Positions 1 to 64,000 of a DNA stretch of 64,000 nt are shown here, one piece after another. Position 1 is the stretch's first letter, and each line of letters opens with the position of its first letter. The stretch comes from Polytrichum commune (taxonomy: Eukaryota; Streptophyta; Polytrichopsida; Polytrichales; Polytrichaceae): the NCBI GenBank assembly GCA_950295325.1, contig OX485808.1, positions 29,532,527 to 29,596,526 of the forward strand. The letters run 5' to 3'. The notes under the pieces were generated by a model. The model was not told the DNA's origin and did no database searches. It saw only the letters and a list, made by a program, of their open reading frames with translations. The translations under genes and the position numbers were made by a program.

Positions 1-2338
1 CACTGGAGGAAGCTGTAGGCTTAATCGGTTTGCAATCATACAGGCAAGGTACTCCACAATTCGCGCATTTGTCATCCTCAGAGGCTTGAACATTGTTCTC
101 AACTTCAGGAGTAGTATTTTGGAGTCCCAGTTGGCGCGTTTCTCTATGTCCAGATGTGCGCGCAGATATGGTAGTGTTCCCTCCAACGCCCAGTTTACAA
201 GGTCAGTTGGAAGGAGGGGTTCTCGTGCCAGGTGGCAAACTAGGTAGACAACTGCAAGTGATGCACGAATTGGAATTCTCGCCTTGAGGTTTCGTAACCA
301 TATGAGTCGACCCTTTTCTCCATACGATGTCATCGGCTCCACACTGCATTTCTTCTTCCGTTTTCTTACATTTGTCGTTTTCCGAACTACAGGTTTTCCA
401 TCCTTGTCCAGCTCGTCATCTGCCCAGCAAAGAAATAGAATGCATATGTTATATCCCAAAAACATTTGTGCTTTAAGTGTTGTATGGAGGCTCATACTAG
501 AGTTCTACTCTAACTCAAGATCAATAGTTGTCATTTTTGCATAAAACACCTGCCATGTATCGTAATTTTTCTTAAAGGCAGTGTGGATTTTTAAACAAAG
601 GACACCCTAAATCGGTTCATTGAGGTCAAACTCATTTTGGCATGCCAAGAGGCACTAAAACGACTTTATATTTAAAATGTATGCAAGCAACCAATGGAAA
701 ATCATAGGGGACCAACTCCTGACAAAAAGCCCCATATACTTTAAAGATAACTCCACTTTCCTCAGTGAGATAGACAGGAAAAAGCTACTGTGTAGTCTCT
801 AAATTTAAAACTTGTCGAGGTAATCTGAGGTAATAAGTTTGAGGAAACAAATGCTAGGGATGAAGCGTACAGGACATGCTCACTATTACAAGAAGCAGAT
901 CTTATGATTCTGGGTAATTAGTGGGGCAATTCATGCAACGGTAAAAATGGCTTTTGGGTTGTGAAAACTCATCTTAAGTGTGAAAATGCAACAATTCACT
1001 CTAACTAGTAAAATATAACAACACTGTGGAAGAATGCATGCACAATTTCCTATGCTAGGGTTCAAGCATTGAAGGTGCTTCTTCCAAGAACAGCAGATTG
1101 TGGAGATGGCACCACAGACTGTTAGCATCTGATGAACACAAAAAGTGCTCTTGAACAGCCAACACTTGAAAAAAATTAAAGTAGATGATGATAGAGCCGC
1201 AACACTGAGCAGAAGATTCCTATGGGAAAAGAAAACGGATTGTCCAACGGGGAGAAGATTCTTAACACAAATTTGTGCAGGTAAACTTGAGAGAGGAATT
1301 TTAGGAAGAAATGTTACTCTATGCAATTGGAGGTGCTACCATGAACAGCCAAATCCAGAGATGGCACCACAGATTGTTGACTCCATCAGCATATGACAGA
1401 CACAAAGGGCTCTTCAACAGCCCATACGTTGGACAAATTTCGAGTAAATAATGATCAGAGTCGTAACACTCAGCAGAAGAAGAAAGAACGAAGGAATTGC
1501 CCGGTAGGGAGGAGATTGTTTGCACGAATTTGCAGGCATAAACTTGAGAGATTGGATTTCCAGGAAGCAATGTTACTCTATGCAATTGGGGGTTGTTTGC
1601 ACGACCAAGCGAAGTGACGAACAATTTACCTGAAGGAGGGGGCGAATCCGACCCGCTGGGCAAAACATCATCCTCCTTCTTCACCTTCTGATGCTGCAGT
1701 TCAGCCACAGCGAGAGCTTCGTCTGCCCAACCCTTGTCAAACACACATGTGCTGCGCAGAAACTTCATCCACACTGGCCCCAAAATCCCACAGATAAGAG
1801 GGTTAACCCCCCACCGCTGCACGAGGGCCTCACACTGCATCTGCACCAACATCTGCATGCCTTCCACATACACCTTCCTGACTTTGGCTGCCATCTTGTC
1901 GGAATCTGATGCCCCGGGCTCTCCAAATTCATCCCCTGGATCCTCTTTCATGTGGGCTTGGGATACGCCTACCCCGGGGGTCTGCTGCACCTGAGAGAAT
2001 GGCCCAAACTGCGACAACTCCAATTGGGAACCGAATTGTGACCCGAACTGAGATGCCTGCTGCAGGAATGTAAAATCCTCTTGTGTGGCGATGAGCGATG
2101 CCTGCTGAGACGCCAGCACATCGTCCGTCTGCGTTTGTTGCTGAGAATTGAGAGCAGCGTTCCGTGTCACTTTCTTCTCCCTCCGGAACCGGGCGTTGAA
2201 GAGTCCTATGTCATCGTCGAATGCCTCGTCCAGAAAGAATTGCGACTGCGATCCGCACTGGTTGCAGTAGGAGAATCCGTCGTCGCCGCTTCGCATGTCC
2301 ATGCTCCCACATACCCCGCACATGCCCGCCATCGCCAT
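1..2338 (-). CDS. TAF1B: TAF1B/Rrn7-like RNA polymerase I initiation factor, 5' part (runs off left edge)
   Basis: Two exons are visible: exon 1 at 2338-1630 and exon 2 from 419 to beyond the left edge, with intron 1629-420. Exon 1 starts at the ATG at 2338 and encodes an N-terminal zinc ribbon (CGVC at residues 7-10, CNQC at 25-28), a Gln-rich stretch at about 64-120, then a conserved block containing LVQRWGVNPLICGILGPVW. The exon 1 donor (TTCAG|GTAAAT) leaves one base, and the exon 2 acceptor (GGGCAG|AT) supplies two, so a GAT codon is restored. Exon 2 carries a basic linker and the Rrn7-like segment with LPTDLVNWALEGTLPYL, open to the edge. TAF1B/Rrn7 proteins (MEE12 in Arabidopsis) are TFIIB-like factors that recruit Pol I to rDNA promoters in the nucleolus. 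The 3' part lies outside the window. Family call is firm; the exact start is probable. Confidence 0.88.
1080..1605. repeat. Tandem duplication inside the TAF1B intron
   Basis: Two diverged direct copies of about 260-270 bp lie head to tail (about 1080-1336 and 1358-1605). Shared landmarks are GATGGCACCACAGA (near 1105 and 1360), the AACACTGAGCAGAAGA / AACACTCAGCAGAAGA pair (near 1200 and 1465) and ATGTTACTCTATGCAATTGG (near 1311 and 1569). No coding function is seen. The second copy ends about 25 bp before the exon 1 donor. Confidence 0.75.
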
Positions 2339-3370
2339 TGCTCACTAAACCTGAACTCTGAAACCCCGAACCCTTGCCCCTCCTTTCCTTTCCTTCCCTT
2401 TCCTGTCCTTTCCCTCTTTCTTTCAAATGGTCATCGTCATGTTTCCCGAAGCCTAATCTCTTCCTCCTTCTATCCTTTTCCTCTTTCTTTCAAATAATCA
2501 TCGCCATAGCTCCCGAATCCTAATCTTCCGCCTCGTGCTCTCTGTGCCTCTCTGTTCTCTCTCCAAAAGGTATTGCCATAATAAAAAGCATATATGGTCT
2601 TTCTATCTTCCTCTGTTTCTCACACGGGGGCATCATCATTGAGGCCCCCCAAAAAAACTGCGACTACGAGCCGCATTGGTTGCAATAGGGGAATCCGTCG
2701 TCGCCGTTTCGCATGTCCAAGCTCCCACACCCATAGCACATGCCCGCCATTGCCATTGCTCCCTAAACCCTTAACCATAAACCCTAGAACCCTGAACCTT
2801 CCTTTCTTTTCCCACTTTCTTTCAAATGATTATATCCATAGATCTCCGATTCCTACTCTCTTCCTCCTCGTGCTCTTTTTCTGCCACTCTGCTCCCTCTC
2901 TAGAGGACACCACCAAATCTCGCAAACGCTATTGTTTACCTCCTCTTGATCTTTCGATCTTCCTCTGTTTCTTTGTCTCTCGAAAGACGCAACCCCGTCT
3001 TCTAATTTCTCCATAGTCTTACTAATTTCCGCCTCCATCCGTTTTCTTTATTTCGAATGCTCGTTGCCATCGCTCCCAACTCTAATGGATTGCTTGTTTT
3101 CTCCTCTTACTCTCTCTCTCTCACTCTGTATCTCTCTGATTACTCTCTTCTCGGTTCCTCTCAGATGGGAAACTTCATACCTCTCACAAATTTAGATTCT
3201 CCCTCGTCTTCCCATGTCCTCTACCGATTTTTTTCATTCTCCATCCCTCCCGAAAGAGCGTCGTAAGTCAGATACAATTAGATTTGCTCAGCAAAAGCCT
3301 TGGGTTCTTCCTCCTCCGTCTTTCCGAAACAGGGTGCAGTGATAAGAGCCTTAAACCCTAAACCCTGATT
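2339..3370 (-). promoter_or_regulatory. TAF1B upstream region: repeated pyrimidine-rich leader and telo-boxes
   Basis: Upstream of the TAF1B ATG the plus strand is strongly CT-rich, so the transcript-sense strand is GA-rich. A segment with CTTTCTTTCAAAT followed by CATCGCCAT-like sequence recurs at about 2408, 2483, 2817 and, more weakly, 3040. Telo-box-like AAACCCTAA sequence occurs near 2765-2790 and 3353-3366. Telo-boxes are known in promoters of plant ribosome-biogenesis and translation genes, which suits a Pol I factor. The transcription start cannot be placed. Confidence 0.4.
2651..2756 (-). pseudogene. Decayed tandem copy of TAF1B exon 1 (zinc ribbon)
   Basis: Reading the minus strand from the ATG at 2756 gives a close copy of the TAF1B N-terminus: MAMAGMC, then C-x2-C and YCNQCGS with all four zinc-ribbon cysteines kept. 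The frame stops at codon 31, where the functional gene has CAG (Gln31) and this copy has TAG. Similarity fades at an A-run near 2651. It lies about 420 bp upstream of the real start and belongs to the repeated leader region. Confidence 0.8.
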
Positions 3371-3440
3371 GCAGCCAGCTATTATCATATAAGGTAGATT
3401 GACTGACTACTTTCTCTTACATTTTCCAACTACACTGCTT

Positions 3441-4380
3441 ATCCCCCCTTCCCACCTGACTAAAAGTTGGTTCTAACAAACGGGCATTCACACCATCGAC
3501 ATTATCTAGTGCCGAGCCTAGTTGGCAAATGATGTGGCATGGCTTAAAAGTGGAGGTTTTAAGCCTCAACCACTGACCCTCCCATCGGTACCTAAACATG
3601 AGGCAAGAATATAGGAGCTTTAAAAGTGTCGCCTCCCACCCAATGTTCGGGGAAAACTGACGGCTAGTTCATTATCAGCTTATGGATTTCCCCTCATGGC
3701 CGGTCCAAATTTCCAACCATCGGATGGCAATCCGACTATAATTTCAATCCTCCAGCAATTAGCCAATGGACCAGAAAATGTCCCGGAAATGTAGCCAATT
3801 CTTTTTGTGAGTTATTGGATTTCAGCCAGAAGCATCCAGAGCGCTATTTGTCTGGGGCATCTGATGATGCACTTGAGGAAGTACCCTAAACCTTAAACTT
3901 TTTGAATTATGCAACCTTTCCATGACCAAATCCAATTGCTTCTATGAAGAATTGGGGGACCCTTGGCCTTCAAGCGGTAAAGGCATTGCTAGGTTCAATT
4001 CATGCCAAGGATATTAACTCTTCAAATTTAAAGTTTTGAACATGCCTTTCTTTTCACTTATTCAAGATTTTGTACTAAGAAATGATTTCTAATAACTTTT
4101 CATACATTTTTTAAACAATTAGTGCCGATATGAATTCCATTTAATCGGATATTGGCCAATGAAAATATGAAAATATAGGCAATTGGCCAATTGATTTTAC
4201 AAAAGACCGGCTCTTGCCGATGTAAATTGGAAAAAATCCGACCCTTCGTAGCAACTACCGGCAACTAGCCACTAAGGCTTCAAAAACTTCCCGAACTCTG
4301 CTCCCACCCTTGTGATTGGTTGCTTTTTAGTCTTAGCTATGAGGGCACGAGGAGCCCCATTAACAAAAAACCGATGGTAA
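3441..4380. mobile_element. Older copy of a GCCCCCTTCCC-type MITE, interrupted
   Basis: The stretch 3441-3642 matches the left part of the elements at 4381 and 39572 (shared AAATGATGTGGCATGG and TAAAAGTGGAGGTTTTAAGC). The stretch about 4292-4380 matches their middle (CTTGTGATTGGTTGCTTTT). The 650 bp between is unrelated AT-rich sequence, probably a later insertion. A younger copy begins exactly at 4381, so the copies are nested. The outer right end was not found. Confidence 0.6.
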
Positions 4381-4891
4381 TGCCCCCTCCCCACTTGACA
4401 TTAGCTAAGCCTAAAAGTGGGTTCTTAAAAATGAGCGTTCACACCATCGACATTATCTAGTGCCGAGCCTAGTTGGCAAATGATGTGGCATGGCTTAAAA
4501 GTGGAGGTTTTAAGCTAAAACTACCGACCCTCCCATCGGTACCTAGACATGAGGCAAGAATGTAGGACCTCTAAAAGTGTTGCCTCCCGCTCTTGTGATT
4601 GGTTGCTTTTAGTCTTAGCTATGAGGGCACGAGGAGCTCCATTAACAAAAACCGATGGTAAGTATTAAGGCATTTGGGGATGGGACAAAAACTATCCAAC
4701 ATTCATTGGTTGGTAGATAAAGCAATGAACATGTGTGAAAGCTACTTAACTAAAACCTACTTGGAAATCTCCGGAGCAAGTTCTTGTAGGAGCATTGGGA
4801 TGGCCGGACGTGTCCGCTATAACCGAGGGAGCTTTACCCGGTTTTTAAGAAATGCTTTGGGTCTTGGCTAAAGTCAGGTGGGAAAGGGGCA
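4381..4891. mobile_element. MITE with TAA target duplication (PIF/Harbinger-like)
   Basis: This 511-bp element has inverted ends: left TGCCCCCTCCCCACTTGACA and right TCAGGTGGGAAAGGGGCA. It is flanked by TAA at 4378-4380 and 4892-4894. A related copy with TTA flanks is at 39572-40100. Three-base TTA/TAA duplications are typical of the PIF/Harbinger (Tourist) superfamily. No transposase is encoded; the 65-codon ORF inside is chance. Confidence 0.75.
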
Positions 4892-4898
4892 TAATTAT

Positions 4899-5075
4899 CC
4901 CAATTAGTGTGTGTTACTATTCGGAGTTACACAATGCCACAAGTATTAAATGAGAATGTAATATTTTGACCAAGCAAAGTCATTTATGTTCTATAATGTC
5001 CAAACAACCTATTCAACTCATGAGTAAGACATTATTGCATTGCATAACACTAAATAATGGCACACACTAATTGGG
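4899..5075. mobile_element. Small inverted-repeat element (177 bp)
   Basis: The outer bases CCCAATTAGTGTGTG (4899) and CACACACTAATTGGG (ending 5075) are perfect inverted repeats around a 147-bp AT-rich core. It sits five bases beyond the previous element's target repeat. No coding potential; superfamily unknown. Confidence 0.5.
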
Positions 5076-5089
5076 AAAATCAGTGTAGC

Positions 5090-7365
5090 CCACTTATCCC
5101 AGGATATAAATCACACGATAAAGACAAGATGGTTAGCTAATCCAAATCACGGATGTAGCCACTTTCCTCATGATTTTTCAAAGCTCACAAAAATATCTTA
5201 TTCATTATCAAACTGAATATTCTACTGAACCTAGAATGGTTATCATATTTGAGCATGTAGTCCAATCTTTTTTAAACACACATCTTCTTAGTATGCGTTC
5301 TTGGAGCCACACCTAACCATATACCACTCAAACGTAGGTGTTTGATTGAGACATGTAATTGAATTAGGTGTGTCTGTCTTGGTGTTAATTTATAATAATA
5401 ATAAAATTGCAATGTAGTCATATCTACACCAATATTAAGGGGTACATGTTCACAACACCTACCATGGGGGAAAGTGGTTCTTATGTAGAACCTATACATT
5501 TTAATATAATTAACACTTGAATGAGGTCATGCAACTCAAATTAGTCTCAAGAGGTTAGTCTAGTATGAATCATCATGACACTTATAGGGTAAATTTGGAT
5601 TGCACCCTTGATTATAGGTGTTGAGAAACGAAATTTGGTATCCGACAAGGTTCACATCACTCGGTATGGTTATCATTATATTACAATTTACCATTAATGG
5701 TAAGTTACCTACATGGCTTTATTTTCGCACCACAAAGGTAACTTACAATTATCTCTAATGGTAAGTTACAACACTCATCGATGTTATCAAGAAATTGTAT
5801 GTATGTACCCCTACATGAGAGATATTGCGCCTCTTATCGCACCTTTCTTGCCCAATCCCTCGATAACCACCCGAATTGTATTAAAGCTTCTTTCTCGCAT
5901 GTGCTAACTTACCAACATAAGGAGGGAGTTTCAATGTAGAAGTCAACGATTGTAAGTTACAATTCTTTTCGCACCACAAAGGTAACTTACAATTATCTTT
6001 AAGTTAACTTACCATTGCAATGTTAACTCAACTATAATGTAAGTTACCACCATTGTTTGGTGAGAAACAAGCTACATGTACAATCAATTTTACCAAAATA
6101 CATGAGTGGTGCAAACCATGTCTTAGATATCTCCTACTATAAAATGACAACCACCCTCTAGTTGTGCACTAGACTGCCATCATATTGGTGAAGTGCCATT
6201 TCAGGAACGGATCATGGCTCAGCGGCAACTTCAATGCGTGCACACTTAGTGTAGCCAATGGGAGTCAAGTGTTAATGTACTCATGAGATAACTGATTTAG
6301 ACGATGTTGTGTATGGAAATGTGGAAATGTCTTGTGTTCGGTGTAGGGAGAATCTAGTGAACGAGTAGGCCCTGGGGGTTGGACAATCTTTCCACTTTGA
6401 AAAATTGTGGATTTTTTTGTACAAGACAAAATAATATGAAACAACTTGCATTCTTCATGAATCCTTCTCGTCTATCTTGGAAAATTATCTCATGATTGAG
6501 AATACCGGATCTTCAATGTGAATCACCTTATTTTCACGGGTTACCGTATGCTATTTCTACCTTACCAAATTCAAAACATATCCATTGTTCATCCTTGGTC
6601 CAATAGCACCGGTTAGACATCGACGCAAACAACCTCAATCCATCTTCATCCATGGGGGGGGGGGGGTTAGGATTTGGAGTTGGCCAACCTACAATAGGCC
6701 TAGAGCTCCGAGTTTGATGACCAATGGAGCTTGTATTGTATACCTAACCGGTGCCTGGGAAGTGTTTGGGCATAGTCGGTCAAGAGCCTAGTGATTCTAA
6801 ATCCGGCTGGTTTACATGTTGACATCTTCCGGTTGTGCTTTATTCATTTGAGGTATATTCTTCTATAGATTCTTCTAAACTGATCGGTAACTCTCTTGAT
6901 GTTTGGAACCTCAACCGGTTATTTCTCAAACTCAACCGGTTCATATGTAACTGAGGGCCACTTCACACACGAGCCAAGAGCCGTGACCATGAAATTGTGA
7001 GAGCCCACAAGAAAGTGTCCAAAGGCCGTCCCAACACACCTCCAAAATCATGTAGTGTGGTCACGGTGCTTGTAGATTGATGAAATGATTACATGCAAAC
7101 ACATGTTCGTCCATGAATATAGTGCCAGGATGAATAATGCTTCCTAGCTCTCTCGGTGGCATAACAAAATAGCGTATCACCTTTATTGATATCCCACACT
7201 CATTATGAACCCTCCCTCACTAATCGAGATAATCAGTGTAGTTAGTTGGCTTAATTGTCTTCGTCCCAAGTCAAGCTAGGCAGCACATTAGATCAAGCCT
7301 TGTAGGCTTTGTAGGGCAAACAATATCATTGGGTACACTGTCCGGGGAGAACCGGCAGTTAGGGC
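5090..7365. other. Gene-free repeat-derived stretch
   Basis: I see no gene. About 5090-5560 belongs to a dispersed repeat whose relatives occur near 25050-25700, 26200-26530, 47810-48020 and 51420-51620 (shared ATCATATTTGAGCATGTAGT-like and AACACATGT-like stretches). Around 5690-6060 GTAAGTTAC/GTAACTTAC motifs recur. About 6640-6950 belongs to an AACCGGTT-rich repeat also found at 11150-11435 and, inverted, at 58215-58420. About 6955-7075 is an end fragment of the GGGCCACTTCACACAC element family. Confidence 0.5.
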
Positions 7366-7371
7366 CGCTTC

Positions 7372-7610
7372 ACACACAAGACTGAGAGCCCATGACCTTT
7401 ACACTTCAAGCACTCTCATTGGTGGAAAAGGCGGAGCCGGTCCAAGTTCGCTTCACACTACACTTGAGGGACCAACGCAGTACGTGAATGCAAGATGGAT
7501 GTAAAGTCTACATGGATTCCTACGTGGCATCAAATAGGTCATGTTTCATGGTCACTTGAAATATTTCCAAAAACCACCTCTTGGAGGTAGGTCTAACACA
7601 AAACCGGAAG
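7372..7610. mobile_element. Half copy of the GGGCCACTTCACACAC MITE family
   Basis: It begins GGGCCGCTTCACACACAAGA after a TTA at 7369-7371 and matches the left half of the complete elements at 26778 and 29844, including CAAGCACTCTCATTGGTGGA and TGAATGCAAGATGGATGTAA. The right half is absent; similarity runs out before the larger element at 7731. Confidence 0.6.
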
Positions 7611-9359
7611 ACCGTGGCACTCCGAATGCTCACAACCGTTGATGTATTCTATTTTATCATGTGTGAGGACCTGCACTATAGTGCTTGGCAAAATAGTGCG
7701 TGTTTTGGGAATTAGTACCACGCGCACTAAGGTCCGGTTTACACTACGGTGGAGAAGTCCACCGGTCATGAAAAAAAGGGCGTTTCTCAATTGTGATTGG
7801 TCGAAAATGCAACTCTTAACCAGTGGGTGTTTACACTCAGTGAAGAAAATAATGGTGGTGAACTTTTCTCATGGATCATAAAATGACATGCCCGCCTACA
7901 TGGCGGCACTTTTTGGAGTTGGGCTTCTCCAGCCTCAAGAGGCCGGACAAGAAACTCCTCCTCCGAAGAAGCCCAACTCAATAAAAAATTAATTTTCAAA
8001 AACAGATCTGGACTGTAGATTTTAGATTTGGTTCTTTTCAAAACCTAAGGTGTTGGCAAGCTTCTCTCTCTCTCTCTCTCTCTCTACATCTTGACACCTT
8101 CTAGAATGGGCTCCGGAAAAAATTCGACGGGCTGCCCAAGAAGAAAAGAAAAAATGAATAATATAAAGGGTTAAAGTTGTGGCTCAGAAAACACCTCTGA
8201 CAGACTTACCCGAGACACTGTGAGTTAGCTGCGTGCGAGTGTTAGACTTGAGAGCTCTACACGAGTCGGCCTCTGCATACACAGGCCATAGACGGAGCGA
8301 AACTTACACACCTACAAATCTGATACAGAAATCCGTCTCAATATAGATTGCCTCTCTGAAATAGTTAAAGCAGTATAGATACAACCAGATTACGGAGCAG
8401 AGGAGTTCTTATCCAATATAACAATTCACTCTGTCCAAGTTCCTGTAGTAGCAACAGGATGACCAAGAATGGTGCATCACAAGAAGACTTCAAGGTGTTA
8501 ATCCCATAGTGGATAAATCTACACAGTTTACACCCGAAAATGTTGTCTACTCAGGACTATCAGCTTCTCATTCAAATTCTTGAAATCAAGAATCATATGA
8601 TATACTTTATATTTTCTATATATTCTAAAGCAAATATGGAGAATATGTTGAATTATACTTATTTCCAAGGAGGTAGTATTGTCTTGTTGACATCGATAAC
8701 AAGTAAGAAGGTCCGCCTACACCTGATGTACGCTCTACTAACTTATTTCTTGGTAATGTTGGGGAGCATGGGCACAGGTGAGGACCTCTTCTACAAGTGC
8801 AGTGCACCATCCGAAGAAATTGTCCACTCAACCACATCTTTCCATGCATTTTCTTTGTGAAATCTGGAATAGTGATTCTGAGTTTCTATTTTCAAAAAAT
8901 ATTCCTCTCTATACTAGCTGATTCATTCCTGTATTTCGTCCTATAATCAGGACATACGAACTAGAGTGCGATTTCTAAAAAAACTACAAGGAAATCACAT
9001 TGATACTGCAATATTTTCAGTTAGATTTACAGATTCTCTCCTGGATCTGTATGGGTGCCAAAAACTCCTTTGAGTTCTTGAAAATCAGACAACAGATAGT
9101 CTAGTGTCTCAAGAAATAGACAGAATAATGTTGATTTTCCGGCAAAAAAGAGGACAGAAGGTTTATAGGGACATACACTCTCCATCTAATGGATTGTTCA
9201 AATGAAAGGATGATTCATAAGTACATAATCTGGATCTTGTAGAAGTACACAAGGAAGTGAACTCCTTACATATCTTCTACTTAGCAAAAATAAAGTCCGA
9301 ATAGCGTTTCTGGCATAGAACGCACCCTTACGTGTGAAGTGGATTAATTGCCATATATG

Positions 9360-9480
9360 CAATGGGGCTCTTATAAACCCAGGAATGCTGCTAACAATCA
9401 GTAAAACAGGACTGATTGCATTAATATTTACAAAGCCAGGAGATAGTATTCTCACAGAAATATCATGTACCTGGGAATGA
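9360..9480 (+). pseudogene. Possible LINE reverse-transcriptase fragment
   Basis: The plus-strand frame reading GMLLTISKTGLIALIFTKPG resembles the L1-type RT segment that precedes NWRPI (pattern GLI-LI-K-GD). The next residues end CTWE and a stop, so any conserved NWRP block is destroyed. Upstream about 200 bases in shifted frames are compatible with RT but broken by stops. Weak evidence from one short motif. Confidence 0.3.
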
Positions 9481-10196
9481 ATTAGTAACATTACGGGAAC
9501 TGATGTCGGATATTCTTATGGGCAGGAAGATTGGTACTAAATAATCTTCAAATGGGTATGAGGAACGATCTGAACTCAGTCAGTTCGTTGATAGATCTTT
9601 GATATAGAATCAGGTTAACGAGTTCCAAGGAACACTAATGACCAATGAAGTATTACTGGTTCTTTAAAAAGAGATGTAAGATTCACACGAGCCATACTCT
9701 CAGGAACCGTCTGAGGATGGGGTTATAATTACCAAACCTGCGAGCAGTAAAACACATCTACTTCTTCTTTTTCCAAGAAAATGAGTATGTAGTAAATAGA
9801 TGAAGGCTGGAGTTATAACACTTGACAAGAGATAACAGTGTTCATTTCCAAGCTACTCAAGGATTGGTCATATATATATTATATATTATGTGACAACTCT
9901 GACAATAAAAAACTCTTGAGAGACAGGAGAAAATGGATACCAATTTGAGCCATACAGGAACACACTAGTCCTTACTTAAGGATTCACAGGATGAAAATTG
10001 AATACTATATACCATGTGATTAACAAGACCCTGTGATAACAGGGGTGTATGTTGTCAATTACTTTACCTAACATAACTCTACAATAAGGTTAACTTGACC
10101 TATTGTAACAAGAGTTTTAATCAAGACAAGATTAGTCAGCTCTCTCGCTCTTTGCTGTAGTAGCTCCTTAGCAAAAAAAAATTGTGCAAATTTTTT

Positions 10197-10595
10197 TCAC
10201 TGGTTTTTTTTGTGCAAAGTATCACCAGTTGCCAATCGATGCAATGTCAAAGAAATTCTACACTCTACTGGAATACAAAGTCTTAATTTTGTATCTTTCT
10301 TGCTCAACATGGGTCCAAGCAAATGACATAAAGTAGGCTTACTCACCCGTACATGATCTTTGAACATTTTTACATTATATGATCCAAGAAGAAATTGTGA
10401 CACATATCCACTTGGCCGGTCAAATCTCCACACCACCCTCTCCTTGCTCCCAAACAAAAAATATGCCATCATCATAATTGAAGCATTATGGTGATACATG
10501 ATGGTTTTTTGTATCACCATAGTTGAAACGATAAAATACTTCAAAACCATAAAGATCATAAGAGAGCACAAAATCTCTCTTCTTCGATTATCCAA
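10197..10595 (-). pseudogene. Truncated PIF/Harbinger (HARBI1-like) transposase
   Basis: The minus-strand frame of 132 codons contains the typical N-terminal part of plant Harbinger nucleases: a W-x-RPSG segment, LGSYNVKMFKDHVRVSKPTL, then KKDTKLRLCIPVECRISLTL and HRLATGDTL. In the family this is followed by the IG-x-FG-x-ST helix-turn-helix and the DDE catalytic domain. Here the frame stops after LHKKNQ beside A/T runs, so the catalytic part is lost. It belongs to the element bounded at 7731 and 11116. Confidence 0.75.
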
Positions 10596-11119
10596 GATTG
10601 AAGATCAAAGATAAGAAGAGAGAAATTGATGAGGATGATTAAGAGGAGAGCATGTCTTAAATAATACCAAAGAGTAGTGCTTTGTCCAATGTGTATGGGT
10701 TTTCCCCTCTTCATTCTTAAACACCCAAGGAGACATTTATTTTCTACATGGGCCAAACTTGACAATTGGCAATTTGGCAATTTTCATTATCTTTTGAATA
10801 AAATTAAACATTATATTACACAATTCTTATGAACACAATTATTGTTGAAATCTTTTGATACAATGTGAATGTAGAGAATTATGGTTTTTTATCACAAAAA
10901 ATCTTCACCATTAGGTGAACTTCTCTTCACCAGTGGACTTCTCCGCTAAACTTCTCCTCTAGGTGTTTAAACTTCAACCGGTCAAGACTCCTTAAGAAAT
11001 GTTTTATTGCCTTTATTTCTTCTCCGGCACATCCACCATTTGCCTCATATAACCATGTCTTGGCCAAGCATTCTTGACCGACCGGAGGCCTTCTCCACCG
11101 TAGTGTAAACCGGCCCTAA

Positions 11120-11940
11120 TTGGGATAATCAGTGCAGTGGGATGGACTTGTGCCTAGACCAGGGCTCCACCAAAGGGGGGGGGGAATGCACATTGATGTT
11201 GTTGCTTGGTTTAAGATGGGAGGCGTGATGGAGAGTGTATGGGGATTTTTTTTGGGCATAATCAATCAAGATCCTAGTGTTTCCAAGTCCAACCGGTTGC
11301 AAGTTGACATCTTTTGTTTTTTCCTTATTAGAATGGGGGTATATTCTATGAGTTCCTTCAAAACGATCAGTGATTTTCCGAAAGTTTTGAATTTCAACGT
11401 GTTATTTCTCCAACTCAACCGGTTGATATGTAACTACACTAAATATGATATTTAGTGTCCTATGACATTTTATGTCACTGCGGTAACTTTTTCAGTGACA
11501 CTTTCTACGAATAAGTTTACAAAATATTGTCACCCCAACTTGCTTTCAGTTCACCCAAATGCCAATCATTGAAACAAAGTTTGGTATGATTTGCATCCTA
11601 ACAAATATGTGATTAAATATTGTCATGGATGATTGAAATTTGGATGGAAAATCACTTAGCAAGTGAAAATACTTGCAACATTGTAAGTCTATAATACCCT
11701 ACTTTGTGCATATAGTGGGTGCTTTTGGAATTAGTACCAATGCAATGAATGGGTCAATTAGCGTAGTCCTCATCAACCCACACTAATTATCTTGCAATCA
11801 CCGGGTGACAGCCCATAGAAAGGTGTCACAAAAACACTTAGTGCTATTTGAGAAGTCACAAATACCACTCTAATGAACATGACACACCAATTCTAATGGC
11901 ACATGACCAAATCAGAGGTTTATAGTGTAGTCACATATAG
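11120..11940. other. Repeat-derived stretch upstream of COG5
   Basis: No gene seen. 11150-11435 is a copy of the AACCGGTT-rich repeat also at 6640-6950. From 11437 a CACTAAATATGATATTTAGTG palindrome starts a truncated member of the CACTA-ended MITE family (compare 16914, 29171, 48786), with recognisable sequence to about 11700. Confidence 0.5.
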
Positions 11941-12430
11941 TGCACACACTATTAGTTATCTTGAGAGGGAGACATGGCAGTAGTGCGAGTGTCCTCCGAA
12001 GCTTCAAACCTAATTCCTCTGCTCTGTGTTCTTCGTCATGCACAGACAGTCTCGCAGAATGCCATTGAACCTGGGCATCGAAACCCCAACTATGGTGAGC
12101 GCATTCGATCGCGCTCAAGCAGGGGATCTGACTAAACGACAACGAACGGCATTGTTCAGGGAGCACGAGTGGATGTGCTGAGCATGATGGTGGCATTTGG
12201 ATTTGCACAAGGTGATGTAACTAGGGTTTGTGGAGGTGAGGAGATGAAATGACGATGGCGATGCGCGGATTGCAGTAGAGGAGATCGAGGCTCCTGGCAA
12301 CGGCGTTGGTTGTCTGTCTGTTTGGAATGGAATTCTGGATGTGGCGAGCTTGATGAGGGCGTTGGTGTTGCTTTTGAAGGTTTGGAGGTCTGATAGGCTT
12401 TGGGGGTAGGGTTTGGAGGTGAGTTAGGAG

Positions 12431-15400
12431 ATGGCTTCCCCCGCATTGCAGCAACGAACGGGGAGTCCATTTCAGAGAACCTCCTCGGGCTCCTCACCGA
12501 GAATACAGGCGCTAGGCTCGCACAGATCGGCTTCGATTTCGCGGTTCGAGCGAGACGCATTTTCGCTTGCTTCAGGGGGATCGGATGGGGGACCGGAAGC
12601 GGCAGCGGCAGCGGAGGCAGCGTCGCGAGCTGCCATAGAGGAGTTTCAGAAGGACAAGGTGTTTGCGAAGTTTTTAGTGGAGGATTTTAACGCCACTCAA
12701 TTTGCAAGCGAGGCGTTAAGCTCAGGGTCCGCGGCAGCGTCATCGGAGAAGCTGCAAGAAGGGATTCAACTCTTGGAGAAGCAGCTGAGGAGCGAGGTGT
12801 TTCTGCGGCACGATGAGCTTCTGCAGCAGCTGTCGAGTTTGAAAGAGACGGAGAGTGTGCTTACAGTGGTAAGAGCTGGGGTGGAGAGCTTGCAAGCTTC
12901 TGCGCAGAGAGTGAGGTCTGAGATCGCTGAGCCTTACAAACACATCAAGACCAAGTCGAAACAGCTGGCATCGTTGCACGATACTGTGGAGTTGCTCAGA
13001 TCAGTAATTCGGGCTCTCAAGCAGCTGAAAAGACTACAGGAATTGATGGAGTCAGGGTCGGCCAATGTGGACCTTGCTAAAGCTGCGCAGCTGTACAATG
13101 AGGTTGAGACACTGAGAAAAGAGAATGATCTTGCAGGGGTTGAGATTCTGGATGATGAGATCCCTTGGCTCTTGGAAGTTGGTAGTCAAATTCGGAGCGA
13201 GGCTATGAAAGGGTTGGAGAAGGGGATGGAGGCACTTAACCAAGCGGAGGTTGGGAGCATTCTGCAGGTTTACTACAACATGGGCGAGTTGAAACCAACT
13301 GTGGAGTCATTGATTGTGAAGTATAAGGCTTTGGCTGTTAAGAATGTTGGTGTGGCATTGGATATGAAGGCAATTTCTGCCAGTGTTGGTGGCTCTCTTG
13401 GATCTGGAGCCATGCAGCGGAGTGGCGCCCATATGGCAGGTGGATCTAGAGCAAGAGAAAGTTTGTGGCAAAGAATGGGAGCATGCATGGATCAGCTGCA
13501 TACAATTGTGGTTGCAGTGTGGCACTTGCAACGTGTGTTGGCCAAAAAAAGAGATCCCATCACTCATGTTGGATTCCTTGACGAAGTTATGCAGGTTAGT
13601 GACAATTATGGGCCTTTAACACATGGGGTTTGAAGTGGAATATACATTGCATAGTTGCTTCCCTGTAGACGTAGAATATCACTTTTTTCTTTCCTGAACA
13701 TCCTCTTAGCCATGTTTGCCAGAAAAACAGATCCCATTACCCATGTTGGATTCCTTGATGAAGTCATACAGGTAGGTAAAAATTAGTTTTAATTAAATGG
13801 GGATTAAAGTGGAATGCTCATTGCATATATGCTTCCCTCTAGACACAGAATATCACTTTTCTCCTTCCTGATCATCCTCCTAGCAATGTGGGATGGTTTT
13901 AATTGATATTGGTTATTCTTGTCTCACAGGCAGGTGATTCCATGTTGACAGAGCGAGTATGGGAAGCGGTGGTCAAGGCTTATGCTAATCAGATGAAATC
14001 TGCTTTCACAGCATCCAACTTTGTGAAAGAAACTTTTGTTGCAGGATACCCTAAGCTCCTGGGAATGGTGGATGGGTTATTAGAGAGACTGGTCAGGGAT
14101 ACAGATGTGAAAGGTGTACCTCTTGCCATCAAGGCGGAGGCCAGAGAACAACTTGTATCGGCTCTAGAGCCATTTCAGACTGCCTATTTGGGAAGATCGC
14201 TTGGACGCCTATCTGATCTTGTCAACAGTATGTTCCCATCCACAGTTCGGGGAAGTATTCCAACTCAAGAACAGGTCTCTAAGTTAGTATCTCGCATTCA
14301 AGAGGAGGTGGATGTTGTGAAGTCTGATAAAAGGCTTACACTTTTGGTGCTGCGGGAGGTGGGGAAGATTCTTCAACTCCTTGCAGAATTGGCTGAGTAC
14401 CAGGTAATATGTCATGTTTTATTTAGGGTGCAACATGTGTTGAGATCATTGTTTCCAGTTACTCTTGTTTTTTATACATATTCATATCTGCTATCAAATC
14501 TGCAAATTGAGAAATTTGGAGAAGTTAGACTGACTTGTATCTGTTTGTTTCTGTTTGATATCCAGACTGCTACAGGTCTTGAATCACGGCAAGTTATGGG
14601 TCCTGTGACGCCTCAGCAACTCAAGAATATCACACTCTGTCTTCAGCTACAGGATGTGCATACACGACTGTCAGCCCTGCTGGCTGGCCTCCCAAGTGCA
14701 GCATCTGAGGTTCTGTCGGCCTCTTTAGGTGCTGTCTATGGGGTTGCATCAGATTGCATTACACCTCTTTTCAAGGCAATGGTGGAAAGGCTGGAGAGCT
14801 GCATCTTGCAGATACATGACCAAAGTTTTTCATTGGAGGATATGGAGGCTAGCATGGGCAATGGCTGCTCCAAGTACATGGAAGATGTGCAGAAATCTAT
14901 AATGCATTTCCGAAGTGAATTCCTGTCAAAGCTATTGGCAGGCACTACTTCTTCTGTGGCACCTGTATCTGGAGAATTGATATCAGCTGGTTTAGCAAGG
15001 AAGTTGGCTTCTCGCGTTCTCTTGTTTTGGGTTAGACACGCCGCTATGGTGAGGCCTCTTTCCGAAGTTGGAAAGCTACAACTGATCAGTGACATGGCTG
15101 AATTGGAGCTTGTGGTTGGTCAGAGTTTGTTTCCAGTGGAGCAGCTGGGTTCCTCTTACCGTGCTTTTCGGGCATTCAAACCCCTTGTATTCCTCGAGAC
15201 CACAGATTTTGCAACAAGTCCCTTGCTCCAAGAGTTGCCCCCCAGTGTTGTGCTCCATCATCTTTATACACGAGCACCTGTTGAGTTGGAGTCCCCAATG
15301 AAACGCACCAACCATTCTCCTCAGCAATACTCGTTGTGGTTGGATTCCCATACTGAGGAGGAGGCTTGGAAAGGCATAAAGGCAACACTGGATGAGTATG

Positions 15401-15501
15401 CAGCCAAGGTCAGGGCTAGAGGGGACAAAGAGTTCTCTCCCATTTACCCACTCATGTTGCAGTTGGGTGCATCATTAAGTAGTGGTTGGAAACCGAGCTG
15501 A
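12431..15501 (+). CDS. COG5: Conserved oligomeric Golgi complex subunit 5 (COG5)
   Basis: Three exons: 12431-13594, 13930-14403 and 14566-15501, all joined in phase 0, giving 857 residues (Arabidopsis COG5 is about 830). The protein begins MASPALQQRTG and shows the COG5 signatures EGIQLLEKQLRSEVFLRHDE, LDLAKAAQLYNE-like VDLAKAAQLYNEVETL, GLEKGMEALNQAEVGSILQV, VWHLQRVLAKKRDPITH, and after the first intron AGDSMLTERVWEAVVKAYAN. The C-terminal part includes LESCILQIHDQSFS. COG5 is a lobe-B subunit of the octameric COG tether, which guides retrograde vesicles within the Golgi. The N-terminal half is largely coiled-coil. Intron 1 holds a duplicated copy of the exon 1 end, and intron 2 is open in frame; both are described separately. 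Confidence 0.95.
13540..13893 (+). repeat. 177-bp tandem duplication across the COG5 exon 1 / intron 1 border
   Basis: The end of exon 1 and the first 120 bases of intron 1 are present twice, offset by 177 bases. The second copy (13710-13771) has its own acceptor-like CTCTTAG and donor CAG|GTAGGT, and in the original frame encodes the same DPITHVGFLDEV stretch. Shared intron landmarks are TTGCTTCCCT and GAATATCACTTTT. Confidence 0.88.
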
Positions 15502-16910
15502 TCTGAAGGCACGTTGCTGTCATCCCAAGCTTCCACGTTTTGTAGCTTGTTGAGGTGTAAATACCAGATACGCATCTGGAGGTTCTATCAGCCTTCAGGA
15601 CATTCATTGCTTCTACTTGATTCTTGGGGCCATTTTTTGGTCATAGGTATATTATCTAGGCTGTGCCTGTAGTTTAGGTAGAATTAGATGTGGACATGCT
15701 TCTACATCTGGGTAGCATTCTGTATGGGCCTTTGCAGGTGCCACCAATTCACACTGATAGTTGCCCCTTTTCTCTGCTGACATGGGGACACTAACAGTAG
15801 ACAGTGAGGGCTTTGGATTGAGTAGAGCTCAGGATTGCCGAGTGGCTATTGTAATCCATATAGGTCTGTAACAAGAAGCTGTTTCCAACTTTTCCAATAA
15901 GCACGGCCTTTTGCAACACAGCCTAATCAATATCAAGCTTCTGATAATGGAAAGGAGAATGCAAAACTAAAGCTGCAGAGTCACTTCTCTATCATCCTAG
16001 GTGTTGCTAGTTTGAAGTGACCTCGAGCTGCCTCTCTGCAGAATGGCTTCTGTAGGACTGCGGGAGTCCAGCACAAGCTGAAACCCATGAAGCTCATGTA
16101 TAAATGTTCTAACAGGCGAGGAGTCCAAGTGCATGGGAATTGCACCATTGAGGTTTGTACATTGATAACTTAAATTGCATCTTTGTACCCAAATTTTTCA
16201 GCTCTTGATCTGTTTATTCTTAAATTTGAGATTATGTTGATCGTTTGCAAGTACTCAAGAGTTACCTAAGGTGAAAGGGTGTGGAACCTGGAAGGTCCGA
16301 AGGCCTAAAAGTGACACTTTAAGAAACTTTTGCTATTTTAGGAAGGTTAATTAGCTTGGAAAATTTTCAAAACAATTTTATAGATCAGCAAATCTAGAGT
16401 ACAGATTTTTTTCCGTAAATGTTAAATTTATATGCAACCTACAGAAATTCTCAAAGTTGTCACAAGGAAAGAGCCTTTTACTGTGAACTAGGGGGGTCTA
16501 TTGATCTTGGATTGCTAAGTGAGAATCACCACAAAATCAGTCTTATTGCAGGTGAGGATCTTCTATCAAATGAAGGTGTTGTTTCCCTTTTCTGGATCAC
16601 TTCTTACACTGCCTCATTGAGTGAATAGATCCCGATTGGCCAAAGTTGATGCTCTTCTATAAGTGTTCTTGCATCCTTCTTACATCGCTATTATGGATGG
16701 CCGAAGTGGAGCTATTTTATACTTAATGCTGCATATGATTACTTACTTTTAAACAATGACTTACTTGATGGCACCGTCGTACTCACTTGTTGACAACTTA
16801 AGGATTTAAAATAGGTGTCACCCAAGGGATGGTGTTACTTTAAGGCCTTAGTACCTTAAGGTATGTGGGTGTTATTCAATGTTTTTCATGTTCTCCTACT
16901 TCTACAACCA
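15502..16910. other. COG5 3' flank, no further gene seen
   Basis: The first several hundred bases after the stop are probably the COG5 3' UTR; candidate AATAAGC and AATCAATA signals lie near 15897 and 15925. Beyond about 16260 the sequence is AT-rich. A 69-codon ORF at 16419 resembles nothing I recognise. Confidence 0.35.
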
Positions 16911-16913
16911 CTA

Positions 16914-17185
16914 CACTAAATATGGCATTTTAGTGTCATTTGGTATTTAGTGTCACTATGGTAACTTTTCGGATGGCACTTCTTATGAATAAGTTGAACA
17001 AATATCGTCATGGATGATGGATGAGTAACTGCAACATTGTAAATCTATAAATCTCCCAAAAAATTTAAAGGAATGACAAATATTGTTGGGTTAACATTTT
17101 AGTGTTGGTGGCACTGTACCGCAGTTTACAATTAGTATTAAGCAAGACAATTAGAGTTGGTGTCACTAAATATCACATTTTAGTG
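16914..17185. mobile_element. MITE with CACTA...TAGTG ends, flanked by TA
   Basis: The 272-bp element starts CACTAAATATGGCATTTTAG and ends with an imperfect inverted copy, CACATTTTAGTG, flanked by TA on both sides. The core contains TGCAACATTGTAAATCTATA, shared with relatives at 29171-29523, 48786-49177 and truncated copies near 11437 and 59093. The CACTA-like ends suggest one superfamily and the TA flanks another, so I leave the class open. Confidence 0.65.
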
Positions 17186-17324
17186 TAGCTATGACCTTGA
17201 TTTAGATTAGCTAACCATGTATCACTAACTGCTACTCGGAGAAAGTAACAGTTTAGGTGGATGCATGTTGTGTGGTCGTACATTGACGGAACAACAACAA
17301 TGGGGGGATTCAATGGAAAGTATA

Positions 17325-17906
17325 GTAATCTCCCGCTTAAGTACGCACTTTGAACCAAAGCCGTTGGTGCGCACTTGGTTGGTAGGTGCATACATTACTC
17401 ATCGCTTTCTAGACCCTCTGATTCGATGAATTGCAACGGGAAATGGATGAAACTTGAGGCAACCTGCTTGACTGAAGCCCAACGATGTGAAATCATCGCA
17501 AAGTTGAGCAAACCGAACACGCCAAGCAAGCGGGCATTGGGGCAGGAGTATGAAGTCAGCGAAGGCACCATGTGAAAAGTCTAGGACGATTGGGAGAACA
17601 TACTACAACGAAATCCAGCCTATGAAAGTGCTACCGACTTCGAAGGCTTTGAAGCGCTACACGTCACTGTCCTTGACATCGATGACCAATTGTTGTGCTC
17701 TAATGCTCAAGCAGAAGTTGAACATATGTATGATGAAGTGCGACAATTCTTTGAGACGTTTCAACGAAACATTACCAAATTGACATTTGAATTTCACATG
17801 TTAAAAATGACTCTCCATGACATGTTCAAACAATAAAATATGAACCCTAATTTTTGTCAAAAAAATTGCGCACTTAACTGGGATGCGTACTTAAGCAGGA
17901 GATTAT
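17325..17906 (+). mobile_element. Pogo/Tigger-like DNA transposon remnant
   Basis: A 582-bp unit has terminal inverted repeats: left GTAATCTCCCGCTTAAGTAC, right its reverse complement with two differences, ending at 17906. TA dinucleotides flank it at 17323-17324 and 17907-17908, as expected for Tc1/mariner/pogo insertions. The interior holds a broken ORF with a CENP-B-type DNA-binding region and no room for a DDE catalytic domain. Confidence 0.7.
17426..17836 (+). pseudogene. CENP-B/Psq-type HTH protein fragment with two in-frame stops
   Basis: The frame from the ATG at 17426 runs 136 codons to a TAA, interrupted by TGA and TAG near 17573-17584. It reads LTEAQRCEIIAKLSKP, then SKRALGQEYEVSEGTM, stop, KV, stop, DDWENILQRN, which is the helix-turn-helix pattern of pogo/Tigger/Jerky transposases. 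In relatives the stops would be Arg (CGA) and Trp (TGG); both are explained by C-to-T or G-to-A changes. The tail is acidic and possibly helical. Confidence 0.65.
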
Positions 17907-18560
17907 TATATTGTGAAGCGACGTGGCAAAATAGGAAGACCAAAGAAGCCAACACGCATAGCAAGGTAGTATGCACAAAGAAAACAATGGGTCGACCCCA
18001 TCAATTACTTAAAGCAGGTTTTAAAAAAATCGGGCAGTGTCTATTGGGGTCATTGGGGGTGGAAGTTAAGTTCCCCCCACGAACTTTTCGGGGGAGGAAT
18101 ATTCGGGCAGGGGCAACCGCTCGTCAGATATTCTGAGCCGACCAAAAATTGTTGCCCGCCCGCCCGACTTTGAAAAAACTATTGTCCTTGCATTCTTGAA
18201 GGCCACTTATCCACAAATCCCATATTGAGTGCACTTCATTTTCAAGGTCCCAAATCCAATATATATGTTCACTTCCATTGAGTAAATAAGCAATTGATTG
18301 GATATCATTTTCAAAGCGAAACCGCCAATGAAGCATGTAATTAACTTGGAAGTCAAAAATATTACAAAATCCTCCTTAGCACTGAGGTTATAATTTTTGT
18401 GACTTACAATTGAAAAGGACTTTGTCATTCTAAAATGAAACTAAAATTAATGATTTATTTTTTATAATTATATATTATATAGTTTATAGTTAATACCTTC
18501 TACTATCACAAAGTTTTCATACGCATTTAAACTAGTCAAGTGTGAATGAATGCAACTAAG

Positions 18561-18620
18561 TCTAATAAATCCTGATTAATCCTGATTAATCCTGATTAAT
18601 TCTAATTAAGCCTAATTAAA
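18561..18620. repeat. Short tandem repeat, 10-bp unit
   Basis: CCTGATTAAT occurs three times in perfect tandem at 18571-18600, followed by two degenerate units (TCTAATTAAG, CCTAATTAAA). Confidence 0.85.
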
Positions 18621-19253
18621 TCAGAAAGCATACTAACCAGAATAACCAAAATGGTTTTTGTGAAGAAATCTCAGCTCATCCATGCCTCTAATGCTAACTA
18701 ACTTGAATCTACCAATGATTAGCCGAATGGTTTCCTTTGATGCCTGCCTCTCAATTTTCCCAATTCTAAATATAGGACACAATTGGACATACCACAATTG
18801 CAGTTCTCAGTCTGAGCATTTGTAAAAGAATTTGAAGTACGTGCTCAGGCTAACCAGTCAACATGATTTTTTTTTACCTCTTTTTTTGGGGGGGTGGGGA
18901 CGCTATGTGACCATTTAACAAGCACAATTATCTCCAGTTTGATAATGGATAAACATTATAAGTATGAGCTTCAAAAATTAGGAGGAAAGTGGCTATGGCC
19001 TAGAATTGGATTTGCTAACCACCCAAAATTACCTCCTGTCAAATTACCTCCTCCAAAATTACAGGCTTGACATGCATTCAGTGTATCTATCCTTGCAACA
19101 ACTCTGCAAGGGACTGAGTGCAGTGGAGGAGGACGTTCATATAATGAAAAAAAATCTTGAGATATGTTCACAATCTATTTCATGTTCAAGAGCTGTTTGG
19201 AGTTGTTCATATCTACTAAACCAGATCTGAATGAGATACGAATTTGACAAGGT

Positions 19254-19760
19254 AATGTCCATAACAAGCTCTTGGAGACATTGACCGCTTCATTTCCAGA
19301 CCCGTAACAATAGTCAATGCCTTGAGATACAGGAATGAAAACAACAGAAAGTTCACACCTGCTTCTGATTTGAACCTGCTTCGCACTACTGCGATGATCT
19401 ATCCTAAAAATTGTGATCTGCACCTTTGGGCCAGTGTGGATACTTGTTGATGTCCATCATTACAAAAACTCTGTTGAAAGGTGCATACAATCTACAGTGA
19501 GGAATATTTCATTCTCTATTCTCATGATGGAAACAAGAGAAGGTCATGTGATGGATTGGAAACCCTCACATCATTCATCTGAGTATAAAGGCTATCAAAT
19601 ATCAAGGTCAAAGTGTAACTAAAGTACAAAACTTGCTAGAAATGCAATAAGATCTTGAAAGGATAATGTACATAATAAGCTCTTGGAGACATTGAATGGT
19701 GGCAGTTACCTTTACATCAGTTCTAAACCTGTAACAATATTCTATACCTAGAGATACAGG
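19254..19760. repeat. Direct repeat downstream of the GOS1 gene
   Basis: A segment containing AAGCTCTTGGAGACATTGA occurs at about 19266 and 19678, followed in both by a GTAACAAT block and then a GAGATACAGG block. The offset is about 410 bp and the copies have diverged. Confidence 0.65.
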
Positions 19761-20042
19761 GAATTTGAGGAAATTTGAGAAGGAAAATCAGAAAACTACA
19801 GAAAGTGAATACAGAGAACTCTACTAGGCAGAGGGCCTGGCAAATATGACAACCACTATGATGGTACCAAAACGCCCCAAAAGCTCCAACTCCTTGGTAA
19901 AATCTTGGTAAATTTGGTCAATCTAACTTATCAGTGGCGTCACGAAAAATGTGCCTCCAGGTTTATCATGCTAGCAAAGCAAGATCTTCCTTCTTCCAAC
20001 AAGGGGATTCTAAAATTTTCAGTGCAGCTGAACAAGATTGTG

Positions 20043-23000
20043 TCACTTGGCAAGCCAGTACAGGAGTATCAAAATCGTGCACAAGGATGCCACTGCCCCA
20101 ATGATGAGTGTATCACGCGACTTTCTTCGGCGGATCATATTCAATACACTATTGACCTAAAACACAGAAAACATCAATGTTAAAAGAAATCATCAATTGT
20201 ATCAAGATCTTAGTTCTTGATTCAAAGAAAAACCTCCTCCTGTCCACCAAAAGTGTGGTTTGGTAAATAGTTTCCATAAACACACATCAGTAATCACTGT
20301 TGACCAACAACACAATCAATAGCCACAAGTCCTCCAATTCATTACAGGACCAATGGGTGAACAAGCTGTTAGAAACAAATATACTAAAACTAAAGACTTG
20401 AAGCTCACACAAGTCCAGGAATCATGGGTTCGTAATTGAGCAATGTTCATTTATACAACATAGTCTCCGAGTTTGAAATAATTGAACTTTTTTCTTATGA
20501 TACAGCCAATGGAAACAAAGAGACATAAAAGGGATCATAGCATGCTGAAAAGTAGCGAGCACTTACGATTGGAAGTTTGGTACTGATAGTATTGATTTTG
20601 GTGGATATGTCTCCAAATGTACTCCGCTGGTATCTCAGAGCACTGTACGCTTCTTGAGCATTGCCAATAACAGAATCAAGCTGCCCAAACAAGTACCAAC
20701 CTCCACAAACATCAATAACTTCATCTCCAACCCATAAATTATATTTTGTAGTGACCATAATCAGCAGACTCAATCGGAAGACAATCCTGGATATTCGCAG
20801 AACGGACTTTAGCGACTGATGGCATATGCAAAACTGGACTCTGCAAAACAGACTGAATGTTGTTGATGCATCTTACCCCATGCATTTTTACTACCTTTAA
20901 TTGATTATTTATTTGAGGGACTCAAATAGGTAGGATAAACTGGAATGAGTCAAAGAGAAGTATTATGTATGGCAAAGATTCATAGGATGGCAGACTCTCA
21001 GGACAACCCTTTTGGGCCTTTGACTCACAAAGAACATGCTAGGTTTTTTTGTGTTTTTTTTTTGAAAAAAATAACACAAGTTTACCCAAGATTTGTCAAA
21101 GTGAAGGTGCAACATGAGGTGTTCCATGATATGCAAACAAGTGGTTCAATCTTAAAATCTCCTTCAATGAGAAACATGACTAATTATGGTCACTTTCATG
21201 CAGAGTCCTTGTTACATATGAGAGCTAAGTGGGAATAAATTTAAAGATTTTCAGAATTTGGAGATTGTATGTGATTATTGCATCTCTAGGTGTTTCACCA
21301 TTGGAAATTTTTACCTTAAGACCAGTTTACTTATCAAGAATGTAAATCATCAATACAAAAGCATATATCCTGACCCTAATTCGGATTACAAACCCTTAGA
21401 ACCATTCAAATACTATACTGAAGGAAACATGGCCAGAAACTATGGAAGCTGGTACACATTACCTGAGTAGTACTTCTACTTATTCCTGCTTGCTCCCTGA
21501 GAAGTGACTGCTGCTGTATAGCAACTCCTCCATCATCCATGAAGTTCTTTCTCTCATCACCTCTACTAAAGTGTTGCAAAAGCTCTGCATGTTCTCGACT
21601 GGCTTTTGCATTCACCCTTATTCTTGCAAATTCCTACAACAAGGTATAAACAAATATACAAGTCAGCAAGAATATTGATCATAACAGAGAGACCATGCTC
21701 CATACTAACATAGAACATCTGTATATTCTCTTGTATCCCAGATATCTTTGTCAATGTAGTGATGAATTCTTCATTCTGTACTACAAATAAAAGAAGTTCC
21801 AGAGTTACAAGGACCCTGAGAGGAAGAAAACATCATAACATACTGAATCTCATAAATGGAACATTGTGCCCTTCACAAGTACCACCCTTGACTATCTGAA
21901 CCAGGGACTTGCCACCTATCCATACAGATCTCATTACACTGCCCAACAATCACATTGTGACCAAATTCTTGTCTCAAATGATAGGTCAAAAAAGGGTGGT
22001 GGGTGGCCATAGTAATGTGGTGCACCCAACTGCGATAAATCCTCAGCACTCCAGACTCTCAAAAAATCGAAAGAGAGAAATGCACTCTAATACCACTACT
22101 CACCTGACTCAATTCATGCAGGATGTTTCTATGCCGAGCAAGCGTATGAGACAGAACGTCAGAACCAGCATTTGACACCCAATTCTGCATGTGCTTATTC
22201 ACTTCATTGAGCTGTTGGAGCAATCTCTCTATTTCAGCCTCGCTTCCATCCCCTTGGGCATCTACTGCAGTTCCAAGTCTTCGGAATGATGACAACTTCA
22301 CATCTAGCTCACTCTCCAACTTCCTTGCCTGCCATGGTGCACAAATTCAAACATAAGCTCTTACCCCTCTGCATTCACCCCCGTCCACAAAATGTCAACA
22401 CCTAGAGGTGCAATTTATGGGTTTTTCAATCTGTGACCTTTGGATAAACATTCCCTTATCTAAACCATTCTCAATCGAGACAATACATTCGTGCCACTGG
22501 TGTCGAAGAGATTCACAGCCGCTTCTTTTACCAGAGGCACTCTATTGACGAATATCCACTTTCGGCATCATCAGCAACCTTGGATATACGAAAAGGAGAA
22601 GGTCGTCTTTCCAGAATAAGACATCATCGCGATCGACAAAAAGGAATCGTTTCCGCTGTCCAAATGTGGCAAATACAGTATCTCATAATTCCCAGAAGCG
22701 ATCGTCTAATTGACGGCGTGATGCATTGGACAAGATGCACGTGAGTATCAATGCATAATCCAACGAAAACCACGAGGGATCGATCGGTGTATCCTTATAT
22801 TAAAGACCAAACACCTCAATATCGCAACTTTCCTCAACCAAGGTAGCTTTCAAAGGCTGGAGAAAAATGACTTAACATTACTACCCTCCGATGTGGCAAA
22901 CAGTTACGAAAACCACAAATTCCAAAAACAGAGTTCTTCGTTACTTATTGAGCTCTCGACGAGTCCTGAGCAGAAAGAAAAGGGTGGATGACCTCGGTCC

Positions 23001-23387
23001 TTCGTCCTTCGGATAGAAGTAAAATATAAAGAGATTGATCCTAAAATTCACAGATTCACAGAAGATCGAAGCACCAGGCCGCACGTCAATCAATCAAACA
23101 CGCATCTGTTCTGACCATAATTTGATGAATTCTCCTCTACAAGTAAATTCGCCTCCGATCTCTCCTTAACCCTCTGACGAGGGTAATACGCAGAACTTAC
23201 CTCAGCTGCGAGAGCACAGAAGAGCCAAGGCAGACACTTTTACTTACAAACAGCAGCACTTGTGTATGTAGCGCAATGTTCGTAAAAATCACACATCAAA
23301 ATGCATGTTAGCGATAGATACCTGCTTCCGCAAGTCATCCCAGCCTGCGTTACCGGAGCTGGGCGACCATCCAGCTCCCAATGCCAT
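20043..23387 (-). CDS. GOS11: Golgi Qb-SNARE GOS1 (Golgi SNAP receptor complex member 1)
   Basis: Five exons, all joined in phase 0: 23387-23322, 22328-22104, 21633-21463, 20680-20567 and 20156-20043. The product is 229 residues; plant GOS11/GOS12 are about 223-240. It starts MALGAGWSPSSGNAGWDDLR and continues ARKLESELDVKLSSFRRLG, typical of the N-terminus. Exon 2 ends LARHRNILHELSQ and exon 3 begins EFARIRVNAKASREHAELL. Exon 4 and the start of exon 5 form the SNARE motif (LDSVIGNAQEAYSALRYQRS). Exon 5 gives RRRKSRDTLIIGAVAS, then a single C-terminal membrane anchor ending LLYWLAK. Such tail-anchored SNAREs act in ER-Golgi and intra-Golgi fusion. The start is the first ATG before the conserved region; a GOS11 versus GOS12 assignment is not firm. 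Confidence 0.93.
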
Positions 23388-24000
23388 CGCAGGCACACTC
23401 TTGCTCCTCTAAGATCTTCACAAACCACACCTACAACCACGTCTGTCTCCTCCTCCTCCGCCGGAGCATATATATTCCAAGGATCTCCTCACACAGCACA
23501 CCACACTACACCCCACCTCAAAAACCACACGAACTTCGAGCCTGTCAACTTTGATATCCAAGGCCACCACCAACCAACTCCTTACGAAGACCAAAAGAAC
23601 CGCCACGGAAACCGCCACATAGAAACATCCGCGAGGTGCCTGCAAACTCCAAACCCTAAATTCCAGGGACAAAACTCCAAGTGCGAACCCCAAGTGCGAT
23701 CACTGGGAGGAATGGAACGGGAGCGATACTGCACCAAATCGCACGTTGGATGGCTCGATGCAACGGCTGCGCGGCGGGGAGTATCGCATGATGGAGAATG
23801 GCATGTGCGCGTCGGGGGATCGGAGCGGTGATGCGTGCGAGGGTTTGTAGTGCGAGGATCGAATGTGCCTAAGGTGACGAGTTGAGTTACAACGTGTGCG
23901 TGATTGGAGTGGCCCCGCTCTCTCTCTCTCTCTCTCTCTCTCAGAGTTTCAGGCTTCTTCTCGGCTAAAGCGACGCATTTACTACTGCAACACAATTTTA
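23388..24000 (-). promoter_or_regulatory. GOS1 upstream region with (CT)n tract
   Basis: A run of about 12 CT/TC dinucleotides lies at 23918-23942, roughly 530 bases upstream of the GOS1 ATG; in transcript sense it reads (GA)n. GA/CT tracts are common near plant transcription starts. No clear TATA box was found, so this is only a candidate promoter region. Confidence 0.3.
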
Positions 24001-26729
24001 CCGGTAGGGTATAGTAAGGTTAAGGCACCTATAACCGATAAAATGAGAGAGTTTCCATCTATTTAAGAGGAGTAATAGCAGGGAATTGTTTTCCTTGCCA
24101 ACATAAACAAAAAATCTAAGTAGAATGTCATTTAAAAAAAAATTCGTGATTATAAAAATTGCTACAAATTTCGAAGCAATATATTTACATTAACACATAG
24201 TCAATTTATAGGTTAACCCATAACCATCATCTGGTATCTAATGCTTGATTATGATAAATTAGATCTGGTTTTCCAGCCCAAACACAACGACGCAATTATA
24301 TACCAGGGGCGTGCTACAACAGTTGTCAAAACTCTTATGAGGGTAATCAATCACCAGTTGCCACCACATAATCTTCAACTCCGTTCGTCTAAAACATATA
24401 CATCTCATCCACGCCGGCATTACATGACCCTAGTGAGCGATTATATGGACATGGTCGGCAATGGATGCCTTGACCTTACGAAGGGATGGTTCACACGTAT
24501 GGGTAGGTCCTGGTTGTAATGACTAAAATTAACAATTTTAATGGTAAGATAACCCAACTTTGAGTTTAACCTAAATGTCATCCCATTCACACCTACAGAC
24601 GACAGTACCAGAGATATGACCTATCTAGAGTGGGGTACTACCTTTATTCACACATGGCCATGATTGAATTCGTATTGCTTGTCACATGTCACCATGTCGA
24701 CATGTCATGTGGTCACTAGTAAGTCACTAGTCAATATCATTGTTTTCAAATTTAGTTAACTATTGTAGTATACATGTGGTAAGTTGCCATTGAGGTTATG
24801 CACTAGTTGTGTCGTTAGGTTATAGCTATAGGGTAACTTAACCTAACAATGGTAACTTAATGTATGAGGTAAGTTAACAATGGGCCAAATGTGCATGTAG
24901 CTAGAAACAATCATGATGCTAAGAAAAGATACCCATGGGCGTGAACCATGCCTAAGTTAGGTAGTGTGTGGTGAAGGGCACTACACTAAAATATACTATA
25001 TAAGGTAGATAGGTCTTAAATGGTTACTAAATGCTAACTAGCCCACTTCTCCTAGAATATGAAACATGTGATCAAGGTTATAAAACAAGAAACAATGAAT
25101 GACCACTATTAGTGCACCGTAGACTAGGAGTGGAATGAATCTTATATGAACCCAAAATGGCTAATTATAAAAGTGGTGACATGAATAGGATGCAATGATA
25201 GGCTAGATGCAATGATTGGCCAAATAGGTCACTTTCACACCACTTGGGATCACTTTTGGGTGTCAATGAGTTAACCATTTTGTGTGCATTCATGCAAAGT
25301 AGGATATCTTTTATGCTCAAATCAAGGAGACTCTACTATACAAGTAGGGGTTTGGACTTACTTGCCTCTTTTGGGGATACATAACTAATTATTTACTCGA
25401 AATACAATTACAAAACAACTTGCATTGCTCATCAATTCCTCTATTGCACAACTTTCAAGCCACTTTTTTGGTCAAATCAACTTATTTTCATTGTTTTCCA
25501 TTTTCTTACCTAAGCACAAGATGGTTAGCAATCCAAATCGTGCCTTTAGCCATTTGCCTCATAATTTTGGAGCTCATATATGAATATCATATACATCATC
25601 AAAGTGAAGGGTCTTGCGTTCATTAAGTGGTCATAGAGGTCCCCATGGTCATGTCAATCATTGAGCCTAGAATGGTTAGTTAATTTTGAGCATGTAGTCC
25701 AATCTCATTTAAAACACAAGTATTTATGGTGCTAGCTCTTACATAGCATTACTAAGTAGATACATGATGGTCTCATTCCAAAGATATAGGTTGCATTTAA
25801 AGTGCAATGACAATTAGAGTTGTTTGTCAGAAAGTTCACAACACTTAGTTTGAGTGCTCCCAAAACACAAGGAATCCCGGGATCATACGAGAATAATGCT
25901 TATGTGGTACATGGTCCCATGAAAACGCATCCAAAGAGTCGTGTAATGTTATGCATATCCACGCCTAACCATAATGATACACCCAAATATAAGTGTCTAG
26001 ATTATTGTTGTTTGTGTTTTACTAGCCACATCTACCTTGATTGGTCATTTGCCAAGTCTCACGTGCTCGTCTATCCATGCAAAAGGTGTTTCATCTACAC
26101 CTTCCAAATTCCAAACATCAATCGAATCTTGGTTTTATCTCATAAACAACTTAGGTAAGGTGGACGGATCCTCAATGTTTATTTTTTCTAACAAGCCCAT
26201 TTCTCCTAGGATATGAAACATGTGATCAATACGAGGTAGTTTTATCAAATCCAAATCAAGGTTGTTGCCATTTTCCTCATAATTTTTGGAGCTCGTGTGA
26301 ATATCTTATTCATCATCAAAGCGGATATTCTTTTGTTCATTATATGGTCACACATGTTTCCCCAGTTATGCTGACTATTGGACATAGCATGATTACCATA
26401 TTTTGAGCATGCAACCCAATCTCGTTTATACACATGTAACTTACTTTTGACATTCGTTTGCAAAGCCACACCAAACCACGTGTCACTCATGTACATGTGT
26501 TTGATTAAGATAAGTAACCGAATTAGACATGTCTACCTTAAGTTGCATGGTGACCAAGTAGGTAGGTGCTTGTGGTGAAGGGCAATACACCAATATAGAC
26601 TAATTGCTCTTAAACAATTGCTCATTCAAATGGGAGAGCATTTCCAAAATTATCATGTGCTTTTATATGCATATAGAAAGTTTTTCATCTTTCACCTCCA
26701 ATTATTGTCCATGACCGGACTGGTAAACT

Positions 26730-26766
<37 letters not shown>

Positions 26767-26775
26767 CTTGACTAT
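24001..26775. other. Intergenic repeat-rich stretch, no gene seen
   Basis: A 92-codon ORF at 24241 matches nothing recognised. From about 24960 to 26600 the sequence is built of copies of the dispersed family seen at 5090 and 47810 (for example CCTAGAATATGAAACATGTGATCAA at about 25052 and again near 26205). A (CT)n run lies at 26733-26763. Confidence 0.45.
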
Positions 26776-26777
26776 AA

Positions 26778-27272
26778 GCGCCACTTCACACACGAGACTG
26801 AGAGCCCGTGACCATTGAACTTCAAGCACTCTCATTGGTGGAAAAAGCGGAGCTGGTCCAAGTTCACTTCACTCTACACTTGAGGGACCAATGGAGTGTG
26901 TGAATGCAAGATGGATGTAAAGTTTGCATTGGTTCCTACATAGCATCAAATGGAGCATGTTTCATGGTCACTTGGATTAGTTTCAAAAACCACTTTCTAG
27001 ATAGTCATCTTGGAGGTAGGAGACCATGGCACTCCAAACACTCATAACCGTTGGTTTATTCTATTTTATCATGTGCGAGGACTTGCATGAATAGAAATTC
27101 ACTGAAATAGCATTTGGTTGAGGGCCCGGTCACATATGACTTCACACTACATGTGAGGATCCGTGACCACACTACATAATTTTGGAGGTGTGTTGAGATG
27201 GCCTTTGGACACTTTCTTTTGAGCTCTCACAATTAATTGGTCACGGCTCTTAGCTTGTGTGTGAAATGGCCC
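26778..27272. mobile_element. Harbinger-like MITE (GGGCCACTTCACACAC family), complete
   Basis: The 495-bp element begins GCGCCACTTCACACACGAGA and ends CTTGTGTGTGAAATGGCCC, which are inverted repeats, with TAA at 26775-26777 and 27273-27275. It shares its interior with 29844-30341 (CTTCAAGCACTCTCATTGGT, TTTATTCTATTTTATCATGT). Confidence 0.8.
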
Positions 27273-28335
27273 TAAGCTTACTTCTCTAATGCAAAACATT
27301 TAGTGGTACAGTAGTAGCTATTTGTGGCAAATGGCACTAAAATAGACTATATAATTGGTCACTTATCCACGTGGAGAGCCACTTCCAACTTCACGTTGTT
27401 TTTTTTTCCTATACACGTAATGCACGTAAATGACCCTATTACGGCTACTTGAAAAAGGTTTGAAGTCTTATAATGTGCACTAAATCTAAGAATAGAAACT
27501 TGTGTGATCACCATTTTGCACAAATCCAATGGTGACTTAATCTCAATGTGTGATGAATTTTCAAAGAGCATACCTCTATGTGATATTGTGGTGAAGGGCA
27601 CTACACTAAATGTATTACATAATTGGTCACTCATCCAAGTGGAGAGGTGCTTCCAACACCTCTCATATGCTTGTACACTCACGTAAGGTGCTTAGAAAAG
27701 TCTATTATGGTTACTTCCAGGAGGTTTCACCTCTTATGATGTCCAATAAATCCAACATTAAAATTCAATTGGTTAGCATATTGTACAAATCTAATGGTGA
27801 CTTAGTCTCAATTGTAATGAGTTTTGGAAGAGTATATGTGCAATCTTCTTAAAAGGTTACATAGTTGTGGTTAAAGTGGTTAGTGTTAAGTGGATGTTGA
27901 GCATTGACTTTGGCTACTCCAACCACTAACCCACAATACTGCAGTTGTTAAATTTTAGGAGAACATTGAACCATTTTGCACCCAAAAGTAGGTGTTTGAA
28001 TAAGTGTTTGTCTATTTCAGAGAGCACTTCATCTATAACATTCAAATTTGTTACAAGATTGACCCATCATACAATGGTTCATGGACCAAAACTATCATGT
28101 GCTTAAATCTCTGTCTACATAACATTGTATATGTATTATCAACCATTCCATTTTAATAATATTCAATGATAGTACTTCACCCGAGTTTATCATGTTGAAT
28201 CTCATATAGCAATGTTGGCAAGAAAATGACCATGACATAGATTCCATATTATATATGACTTATTCCTAGCCCCACCCACCCTGCATAATCAATTGGATAA
28301 TCTTTTTGTACACAAAAAACATTTCACCTGACTTA

Positions 28336-28884
28336 GGGCCAAGTTCCATGTACCGGTCCCGGTCCGTTTTTTTTGAAATAAATGGGTGGGCCGGTGAAAA
28401 GAGGGTGGTGCCATGTGCCCATCCCTCTCACCCAAGGACCGGTACCCCCCATGGATGGGTGTCCCACGTTTTGTGTTGTGGAAGAACGGGTGCCAAAGGA
28501 CCGGCGGTCCTAACGGTAACGTGAAGGACATGTGCCGGTTAGAGAGCTATGGTGACCGGATCGGCCGGTCGCCTAGGGTACACCCTTGGATACTAAAGGC
28601 CACTTTGTTCTTCTAATCCCTTCTTTTGAGGAGTACTCCTAGGGAACCGTGTATTTTATGATGTTTTTAGAATCTAGATGACCTTCATTGCCGGTGACCT
28701 TCATAAAGTGTCATGTCTTATCACTCACCAAATTTAGTTAGAAAGTAGGAAATCGGAATAAACCGGCACCCCACATAGAAGTACCCCTCCATAAAATGGG
28801 TGACATCACCCATTTTTTGGATGATGTCACCCGTTTCTCACCCATCGGAAAAACGGACCGGGACCGGTACATGGAACTTGGCCC
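28336..28884. mobile_element. Harbinger-like MITE with long GC-rich inverted ends
   Basis: The 549-bp element has nearly perfect inverted repeats of about 33 bases. They start GGGCCAAGTTCCATGTACCG, contain ACCGGTCCCGGTCCG and are bounded by TTA at 28333-28335 and 28885-28887. Subterminal GGGTGG/CCACCC motifs are frequent. The interior is GC-richer than its surroundings. ORFs at 28289-28616 are by-products of the repeats. Confidence 0.85.
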
Positions 28885-29170
28885 TTATAACCTATGGGTT
28901 GTGTCCATGAGATACATCAATTATGTCTCATAATTAAATTGAAATAGATGTCATGACCACTTCAGTAAGTACTAAGTATGTACTCCAATATACAATAATC
29001 TACCGATCACTCACCCGAGTGGAGAGCATTTCCACCAACTTTCATGTGTTTTCCTATCCATGCAAAAAGCATTTCATATACTACTTCCGATTTTGTTCAT
29101 GAGCACACCCGTCAATATGCCCCATAAACAAATTAAGTTAGTATGTGATATGCCCAACACGTAATAACTA

Positions 29171-29523
29171 CACTAAACATGATATTTGGTGTCACCAATT
29201 CTTAGTGTCTTGCTCAATACTAATTGTAAACCGTTGTATAGTGTCACCAACACTAAATGTTAACCAAACACTATTTGTCATTTTGTAAAATTTCTAGATA
29301 TAGATTCACATTATTGCAATTATTGTCACTTACCAAGTGATTTTTCATCCAAATTTCAATCATCCATGACAATATTTCATCACAAGTTGCTAACAAGAGC
29401 AGGTAGGGTTGAACTCATCCATCATCCATGACAATATTTGTTCACTTCTTCATAAGAAGTGTCATCCGAAAAGTTGTCATAGTGGCATTAAATACCATAT
29501 GACACTGAATATGATATTTAGTG
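29171..29523. mobile_element. MITE with CACTA...TAGTG ends (second copy)
   Basis: 353 bp, beginning CACTAAACATGATATTTGGTG and ending ATGATATTTAGTG, flanked by TA on both sides. It is in the opposite orientation to the copy at 16914, judged by the TTGCAAT / ATTGCAA interior and the AACACTAAATGTTAACC block. Confidence 0.65.
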
Positions 29524-29843
29524 TACTCATGGCAAAGAGCATTACACTAAAATGGAGGATATAATGGGTCACTCGTCCAACCGGGAAGATAGAGAGTCCA
29601 TCACATTGGTGTCCCTCCAAATCCACCTTCTTAGGTTTGGAGGGCCTATTACCATTTGAAGAAAGGAAAAGAGAAAGAAAATCTTTACTTTGACAATGAA
29701 ATAGATATGCATACAACTATGATTTTTTTGAGGAAAATGGCTAACTTGGGCCCTTGTTTTGGATATGCTAAACATCTCATACTAACCGCATGTTCACTAT
29801 CCTAGAGGAAGTGGACACATAGCTAAATAAATATTTTCACTTA

Positions 29844-30341
29844 GGGCCAATTCACACATGAGACTGAGAGCCCATGACCATTACACTTCAAGCACTCTCA
29901 TTGGTGGAAAAGGGGGAGCCGGTCTAAGTTCTCTTCACACTACGCTTGAGTGACAAACGGAGTATGTGAATGCAAGATGGATGTAAAGTCTACAGGGATT
30001 CCTACATGGCATCATGGATCATGTTTCATGGTCACTTGGACTATTTTCAAAAACCATCTTTTGGAGGTAGGTCTAACACAAAACGGGATGACCATGGCAC
30101 TCCGAATGCTCACATCCATTGATTTATTTTATTTTATCATGTGTGAGAACCCGCATGAATAGAAATTCGTCGAATTAGCGTTTGGTTGAGGGCCCGGTCA
30201 CATATGGCTTCACACTACACTTGAGGGCATGTGACCACACTACATGGTTTTGGAAGTGGTCTTGGGACAACATTTGGACACTTTCTTTTGGGCTCTCTCA
30301 ATTTCATGGCCACGGCTCTTGGCTCGTGTGTGAAGTGGCCC
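29844..30341. mobile_element. Harbinger-like MITE (GGGCCACTTCACACAC family), complete
   Basis: 498 bp with inverted ends GGGCCAATTCACACATGAGA and GGCTCGTGTGTGAAGTGGCCC, bounded by TTA at 29841-29843 and 30342-30344. It matches 26778-27272 over its full length. The 153-codon ORF starting at 30182 merely runs across its right half. Confidence 0.82.
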
Positions 30342-30344
30342 TTA

Positions 30345-32090
30345 CCTTGTGTTGGAAAAAGAAGGTACCCAATCCGCAACTTCCTACCTATGTTGCTATT
30401 TTCACTTACTCATTCCAATTAAACTCAATCCAATTGGTTGTAGTGGACATTGAGAAAGGTCCAACAAGATGGCTCTATTCTTCGAGCTCTCAATCAACCT
30501 TCATGTTCTCCAACCAAGCCCCCATGTGCATGAATAATGAGTTCATAGTTTTTGACTCCTTGATGGTGGGTTTACATTTAGGGCCACACAAGACCAAAGA
30601 ATTTTCAAAATTGATCAAAACCAAGTTGATAGTAAAATTTTGAACTCAAGGAGTTCACATTGGGGTATGGGTCCAAGGTCTTAAAAAATGAAGTGGTGCT
30701 AAGGTGAGATCACTTTCCCGCCAAATGTTATTGGTCCTCACTCAAGAAAATACTCCTCGCAATTTTGAGAAACCGATATTTGAGCTTGGGTTCAATTCGA
30801 AAGCAAAAATCCATTTGAAGGATTGTTTGTAGCCCACATTTCTTGGACCCGGACCCTAGTGTAAGTTAATCCTAAAGTCTGGAGCAAAACTGCCTTGAAA
30901 TTGCCTAAAATAGTCAAATCCTACTAAAAAAACTAACGAAAATTGGAACCTCTTATGGTAAATATAACCATACAAATGGAAGTTTTGTTGAGTTATGATT
31001 GTTCACACAAATTGTTACTAGTCAATGCGTCCAAATTGAGACTATAGTAACACAAATGTATATGCTAGTATTGCGGGCAGAGGTGAATGCTTGGACAAAT
31101 AACATTTGCCTTGGTCTTTAGGGGTTAAACCCACTCTCAATCCAATTTGTTTTGAGTGAACATCGAGGGAAATCCATTCTTCAAGCTCTCATTTGACCTT
31201 TATGTTCTCCAATCAAAGCCGAGCCATACACATAAGTACCAGAAGTGGCTAGTTGCAAGCGTGATATGCTCTAGTACTACCTTGCACACATGGGAAATTT
31301 TGGGTGGTTTGTTTGACCAAGACCAAACTGGGGCTCATTTTAGAGACCACATTTACACCAATGATCACTTGCAACTGGACTCCACTTGAAGAGTGAGTTA
31401 CTAATATCATATATGACCCATTCTGGTTGGCTATCAAACTTCGGCCCATTTTAGAGACCACCCCTAGGTCTCTTCCCACGGGACAAAGCCAATGAAAGGT
31501 TCACAAACTCATGACTACTAAGCTTACTACCTATAGTAGAGGTGCATGTTCCCGATCAAGATCCCATCAACAATCTATAGGGCACCGGAATTTTGATCAA
31601 GCTGGGACACAATCTCGATCATGCTGGAACCAAATAAGTGCCATAAAACATGTCTTGGTTTCAAGTGCTAAAGTGAGGAGGAACGAAAGGTGAAAATGAG
31701 TGATTATGGCAGTCTCTAGACGCTACAAATATGTTTGGACCAACTTTTGGCTTCAAAAATTCACATAAATTTCAACTTAAGGAATAAAATTATCGAAAAA
31801 TTTGCAGACCTCCTAAATTTTGTCTTCCAACACGGGTTGAAATCGTAACCGCCTTATACTTCCCCATATCTGGTACATAACCCCTTACGTGATCAGTTAT
31901 GGGCACCTCTACTCTACTAAACATGTTTAAGACCCCACACTGAGGGGCTGATCACACCGACCAATTCCGACACCATCCGTCGACATATGTGGCTGTAATA
32001 ATATGAAAAGTGGTGGGCCAACATCTATTTTTCTCAACATAGTCCCCAGCAATTTCACGGCTCAAACCGGACGGAAAGTTCGGTGTAATA
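30345..32090. other. Intergenic stretch, no gene seen
   Basis: 30640-30900 is a repeat related to 57020-57265 (shared TGAAGTGG, AAGAGAATACT-type and TTTCTTGGACC blocks). Otherwise AT-rich unique-looking sequence with only short chance ORFs. Confidence 0.4.
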
Positions 32091-32099
32091 GGGGCATGA

Positions 32100-34048
32100 G
32101 TAGTGATGCCACGTCACTCTATAAAGGGAGCCACATGTGGTGAACACAAGAAGTACAGTCACCAGTGCGCCACGTCATCATCATACGAGGCTCAAAAGGG
32201 GAGGGGCCAGATCTTCCTTCTCTTCGGTGGCCACGCAGCCTCCGCTCACCTCACTCTCCGAACATCCCCCCAAATTCAAGCCATCGCTCACTCTCAATCT
32301 CAACCTCAACCTCAAATGAGCTCAGGTTTCCAATTTCATTTTATCTAAGCATCTCATCAACGGCTCGAGCTAACTCAATCGAATCATCGTCTTTGCAGAA
32401 GGAAACATTTTGAGCAGCCTGGTAGGCTTTGGAATTTCGGCCCTTACCTGAAGTTAGCGATGCTACAGGATTGCTTTACGCTCTTGGTTCATGGCTCGGT
32501 GTACTTAACCGTCCGGTCATTGGTTGCCTTGAATTGACAGTGCAGAGAGTCTGAGAGAATTCTTGCATTTTGAATTTTCTGTGATTCTGAAAATTGAGTC
32601 TTCTCCGACTCATAGTTCGAATGCTGGAGTTGATGGTTAGGCTAGGTTTTGGTTTTCATTTATTTGCCAGTGAAGAGATTAGATTTTCTTGACTGTTCGC
32701 TCATTTGGTGCAGAGATTGTTTGAGCAGCCTGGTAGGCTTCGAAATTTCACCCCTTACGTTAAGTTAGTAATGCTAGAGGATTGCACTAGGTTTTTGATT
32801 TTCATGGCTCGGCGTACTCAACCATTCAGTCATTCGTTGCATTGACTCGGCAGTGCAGAGAGGCTGAGATTTTTTTTGTATTTTTGAAAATTGAATCTTC
32901 GCCGACTCATAGTACTAATGCTGGAGTTCATGATTATGCTAAGTTTCGGTTTCCATGTTTTTGGTATGTCAAGAGATTAGATTTTCTTGACTGTTCGCTC
33001 ATTCGGTGCGTTGATGAATTGCAGTGCAGAGACGGAAGAAGATCACGGGAGGCTGTGGATGGAGTTGCCCTAACTTAACTTAGCAGTTGTGGAGTTTCAT
33101 TGTGTGAAGAGGATATGTTTCATGGTTTGGGATGAACCCATGAGGGGGCTGAGTTGTCTACGGTGAAGCTGGAGTAGATTGTGTGATGTTTTGATGATTT
33201 GATGAATCGCCAGGATCAGGAGGTCAAGCAAAGGTAAAATTGCTTGCTTCTGATTGCCTTTGCAGAAACTCAAAAGACCACAGGAGTGTCTGATTTTGTT
33301 TTTAATAATACGGAAGTTGAGAGTGTGTGAGCTTTTGATTTCCTGGTTCGGGATGACCTGTATTTCAAGAGCTCAAGGTAGCTTTCCGCTTTTGAATGAC
33401 TATAGGAAAAAAATCCAGTTGATTAGCAAATGTTGTACGCATCCAACGTCATAAGAATGAGATTAAGGCGATTAAACCTCAAATTGTGACGCATTTCAAT
33501 GAGCATACATGCGATACATATGAGATCTTCTTAAGTGGTTATATAGGTGTGCTTAAAGTGGAGGTTATCCTATCCTAAGAGCCGTTGAAGTGTTCGGTTT
33601 TGGAGAATATTTCAGCATTTCGCACCCAAAAGTATGTGATGTGTTTGATTGGTGAGGATCAAAGGACAAACACCATAAAGACACATGTTTAAAGGAGATT
33701 GGACTACGTCTTCAGATTTTATTAACTATGTCCGCATTCAATTGTGAACACGATTGGGAGGACCTCAAACATGCACTTCCGATAATCATAGCTAAATCAA
33801 TGCAGATCCGATTTTCAATATGGTTTTTGTTGATGTTTCATCGAAGATATGCTAATGCAACATAAGTTTCGTTGTGTAAATATAATTGGTTGAAGTTGGA
33901 GAATTTGAAAAAAACAGCAATTAACACCTACCTATGCTTCAAGAGCTCAGTTTCTGCTTTCAGTCATTGCAGATACTCAAGCGACCACAGGAGGAGGGCC
34001 TGAAGTTCCTCGTGATGCTGGAGCTAGTTATGTGAGGTTTTGGATTTT
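32100..34048 (+). promoter_or_regulatory. HCF152 putative promoter and repeated 5' leader
   Basis: A TATAAAG box at 32121 is followed by GC-rich, CT-rich leader-like sequence with a CACGTCAT motif near 32171. From 32412 a block of about 311 bp starting GAGCAGCCTGGTAGGCTT is repeated in tandem (second copy from 32723, to about 33010). A TTTGCAGAAACTCAAAAGACC block (33258) recurs as a diverged TTGCAGATACTCAAGCGACC (33967). No long ORF precedes the coding start, so this is probably 5' UTR with introns. Distance to the ATG is about 1.9 kb. Confidence 0.4.
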
Positions 34049-37000
34049 ATGGTGATCGTGATGGCGTCCGTGGCTATGGCGTCGCCGATGGTGAGGCCAA
34101 TGTTGGCCTCATCTGCTGCGGACCAAACTTGCCAAACTTCTTCTGGCATGTCTTTGCGGGGATTGGATGCAATTAGGGTTTCAGTAAGTCAATTGTGTGA
34201 AGGTAGGGGCAGGCTACGGAGGATGATGGTGGTGGTGGCCGTGGCCGGGAAACATCAGCCTGAGCCAGAGGCTAAGGTTGGAGATAATGCAGCTGAGAGG
34301 GCGCGAATTCCTATCACTGTAGTTCCTGGATTTATGGGCTCTGCGAATGTAAGTCAACTAACTTTCCTGTTGTTCTAACTGGCAGGATTTTTTATTGTAT
34401 TTTCATATTGTAAGTAGCGCCTTATGTGGTCACTCCTCTCAATTGGACAACTATATTTCAGTGGTGTACGTATATGGCAAGGCTTGGAATTAAGGATGGA
34501 AATGTGGTCCGATGAGATTGGACTATGTGCTCATAATATAGACACCATTCTATAGGCCATCCCAATTGTGATGTCCTATTGACAAGTAATCACTAAAAGA
34601 GAAAGAAGAGAATTTCCACTTAGGCATGTGGTAATTTTGCATCTATACTTTGATTCTCAAACATGCAATGGCAATGTTCATGGTTTGCAATTGTGAATCG
34701 GGTGAGACAATCCCCAGTTCAATCCAACAGCCAAAATCATATGTGGAGTTGGAATTGTTCACAATAGGGACACATATCTTACATCTGTAGATTTAGGCTT
34801 TTTTGATTGATTGGAGACTGAGAGCAGACTGTAGGGACTTAGAAGTAGTGTGTTAAAATATGGAATTGCTGTGCTGTTGATGTGATTCCAGTGAGAAGTT
34901 GCAACGACTTTATGAATTCATGTAGATTGAAGTGGCTATTGCGAATTGCAGGCAATGGAATAGGTGTGCTGCTTTATGTCAATTCAGTGAGAAGTTCTAA
35001 TGACTTTGTGAATCCATGTAGATTGAATTGGCTTTGGTCAACTACGGCAAATTGCAGGACATGGAGTTGTTGTGCTGCTGATGTCAATTCAGTGAGAAGT
35101 TGCAATGAGTTTTTGAATCCATGTAGATTGAATTGGCTTTTGCTATGGCAAACTGCAGGACTCAGGGGTTGGGGATGGCGAGAGAGCAATGGTGGAGAAT
35201 ATGAAGAGTTTGTTAAAGCAGAGGAGAACTGAGGAAGCATGGCAGGTGATGCAATTGCTAAAAAAAGCAGGAAAAGTCCCAGACCGTGTGTGTGCGAGCC
35301 GATTAGTTGCACAACTTGCACACCGTGGGGTACCTTCCAGCCTGACTCGTGCACAGCAAATTTTGAGTTACCTTAGAGAACAAAATGCAGTAGAGTTATT
35401 AGATTCAGATGCTTTAGGTCTTTTAGCTATGGCTTCTGCTCGGGCAGGAGCAGCTAGATATGCACTCGGAGTAGTGAGACTGATGCTTGACATGAGCTTA
35501 TACCCCTCAGTGAAAGTCTGGAGTGCTGTAGTAAGCAGGCTGGGTAGACATGTTGATGATTGTCCACTTGCATTAGAATGTTTTGATGAAATGTGCTCTC
35601 GATTGAAAGAAGCAAAATCAACGTCACAAGGATTGGATGTGAGCTCAAGTTGGCCTGATACAGGGGCTTTCAACGCTGCCCTGAATGCATGCGCAACTAT
35701 GGGGTTTATGGAGAAAGCCATGAGCCTCTGGGAGGAGTTACCCCAGTATGACTTAACCCCAGATTGTCTGAGTTTCAATATCCTGATCAAAATGTATGCC
35801 CGAACGGAGGACAAGGAGCTCTTAAAAACTGTAATGGAGGAGATGGAGGCAGCTGGTGTGGATCCTGACCAATCAACCCTAAATTCTCTTGTAGCTGCTT
35901 ATGTAGGGATGGGAGAGATTAAGGAGGCTGAAATACTCATAAAGAAATTCCAGGAGCAAGCAAAGAGGATAGAATCTGGAGAAGAAGATAGGTCAAGGTG
36001 GGGTGCAAATTTGCGACCGGACGTGCGAACTTACACCACCATGATGAAAGGCTACATACGAAATGGGAGGAGGAGTGATGCAATGCAAGTCTTGTTGGCA
36101 ATGCAGAAAGATAAGGATCCAAGGAGCTCACCTAATGAAGTTTCATACACAACAGCAATTTCTTCTTGCGTCCAGATGGGATTGATGGACGAGGCATGTA
36201 TTGTTTTGCAAGAGATGACAACACAAAAAGTGCCTGCAAATGTTGTGACATACAATGTATTACTCAAGGGTTACTGTAGGTCACGCCAGCTTCAGAAAGC
36301 TTATGGATTGGTATCCGATATGCAGAGTGCTGGAATTTCTCTGGATGTGGTTTCATACAATACCTTGATTGATGGCTGCATAGAAATGGTTGACAACATT
36401 GGAGCTCTGGGTTTTTTTAAAGAGATGCGTATGAAGGGAATTGCACCAAGTGAGGTGAGCTATACGACATTAATGAAGGCATTTGGGCGGAACGGACAGC
36501 CGCATCAAGTGCATCAAGTTTTTGAGGAGATGCAGCAGGATGCAAACATGAGGACGGATGCATTTGCTTGGAATGTGCTTCTTGATAGCTACTGTCGGTC
36601 GGGGCGGATGGTAGATGCTCAAAGGATGTTCCAGAAAATGAAAGAAGAAAGGTTTGCCCTTCTGTCTCTTTGTGTTTCTGTGTCAAGCTTGCATGTGTGC
36701 ATTTGTGAAAATTCTACAAGACTCAAGCAGATACTCAGAAGCACATACTCATTACTAGTAATTGTATTGCCTGCAATCTAAATACAGGCAAGTTGGTTTG
36801 GGCTTCAATTACTTTCATAATGTGACTCCAGATTGTTTGACTTTAGGTAGACGTGCCTGATTTAGATACCAGTCTTAATTGAATACTTATAATTGAGTGG
36901 TATGTGGTTTGGGATGGGTCCAAGAACGGATACCAAACAGACCTGTGTTTAAAAAGGGATTGGAATGTGTGCTCAAAATATGATAACCATTCTAGACTCA

Positions 37001-37718
37001 ATAGTTGACATAATTGGGGGGACCTATATTACAATTCATTGAGCACACGATTTTCACTTTGATGAGGACTAAGATATTTGTATGAGCTCTGAAAATCATG
37101 ATGAAAGTGGCTATGGCTTTGATGTGGATTTACTAACCATCTCATAGGAATTGTGCTTTTCATATCCTAGGACAAGTGGGCTACTTAGAGAAGTAACCAT
37201 TTTAGATCCATCTACCTTATGTATTTCTGTAAGCAGACATTGTAACTTTATTGAGCAATCAAATTAATTCCCATTTGTGTCGCCTTAATTGCAGGGTACA
37301 ACCAACGGTAGTGACATATACCACTATGGTGAAGGGATACGCGCAGGCAGGCAAATCCGGTGACGTCCTAGTCATGTGGAGAGAAATCAAGCAACGGACC
37401 GAGGACGCTATCCAACCACTTCAACCCGATGAAGTGCTTTTGAATTGCCTAGTGGACACGTGTGTAAGGGCAGGCTACTTCCAACGCGCGTTGGAAGTCG
37501 TGGCCTGTATGGAGGAGAAAGGGATTCCTGCGAACAAGACGAAATATAAACGCATTTTTATTGAGCTCTACTCTGACCTGTACACGAGCCGACACGCGTC
37601 CCAAAGGCGACGCGACCGGTCTGAAGAGAAGAGGGGTGCTGTTGAAGCTTTCAAGTTTTGGCTCGGACTCCCAAACAAGTATTATGGAGCCGAGGATTGG
37701 AGCCCTGATGAGTTTTAG
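34049..37718 (+). CDS. HCF152: HCF152-like chloroplast pentatricopeptide repeat protein
   Basis: Three exons: 34049-34348, 35159-36651 and 37295-37718. The first junction is phase 0; the second splits an AGG codon. The product is 738 residues from the ATG at 34049, or 734 from the in-frame ATG at 34061; Arabidopsis HCF152 is 778. The first 60 or so residues are Ser/Ala/Arg-rich without acid residues early on, consistent with a plastid transit peptide. Exon 2 has the conserved SSLTRAQQILSYLREQNAVE, FNAALNACATMGFMEKAMSL and TYTTMMKGYIRNGRRSDAMQ segments of tandem PPR motifs. Exon 3 ends with the diagnostic ASQRRRDRSEEKRGAVEAFK and FWLGLPNKYYG. In Arabidopsis HCF152 binds and stabilises processed psbH-petB transcripts. 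The stop codon lies inside a TTTAGGG repeat. Confidence 0.93.
34858..35158 (+). repeat. Triplicated 3' splice-site region of HCF152 intron 1
   Basis: A unit of about 96-105 bases starting AGTGAGAAGTT begins at 34890, 34986 and 35091, with a partial copy before the first. Every unit ends in an acceptor-like sequence: GCGAATTGCAG (34951), GCAAATTGCAG (35057) and GCAAACTGCAG (35158). Only the last keeps the reading frame. Confidence 0.88.
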
Positions 37719-37734
37719 GGTTTAGGGTTTAGGG
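37714..37734 (+). repeat. Three TTTAGGG telomere-type repeats over the HCF152 stop codon
   Basis: Three perfect TTTAGGG units. The HCF152 stop TAG (37716-37718) is in the first unit. TTTAGGG is the common plant telomere repeat. Confidence 0.9.
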
Positions 37735-37739
37735 TTCCA

Positions 37740-39245
37740 CTGAACATATGAAAACTAGGAGGCGACGTCAGAAGGAAGGAATCGGAACGTACGAAGAATC
37801 GAAATTTGATTTGCTCTTACGACGAGTAGAACAAATCTGTACCGTAAGTTAATTTTGAGCTGCAATGAATCAAGAGGTGCTGCTTGATAAGTAGTAGGTG
37901 GCAGTAGGTGTACAACACTAGTTATCCTTCGAATTTTCAAATTTATCATTTACAAGAGTTGCCTGTAAAATCACATTAACTGCGGAAATCATGACATCAA
38001 CTAGAATCAGCAGGTTCAAAATCCTGTTATGTACATCAATGTATATTCTATTCTTGGCAACAATCGGAATGAATTGCAGAAGCACATGAGGCCTTGGACA
38101 TATTTGTATATTCCAATTTGTTTCCTCTTTGTTGATTGAATTCATTTTGGTAACTGACTATGGGGTAACATTATGAACGAAATGATAACGATGTCAAGTC
38201 TGGGAAGTTAGAAGGTTGATGGGACTAGGACTACATGAAGATGTGACAAAAAGGCTAAATTCCTAGACGAACGGAGTGCAGTAGCCTTCAAGAGAAAGAG
38301 GGTAAAATTATATTTGGTGCCCCAATTGGTAGAAACACTTGAGATTGCCTAGTGCTATGTTTTGAAATAGAATAGGAAACTTATCGCTAATAGAGTTGTA
38401 GAGTGGACACTCCAACAAATTAGTGTCTCATTTTCAACAACATTATAAGAGCAAAAGTGGCATAATTTGTTGTCTCTAGAGATCGGAATAGTCAACCACC
38501 TACTAGTTTAAATGGCAAGTTCAAAATTTCAAGTGCGGTAAGCAACAATGATTTTGCAACACCAAAAGTTCCCTAATGATTATTAGCTTTGGGCAAGAAA
38601 AGAAAAGTATTGTCGGTCTTCATGTACCAATGTGAATATGACCCCATTCTTTGTACACTAATCATCATCCATTGTGATGCAAAGTAGGTTTAGTGCCTTC
38701 CTTTTGAAAGGTGGGCTCTAACTTCAACTTGTTGGGTCTTAGTCCAAACTAATTCAAAGTTATAACCTCTTAAATCGTGAGTGGCAATTTCTTATGTTGA
38801 TTTTGACCCGTTTGTGTATCGTATTTTGATAGTGTGGGTAAGTTTGAATGAAACAATTTTGAAGATTTGATAATGATGTCCTCATTACCAAGATGTCGTG
38901 CAATGGGACTCTCAACCCCCATTGGATGAATCTTGCTTGAATACATTTCATACTCAGCTATTGAAATTGACTAATCTTCACAAAACAATGCTCGAAAAAT
39001 TTGTTCATCAACTTATTCAACAAACATCGTAAGCTAATTTGGTTTAATTAAAATAAATCAACAATAAACTTGGGAGGAGCATCTTATGACTCGAAATCCC
39101 TCAAAATCAATGTGTAAGAATTTGGATTTTAGAAAAATTGACAAACCTTGTAAATCTATTAGGTAACTTGGTGAAACTAATAGGCAATGTCGCTTTAGGA
39201 AAGAATTATTTGTGTTCTTATGATTAAATAGTGGAATCTATATCA
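37740..39245. other. HCF152 3' flank and AT-rich intergenic DNA
   Basis: The first few hundred bases probably include the HCF152 3' UTR. No further gene, element or structured repeat was recognised before the tRNA gene. Confidence 0.35.
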
Positions 39246-39250
39246 ACCAT

Positions 39251-39323
39251 GACCGTGTGGCCCAATGGATAAGGCGCTTGCCTACGGAGCAAGAGATTCT
39301 GGGTTCGATCCCCAGCATGGTCG
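39251..39323 (+). tRNA. tRNA-Arg (anticodon ACG)
   Basis: 73 bases fold into a full cloverleaf. The acceptor stem GACCGTG pairs with CATGGTC (one G-U), followed by discriminator G. The anticodon stem is CTTGC/GCAAG with loop CTACGGA, giving anticodon ACG (read as ICG). The T loop is TTCGATC, with stem GGG-/CCC. The internal A box (TGGCCCAATGG) and B box (GGTTCGATCCC) are present. A T-run (TAACTTTTTA) just downstream fits RNA polymerase III termination. No intron. Confidence 0.96.
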
Positions 39324-39571
39324 TCGTAACTTTTTATATTATATTTGTTCTTTCCACATATAAGGCTGTAACTAAGATCAAAAGGTTAAAATTTACATTC
39401 TCGTCCCTCCAACTTAAAGAGAATCATCAATGACAGCATTCATTCCATTCCCACACCTTGAACATTATCATCAATAACAATAATTTAGTTGGGGTTTTCT
39501 ATGTGGCGGATGTCTTTAAAGGTAGGTTTTAAATTTTAATATAGAAGTAACCCCACGGAGACCTAAGTTTA

Positions 39572-40100
39572 TGCCCCCTTCCCACTTGACTTTAGCTAAG
39601 CCTTAGAGTTGTTTTATAAACACGGCCTTCACACCATCGAGACTATCTATAAACCCAACTGCTCTCAATAACAGAAATCTGACGGTATTTTTGTTATTGA
39701 CGGCAGTTGGGTATAACCCTAGTTGGCATATGATGTGGCATGGTTTAAAAGTAGAGGTTTTAAGCCTCAAGTACCGACCCTCTCATCAATACCTAAACAT
39801 GAAGCAAGAATGTAGGACTTTTAAAAGTGTCGCCTCCCGCTCTTGTGATTGGTTGCTTTTTAGTCTTAGCTATGAGGGCATGAGGAGCTCCATTAACAAA
39901 AATTGATGGTAAGATAGATGAGTAGATAAAACAACAATGAACATGAAAACTACTTTGACTGAAACCTACTCGAAAATCTTTGAAGCAAGTTCTTGTAGGT
40001 GCATTAGGACAGCTGAATGCCTTCGCTATAACCGGGAGAGCTTTACCCGGTTTTTAGGAAAGACTTTGGTTATTTGGTAAAGTCATGTGGGAAGGGGGCA
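39572..40100. mobile_element. MITE with TTA target duplication (GCCCCCTTCCC family)
   Basis: 529 bp with inverted ends TGCCCCCTTCCCACTTGACT and AGTCATGTGGGAAGGGGGCA, bounded by TTA at 39569-39571 and 40101-40103. It matches the element at 4381-4891 over most of its length, except an inserted block near 39655-39710. Confidence 0.8.
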
Positions 40101-41099
40101 TTAGTGCGTTCCCCTCGGAAAGGTGGGCCTCAAGTGGCATGTTCTTTACCTAGGTTTAGAAACCGGGTTTGGTTTCTTGTCTAGTTGTTTTTTGTTATTA
40201 GAATGGTAGTTTAGGTATTTGATGGAGGCGGTTGCGATAAACATCTACCCAAAGACAATTTTTTTGATCCTTTTAGAGATGGAAGGTGGTACGGTGAACT
40301 TAAGCCCCAAACAACAAGTTTACGATCCACCTGATACGGAATACGGAAGTGAGATTGTTGTGGCCGGGTTGATTATTACGTTGTTTATTTGCACCTTGAC
40401 CTTCATCTTCATCACCCTCCGGAAAATGGTGACCTCGACGCCAAGCCCCGCCATATCGATCTTGTAGTGACATAGACAATACACAAACACAACACTCCCA
40501 AAAAAATATTAATCTCTTGAATTCATCACTCTTTGAGTGATGGTGCGTTGTTGGTGTATAGAAAGAGAAAAGAACATCAATGTGTTGCGATGTTGAATCA
40601 ATGGCCACATGAGTAAAAGGGCGCAAGAGGATGATTTTGAAAGGTGTGGAAATTTGAGCTGTGTGTGTGGGAAGTATTGATAAAAATGTACGATAGTCAT
40701 GATCGTTCATGCTCCAAATGCTTCCATGATAATGCGAATTGCTCATTCGAACATCACGGGATTTCACAATTTATAAATTTCACCTAGGAAATAGATAAAG
40801 TAAGGTGGAAGCAAGTTTGGAGCTGGAAAAGTATGACTCGATTGTTTGCCATGCTCCTCTCGGTGCTTGTTCTTTGGACGTTGATGTTTTTGACTGCGGA
40901 GTTCACGAACCACATTCTTGGGATGAAGACATTTGTGTTTTTGCACAACTTGCCAGAGGATCGTAGGCACTCAAATACCGATACATTTCAATCGATGTTG
41001 GAACATATCATGTGGTAAACTCATTGGATGCAACACAAGATCGAACGAAGCAATCAACCAAGTTGCAGAGATCGACATCATCATTGCATTGCAGCTTGA

Positions 41100-42320
41100 T
41101 GTTCCAAGGTGCATTTGGGTTTTGATAATCCATGATCACGTGGGTGGCATTACACAAGGACAAATTTGATGTACCAGAACGATTCGTCTATGTGCTCGAG
41201 TTTCAATACGAAGAATGAGACAGAACTTGATATGAAGAACTTGATTTGGAGCTCGTCATGAAGAACTCAATATGTGGAACTCGATATGTGGAACACAATA
41301 TGAAGAACACATTATGAAGAACTTGATATTTGGAACACAATATGAAGAATTCGATATGGAACTCGTTATGAAGAAGTCGAATATGGAACTAGGTATGAAG
41401 AACTCAATATGTAAGTTGTGCAAAATCCAAATTGTAGAGGTCAACATTGCAGCAAGTTTTTGTATTGCTAATTTTAAATTTGGATGTAATCCCGAAAGAA
41501 AAGATTTTAAAGTGCATTTAGGTTCCAATGATCTGTGACCACAAAGGTGGCATTACACAAGGACATATTTGAAGTGGCATGATTCTTTTATGCAACTTGA
41601 AACGTATTGCAAAATACAAAGTTGTAGAGGTTGACATTGTAGGATGTTTTGTGATGCTAATTTATTAGGGTTTGACCTCAAAGAGAAAGATTCCAAGGTG
41701 CATTTGGGTTCCATAATCCATGATCACAACGGTCAAGTTTAATGTACCAAAGAAATCATCATCAATGTGCATGGGTGTTGCACGACATAAAGGGATGGAT
41801 ACTCATTGAAAATACTCATGTTAAACTAGAATTTAGCATGCATATACCAGTTTACATGTAAGCTTAGTCTATGCCAAAGGGTGATAGAGATCAATGTTGC
41901 AAGAAAATTGGTATTGCTAATATACTAGGATTTTTCTCCTAAAAAGAGAGATTCCAAGGTGCATATGGGTTTTATAATCCATGATTACCCAAGCATCACA
42001 CAAGGAAAATATTTGATATACCTGAAAAAAACTTCCATTGTGTGTGGCTTTTGTACAACTGGTGACAAGACATAGTGGGTAGCTCCTCATTGTCACATTC
42101 AACATATAAACAGGTAGGAGCATGAACTTTGTAACCCTATGATTGGGCTATATACGAGCTCATCCGATGCGCAAAAAGTGCAGCATTTTTTTTCAGTGAG
42201 AATTGTACTTTTCATTTCATGAATTTTTTTTGGCCTCTACAAAAAATATTCCAAGATGTTTATGGGTTCCATGATACATGATCACAAACGTGTGGCACTA
42301 CCTACACAAGGACACATTTA
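41100..42320. repeat. Spaced repeat block, about five copies
   Basis: A segment of roughly 90 bp recurs near 41103, 41507, 41692, 41952 and 42250. It reads CCAAGGTGCATTTGGGTT, then CCATGATCAC, then CACAAGGACAAATTTGATGTACC in diverged forms. Spacing is about 185-400 bp. Function and origin are unknown. Confidence 0.6.
41220..41415. repeat. Minisatellite of about 17-bp units
   Basis: About ten degenerate units of the form GAAGAACTCGATATG or TGGAACTCGATATG in direct tandem. This produces open frames on both strands with no coding meaning. Confidence 0.8.
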
Positions 42321-43873
42321 ATACACCTAACTTTTATTTTGATTGTGCATGACTTTTACATTGATGGTGACAAGGCACAGTTGGCGGGTAGCTCTTCATT
42401 GTCAAGTTGAATGAAATAGTAGTAGCAAGAGCTTCATAAAAGAATGTTTGGTTTTCGAGATTTCACTCTTGAAGAGCATAAAATGTTGAAGCATATGGCG
42501 CTGACTTGTGGGACATGCGGACGTGAAAGCTACCTGGAAAAGCTTGATCTAGCTTATTGTAAAATTTAGACTCTAGTTCGACAATGAAATAAAATTAATC
42601 GTAAAGTTGCAAATTTTGACACCAAATTACGTCGAGGAAGAAACTGAAGAAAAACTAACATCACAGCATTGCACCAACGTGGAAAATAAGTGCCTGTCCA
42701 TTAGCCATATGTAGTTCATGGGTATTTCCATGTTAAAATAGAAAGTGCGATATTGAGTCCGTTTAGGAAGGTGGACTATAACCAAGAGGCATTTCTCAGA
42801 CCATATATGGAAGACATGGACTACACAAGATTGAGGGGGGAGCACCAAGGCTTGCTCCTTGGAACATTCTTCAGTATGGCTAAGGCATTGCTCATTTTCT
42901 AAGATGGACAGGAGAAAATAAGAAAGCTTAGATCTTGTATGAGATGCAAGGACATCCCAAGACCAAATTTGAGATTCATGTGGTCTTGTCCCAAGGACAT
43001 AAAATGCAAACAAGAGTTGTTGAAAGAGTTGTAGAGAAATGTATGTTTGATAGCCATGATATTTAACATAGATTTTGAGAGAGAGAGAGATGATTCTGCT
43101 AGAGGTGAAGAAGACATGATTTTAATCTTCGAAATTTTCTGGACAACACATTGTCATTGTCATTGGGAAGAGGGCTCAGAACTGACTTAGCAACTTTCGA
43201 ATGAGCCCAAAATTGCAGTGCAAGCTTCGAAGCTTTGCAAGGTGAGTTTGAAGAAAAACATCAATTGTGAAAGACATTGCAAAATCCCCCAATGAGCCTA
43301 TTCTCAAAAGCAGCAACAATAGCAGGAGGAAAAGTGTGACGCAATTTGCAACACAAAGACATGCCTGCAAAAGGCGGCCACCCCAAAGCAAACACGCAAT
43401 TGCAGTTGTTCACAAATTCAGAGGATTAAATCATCAGGACCACATGATTAACACACCAGTGATTGAATTTTTCCTTCAATGATCATTTCAAGGTTAGTTG
43501 CAAATATGAGTAGGACACATTGATTTGGAGGCTGACAAACAAGAGAATTTGCAGAGTGAATTTTAGGCTACATCCATACAGTTAGAATACAGATTTCTCT
43601 CCAAATTTATTTTTGAACCAATTTATACTCCAAGATTAATTGAAAGCACTTTAGCATTCCTTTGATTGGCTACAGTAGTAATCTCATTACCAAGTCATTA
43701 ACCTTATTGCTTTCCTCAAATAGTAGAATTTGCGAGAAAAAAGAAAGAGATATTAAGAGCTCCACTCTCTTTCATGTCCACTAAATCAAAAATTTGATAT
43801 AAAAAATATAATTCAATCAGTTTTTTGAGTTGATATACAGCATTGATATACAGTATTTCTTAGTGCGAGGGAG

Positions 43874-43898
43874 AAAAAAAAAAAAAAAAAAAAAAAAA
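43874..43898. repeat. Poly(A) tract of 25 bases
   Basis: Uninterrupted A-run. It could be the tail of an old retroposed sequence to its left, but no matching element body was recognised. Confidence 0.8.
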
Positions 43899-44431
43899 GT
43901 TTTCCTTGAATAGCACATATTTGAAAAAAACATGCAACCAATTTTTGGCTCATTAAGCATTTAAAAAGTAATAGGAGGAAGACTGGGTCCTTTCGACAAT
44001 ACTGGTACAGATGAAAAACGGGCACTAAATACAACTAGGCCTAGAGAGAAACTCCATAGTCTCTAACCCAACACTGCCATGACCCAGAATCTTACATGAA
44101 AGAAACAGTGCAATTATGTAAGATGTCCTCCTATTTTCCTATAGAATGAGAAAAACCCAAGATGATCTCAGAACTGTAAACGAGATGGCAATGACGCCTC
44201 AACGCACATTCCTCCAGATAAGTCTGGCACATACTGCCCAGAGAGTGCTCATGCAATTTGCAAAGCTTCGCTATACCAAGGTGCAGAAGACAGCACACAG
44301 ACGTATTCTCGGAACACATTACATTAAGCCGGAGACTTCAATGTCTCATCTTTGCACCTACAAATAAAATTTAAAATGATGTCTACTGAAACTAGATGTG
44401 AAGACTAGGGAATAGTCGTGTTTTCAATCAC

Positions 44432-47203
44432 CTAAGCAGCTATGACTTCCTCCTCTTCTACGTAGGTGGAAGGGTCGTAGTCGATGAACTCGTCATCCTC
44501 ATCATCGTCCTCATCGAAGCCTAAGCTGAGTGCTTGCATTTTGAACCCTGCTTGCTCGATGATTTGCACCAAACTAGATGCGACACCAGTTGCTTGGATG
44601 TTGGTCTGCTTTGTGAGCTGCAACCGTTCATGTACAAAAATTAAGTTACCAACCCAAGCGATAATAGCATACACGACAGCAAGTACAAAACTGCTCAAGA
44701 ACAATATCGTTGCAAGTGATGAGGTTCAGACAAAATGATTGTAAGTCATTTGACCAGGGGTCACTCAAAAGAATCAATCTGCATGGAAGAAGCCACCTTC
44801 CACACTGGCATACCAACCGACTTGTGTTCAGTTTCTGCTACAACTCCAGAGGTAACGGGAAGATTCAAGCAAATTTTATATAGCATGTATACTAAAACCT
44901 CAATTTCGGCACAAGGAAACCAGAAGAGATAAGAAAATACTCTAAAGTTGTTTTTAGAAAGCCAAAAGTTTATTTTATTCAATAGAAACACCCTAATTTG
45001 AATCAAGAACAAATATGCTCAATAGGTGGATCGCACAAAACTCTTAACACAAAAACCCACACAAATCTGTCAAGCAGCAACTATTGAGACAATGCAACCA
45101 TTGCTTTAAGACTGGAGAACGGCTGTATACCAAAATAAACCAAATAAAGATCCTCCTTATCCTAGACATATAATAGAACTCATTTCAATCTGGAGCAACA
45201 TACGAGTGAAAACCCCAAAACCCTTGATAAAGCCATGTTATTTAGAGTCCATGTGGCGATATGAGTGGTGAGACACCTGTGGAAATGTGCAACTCTGTAG
45301 GTTGAGTTTCCCAATAGTGCTTAAACCCTTAAACGCCTGAAGGGCTAAGCAATTTCTAATATGTCATAAGAATAACATTTCCAGAGGCACCATCAAATGA
45401 TCATATCCATACGCCTCAAATACAAAAGATACTGTTGGTCCTCTCACAACGAATTCAGAAGCAAAAGCATGAGAAATTTATCTTGATTACAATTCTCATT
45501 GTTTTCTATGAGAAACTCAATATAACTGGTTGAAATTATAGATACTATAGGTTAGTGAAAAGTTGCAAGAACAATATGATCTGAAATTGATTCAACTGTC
45601 ATAACGTCACTGGAATTGTGAGCACTTCATGACTTAAAGAGGATAACCATTGATGAAAATTTTAAGATCAAGCTTTTGGAGGTGGCACACAATTTCAATA
45701 GCTATATCCGAGAAAGCAAATTAATAGCGTAGATTCACTTATTTCTGAGTAAGATCCGATCATTTGAAATTGAGAGTAACATTTTGGGAGTTCTAGGCTA
45801 TTACATGTTCATATGACAGAAATACTATGAGAGCATCCTCCAAGAAGAGGCCAACGCAGATAGGGTTTCTCTGCTACCCTTGTGGTGGAGAAAATTACCT
45901 CAACAGTGGCAGCACCTTCAGAGATGTAAACTTTCACGTTGCTAACACCCTCTGTTGCCTGCATACAAGCCAGGAATGTCAGTTTCCATTGAGTATTCTT
46001 TCCATTCGAGATCAGCCAAAGACAATTCTTCAAAGGAGGAATCATTAAAACACTACCTGTAAAATGCTCCATACTAGGTACTCATTCAGATTTCAAGGTC
46101 CAGGAATTTACCTCCAGAGCTTTAGTGACCTTAGGGATGCCACCATCGTTCAACGAACCTTCCGCCTGCCAAGTTTCAAAAACTTCAGAACAGCACGATT
46201 GTGGATAAAAACAGGAATTTTGACAATCAAACATCGACAGAGAATGTCATTCCACTTAGAACCACAACAAGAAGTGTGCACCACAAACTCTATCAATCTG
46301 GGAGCCTCCACAAACCTCAGTTAAATCTGTACAGACCATACTGAGCAAATTTTTAGTTCAAGGCTTCCCAGAGCCTTGAATACTGGTGACGAGCATAGTA
46401 AAAGGCAATGGCAAGGTAGCCTAAGAAACGCCAAAACCTGCCAAAGACTTTCACGTATGACATTGTCGAAATTCACATGCAGGGGGAGGACGACACATCA
46501 CACAGGTCACAAAATGTTTGAGAAAGCCTATTTTAAGGAGAAAGTTTACGAATTAGACACCACGATGTACATGGTCATTGCACAACAAAAACTCTCGAAC
46601 TGTTCATTACAAACTCCATCAGCCGTGGGAGCCTGCAGAAACCTCAGTGAGCTCTGTACACGTGACTCCGAATTATTATTTCGCTTCAAGGCTTGCCAGA
46701 GTTCTTGAACAGTGGAGACGAACATAACATGAGGCAATGGCGAGATAACCTAAAAATTGCCTAAACCTGCCGAAGACATTCATTTACATATGACATTGTG
46801 GAAATTCACATGCAGGAGGAGGAGGAGAAGACACCCATCACAGGTCACAAAATACTTGAGAAAGCCTCTTTTGGAAAATGGAGGTTTAGAAATTACAAAC
46901 CTTGAAGTACATGGACAGGCTCTCGGCGGCTTCCTCCACTGCAGATTCTCCAGAAGACACGGCCCCCTCGGCTACCGCGCTCCTTACTGCCACAAAGCTA
47001 TTTCTGCTGCCACTCCTGGACGCAAATTCCACCGCACGCGGCCGCAAGCCGAAAGTGGACACAGAGGAGCAGCCGCGCGGCCGCACCACTGCGGCGAACG
47101 AAGCCTTGGTGGACCTCGCAAGGCTTACCTTGCTGCTAGCTCCTACCACTCTCTGCACGGTTGCGAGGTGGCAATGCACCGCCGCTGTTGCTGCTGCCGC
47201 CAT
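44432..47203 (-). CDS. Plastid-targeted protein with an HMA-like fold lacking the CxxC metal motif
   Basis: Four exons, all in phase 0: 47203-46901, 46165-46112, 45958-45899 and 44617-44432; two are only 54 and 60 bases. The product is 200 residues. Residues 1 to about 75 are rich in Ala, Ser, Val and Arg with almost no acids, as in a chloroplast transit peptide. Joined exons give SLSMYFKAEGSLNDGGIPKV, TKALEATEGVSNVKVYISEG and AATVELTKQTNIQATGVASS, then LVQIIEQAGFKMQALSLGF. This has the strand-helix-strand-strand-helix-strand order of heavy-metal-associated domains, but the metal-binding Cys pair is replaced by EGSLNDG. The C-terminus is a highly acidic tail. The small exons were found by phase and splice sites and fit a continuous HMA-like domain. 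Molecular function is unknown; direct Cu binding through CxxC is excluded. Confidence 0.82.
46230..46905 (-). repeat. Tandem duplication (about 340 bp) ending in HMA-gene exon 1
   Basis: Two direct copies: about 46230-46565 and 46575-46905. Shared landmarks are GAGCCTCCACAAACCTCAGT / GAGCCTGCAGAAACCTCAGT, GAAATTCACATGCAGG and GGTCACAAAATGTTTGAGAAAGCC. The right copy runs into the end of exon 1 (GAAGTACATGG); the left has a decayed equivalent (GATGTACATGG) at about 46562 without the donor. Confidence 0.8.
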
Positions 47204-47530
47204 GGCTGCCTAACAAACAAACAGACTCTTCTTCTAAATTCTCACACACTCCACCAGATTCAATTCTACCGCTTCAGCGCAGAGCCTCCGTCCAAATTCT
47301 ATTCTGTTCACTCCGAATGTGGAATTTCTGAAGGCCAATTGCGGCCAAGCCTCGGGTGTGAGGGAGGTGTGGCTATGGCAGAGGGCAGAGAGGAAAGATT
47401 GCGAACGAGAAGGTCGATAGGGGAGAGAGAGAGAGAGAGGGAAGAGGATAAGAGGACACAACGAACGGACGGACTTCGTTCGTCCATGAGGGGTTAATTT
47501 TAATTCGTTCGTCCTCTCCGTCCAGTTTCG
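47204..47530 (-). promoter_or_regulatory. Upstream region of the HMA-fold gene with (GA)n
   Basis: A GAGAGAGAGAGAGAGG run lies at 47425-47442 (CT in transcript sense), about 230 bases upstream of the ATG. It is followed by an ACGAACG-rich stretch with inverted repeats (CGGACTTCGTTCGTCC region). Candidate leader and core promoter; no experimental basis. Confidence 0.3.
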
Positions 47531-48539
47531 TTTTCTTTCTAGATCTCGGTGGATTCTTGGAATATGCATCCTGGCCTTACATTAGGGTCCAAGATCAAGC
47601 GATATTAGGCATAGTTCGCACCACCCGGCCAATATAATTACCTTCTAGTTACCATTTTGATTGATAAATTTACCACCAATGGTAAAATACCATCCATAGC
47701 TCTTATGTTCGCATCACAAGGTAAGTAAGTAACACTTCGGAATCCAATTTGTATGTATCTTTGCATGAGGGGATGCTATCCCATGTGTCGTGCCTCCCAA
47801 AAAAAACACGTGTTTAGAAGAGAGTGGATTATGTGCTCATAATATGATAAACATTCTAAGCTCAACAAGAACTCAATAATAGTCAATGTACTTTTTTTCA
47901 AGGAGGGGAGGGGGAGGTTAATTTGACCAATTGATGAGCATGATAATCTTCACTTTGATAATATGCATACAAGCTCCAAAAATCATGCGGAAAGTGGGTA
48001 TGACCTCGAACATGCTCATTTGGTATATCATATATAACCGTACAATGAATATTATCAATATATATTAAATTCCATGCAATGTACTAGATCTCAAGCAATT
48101 GCATGCATATGTGATTCAACAATATCACACCTACAAGAATGGACGATGTGTAGTGACAAAATGAGGTACAAGTGAGTGTTGTGATGGATATTTGCTTTGT
48201 GCACAAGTTGGGGAGCAGCTAACTTATGTACCCACATTGAGGTATAATATATGACAAGCATGCATTTGCTTCATCACACCTAACTATAGGTACATATGCT
48301 CCCCAACTATAAGATCCAATTTTACTAGTTGCAAATGCCTATGTGACATAAAAAGTTCAATAATAAGGTCCTTATTGGATTTGTTATAAGATGCAATGAT
48401 GATTTAGATCACAACATGTAGGTTGCTTGCAATGATCAATAAAGTTCCATGCTTTTAATTCTATTCAAAACTGTCAAATGCCATTCATTTTCACATATTT
48501 ATCTCTATTAACATTGTCAATGATTACGGAGTGTATGTA

Positions 48540-49660
48540 TGTCAAGTTATTGCCTCGTCGTCAAGCTATGGACCTTGAACTCAAATACTTCAGTTAAGTG
48601 ACTTATTTTTGTGAGTCACTGTACATGCAAGGGTTAGGGTTTTATGCATAGTTTGCCGATTTGAATAAAATCATAGCAAAGACAGAAGCCACTAATTCAC
48701 TATGTTCCATTCCACCACTAATTCACTATGCTCCATTCCACCACAACAAGTCCTCATTAAACTGTTGCAAAGCAAGTGAGAAGTACACTAAATATTGTAG
48801 TTAGTGTCATATGGTATATTGTTTCATTGTGGAACTTTTCTAGTGACACCATTTATGAATAGGTCTACAAGTATTGTCATCCCAACTTACTTTTCTTTCA
48901 TCCAAATGCCAATTATTGGAACAAATTTTGGTATAATTTGCATCCTAACAAATATGTGATAAATATATTGTTATGGATGATTGAAATTTGCATGAAAAAT
49001 CATTTAGTAAGTGACAGTAATTGCAACACTGTAAATCTATAATCCCTGAATTTTTTTTTACAAGGAATGACAAATCATGTTAGGTTAACATTCAGTGTTG
49101 GTGACACTACACTGGGGTTTACAATTAGTATTAAGCAAGACAATTAGAATTGGTGACACTAAATAGAATATTCAGTGTAGTAGTGCGTCCTGCTGTCTCC
49201 ATTGAATAAAGCCATGGCAAGGATGCAGATTATTAATCTTCACTGTGTTACTTGCTCCCACCACAAGGGCACATTCAACGCTTGAACCTGAATTGGACGA
49301 TGCACATATCTCAAATATCTAATATATGATCAGTTTCACATAATGAATGTTCTGTTGGCCTTACTCAATCCTTTGCAGATTAGTTGCAAGGATGGACACC
49401 TTGAGTGCATGCATATCAAGCCTACAGGCAGAGAGTAAATTTGAATGCTATGAAATGAGAGGTAGACACGAGGCTTAAGGTTTCTAAATCCTGTACCTTA
49501 CCCACACTTTGCCGCCAAGTTGAATAAACCTGTTGCAAAGACGCAGTCCACAAATCTTCACTGTGTTCCATCCTCCCATTGCACGTCCTCATTAAGTACT
49601 TGCAAAGCGCCGCAGGGATCACTGTATGTGAGAAGCAGTAGTGTACAATGTCCTTTCTAA
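48540..49660 (-). pseudogene. Decayed tandem copies of the 3' end of the F-box/LysM gene
   Basis: The last coding bases and 3' UTR of the gene at 50009-52018 recur downstream in at least two clear copies (about 49640-49430 and 48785-48560), plus a fragment near 49190-49290. Each has a diverged form of CTTTGCAAGAGTTTAATGAGGACTT and GGAATGGAACACAGTGA, then TTTATTCAA..CGGCAAA. None keeps an open frame with splice sites. A CACTA-ended MITE (48786-49177) interrupts the farthest copy. Confidence 0.75.
48786..49177. mobile_element. MITE with CACTA...CAGTG ends inserted in a decayed exon copy
   Basis: 392 bp, beginning CACTAAATATTGTAGTTAGTG and ending GAATATTCAGTG, flanked by TA at 48784-48785 and 49178-49179. 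It shares its core with 16914-17185. The left flank GTGAGAAG and the right flank GTAGTGCG together reconstruct the GAGAAGTAGTATTGTG-like part of the F-box/LysM last exon, so it inserted after that exon was duplicated. Confidence 0.75.
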
Positions 49661-50008
49661 GGGCTTATTATGTACATTACCCATTCCAGATCTTCCTGCA
49701 TTTAGTGCCAGTTTCGCGGGTATGGACAATTATGAACAGCTCTCGAACATGAATTGGATAATAAACATATCTCAAATCTTTAATAAATGGTCAGTGTCAC
49801 ATAACGAACACTCCGTCTGCTGCACTCAACCCCTTGCAGAATTGTTGCAAGGATGGATACCTTGAACGCCCGCAGGCAGGAAGTAAATTTGAATGGTCTG
49901 GATTGAGAGATAGACATGAGGTTTAGGGTTTCTGCATCGTGTAACTTATGCACAGTTTGCCGGTTTGAATAAAATCGTAGCGAAGACGCCTTAGTCCACT
50001 AAATTTCC

Positions 50009-52018
50009 TCATTGTGTTCCATTCTCCCACCTTAAGTCCTCATTAAACTCTTGCAAAGCGCCGCGCAGATCGCCATCGGCAAGCGAGAAGTAGTATTGTG
50101 CAGTGCTGTCGTCCACCCGCAAGCTCCGCTTGAGAGACTCCATCACCTCCCTCTTCAGCCGGCGTTGCGCCCTGGCACGCAATGCCGCGGCCTTCTTGTC
50201 GGGTTTCGTGCCATCCAGGTACAGGACTCCGACCTCGCGCTTGGCGAAGGCGTCGGTCTCTATGAAGCACGTTTGGCCGGCAAGTAGCTCCGGGTGGGAC
50301 ACGGGGATGAGCAGCCGCTCGCGCGAGTGGATGCCGTGGTCGCTCATCATGTTGTTCACTCTCCGAATCTCCGGCACCTACAGGTTTGGGACGAAAATGT
50401 AAGGTCATATGAAGACGGCAGCCCGCTTCTTACGATTAATCTCCTTAATCAATGAAGTCATCACATAGGACATCAATTTCTGAAATCATTTATAACTATC
50501 TTGTTTGTTGGGTCCCTATGAAAACTTGATTCATAAGCACTAGTACACCTCTCCCACGCAAAAAATATTTAGCAGAAGGAATATAAAAATGAAGGATCCA
50601 CATCATGACTAAATTTTAGTATATTTTGGCCACATGGCACACGTGCACCCTTGTGATTGCACTACTGTAGTGCAAAGGGGAAATCCTCTTGAAGAAGGTT
50701 GATGCATCTACGTGTTGTGATGACAAGATGTGACATCACAAAATTGTGAATCAGTTGCATCATTTGTTCTTGACCGCTCAACTGTAAGTAGAGTTAGGGC
50801 ACACTTCCATGTGCCGGTCATATCAGCGAAAGTCACTACCACGATGACAAAATTTGCCCCCCCTCATATCCACATGGAAGTATGCTAGCTTTCATCCGGG
50901 GGGGCAAGAGTTGGTGCCTGGCATAGTTCTAGGAGGAAGTTGAAGTTTGAAGAGCCGCCTCTCTATTTCCCAACCGGAAATTGAATTTGAGGTAGGGTAA
51001 AAAAACGATTTGCATGAACTCGTTGGTGTTGAGTTTGAGACTACCATATTTAACACTAAGCTTGCATAATCGAAGCTTCCCCCAATTTTCATGTTTTCTA
51101 GGTTTATTCTTATTATTCTAAAATTTTGAGGTATCAAGTGTACATATCCTTTCATGCAACATTCAAAAATGGATAAATGGGTTGACAACCACTAGCCAAG
51201 TTTGCATGTTTGACAAGTCTAAGGCAAATTGACTCATAGCTTGACCCCCCTACTCAATATGAAAGTGCTCAGCCAACAAAAATGTCAACCCATCCTGTCC
51301 AATACTTCGCCAACATGAACGAAAATCATTCCTTCACGGCAACAACCAGCACATGTATACCCCACATATAATGTAAGTGAACCTAAAATGGACACATTTA
51401 GCTCTGCACCCACTTCTTCTAAGATATTAAACATGCAATTAGTTCAAGATGATTAGCAAAACCTAATTGAAGCTAGAACCATTCTCCTCATGTTGACTAT
51501 TGGACCCAGAATAGCTAACAAATTTTGAGCACATAATCCAATCTCTTTTAAACATATCTCTTTTCGGTGCCTGTTCTTGGATCCACACCACTTAAATATA
51601 GGTGTTTTATTAAAATACGCAACCGAATTAGGAGAATTACCTGCACTCGGTACTTGACTGCCAAGCCTGCAATAGTGTCTGTGCGTTGTAACGTATGCGA
51701 GATCACAAATTGTCCAAGCTGCCCTCGCCAGAAACTGCTGGACAAGGGCCTTCCAACAACCTCCTTCAACCTCCAGGGGATTCTGAATGCAGCAGCCAAA
51801 ACTTCAGGGTCGGCTGCAATGGAGTGCCAAAGCTGGCACACACATGCAGCCTGCCCAAGTGCAAGGACCGGCAACCGCTCCAATATGATCCTCCACAAAT
51901 CACCAGTGAGAGCCGATGATGAGCTTGTTTCGTGTCGTCCAATCAGAGCATTCCTCCTTGTTTCCGCATCTTCAACCTTCAACGTCTCCAAGAAGCTTGT
52001 CACATCTACCCATCCCAT
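50009..52018 (-). CDS. F-box/LysM-domain protein (At1g55000 type)
   Basis: Two exons, 52018-51641 and 50377-50009, joined in phase 0, give 248 residues. Residues about 36-85 are an F-box (ALTGDLWRIILERLPVLALG, then QAACVCQLWHSIAADPEVLA). A WRLKEVVGRPLSSSFW block follows, then a LysM domain formed across the intron (FVISHTLQRTDTIAGLAVKY, then EIRRVNNMMSDHGIHSRERL). The C-terminal part (LKRSLRVDDSTAQYYFSLAD, LRGALQEFNEDLRWE) is conserved in this plant family. F-box proteins are substrate adaptors of SCF ubiquitin ligases; the ligand of this intracellular LysM is unknown. There is no signal peptide. The upstream TTG at 52021 is not used as start. The intron (50378-51640) contains dispersed-repeat sequence up to the donor. 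Confidence 0.92.
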
Positions 52019-52029
52019 CAAATTGCAAG

Positions 52030-53270
52030 TGACCAGCGTTCAATTTCGAGTTAAGTCTGTGTTAATGCATACCTACCCTTCCAGAGTATCTTTTCAACTC
52101 ACTGATGTAATTCATTTCACGATGATGTTCTTCATTATTCAATGTCTCCAAGAAAAGTCTCCAAGAAAAGTCTCCAAGAAAATCATCACATCTACCCATC
52201 TGATTAAAATGCAAGTGACCAGCAGCATTTAATGTTGAGTCAAGTGAGTGCTGAAAGGTACCCTTCAGGGTTTAAGATGTTGTCAATGTTAACTTACCGT
52301 TGAAGTTCCAATGATCCAGTCAACTCTTTTAGGTCTGTCAAGTAAATTGACAAAATTTAGAAATACATATTAAAATTGATGCCAACCCTGTGTTTGGTAG
52401 GTGTTGATGTAATGTCGTAATTTGATGTGGTTGAATCATTGAGAAATCAGTGTTGATGACATAAGTATTGTGTTGATATTTGTGGCATCTCAAATTGTAA
52501 CTGACCGACGTTGGAAGTCGTCCAGTCAATGTTGATCCATACCCTTAAGGGTTCATATATTTTCAATGCTACCTCACCATTTAGCCAATGATATGTTCAA
52601 CATCGATTCAACTCATAGTTCAACCTTTTAGGTCTGTCAATGATAAAATGTAGGAACGGGATTGGAATTGATGCCAACCCTATGTTCAATAGGCACTCAT
52701 TTAAATGCGGAAGTTTAATTAGATTGAATGAATTTGAAACTAGTGTTGATAACAAATGAATTTAGAAATTTGTGATTTGGTTTCCTGACTAACCTCGGCC
52801 AGAAGTGCCCACTTGCTCTGCCAGAATGTCCCCTCTTGAATCCATTGCCTCGATATTTAGAGCTGAACCTGCATCTCAAAATGCAAGTGACCAGCATTTA
52901 ATGTTGAGTCGATGTTAATCCATAACCTACCCTTCGAGGTTTCATATCTGTTCAGTGCCTACTTACCATTCAGCTGCTAAGGAGTCATTCAACATTGATT
53001 CAACTCATGGTTCCACCTTTTAGGTCTTTCAAAAACAAATATAGAACCACAAAGTTAAAAGTGATGCCACCCATTCTTTGATAGGCATTAATTTGATGTT
53101 ATGATTTGATGTGTTTGAATCAATGTGAAATCAGTGTTGATGATCTATGAATTTAGATGTTTGTAATGGGCCTCTTTACTGACCTTGGCCAGAAGTGACC
53201 GCATCCTCTGCCAGAATACTACTGCCTCTTGAAGCCATTGCCTCAATGCTTAGAGCTGAACCTGGATTGT
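52030..53270 (-). repeat. Tandem array in the 3' part of the LysM-only gene
   Basis: Three to four diverged direct copies of a 300-400 bp unit. Landmarks are CAAGTGACCAGC (52026, 52210, 52888), TTTTAGGTCTGTCAA (52328, 52626, 53018 as TCTTTCAA) and GATGCCAACCC (52378, 52671, about 53071). The two rightmost units each carry a mini-exon-like block (52868-52794 and 53261-53184). Confidence 0.78.
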
Positions 53271-55942
53271 TGCAAATTTGTCGAGAACAGATTTGTGACT
53301 TTTGGAAGGTCTCAGCTGTTTCAATTGCTCCAGATGCTTTCCTTGCTCTATCACGTGAACCATGCAGATAAATCACGGCCAATTCGCGGTCAGCTTGTTC
53401 GTCAAACTCAATGAAACATGTCTTCCCAGCTAGGAGCTCCGGGTGAGTAATTGGTATCAACAACCTTTTGCGACAAAACACTCCATAGTCACTTTTCATA
53501 TTGTTGAGCTTCCTAATCTCCATTGCCTGCACGATTCCATTCATCCCGGCCATCAATCGCCACTATCCAGGTCACTCAAAGACAACAACCTCTTCAATAC
53601 TGGAGTCACCATCCAAACGTCATGAAACTGTCCTTAACCCCCTAGAGGCCTGGGAGACCAAAACGTGGTTTCAGATTGATCAGATTGATCAGATTGGGGA
53701 CAGTCAATGACAATACTGCATATTTCCGCCATCTGGATATAGTCTGAATAAATCCTCCATAACTTTCTTTTGGAAGCCAACTCCAACCTGGACATCAAAT
53801 CCAAAGATTATACCCAGTCTACAAACCTCACTGCAGAGGAAAGCTCATCAAATTGCTTTCCATTTTGAACCTAGGTATTAACCATTTTAAAGCTAACATC
53901 TAGGTGTGCATTGTCTCTCCGCATAATATATTGTGGCAAGGGTACCAGTATGGGAAGAAGCAAAATAGATGCAGCACCGGGACTTCCCAGGAGGTCACCC
54001 ATCCTAGTACTATTCCGGCCCAAAGGCGCTTAACTTCAGAGTTCTGATGGGATCTGGTGTAGTAGCCTTGGTTTGACCGCATCACATACAGCATGATGTG
54101 GCGCTCATACTTATATTCTTTTGGGACGCGCTCTGTGCGGATGGATAACTAATTGAGATGTGGGTTCGCGCGTGGATAAGATGGTAGTAATGTCAGACCA
54201 CTTGGACAACAAACTTGTGAATTGCATTAATGCAATGAGCCGAATACGCTCCCCGATAATTCCAGCGCAAAAAAAGAGTCAAAAGTGGATACAAACCAAT
54301 TTCTAAAATTCGAGATTAATTCCGCATAGACGTGCGTCGAGCTTCTTCTTTAAGCAGACAAAAATGGCAGCGAAAACAACAGCCTGGACATCAAATCTAA
54401 AGACTAAACGCTTTCTACAAATCTCACCGCTCATCAAATTGCTTTCCCAAGCGAGTAAAACTTTTAGTAATTTGAAATCACTTAGACAACAAGATTGTGA
54501 CATGCGTAAATGTAATGAGCCGGATATGCTCCGCGACATTCCCAGCACGAAAAGTCAAAAGTAGATACATTCATTTTCTTGAAATTCGAGAGGAATTCCA
54601 CATACAAGTGCGTCGAGATTCTCCCTAAGAGAGGAAACGAAACGGCAGAGAGAACAAGAACAACAACGTGGACATACAAACCTCACCGCAGATGCGATAG
54701 CTCGTCAAATTGCTCTCCCGAAACTAGTCGCAAGGTACTAAGCGATTGGATATTTAGATGTCTTGGACAAAAAGCTTGTAAATAGCGTAAGTGCAATGAT
54801 CCTAATTGGTCCCTGACAATTCCAGCGCGAAAGTCAAAAGAGGATACATACAACCTCTTAAGTTCGAGACGAGCGTCAAGCTTCTTCCTTAACAAGAAAA
54901 CAAACAGAAAAAGGCCAACAACAACCTGGACATGAAATCCAAGGAACGAACGCGGTCTACAAACCTCACCGCTCATCAAATTGCTCTCCCAAGCTACCAA
55001 GGCGTTGAAAATTTGAGAGACCGAGAGCTAGGAAAATTGGACTGACCTGTAGAGGAAATGTTAGCTCATCAAATTTCTCTCCCATGCTAGTGAAATGTTA
55101 GTAATTTGAGAACACTTGAACAGCAACTTGTAAATCGTTGCGTAAATGCGATGAACCGAATATGCTCCCCGACAATTCAATTCCAGCGCGAAAAGTCAAA
55201 AGTAGATTACATTCATTTTCTTGAAATTCGAGACGAATTCCACATACAAGTGCGTCGAGAATCTCCCTTCAGAGAAGAAACGAGACGGCAGAGAGAAGAA
55301 CAACAACAGCAACAACTGGACACACAAACCTCACCGCAGACGATAGCTCGTCAAATTGCTCTTCCGAAACTCGTCACAAGCTATCTAGGAAGTTGTGAAT
55401 TTGATGTCTCTTGTACAAAAAACTTGTGAATAGCGTAAATGCAATGAGCCGAATATGCTCCCCAACAATTCCACGAAAATGTCAAAAGTGGATACATATA
55501 ATTTCTTAAATTCGAGAATAATTCCACATAGACGAGTGTCGAGCTTTTCCCTCGAACAGACTAAAACTGGCAGAGAAAACAACAAACTGGACATGAAATC
55601 CAAAGAACAAACGCGGTCTACAAACCTCACCGCTCATCAAATTGCCCTCCCAAGCTACTAGAGAGTTGAAAATTTGAGACAAAGAGGTAAGAGAATTGAA
55701 CTGACCTGCACATCGTACTTGTGAACCAAGCTTCCGAGCGTGTCCCACCGCTGCACCGTGTGCGACAGGGCGAACTGGCTCAACCCTGATGAGTTCATTC
55801 TGAAGAAGGCGTGGGAAGAGCGTGGCCTGCCTACGATGCAGTCAAGCTTCCAGTACGCCTTGAACTGATCCAATTCCATGGATTCCACGTCCAGGCGGGG
55901 CTCCTCCCACAGGAACCGGAAATCCTCTGCCTCCATCGCCAT
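53176..55942 (-). CDS. LysM-only paralogue of the F-box/LysM gene
   Basis: Exon 1 (55942-55706, 79 codons) and exon 2 (53526-53176) join in phase 0; the simplest reading gives 195 residues. Exon 1 lacks an F-box. It begins MAMEAEDFRFLWEEP and enters the family at YWKLDCIVGRPRSSHAFF, matching WRLKEVVGRPLSSSFW of the neighbour. The LysM domain follows (FALSHTVQRWDTLGSLVHKY, then EIRKLNNMKSDYGVFCRKRL). After LAVIYLHG the sequence leaves the family: the conserved C-terminal RSLRVDDSTAQYYF block is missing. The stop at 53176 comes five bases after a good donor (CCAAG|GTCAGT), so further splicing into duplicated mini-exons is possible. Likely a tandem duplicate that lost its F-box; it may be a decaying gene. 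The intron holds a 5S sequence and tandem repeats. Confidence 0.7.
53968..54083 (-). rRNA. 5S rRNA gene or 5S-derived element
   Basis: The minus strand from 54083 to 53968 reads as plant 5S rRNA of 116 bases: GATGCGGTCAAACC at the start, GATCCCATCAGAACTCTGAA and GTTAAGCGCC in the middle, TAGTACTAGGATGGGTGACC (internal C-box) and CCTGGGAAGTCCCGGTGCTG near the end. The ends pair (GATGC/GCATC). A TATAAGTA lies about 30 bases upstream, where plant 5S genes carry a TATA-like box, and TTTT follows the 3' end. It is a single copy inside an intron rather than a 5S array. It could be a dispersed 5S gene, or part of a Cassandra-type TRIM LTR, which carries 5S sequence. Confidence 0.85.
54190..55700. 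repeat. Five tandem repeats of about 285 bp in the LysM-only gene intron
   Basis: Direct units share AAAGTCAAAAGTGGATACAT (about 54277, 54552, 54829, 55194, 55482), AATTCCACATACAAGTGCGTCGAG-type sequence, and CCTCACCGCTCATCAAATTGC (54423, 54683, 54963, 55328, 55625). Spacing is 277-286, except one 365-bp unit that carries an extra block with a donor-like ACTGACCTG (about 55043) resembling the end of exon 1 (55700). A decayed unit lies at 53715-53880. Confidence 0.85.
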
Positions 55943-56177
55943 AGCCACCTCCTTTCGCTGCGAGGGAGGAGTCTCCTCCGACGTTCGCCAAGCAAGCCGC
56001 AAGTCTAACTATTAGCTCACAGAACACAGAGAGAATGAGGCGCCCAGCGTGACGTGGCAAGTGACTTCATCCATCCGTCGTTCTCTTATATTCATCCACA
56101 TCCGTTCACTTGTTGTTGGTTGATGGCACTCCGAGGTTTAGGAGCTTGTTCAACAAGGCACTTCACTAAATAGTCCT

Positions 56178-56345
56178 ATTAGTGTGGACCACATTAATTT
56201 TCAACCTCAGCCAAATTTATGGTTAAAAATAGTGTGGTACATAGTGATTTTCAACCCATGTCAAATCTTTAGTTTTTATTAGTGTGGGCCATGAAAAATT
56301 TCAACCCATGTCGAAATTCTAATTTTAAATTAGTGTGGGCCACAT
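56178..56345. repeat. Tandem repeat, about 50-bp unit, three to four copies
   Basis: Units begin ATTAGTGTGG at 56178, about 56228, 56279 and 56329. Each continues with a C(C)ACAT/CATG step and TTTCAACCCATGTC(A/G)AA. No coding function seen. Confidence 0.7.
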
Positions 56346-59300
56346 CGATTATTTATCTAAGAAATTGAAATGGGTGAATCTAATATATCATGTTGCTTTT
56401 GATATAAGGTGATTATTTTACATTATGGAAGGTGTTCATCATATCATGTCTCAAAAAAGATTATGGGGAACACCTAAGGTGTTGTTGGACACACGTTAGA
56501 GTAGAGGCACCCATAACCAATCACTTAAGAGATTATGCGCTAGATCTAGAGAAGTATAAGGTAGTGCAGATTTTCTCCATGTAGGATAATAATAATCAAG
56601 AAAATTGCAAAGTTTTTGGTAATTTTATTCTTGAAATTGAATGACTATGAACTTTCAAGCCAAAAATTGGCCCAATGTCTAGAGTCTACCATAACTGCTC
56701 ATTACAACCACTCATTCCTCCTCACCATAGCACTCAAAAACATGACATGTGTCATGGCACTAGTGGTTCCAGCCCAATCAAAATTCCGGTGTCCTATAAA
56801 TTGCCGATGGGGTCAGGATCAAGAATAGGTGCCTCTATATTAGTTCCACCCCAACTACACAATCAGAGTGGCTCATGTTGAAATTGTCACCCACACTAAT
56901 AATGCTATTGAGTGTTATTGGTAGGTTAAGTTAGGGTGGGTTCATTAGGGTCCAAGACTAAAGAAACTTTATGATCAAGCACTCTTCTTGGTTGAGAGAA
57001 AAGTTATGGAACCGATGACTTTACACTAGGAATTGGGTCCAAGATATGATAAAATGAAGTGGCACTAATGTGCCATCACTATCCAACTAAATCTCAGCAA
57101 CCCCCATTCAAGAGAATACTACCCCTAGCTTGAGAAGCAATCTTGTGTCCGAACGTAGGGTCCATTAAAGAGTGTTTTAAGGAGCGTTTCAAGGAGTGTT
57201 TTGAACTCCAAGTTTCTTGGACCTAGACCCAATGTAACCCAACCTCAAGTTAGCCCCCCTTTGCTTACACTATAATTTATCGGCCTTTAGTGGTTTCTCT
57301 TCTTAGTTGGACATCTGTATTTGAGTGCTACATGGCAAGGATTCCACATAATTAAAAAACATACGCAACAAATGCGACAATAGTTTGATCTTGATCAATT
57401 TGAATCAACGAGCCACTCTTTACATCCGCATGTAAATATGTGTCATAAGGGTTTCAACACACATTGACCTTTGCACAAATAAAATGTGATAAAACTTTGC
57501 CTTTTTGTTAAGTAATGCACATAGAAATCATGACTAAGTATATAACTATTTAGTAGTTTAACTCTTAATAAGCACGAGGACCCCCTAAAGGGCTCTTTTA
57601 GTTGTCAAACTCGAATTCCGCCTTGAAGATGATTTTGCTTCTTTTCTTACCTCACTTTTTGAATCCTACTTTCCATCCCAAATTATAGATTTGGAAACTC
57701 GAAAACAATGATAGTTTGGTTGCATTTGCAAGCATTGCAAATCCAAGAATTCAACCACACTCATGACATGTTCTTCTATAAAATGCTTGTCTTTTGATAT
57801 GATAGCTAGTTTTGACCTTACCATATGTCTAATGATAGATTGCAAAATTTTATAGTCTAATTTTATTATATCTATTTCTATGATGGGAAAATTTATGAAA
57901 GGTCTAGAGATAGGTTTAACATTATAGAGGGCAAAATCATCATAAAAAAAAGTGATGAAATCAAGTGTCTAAGGTATGGACAGTTGTGTCAAAATAGGCA
58001 CATGCATGCAAGAAAGGGTTAACTCTTAAAGGTTTAAGAGATTGTCACTAGGTCTCAAGATGGCATACAAAGGGGATTAATGTTACTTTCGATGTTTCTA
58101 GCCCAAAGTGCCAATAGTGACCCTATCTAAGATTAGGAAATGCCATATTTACTATTTCAATTAGAGCATACATCTATGTAGAATGAGATTGTTAGGGGCC
58201 AATAAATGGGGAGAACCGGACGTTAGTTAGAAATGAATTGGTTGAGTTTGAGAATTAACTGGTTGAAGTTCAAGACTTCAGGATAATTACCAATCATTTT
58301 CAAGGATTCTATGGAATATACTTCAAATCAATAAAGAAAAACCAAAAGATCACAACATGTAACCAGTTGGACTTGGAAACACTAGGATCTTGACCGATTA
58401 TGCCTAAACATCTCCCTAGACATTCTCAAGGGCATTTGAGTTCGTATAAATGACCATGACTCAAATACATTCCATGCGTATCAAATAACTACTATCACAC
58501 ATGACTTTATCCTCACAATTGTATGTTGATGGGTTGTGCTAAAATGGTCAATACCTTAGATTGCATAAAATAATACATTCTTTTTGGGGTTTATACAAAT
58601 CGCACGTATCCTGTATAAAATGCACCCATGGTCCTTTGAGGGTTAACCCTTAAAGGACATATGCTTTCCCGATACCACACCCAAAATTTGTTTTAAAATT
58701 CATTTAAAGCATGATTAACCAATTAATTTACATAGGCTCTATTCTAAAGAAGTATAGATCTTGCTAAGGTGCTCGATTTGGCATTCTAAAAACCCCATTT
58801 GGTGCAATGGAGTAGAAGTTTTGAACAAGATTCTCCCAAAATAATACCAAGCCCGTGGGGCTTGCATTGTCGTTTAAGGGTTAATGACTCTAGTCCCGTG
58901 TGCGTTTTCATGTTCTTCTATACACATGATCACATGTTATCAATGCAGACACCTCTAAACCCATGTTGTCAACTTAAAGGTGTTTTCATTATCATCAATT
59001 TAGAGGTGCTCTCTGCCTTCTAAGCCTTCTGCCCCATCAAATAGGCAATCTTTAGAGGATGAATTTCAACTCCTCTATAATGAAACCAACTACACTGAAT
59101 ACTGTATATAGTGTCACAATTCCATCAATCTTGCTCAATACCAATTGTAAACCGCCCTTGTAGTGCTGCTAACACTAAGTGTGAACCTAATAGTATTTGT
59201 CATTCCTTGCAACAAAAAACTTGAACATTGTAGGTTTACAATGTTACAAAGGCTCTCACTTACTAAGTGGAATTTCATCCAAATTTGAATCATCCATGAT

Positions 59301-60110
59301 ACTGTAGTCTCCTAGAAGCTTGGGCACAAATATATATAAATAGAAGGGTGCCTAAAATTTTAGGAAATTTTGACATGGTTTGCTGTGTGCGTGTGTTTAT
59401 TTATTTATAAATTATTTAAACAAATGATCATTTTAATTTCGAAATCATAGAAGCTCAACTCACATGTGTTGTAATTTTACATATGAATAGGTTTAGACAT
59501 ACATTGCAAAGTCTTTTGTTTCTCCATTCTAACATTTCTAACTCATAATCTTTCATAAGTGTAACATATCTCTCACACATAACAAACTATGTCACATACA
59601 AGTTTTGGTATCTAATGGAAGCTCTGGAGATGAAGGTAAGGGTTTAGGGTGAAACAACCACATCTGATAAAAATTACCAATAGCCAATCAAAAACCGTAA
59701 GAAAAGCTTGGATGAATGCCTGACTTATTTTGATTAATTATATTCTAAAATTGCCTGATTTTGATATATTATTTTCTAGGTTGCCTAATTTTTTTAGTCA
59801 CTTTGTTTAATTATTAGGCAAAGACCCGCCCAAGCTGTTATGAAACTATGGTAGGTTATCACATGAATTTTTAAGAATCTTAATGCCCACGGAGTTGAGC
59901 TCGCCCCAAGCTAACCATACCCGGTGACCCGGACGCCATGACCGGGCACGGGCACAGGTGATCCACTTGCCCAGACTTGACAGGGGTACAGGTGACCCGA
60001 TTGCCCTTCAAGTTTACCTATTAATACCTATTACCGACAATACAGATACTTGGCAATCAAGGCTCTTCGGAGGTTCGGAGTCTTGAAAGGTTCTTGAGAG
60101 CGAATACCGT
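56346..60110. other. Intergenic stretch, no gene seen
   Basis: 57020-57265 is related to 30640-30900. 58215-58420 is an inverted copy of the AACCGGTT-rich repeat at 6640 and 11150. From 59093 a truncated member of the CACTA-ended MITE family runs to about 59310. The rest is AT-rich with short chance ORFs. Confidence 0.45.
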
Positions 60111-60130
60111 AATATAAGTTAATAAGAATC

Positions 60131-60139
60131 ATGAAGTAG
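60131..60139 (+). promoter_or_regulatory. Two-codon upstream ORF before RNL
   Basis: ATG AAG TAG ends seven bases before the RNL start ATG at 60147. If included in the mRNA, such a minimal uORF could lower initiation at the main ATG. The transcription start is unknown. Confidence 0.3.
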
Positions 60140-60146
60140 AGCTTGA

Positions 60147-63100
60147 ATGGGCTCTCGTGCTGTCCAAGCTCTGTCTCTGCGCCATTGTCGTGCCTTCATC
60201 AGATTCCGCTCCTCCCTCGCTTCGCATTTGCCCTCACCAGCCTTCATGGCATGCAGGTCCAATCCCCAACAAGAGGAAGTAAGTCAGCTGATCACAATTC
60301 TTGCTGCACATTTCCAAGTTTTTTCCTCCCCCTGGAATTTGGAGCAGATGTGCGTGCGGGAGAGAGGTGTAACCCCAGGACGAGCAAAGTCGTTATGTTG
60401 TTTCTATGTGATACTGCGTAATTTTGCTAAATTGGATTGGATGGAATTGGATTGAATTGGCGGAGGCGGGGATTGTGATTAATTCCCAAATTGATATTTT
60501 AGCATTTTCATACTAATTGTTTATTCTCTCTTTTACATTGGATGATATGAAATCTTCATCAATTTCTCTCTCTTCAGGTTACTTTGTGTTGTGCGTGTCA
60601 AGAATAATAACCTTGCAAAAGATAACAAGTTGTCTTATTATTATCTACCAAAAAGCCACGTCACCATCTATTGTTGTACAATTTCAACAATTTGAAAATA
60701 CCGTATGTATGTGTTAGAGGAGACCCCAAATCGGGCTTTAAAACCCTTTCTTTAATGGTTAAACCCTAGGAGCAGGTCGAGGTCTGTTATGTGGAATTTG
60801 ACAATTGGCTTGAATGGGGAGGTTGCAAGAGTCAAGTAAGAAATTTGAGGTTATTTTTGCAAAACCCTCCTTAAACCTTAAAATTCCGAGGTTAGAAGTA
60901 ACAATACGGTCTCCGAAGTGGTGCCACTGATGTGAGACATTACTATTTGAGGGGATTTCAATGTGGAGGATACAGTTTCGTAATTAGGGTTATTTTTCCA
61001 TTTTTTCAAGTAACCGCTCAGAAACTGGATCAGAAATCTGGAGTGCGTAGGTAGTGATTTTCGAAAGTAGTTGTTGCGACATAGGATTGACACTTGAGAT
61101 TATTTGGTTCATATTTTAGGCCTTGATTTTCTTCCGAGATCAGAAGTCATGACGTTCTCTGAAGAACTATATGCTAGACATGGCTATTCCTGTGGCATCC
61201 AATTTTGAGAAATCCAAGCTTACAGATGTATGTGGCCGTTTCCGCTCCGTTGTGATTTTGGTTGTAATCGGTTCCAGGACTTTTGGTCTGGATTGGTGGT
61301 GCTTTGGTTTGCAGTTTTACGATTCGCAGACTCGGAGCTTTAGTGTGGTTTGGATTTGAGTGGATGTTGCTCAGGGTTTTTAAAATTTGCCGGGGTCCTC
61401 GTGGTGATGAAATCTGTAGATGACGATTGTCACATTATTTGAAGCTCGAGCCATCTTCTTAGAGAGTCTCGGCTTTAAAGGGAGTGGATGGTATCCCATA
61501 TGAGTTACATCGGTGGAGAGATGAAAAGTTGCTCATGCAAGGCATTCTGAACCTGAGTTCAATGCACTGGATCTGTACTTATCAATGTTTTGTCCTCCTC
61601 TGTCTGATTCTGGATCGAGTGACTTGAGCTTCTCCTTTTACGAACTCTTTCTGGATTGGCTGTGTGCTCACAATATATACATCATTGTAGGTTGAATAGT
61701 GAACACGATTGGGAGGGTTTATTAGATTGTTTATAGAGAAGCAAATCTTCAATTTGAACTCTTATAACTTTTGCGTCTTAATTCCTATTTGGAAACTTGA
61801 AATGACATTCTTCAGGATTCAAAATTGCTAATGGGATGCAAGAATCCTGAGCCGATCCAATGGCCAATATTATATGTGGAATTTGAAAGCACACAATATG
61901 GTCACATACATGAGAGCTCGAGTTGAGAGCTTGACCTTGCAATTTTTTGTCTTGAGAGCTCGACCTTGACCTTGAAATTTCTTAACGTGTGACATACTGG
62001 AACTCTTAACTATATTTTGTCTAGAGCGGCTGTTTGGCAATCACCGATTTTAGGGGATAGTTGGAAAATGATAGGTTGGGACAAAGAGATTAGGGTTGGT
62101 AGGCTGAATCATGTCTGTGTTGTTGTAAAGATCAAGCTGGAATTGGCTTAGGATGAATTGTCCCTGTTGTGGTTTAGTATGAGGCAGAATTGAATTGAAG
62201 CTGGATGCAGATGTTTAGGATGCATTGTTTCATGTCTCGAACAGCCTAACCGACTATTTTGGTATTATGTATCTACAATGTTGCTGTGCCGATCAGCAAG
62301 ACTTTGAAGTTCTGAATGTGTTTGAGGAGAAGTATTGGTGGATTGGATCAAATGGAATTGGCGTGCGGGGGGGGAAGCTTGGTGTTGGAATGAATGTTGG
62401 TTCTTGAGGTTGATCAAACCCTTGAGTTGGAATTTTGGTGTTCTAGGGAAAGGCAAGCAGTAATCAGCAATGGAAACCGAAGCCTAGCACAGGGTCGATG
62501 CTGCATGTAACTCAACAAGACGTAGCTTCTGGCTCCTCCCTACAAGTGCCTACATCCAACATGAGCCAACAATTGAGAAACCCTGTTGATTCTGAAGACA
62601 TCCATTCTGCTGTGACGGAGCTTGAACATCTTAAACTGGATCCAGGGCCTGCAACTCATGGAGCTGGTCATCCAATGTCAAATCTCAAATCCAAGGCTGA
62701 TGGGCACACAAACACTGTGGCAGGAGCAGGTCAAGAGTGGGTAGTGAAAGGGGCAGGGGGATCAAATATTGATAGATCAGTGGAGGGTGAAGAGCAATCA
62801 AGAGGTTTGCACCTGAAGAAGGAAGATTTTGCTCCCTCAGCACAGAAGGGAGAAGTTACTGTACATAAGAAAGTGAAAGTGTCCATTGCTCAAGCACAGA
62901 TCCGTGCAACATTTTACCCTAAATTTGAAAACGAAAAATCTGATCAAGAGGTGAAGTTTTGCTGATTACCTATCAATGTACTTCATTGTGTAATTGGAAT
63001 ACACTGTGAACCATTCACTCTGGACCAGTGTCATGTTTGTTGCAACAATCTCCATCTAATTATAAAACAGAGATTGGAGAAGCTGCATATTGTATCGTAT

Positions 63101-63820
63101 ACCAAGAAAGACCTTGGAATAAATAGTTCCACTGATGCCCAATGATTTTAATTACAGATGAGAACACGGATGCATGAGGTGGTCTCAGCTGGGCTTGGAG
63201 TCTTGGAGGTACATATTGACATCAGTTGCAACCATATCTAAGTTCTTACTTTTCTCAGTTTTGGTTTGATATAAAGTATTGGTGTTAGTTAAGCTACCAA
63301 AGTAGCTGATTCAATTGGAACGACCTTCATCAAATGAGCACTTGATAGAGGATTATTGACTTTTGTCATTAGGCAGACATCATCTCAACCTTACTGCATA
63401 CGGTATTCATTTGACTGTGCATTTTGATGTGTCCTCATTTTCGTTTTTTTCAACAGCTTTCTTTGGTATTTAGTCAAATCTCTTATCCCTCATTCATTCC
63501 TTAAGAGGCCTTTAACTAATTTTTAGTGATTCATCTTGGTTTACCAATCAATATGAGTAATTGCTTACTGTAATGAAATTCCTGTGCATATAATTCCATA
63601 TGTTCATGTCTATTCTAATTTGGAGAATGCTATTTCTAACTTGGGTCATCTACTTATCCCCTCAAATGTTGCACATAAAATTTTACAATGCAACAAAGCT
63701 TCTTGTTTTTCTAATCATCATTTTCTTCACTACACAGGTCTCAATGAAACATTCTGGATCACTTTTCTTGTATTCGGGAGATAATGGAGGAGCTTTTGCT
63801 AAAAATAGCTATGGAAATTT
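60147..63820 (+). CDS. RNL: Plant tRNA ligase RNL, N-terminal part (continues past right edge)
   Basis: Four exons so far: 60147-60278, 62447-62950, 63158-63208 and 63738-63820, the first three in phase 0 and the last leaving two bases. The visible protein is about 256 residues of a family of about 1,100. Exon 1 (MGSRAVQALSLRHCRAFIRF, Arg/Ser-rich) looks like an organelle-targeting extension. Exon 2 starts GKASSNQQWKPKP and ends with the diagnostic QAQIRATFYPKFENEKSDQE. Exons 3 and 4 give MRTRMHEVVSAGLGVLE and VSMKHSGSLFLYSGDNGGAF, then AKNSYGN, whose Lys (residue about 251) is the likely adenylated lysine of the ligase domain. RNL joins tRNA halves after intron removal and also bZIP60/IRE1-cleaved mRNA in the unfolded protein response. 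Exon 1 is the least certain part. Confidence 0.9.
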
Positions 63821-64000
63821 GTAAGCAGAGCCATCCTGAAAGAGAAGCGTGCCCTCTATCATGAGAATTCTATTTGCTTATTGTGCTAGCAACAATAACA
63901 ACAGGCATCATTGCTGAGAATAGCCATGGTCTCTGAACAATGTGGACAAATTAGATAAATGATAAGTTAGAGTATTGGCCATTTTTGCATAGGGAATTTT

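Follow-up and report, generated by a model that had tools for sequence, protein, structure and literature searches.

Old small tandem duplications in and beside the genes of a 64,000-nucleotide stretch of the Polytrichum commune genome

The genes in a stretch of 64,000 nucleotides of Polytrichum commune (hereafter the window; C6:29532527-29596526 in an assembly of 408 Mb) are accompanied by local tandem duplications with units of ~100-640 bp. These are probably old, independent events that arose by fill-in and end-joining at staggered double-strand breaks, were tolerated and have been decaying neutrally. The window illustrates well, on a local scale, a process that is ordinary and known. A preliminary description had extended the duplications to the whole genome and had seen in them a supply of new exons, which goes too far.

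The duplications were assessed by comparing the window with itself. Within 1 kb, self-BLAST gave 26 direct pairs (E<=1e-8), 19 of them separated by <500 bp and 7 by 500-1000 bp, whereas no inverted pair was found even within 1.5 kb. As a chance control, pairs were counted at E<=1e-8 in 20 dinucleotide-preserving shuffles of the window, which yielded zero pairs. The self-comparison therefore supports the earlier reading that local duplications are present. The same orientation bias was observed in random loci of the genome, where 35 pairs within 1 kb were direct and none was inverted. When dispersed repeats were removed, eleven local tandem-duplication clusters remained in the window, and seven of the eleven touch a gene. 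Unit lengths range from ~105 to 635 bp, and the gaps or overlaps between adjacent copies in most cases do not exceed a few tens of bases. The TAF1B/RRN7 zinc ribbon, COG5, a PPR protein and an F-box protein of the window have Pfam support. GOS1, the HMA-fold gene and the LysM genes were identified by exon reading, and their borders are less certain.

Two duplications, both unique in the genome, are carried by TAF1B (RRN7-like, reverse strand). One lies in intron 1 (1068-1593; copies 1068-1334 and 1326-1593; unit ~258 bp). In the other, the leader and the first 128 nt of the coding sequence have been copied upstream (2211-3030; copies 2211-2611 and 2633-3030). This upstream copy keeps the ATG and four zinc-ribbon cysteines and runs for 30 codons before a TAG; at 2651-2757 (reverse strand) it constitutes a potential 30-codon upstream ORF containing the four cysteines. 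In COG5 (forward strand, with COG5 Pfam hits), the 3' end of exon 1 and the start of intron 1 are duplicated at 13536-13889 with a unit of 177 bp that is also unique. The unit begins with 59 nt of exon 1 and continues into intron 1, and the second copy is entirely intronic and retains a donor as well as an acceptor-like site. The 3' flank of GOS1 carries a spaced direct repeat (19214-19760; separation 411 bp) ~290 bp past the stop codon. HCF152 (forward strand) has a tandem duplication of a 311 bp unit ~1 kb 5' of exon 1 (32409-33009) and three ~105 bp copies in intron 1 (34860-35165). The latter end at the acceptor of exon 2, whose CAG motif has been copied along with the units. In the HMA-fold gene (reverse strand), the end of exon 1 with its donor is duplicated together with intron 1 sequence (46213-46917; unit ~330 bp; unique), the second copy being intronic. 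The end of the terminal exon of LysM-B (reverse strand), including the stop codon and 3' flank, has been copied downstream (49276-50105; unit ~460 bp). The intron of LysM-A (reverse strand) holds a layered array with periods of ~280 and 635 bp that reaches 6 bp into exon 1 (54181-55709), and its several layers show identities of 62-80%. Outside the genes, we found a tandem duplication with a unit of 264 bp (27322-27836) and nested local duplications that include a 14/28-bp minisatellite and are unique in the genome (41106-42451). The duplications listed earlier for TAF1B, COG5, GOS1, HCF152, the HMA-fold gene, LysM-B and LysM-A were thus recovered, whereas one claimed case, the cluster at ~52.0-53.3 kb, belongs to a dispersed family.

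Many sequences in repeat-rich DNA that look like tandem duplications belong to the interior of mobile elements, and each unit therefore has to be checked against the whole genome. Nearby insertions of dispersed repeats can imitate a tandem duplication, and this is indeed the case for 51981-53267, 3460-4661, 25530-26438 and the repeats around a DCC1 gene at one of the random loci. The region between the LysM genes was rejected as a local duplication, since the cluster there contains a dispersed ~300-bp family with many genomic copies (52486-52776 and 52868-53168). Members of this family (52486-53168, ~70-76% identity) also cluster elsewhere, about ten of them lying within 4 kb at C2:61647182-61651061. 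A dispersed ~300-bp family is likewise found 5' of HCF152 exon 1 (33633-33934), and at least 39 further copies of it occur at 73-81% identity. Dispersed array-forming repeats thus account for the 52-53 kb cluster, but they fail to account for the single-locus duplications. In the search of all 408 Mb, the COG5, TAF1B, HMA and 41-42 kb units matched their own locus alone, and the duplicated unit of a gene at random locus L002 was also without another match in the genome. For the HCF152 and LysM units, no second match was present among the 40 candidates scored, a weaker result because these were mostly high-copy families. The main cases do not recur at many sites as a dispersed or transposon-internal repeat does, and 52486-53168 does recur in this way. 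As a general explanation, insertion of dispersed repeats is extremely unlikely. Assembly artefacts, which had been raised beforehand as an objection, are practically negligible: the copies differ by ~15-30%, which far exceeds what false duplication of a single sequence would give.

The copies are direct, adjacent head to tail, of single-locus origin and within ~10-1000 bp in size, as is characteristic of tandem duplications from staggered breaks. In addition, their ages vary and the coding part of the borders is less diverged overall. Fill-in and joining of a staggered double-strand break would produce a tandem copy. A duplication across one exon border would leave one intact border in place, and since one such border always remains, the event would be tolerated. 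The spare copy in the intron, leader or flank would then drift neutrally and may be kept in genic DNA of low turnover. The prominence of the duplications near genes could be due, at least partly, to genic non-coding DNA being unique and slow in turnover, whereas intergenic DNA is repeat-rich. At the junctions, where gaps or overlaps range from a few bases to a few tens, the copies are too diverged for breakpoint microhomology or filler to be read, so that repair of staggered breaks is a mechanism that we infer. Unequal exchange or template switching could lie behind part of the copies.

The raw divergence of seven genic cases of the window and one random gene ranges from 14.5 to 24.9% and is heterogeneous (chi2 = 23.5, 7 df, p = 0.0014), which indicates several separate events. 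Together with the different layers of the LysM-A array, this upholds the earlier view that duplication has happened repeatedly. When the four border-spanning cases were pooled, the coding part differed at 52 of 291 positions (17.9%) and the rest at 245 of 983 (24.9%; p = 0.012). The values for coding part and rest are 13.6 and 21.2% in COG5 and 15.3 and 31.2% in TAF1B, and LysM-B is an exception. A lower coding divergence fits a constrained gene copy beside a freely drifting spare. Every genic case is old, none being below ~14% divergence, and there is thus no sign of a high current rate. Since the genic cases cluster at ~15-25% divergence, one may also consider a burst in a past period, during which the lineage, or some districts of the genome, fixed intragenic tandem duplications unusually fast, so that a large share of the genes acquired decoy splice sites. 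We regard this as decidedly unlikely. A confinement of young duplications to non-genic DNA was also considered and is suggestive at most, as the two non-genic random cases that were tested, one young and one old, are parts of high-copy elements.

Supply of new exons and splice sites by the duplications was part of the original proposal, to which regulatory peptides may be added. Donors or acceptors with intact GT or AG have been copied in COG5, HMA and HCF152, and the duplicated start of TAF1B carries all four zinc-ribbon cysteines, which counts in favour of such a function. However, the decoy exon of COG5 (13710-13771) measures only 62 nt, and its inclusion causes a frameshift with a stop within 30 codons, while the TAF1B copy terminates as described above. 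Neither is therefore open and phase-compatible as an exon. In COG5, moreover, a single border is involved and the copy lies within an existing intron. No open in-frame extra exon and no new intron were found among the duplications of the window. In genome hits to about eight dynein heavy-chain genes, no duplicated exon was found, a search in which short border copies would be missed; the presence of these genes agrees with a plant that has motile sperm, as bryophytes do. The idea of a source of new exons and splice sites is accordingly not sustained, and a functional role of this kind is highly unlikely. Decoy copies with frameshifts or stops count for the view that the duplications are neutral leftovers.

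Because the window was picked for showing the pattern, and any test within it is post hoc, an independent sample was required. For comparison, twenty random 10-kb loci (200 kb) on six contigs were used, all within the first 29 Mb of the contig, and genes in them were called by Pfam and exon reading. This small sample contains five recognisable, partial genes of together ~17.7 kb. One of the five, an ADH/MECR-like gene (L002), has a single-locus tandem duplication with three copies in its apparent intron 1 and is an independent case of the same kind of event. The statement that nearly every gene is affected consequently applies to the window, where six of seven genes contain a duplication and all seven do so if the flank is included, but fails for the genome sample. 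The proposed generally high rate of duplication in genic DNA was not supported either, in view of the one positive gene in five, the old age of the copies and the genic and non-genic counts within the random sample, which do not differ (p = 0.57).

Preferential duplication at genes, driven for instance by open chromatin or by breaks linked to transcription, would be the alternative to passive retention. Within the window, the seven gene-touching clusters lie on genes that make up 30% of its length (rotation p = 0.047 without flank), although the same test gave p = 0.066 with a flank of 500 bp and p = 0.19 with 1 kb; this enrichment is borderline and post hoc. Clusters per kb are more frequent in the window than in random DNA (p = 0.003). 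The genic density is 0.37/kb in the window and 0.06/kb in the random sample; at the density of the window, ~6.5 events would be expected in the random genes, in which one was observed (Poisson p = 0.011). A purely passive model leaves this difference unexplained. In the 182 kb of random non-genic DNA, eight clusters were counted that had been judged local from the sample. Genome-wide searches with two of them (L021 1-463 and L006 477-998) placed them inside elements that occur in dozens of copies, so the independent non-genic events number at most six, and a lower true non-genic background favours a rate aimed at genes. On the other hand, the choice of the window, the outcome for the random genes and the lack of any young genic case speak against such a rate, and we consider it rather unlikely. 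Enrichment at genes is neither shown nor excluded by these data.

According to PMC7407515 and PMC8355091, small tandem duplications in plants have reportedly been attributed to patch-mediated repair of staggered breaks by Vaughn and Bennetzen in 2014 and by Schiml, Fauser and Puchta in 2016. As far as those accounts go, the duplications of the window resemble such events in being direct, adjacent, tens to ~1000 bp long and confined to a single locus. They differ in age, as the plant repair duplications in the same accounts are recent or induced, whereas those of the window are old and have lost their junction signatures. A review and a further article describe small tandem duplications among natural insertions in rice and their formation from nickase-induced staggered breaks in plants (PMC7407515; PMC8355091). 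Introns can also be gained through tandem duplication, a process that is known and related (PMC4974935; Rogers AGGT model). As in that model, an exon/intron border is duplicated and splice signals are copied, but the extra copy in the window enlarges an existing intron or flank, and neither a new intron nor a new exon was found there. The same article describes an 83-bp intronic tandem duplication that leaves the gene structure unaffected (PMC4974935). Were duplications of this kind general among the genes of a plant with motile sperm, the share of break repair in intron growth and in the supply of decoy splice sites would become measurable.

Several other elements were observed in the window and the random loci. 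A ~555-bp element with perfect terminal inverted repeats of 37 bp lies at 28335-28885; with at least ~40 copies at 94-99% identity, it is a recently active MITE-like family. The LysM-A intron contains a full-length 5S rRNA match (53966-54084, reverse strand, 107.6 bits) within a ~130-bp stretch, scattered copies of which occur on several chromosomes at ~88-97% identity. The copies are either 5S genes that lie dispersed or an element of 5S origin. Two of the 20 random loci have an NLI-interacting-factor phosphatase domain in long ORFs (L014 3688-4470 and L015 2726-3568) with similar surroundings, and these ORFs possibly belong to a repeated element carrying this domain. Finally, a tRNA-Arg(ACG) gene is located on the forward strand of the window at 39250-39325.
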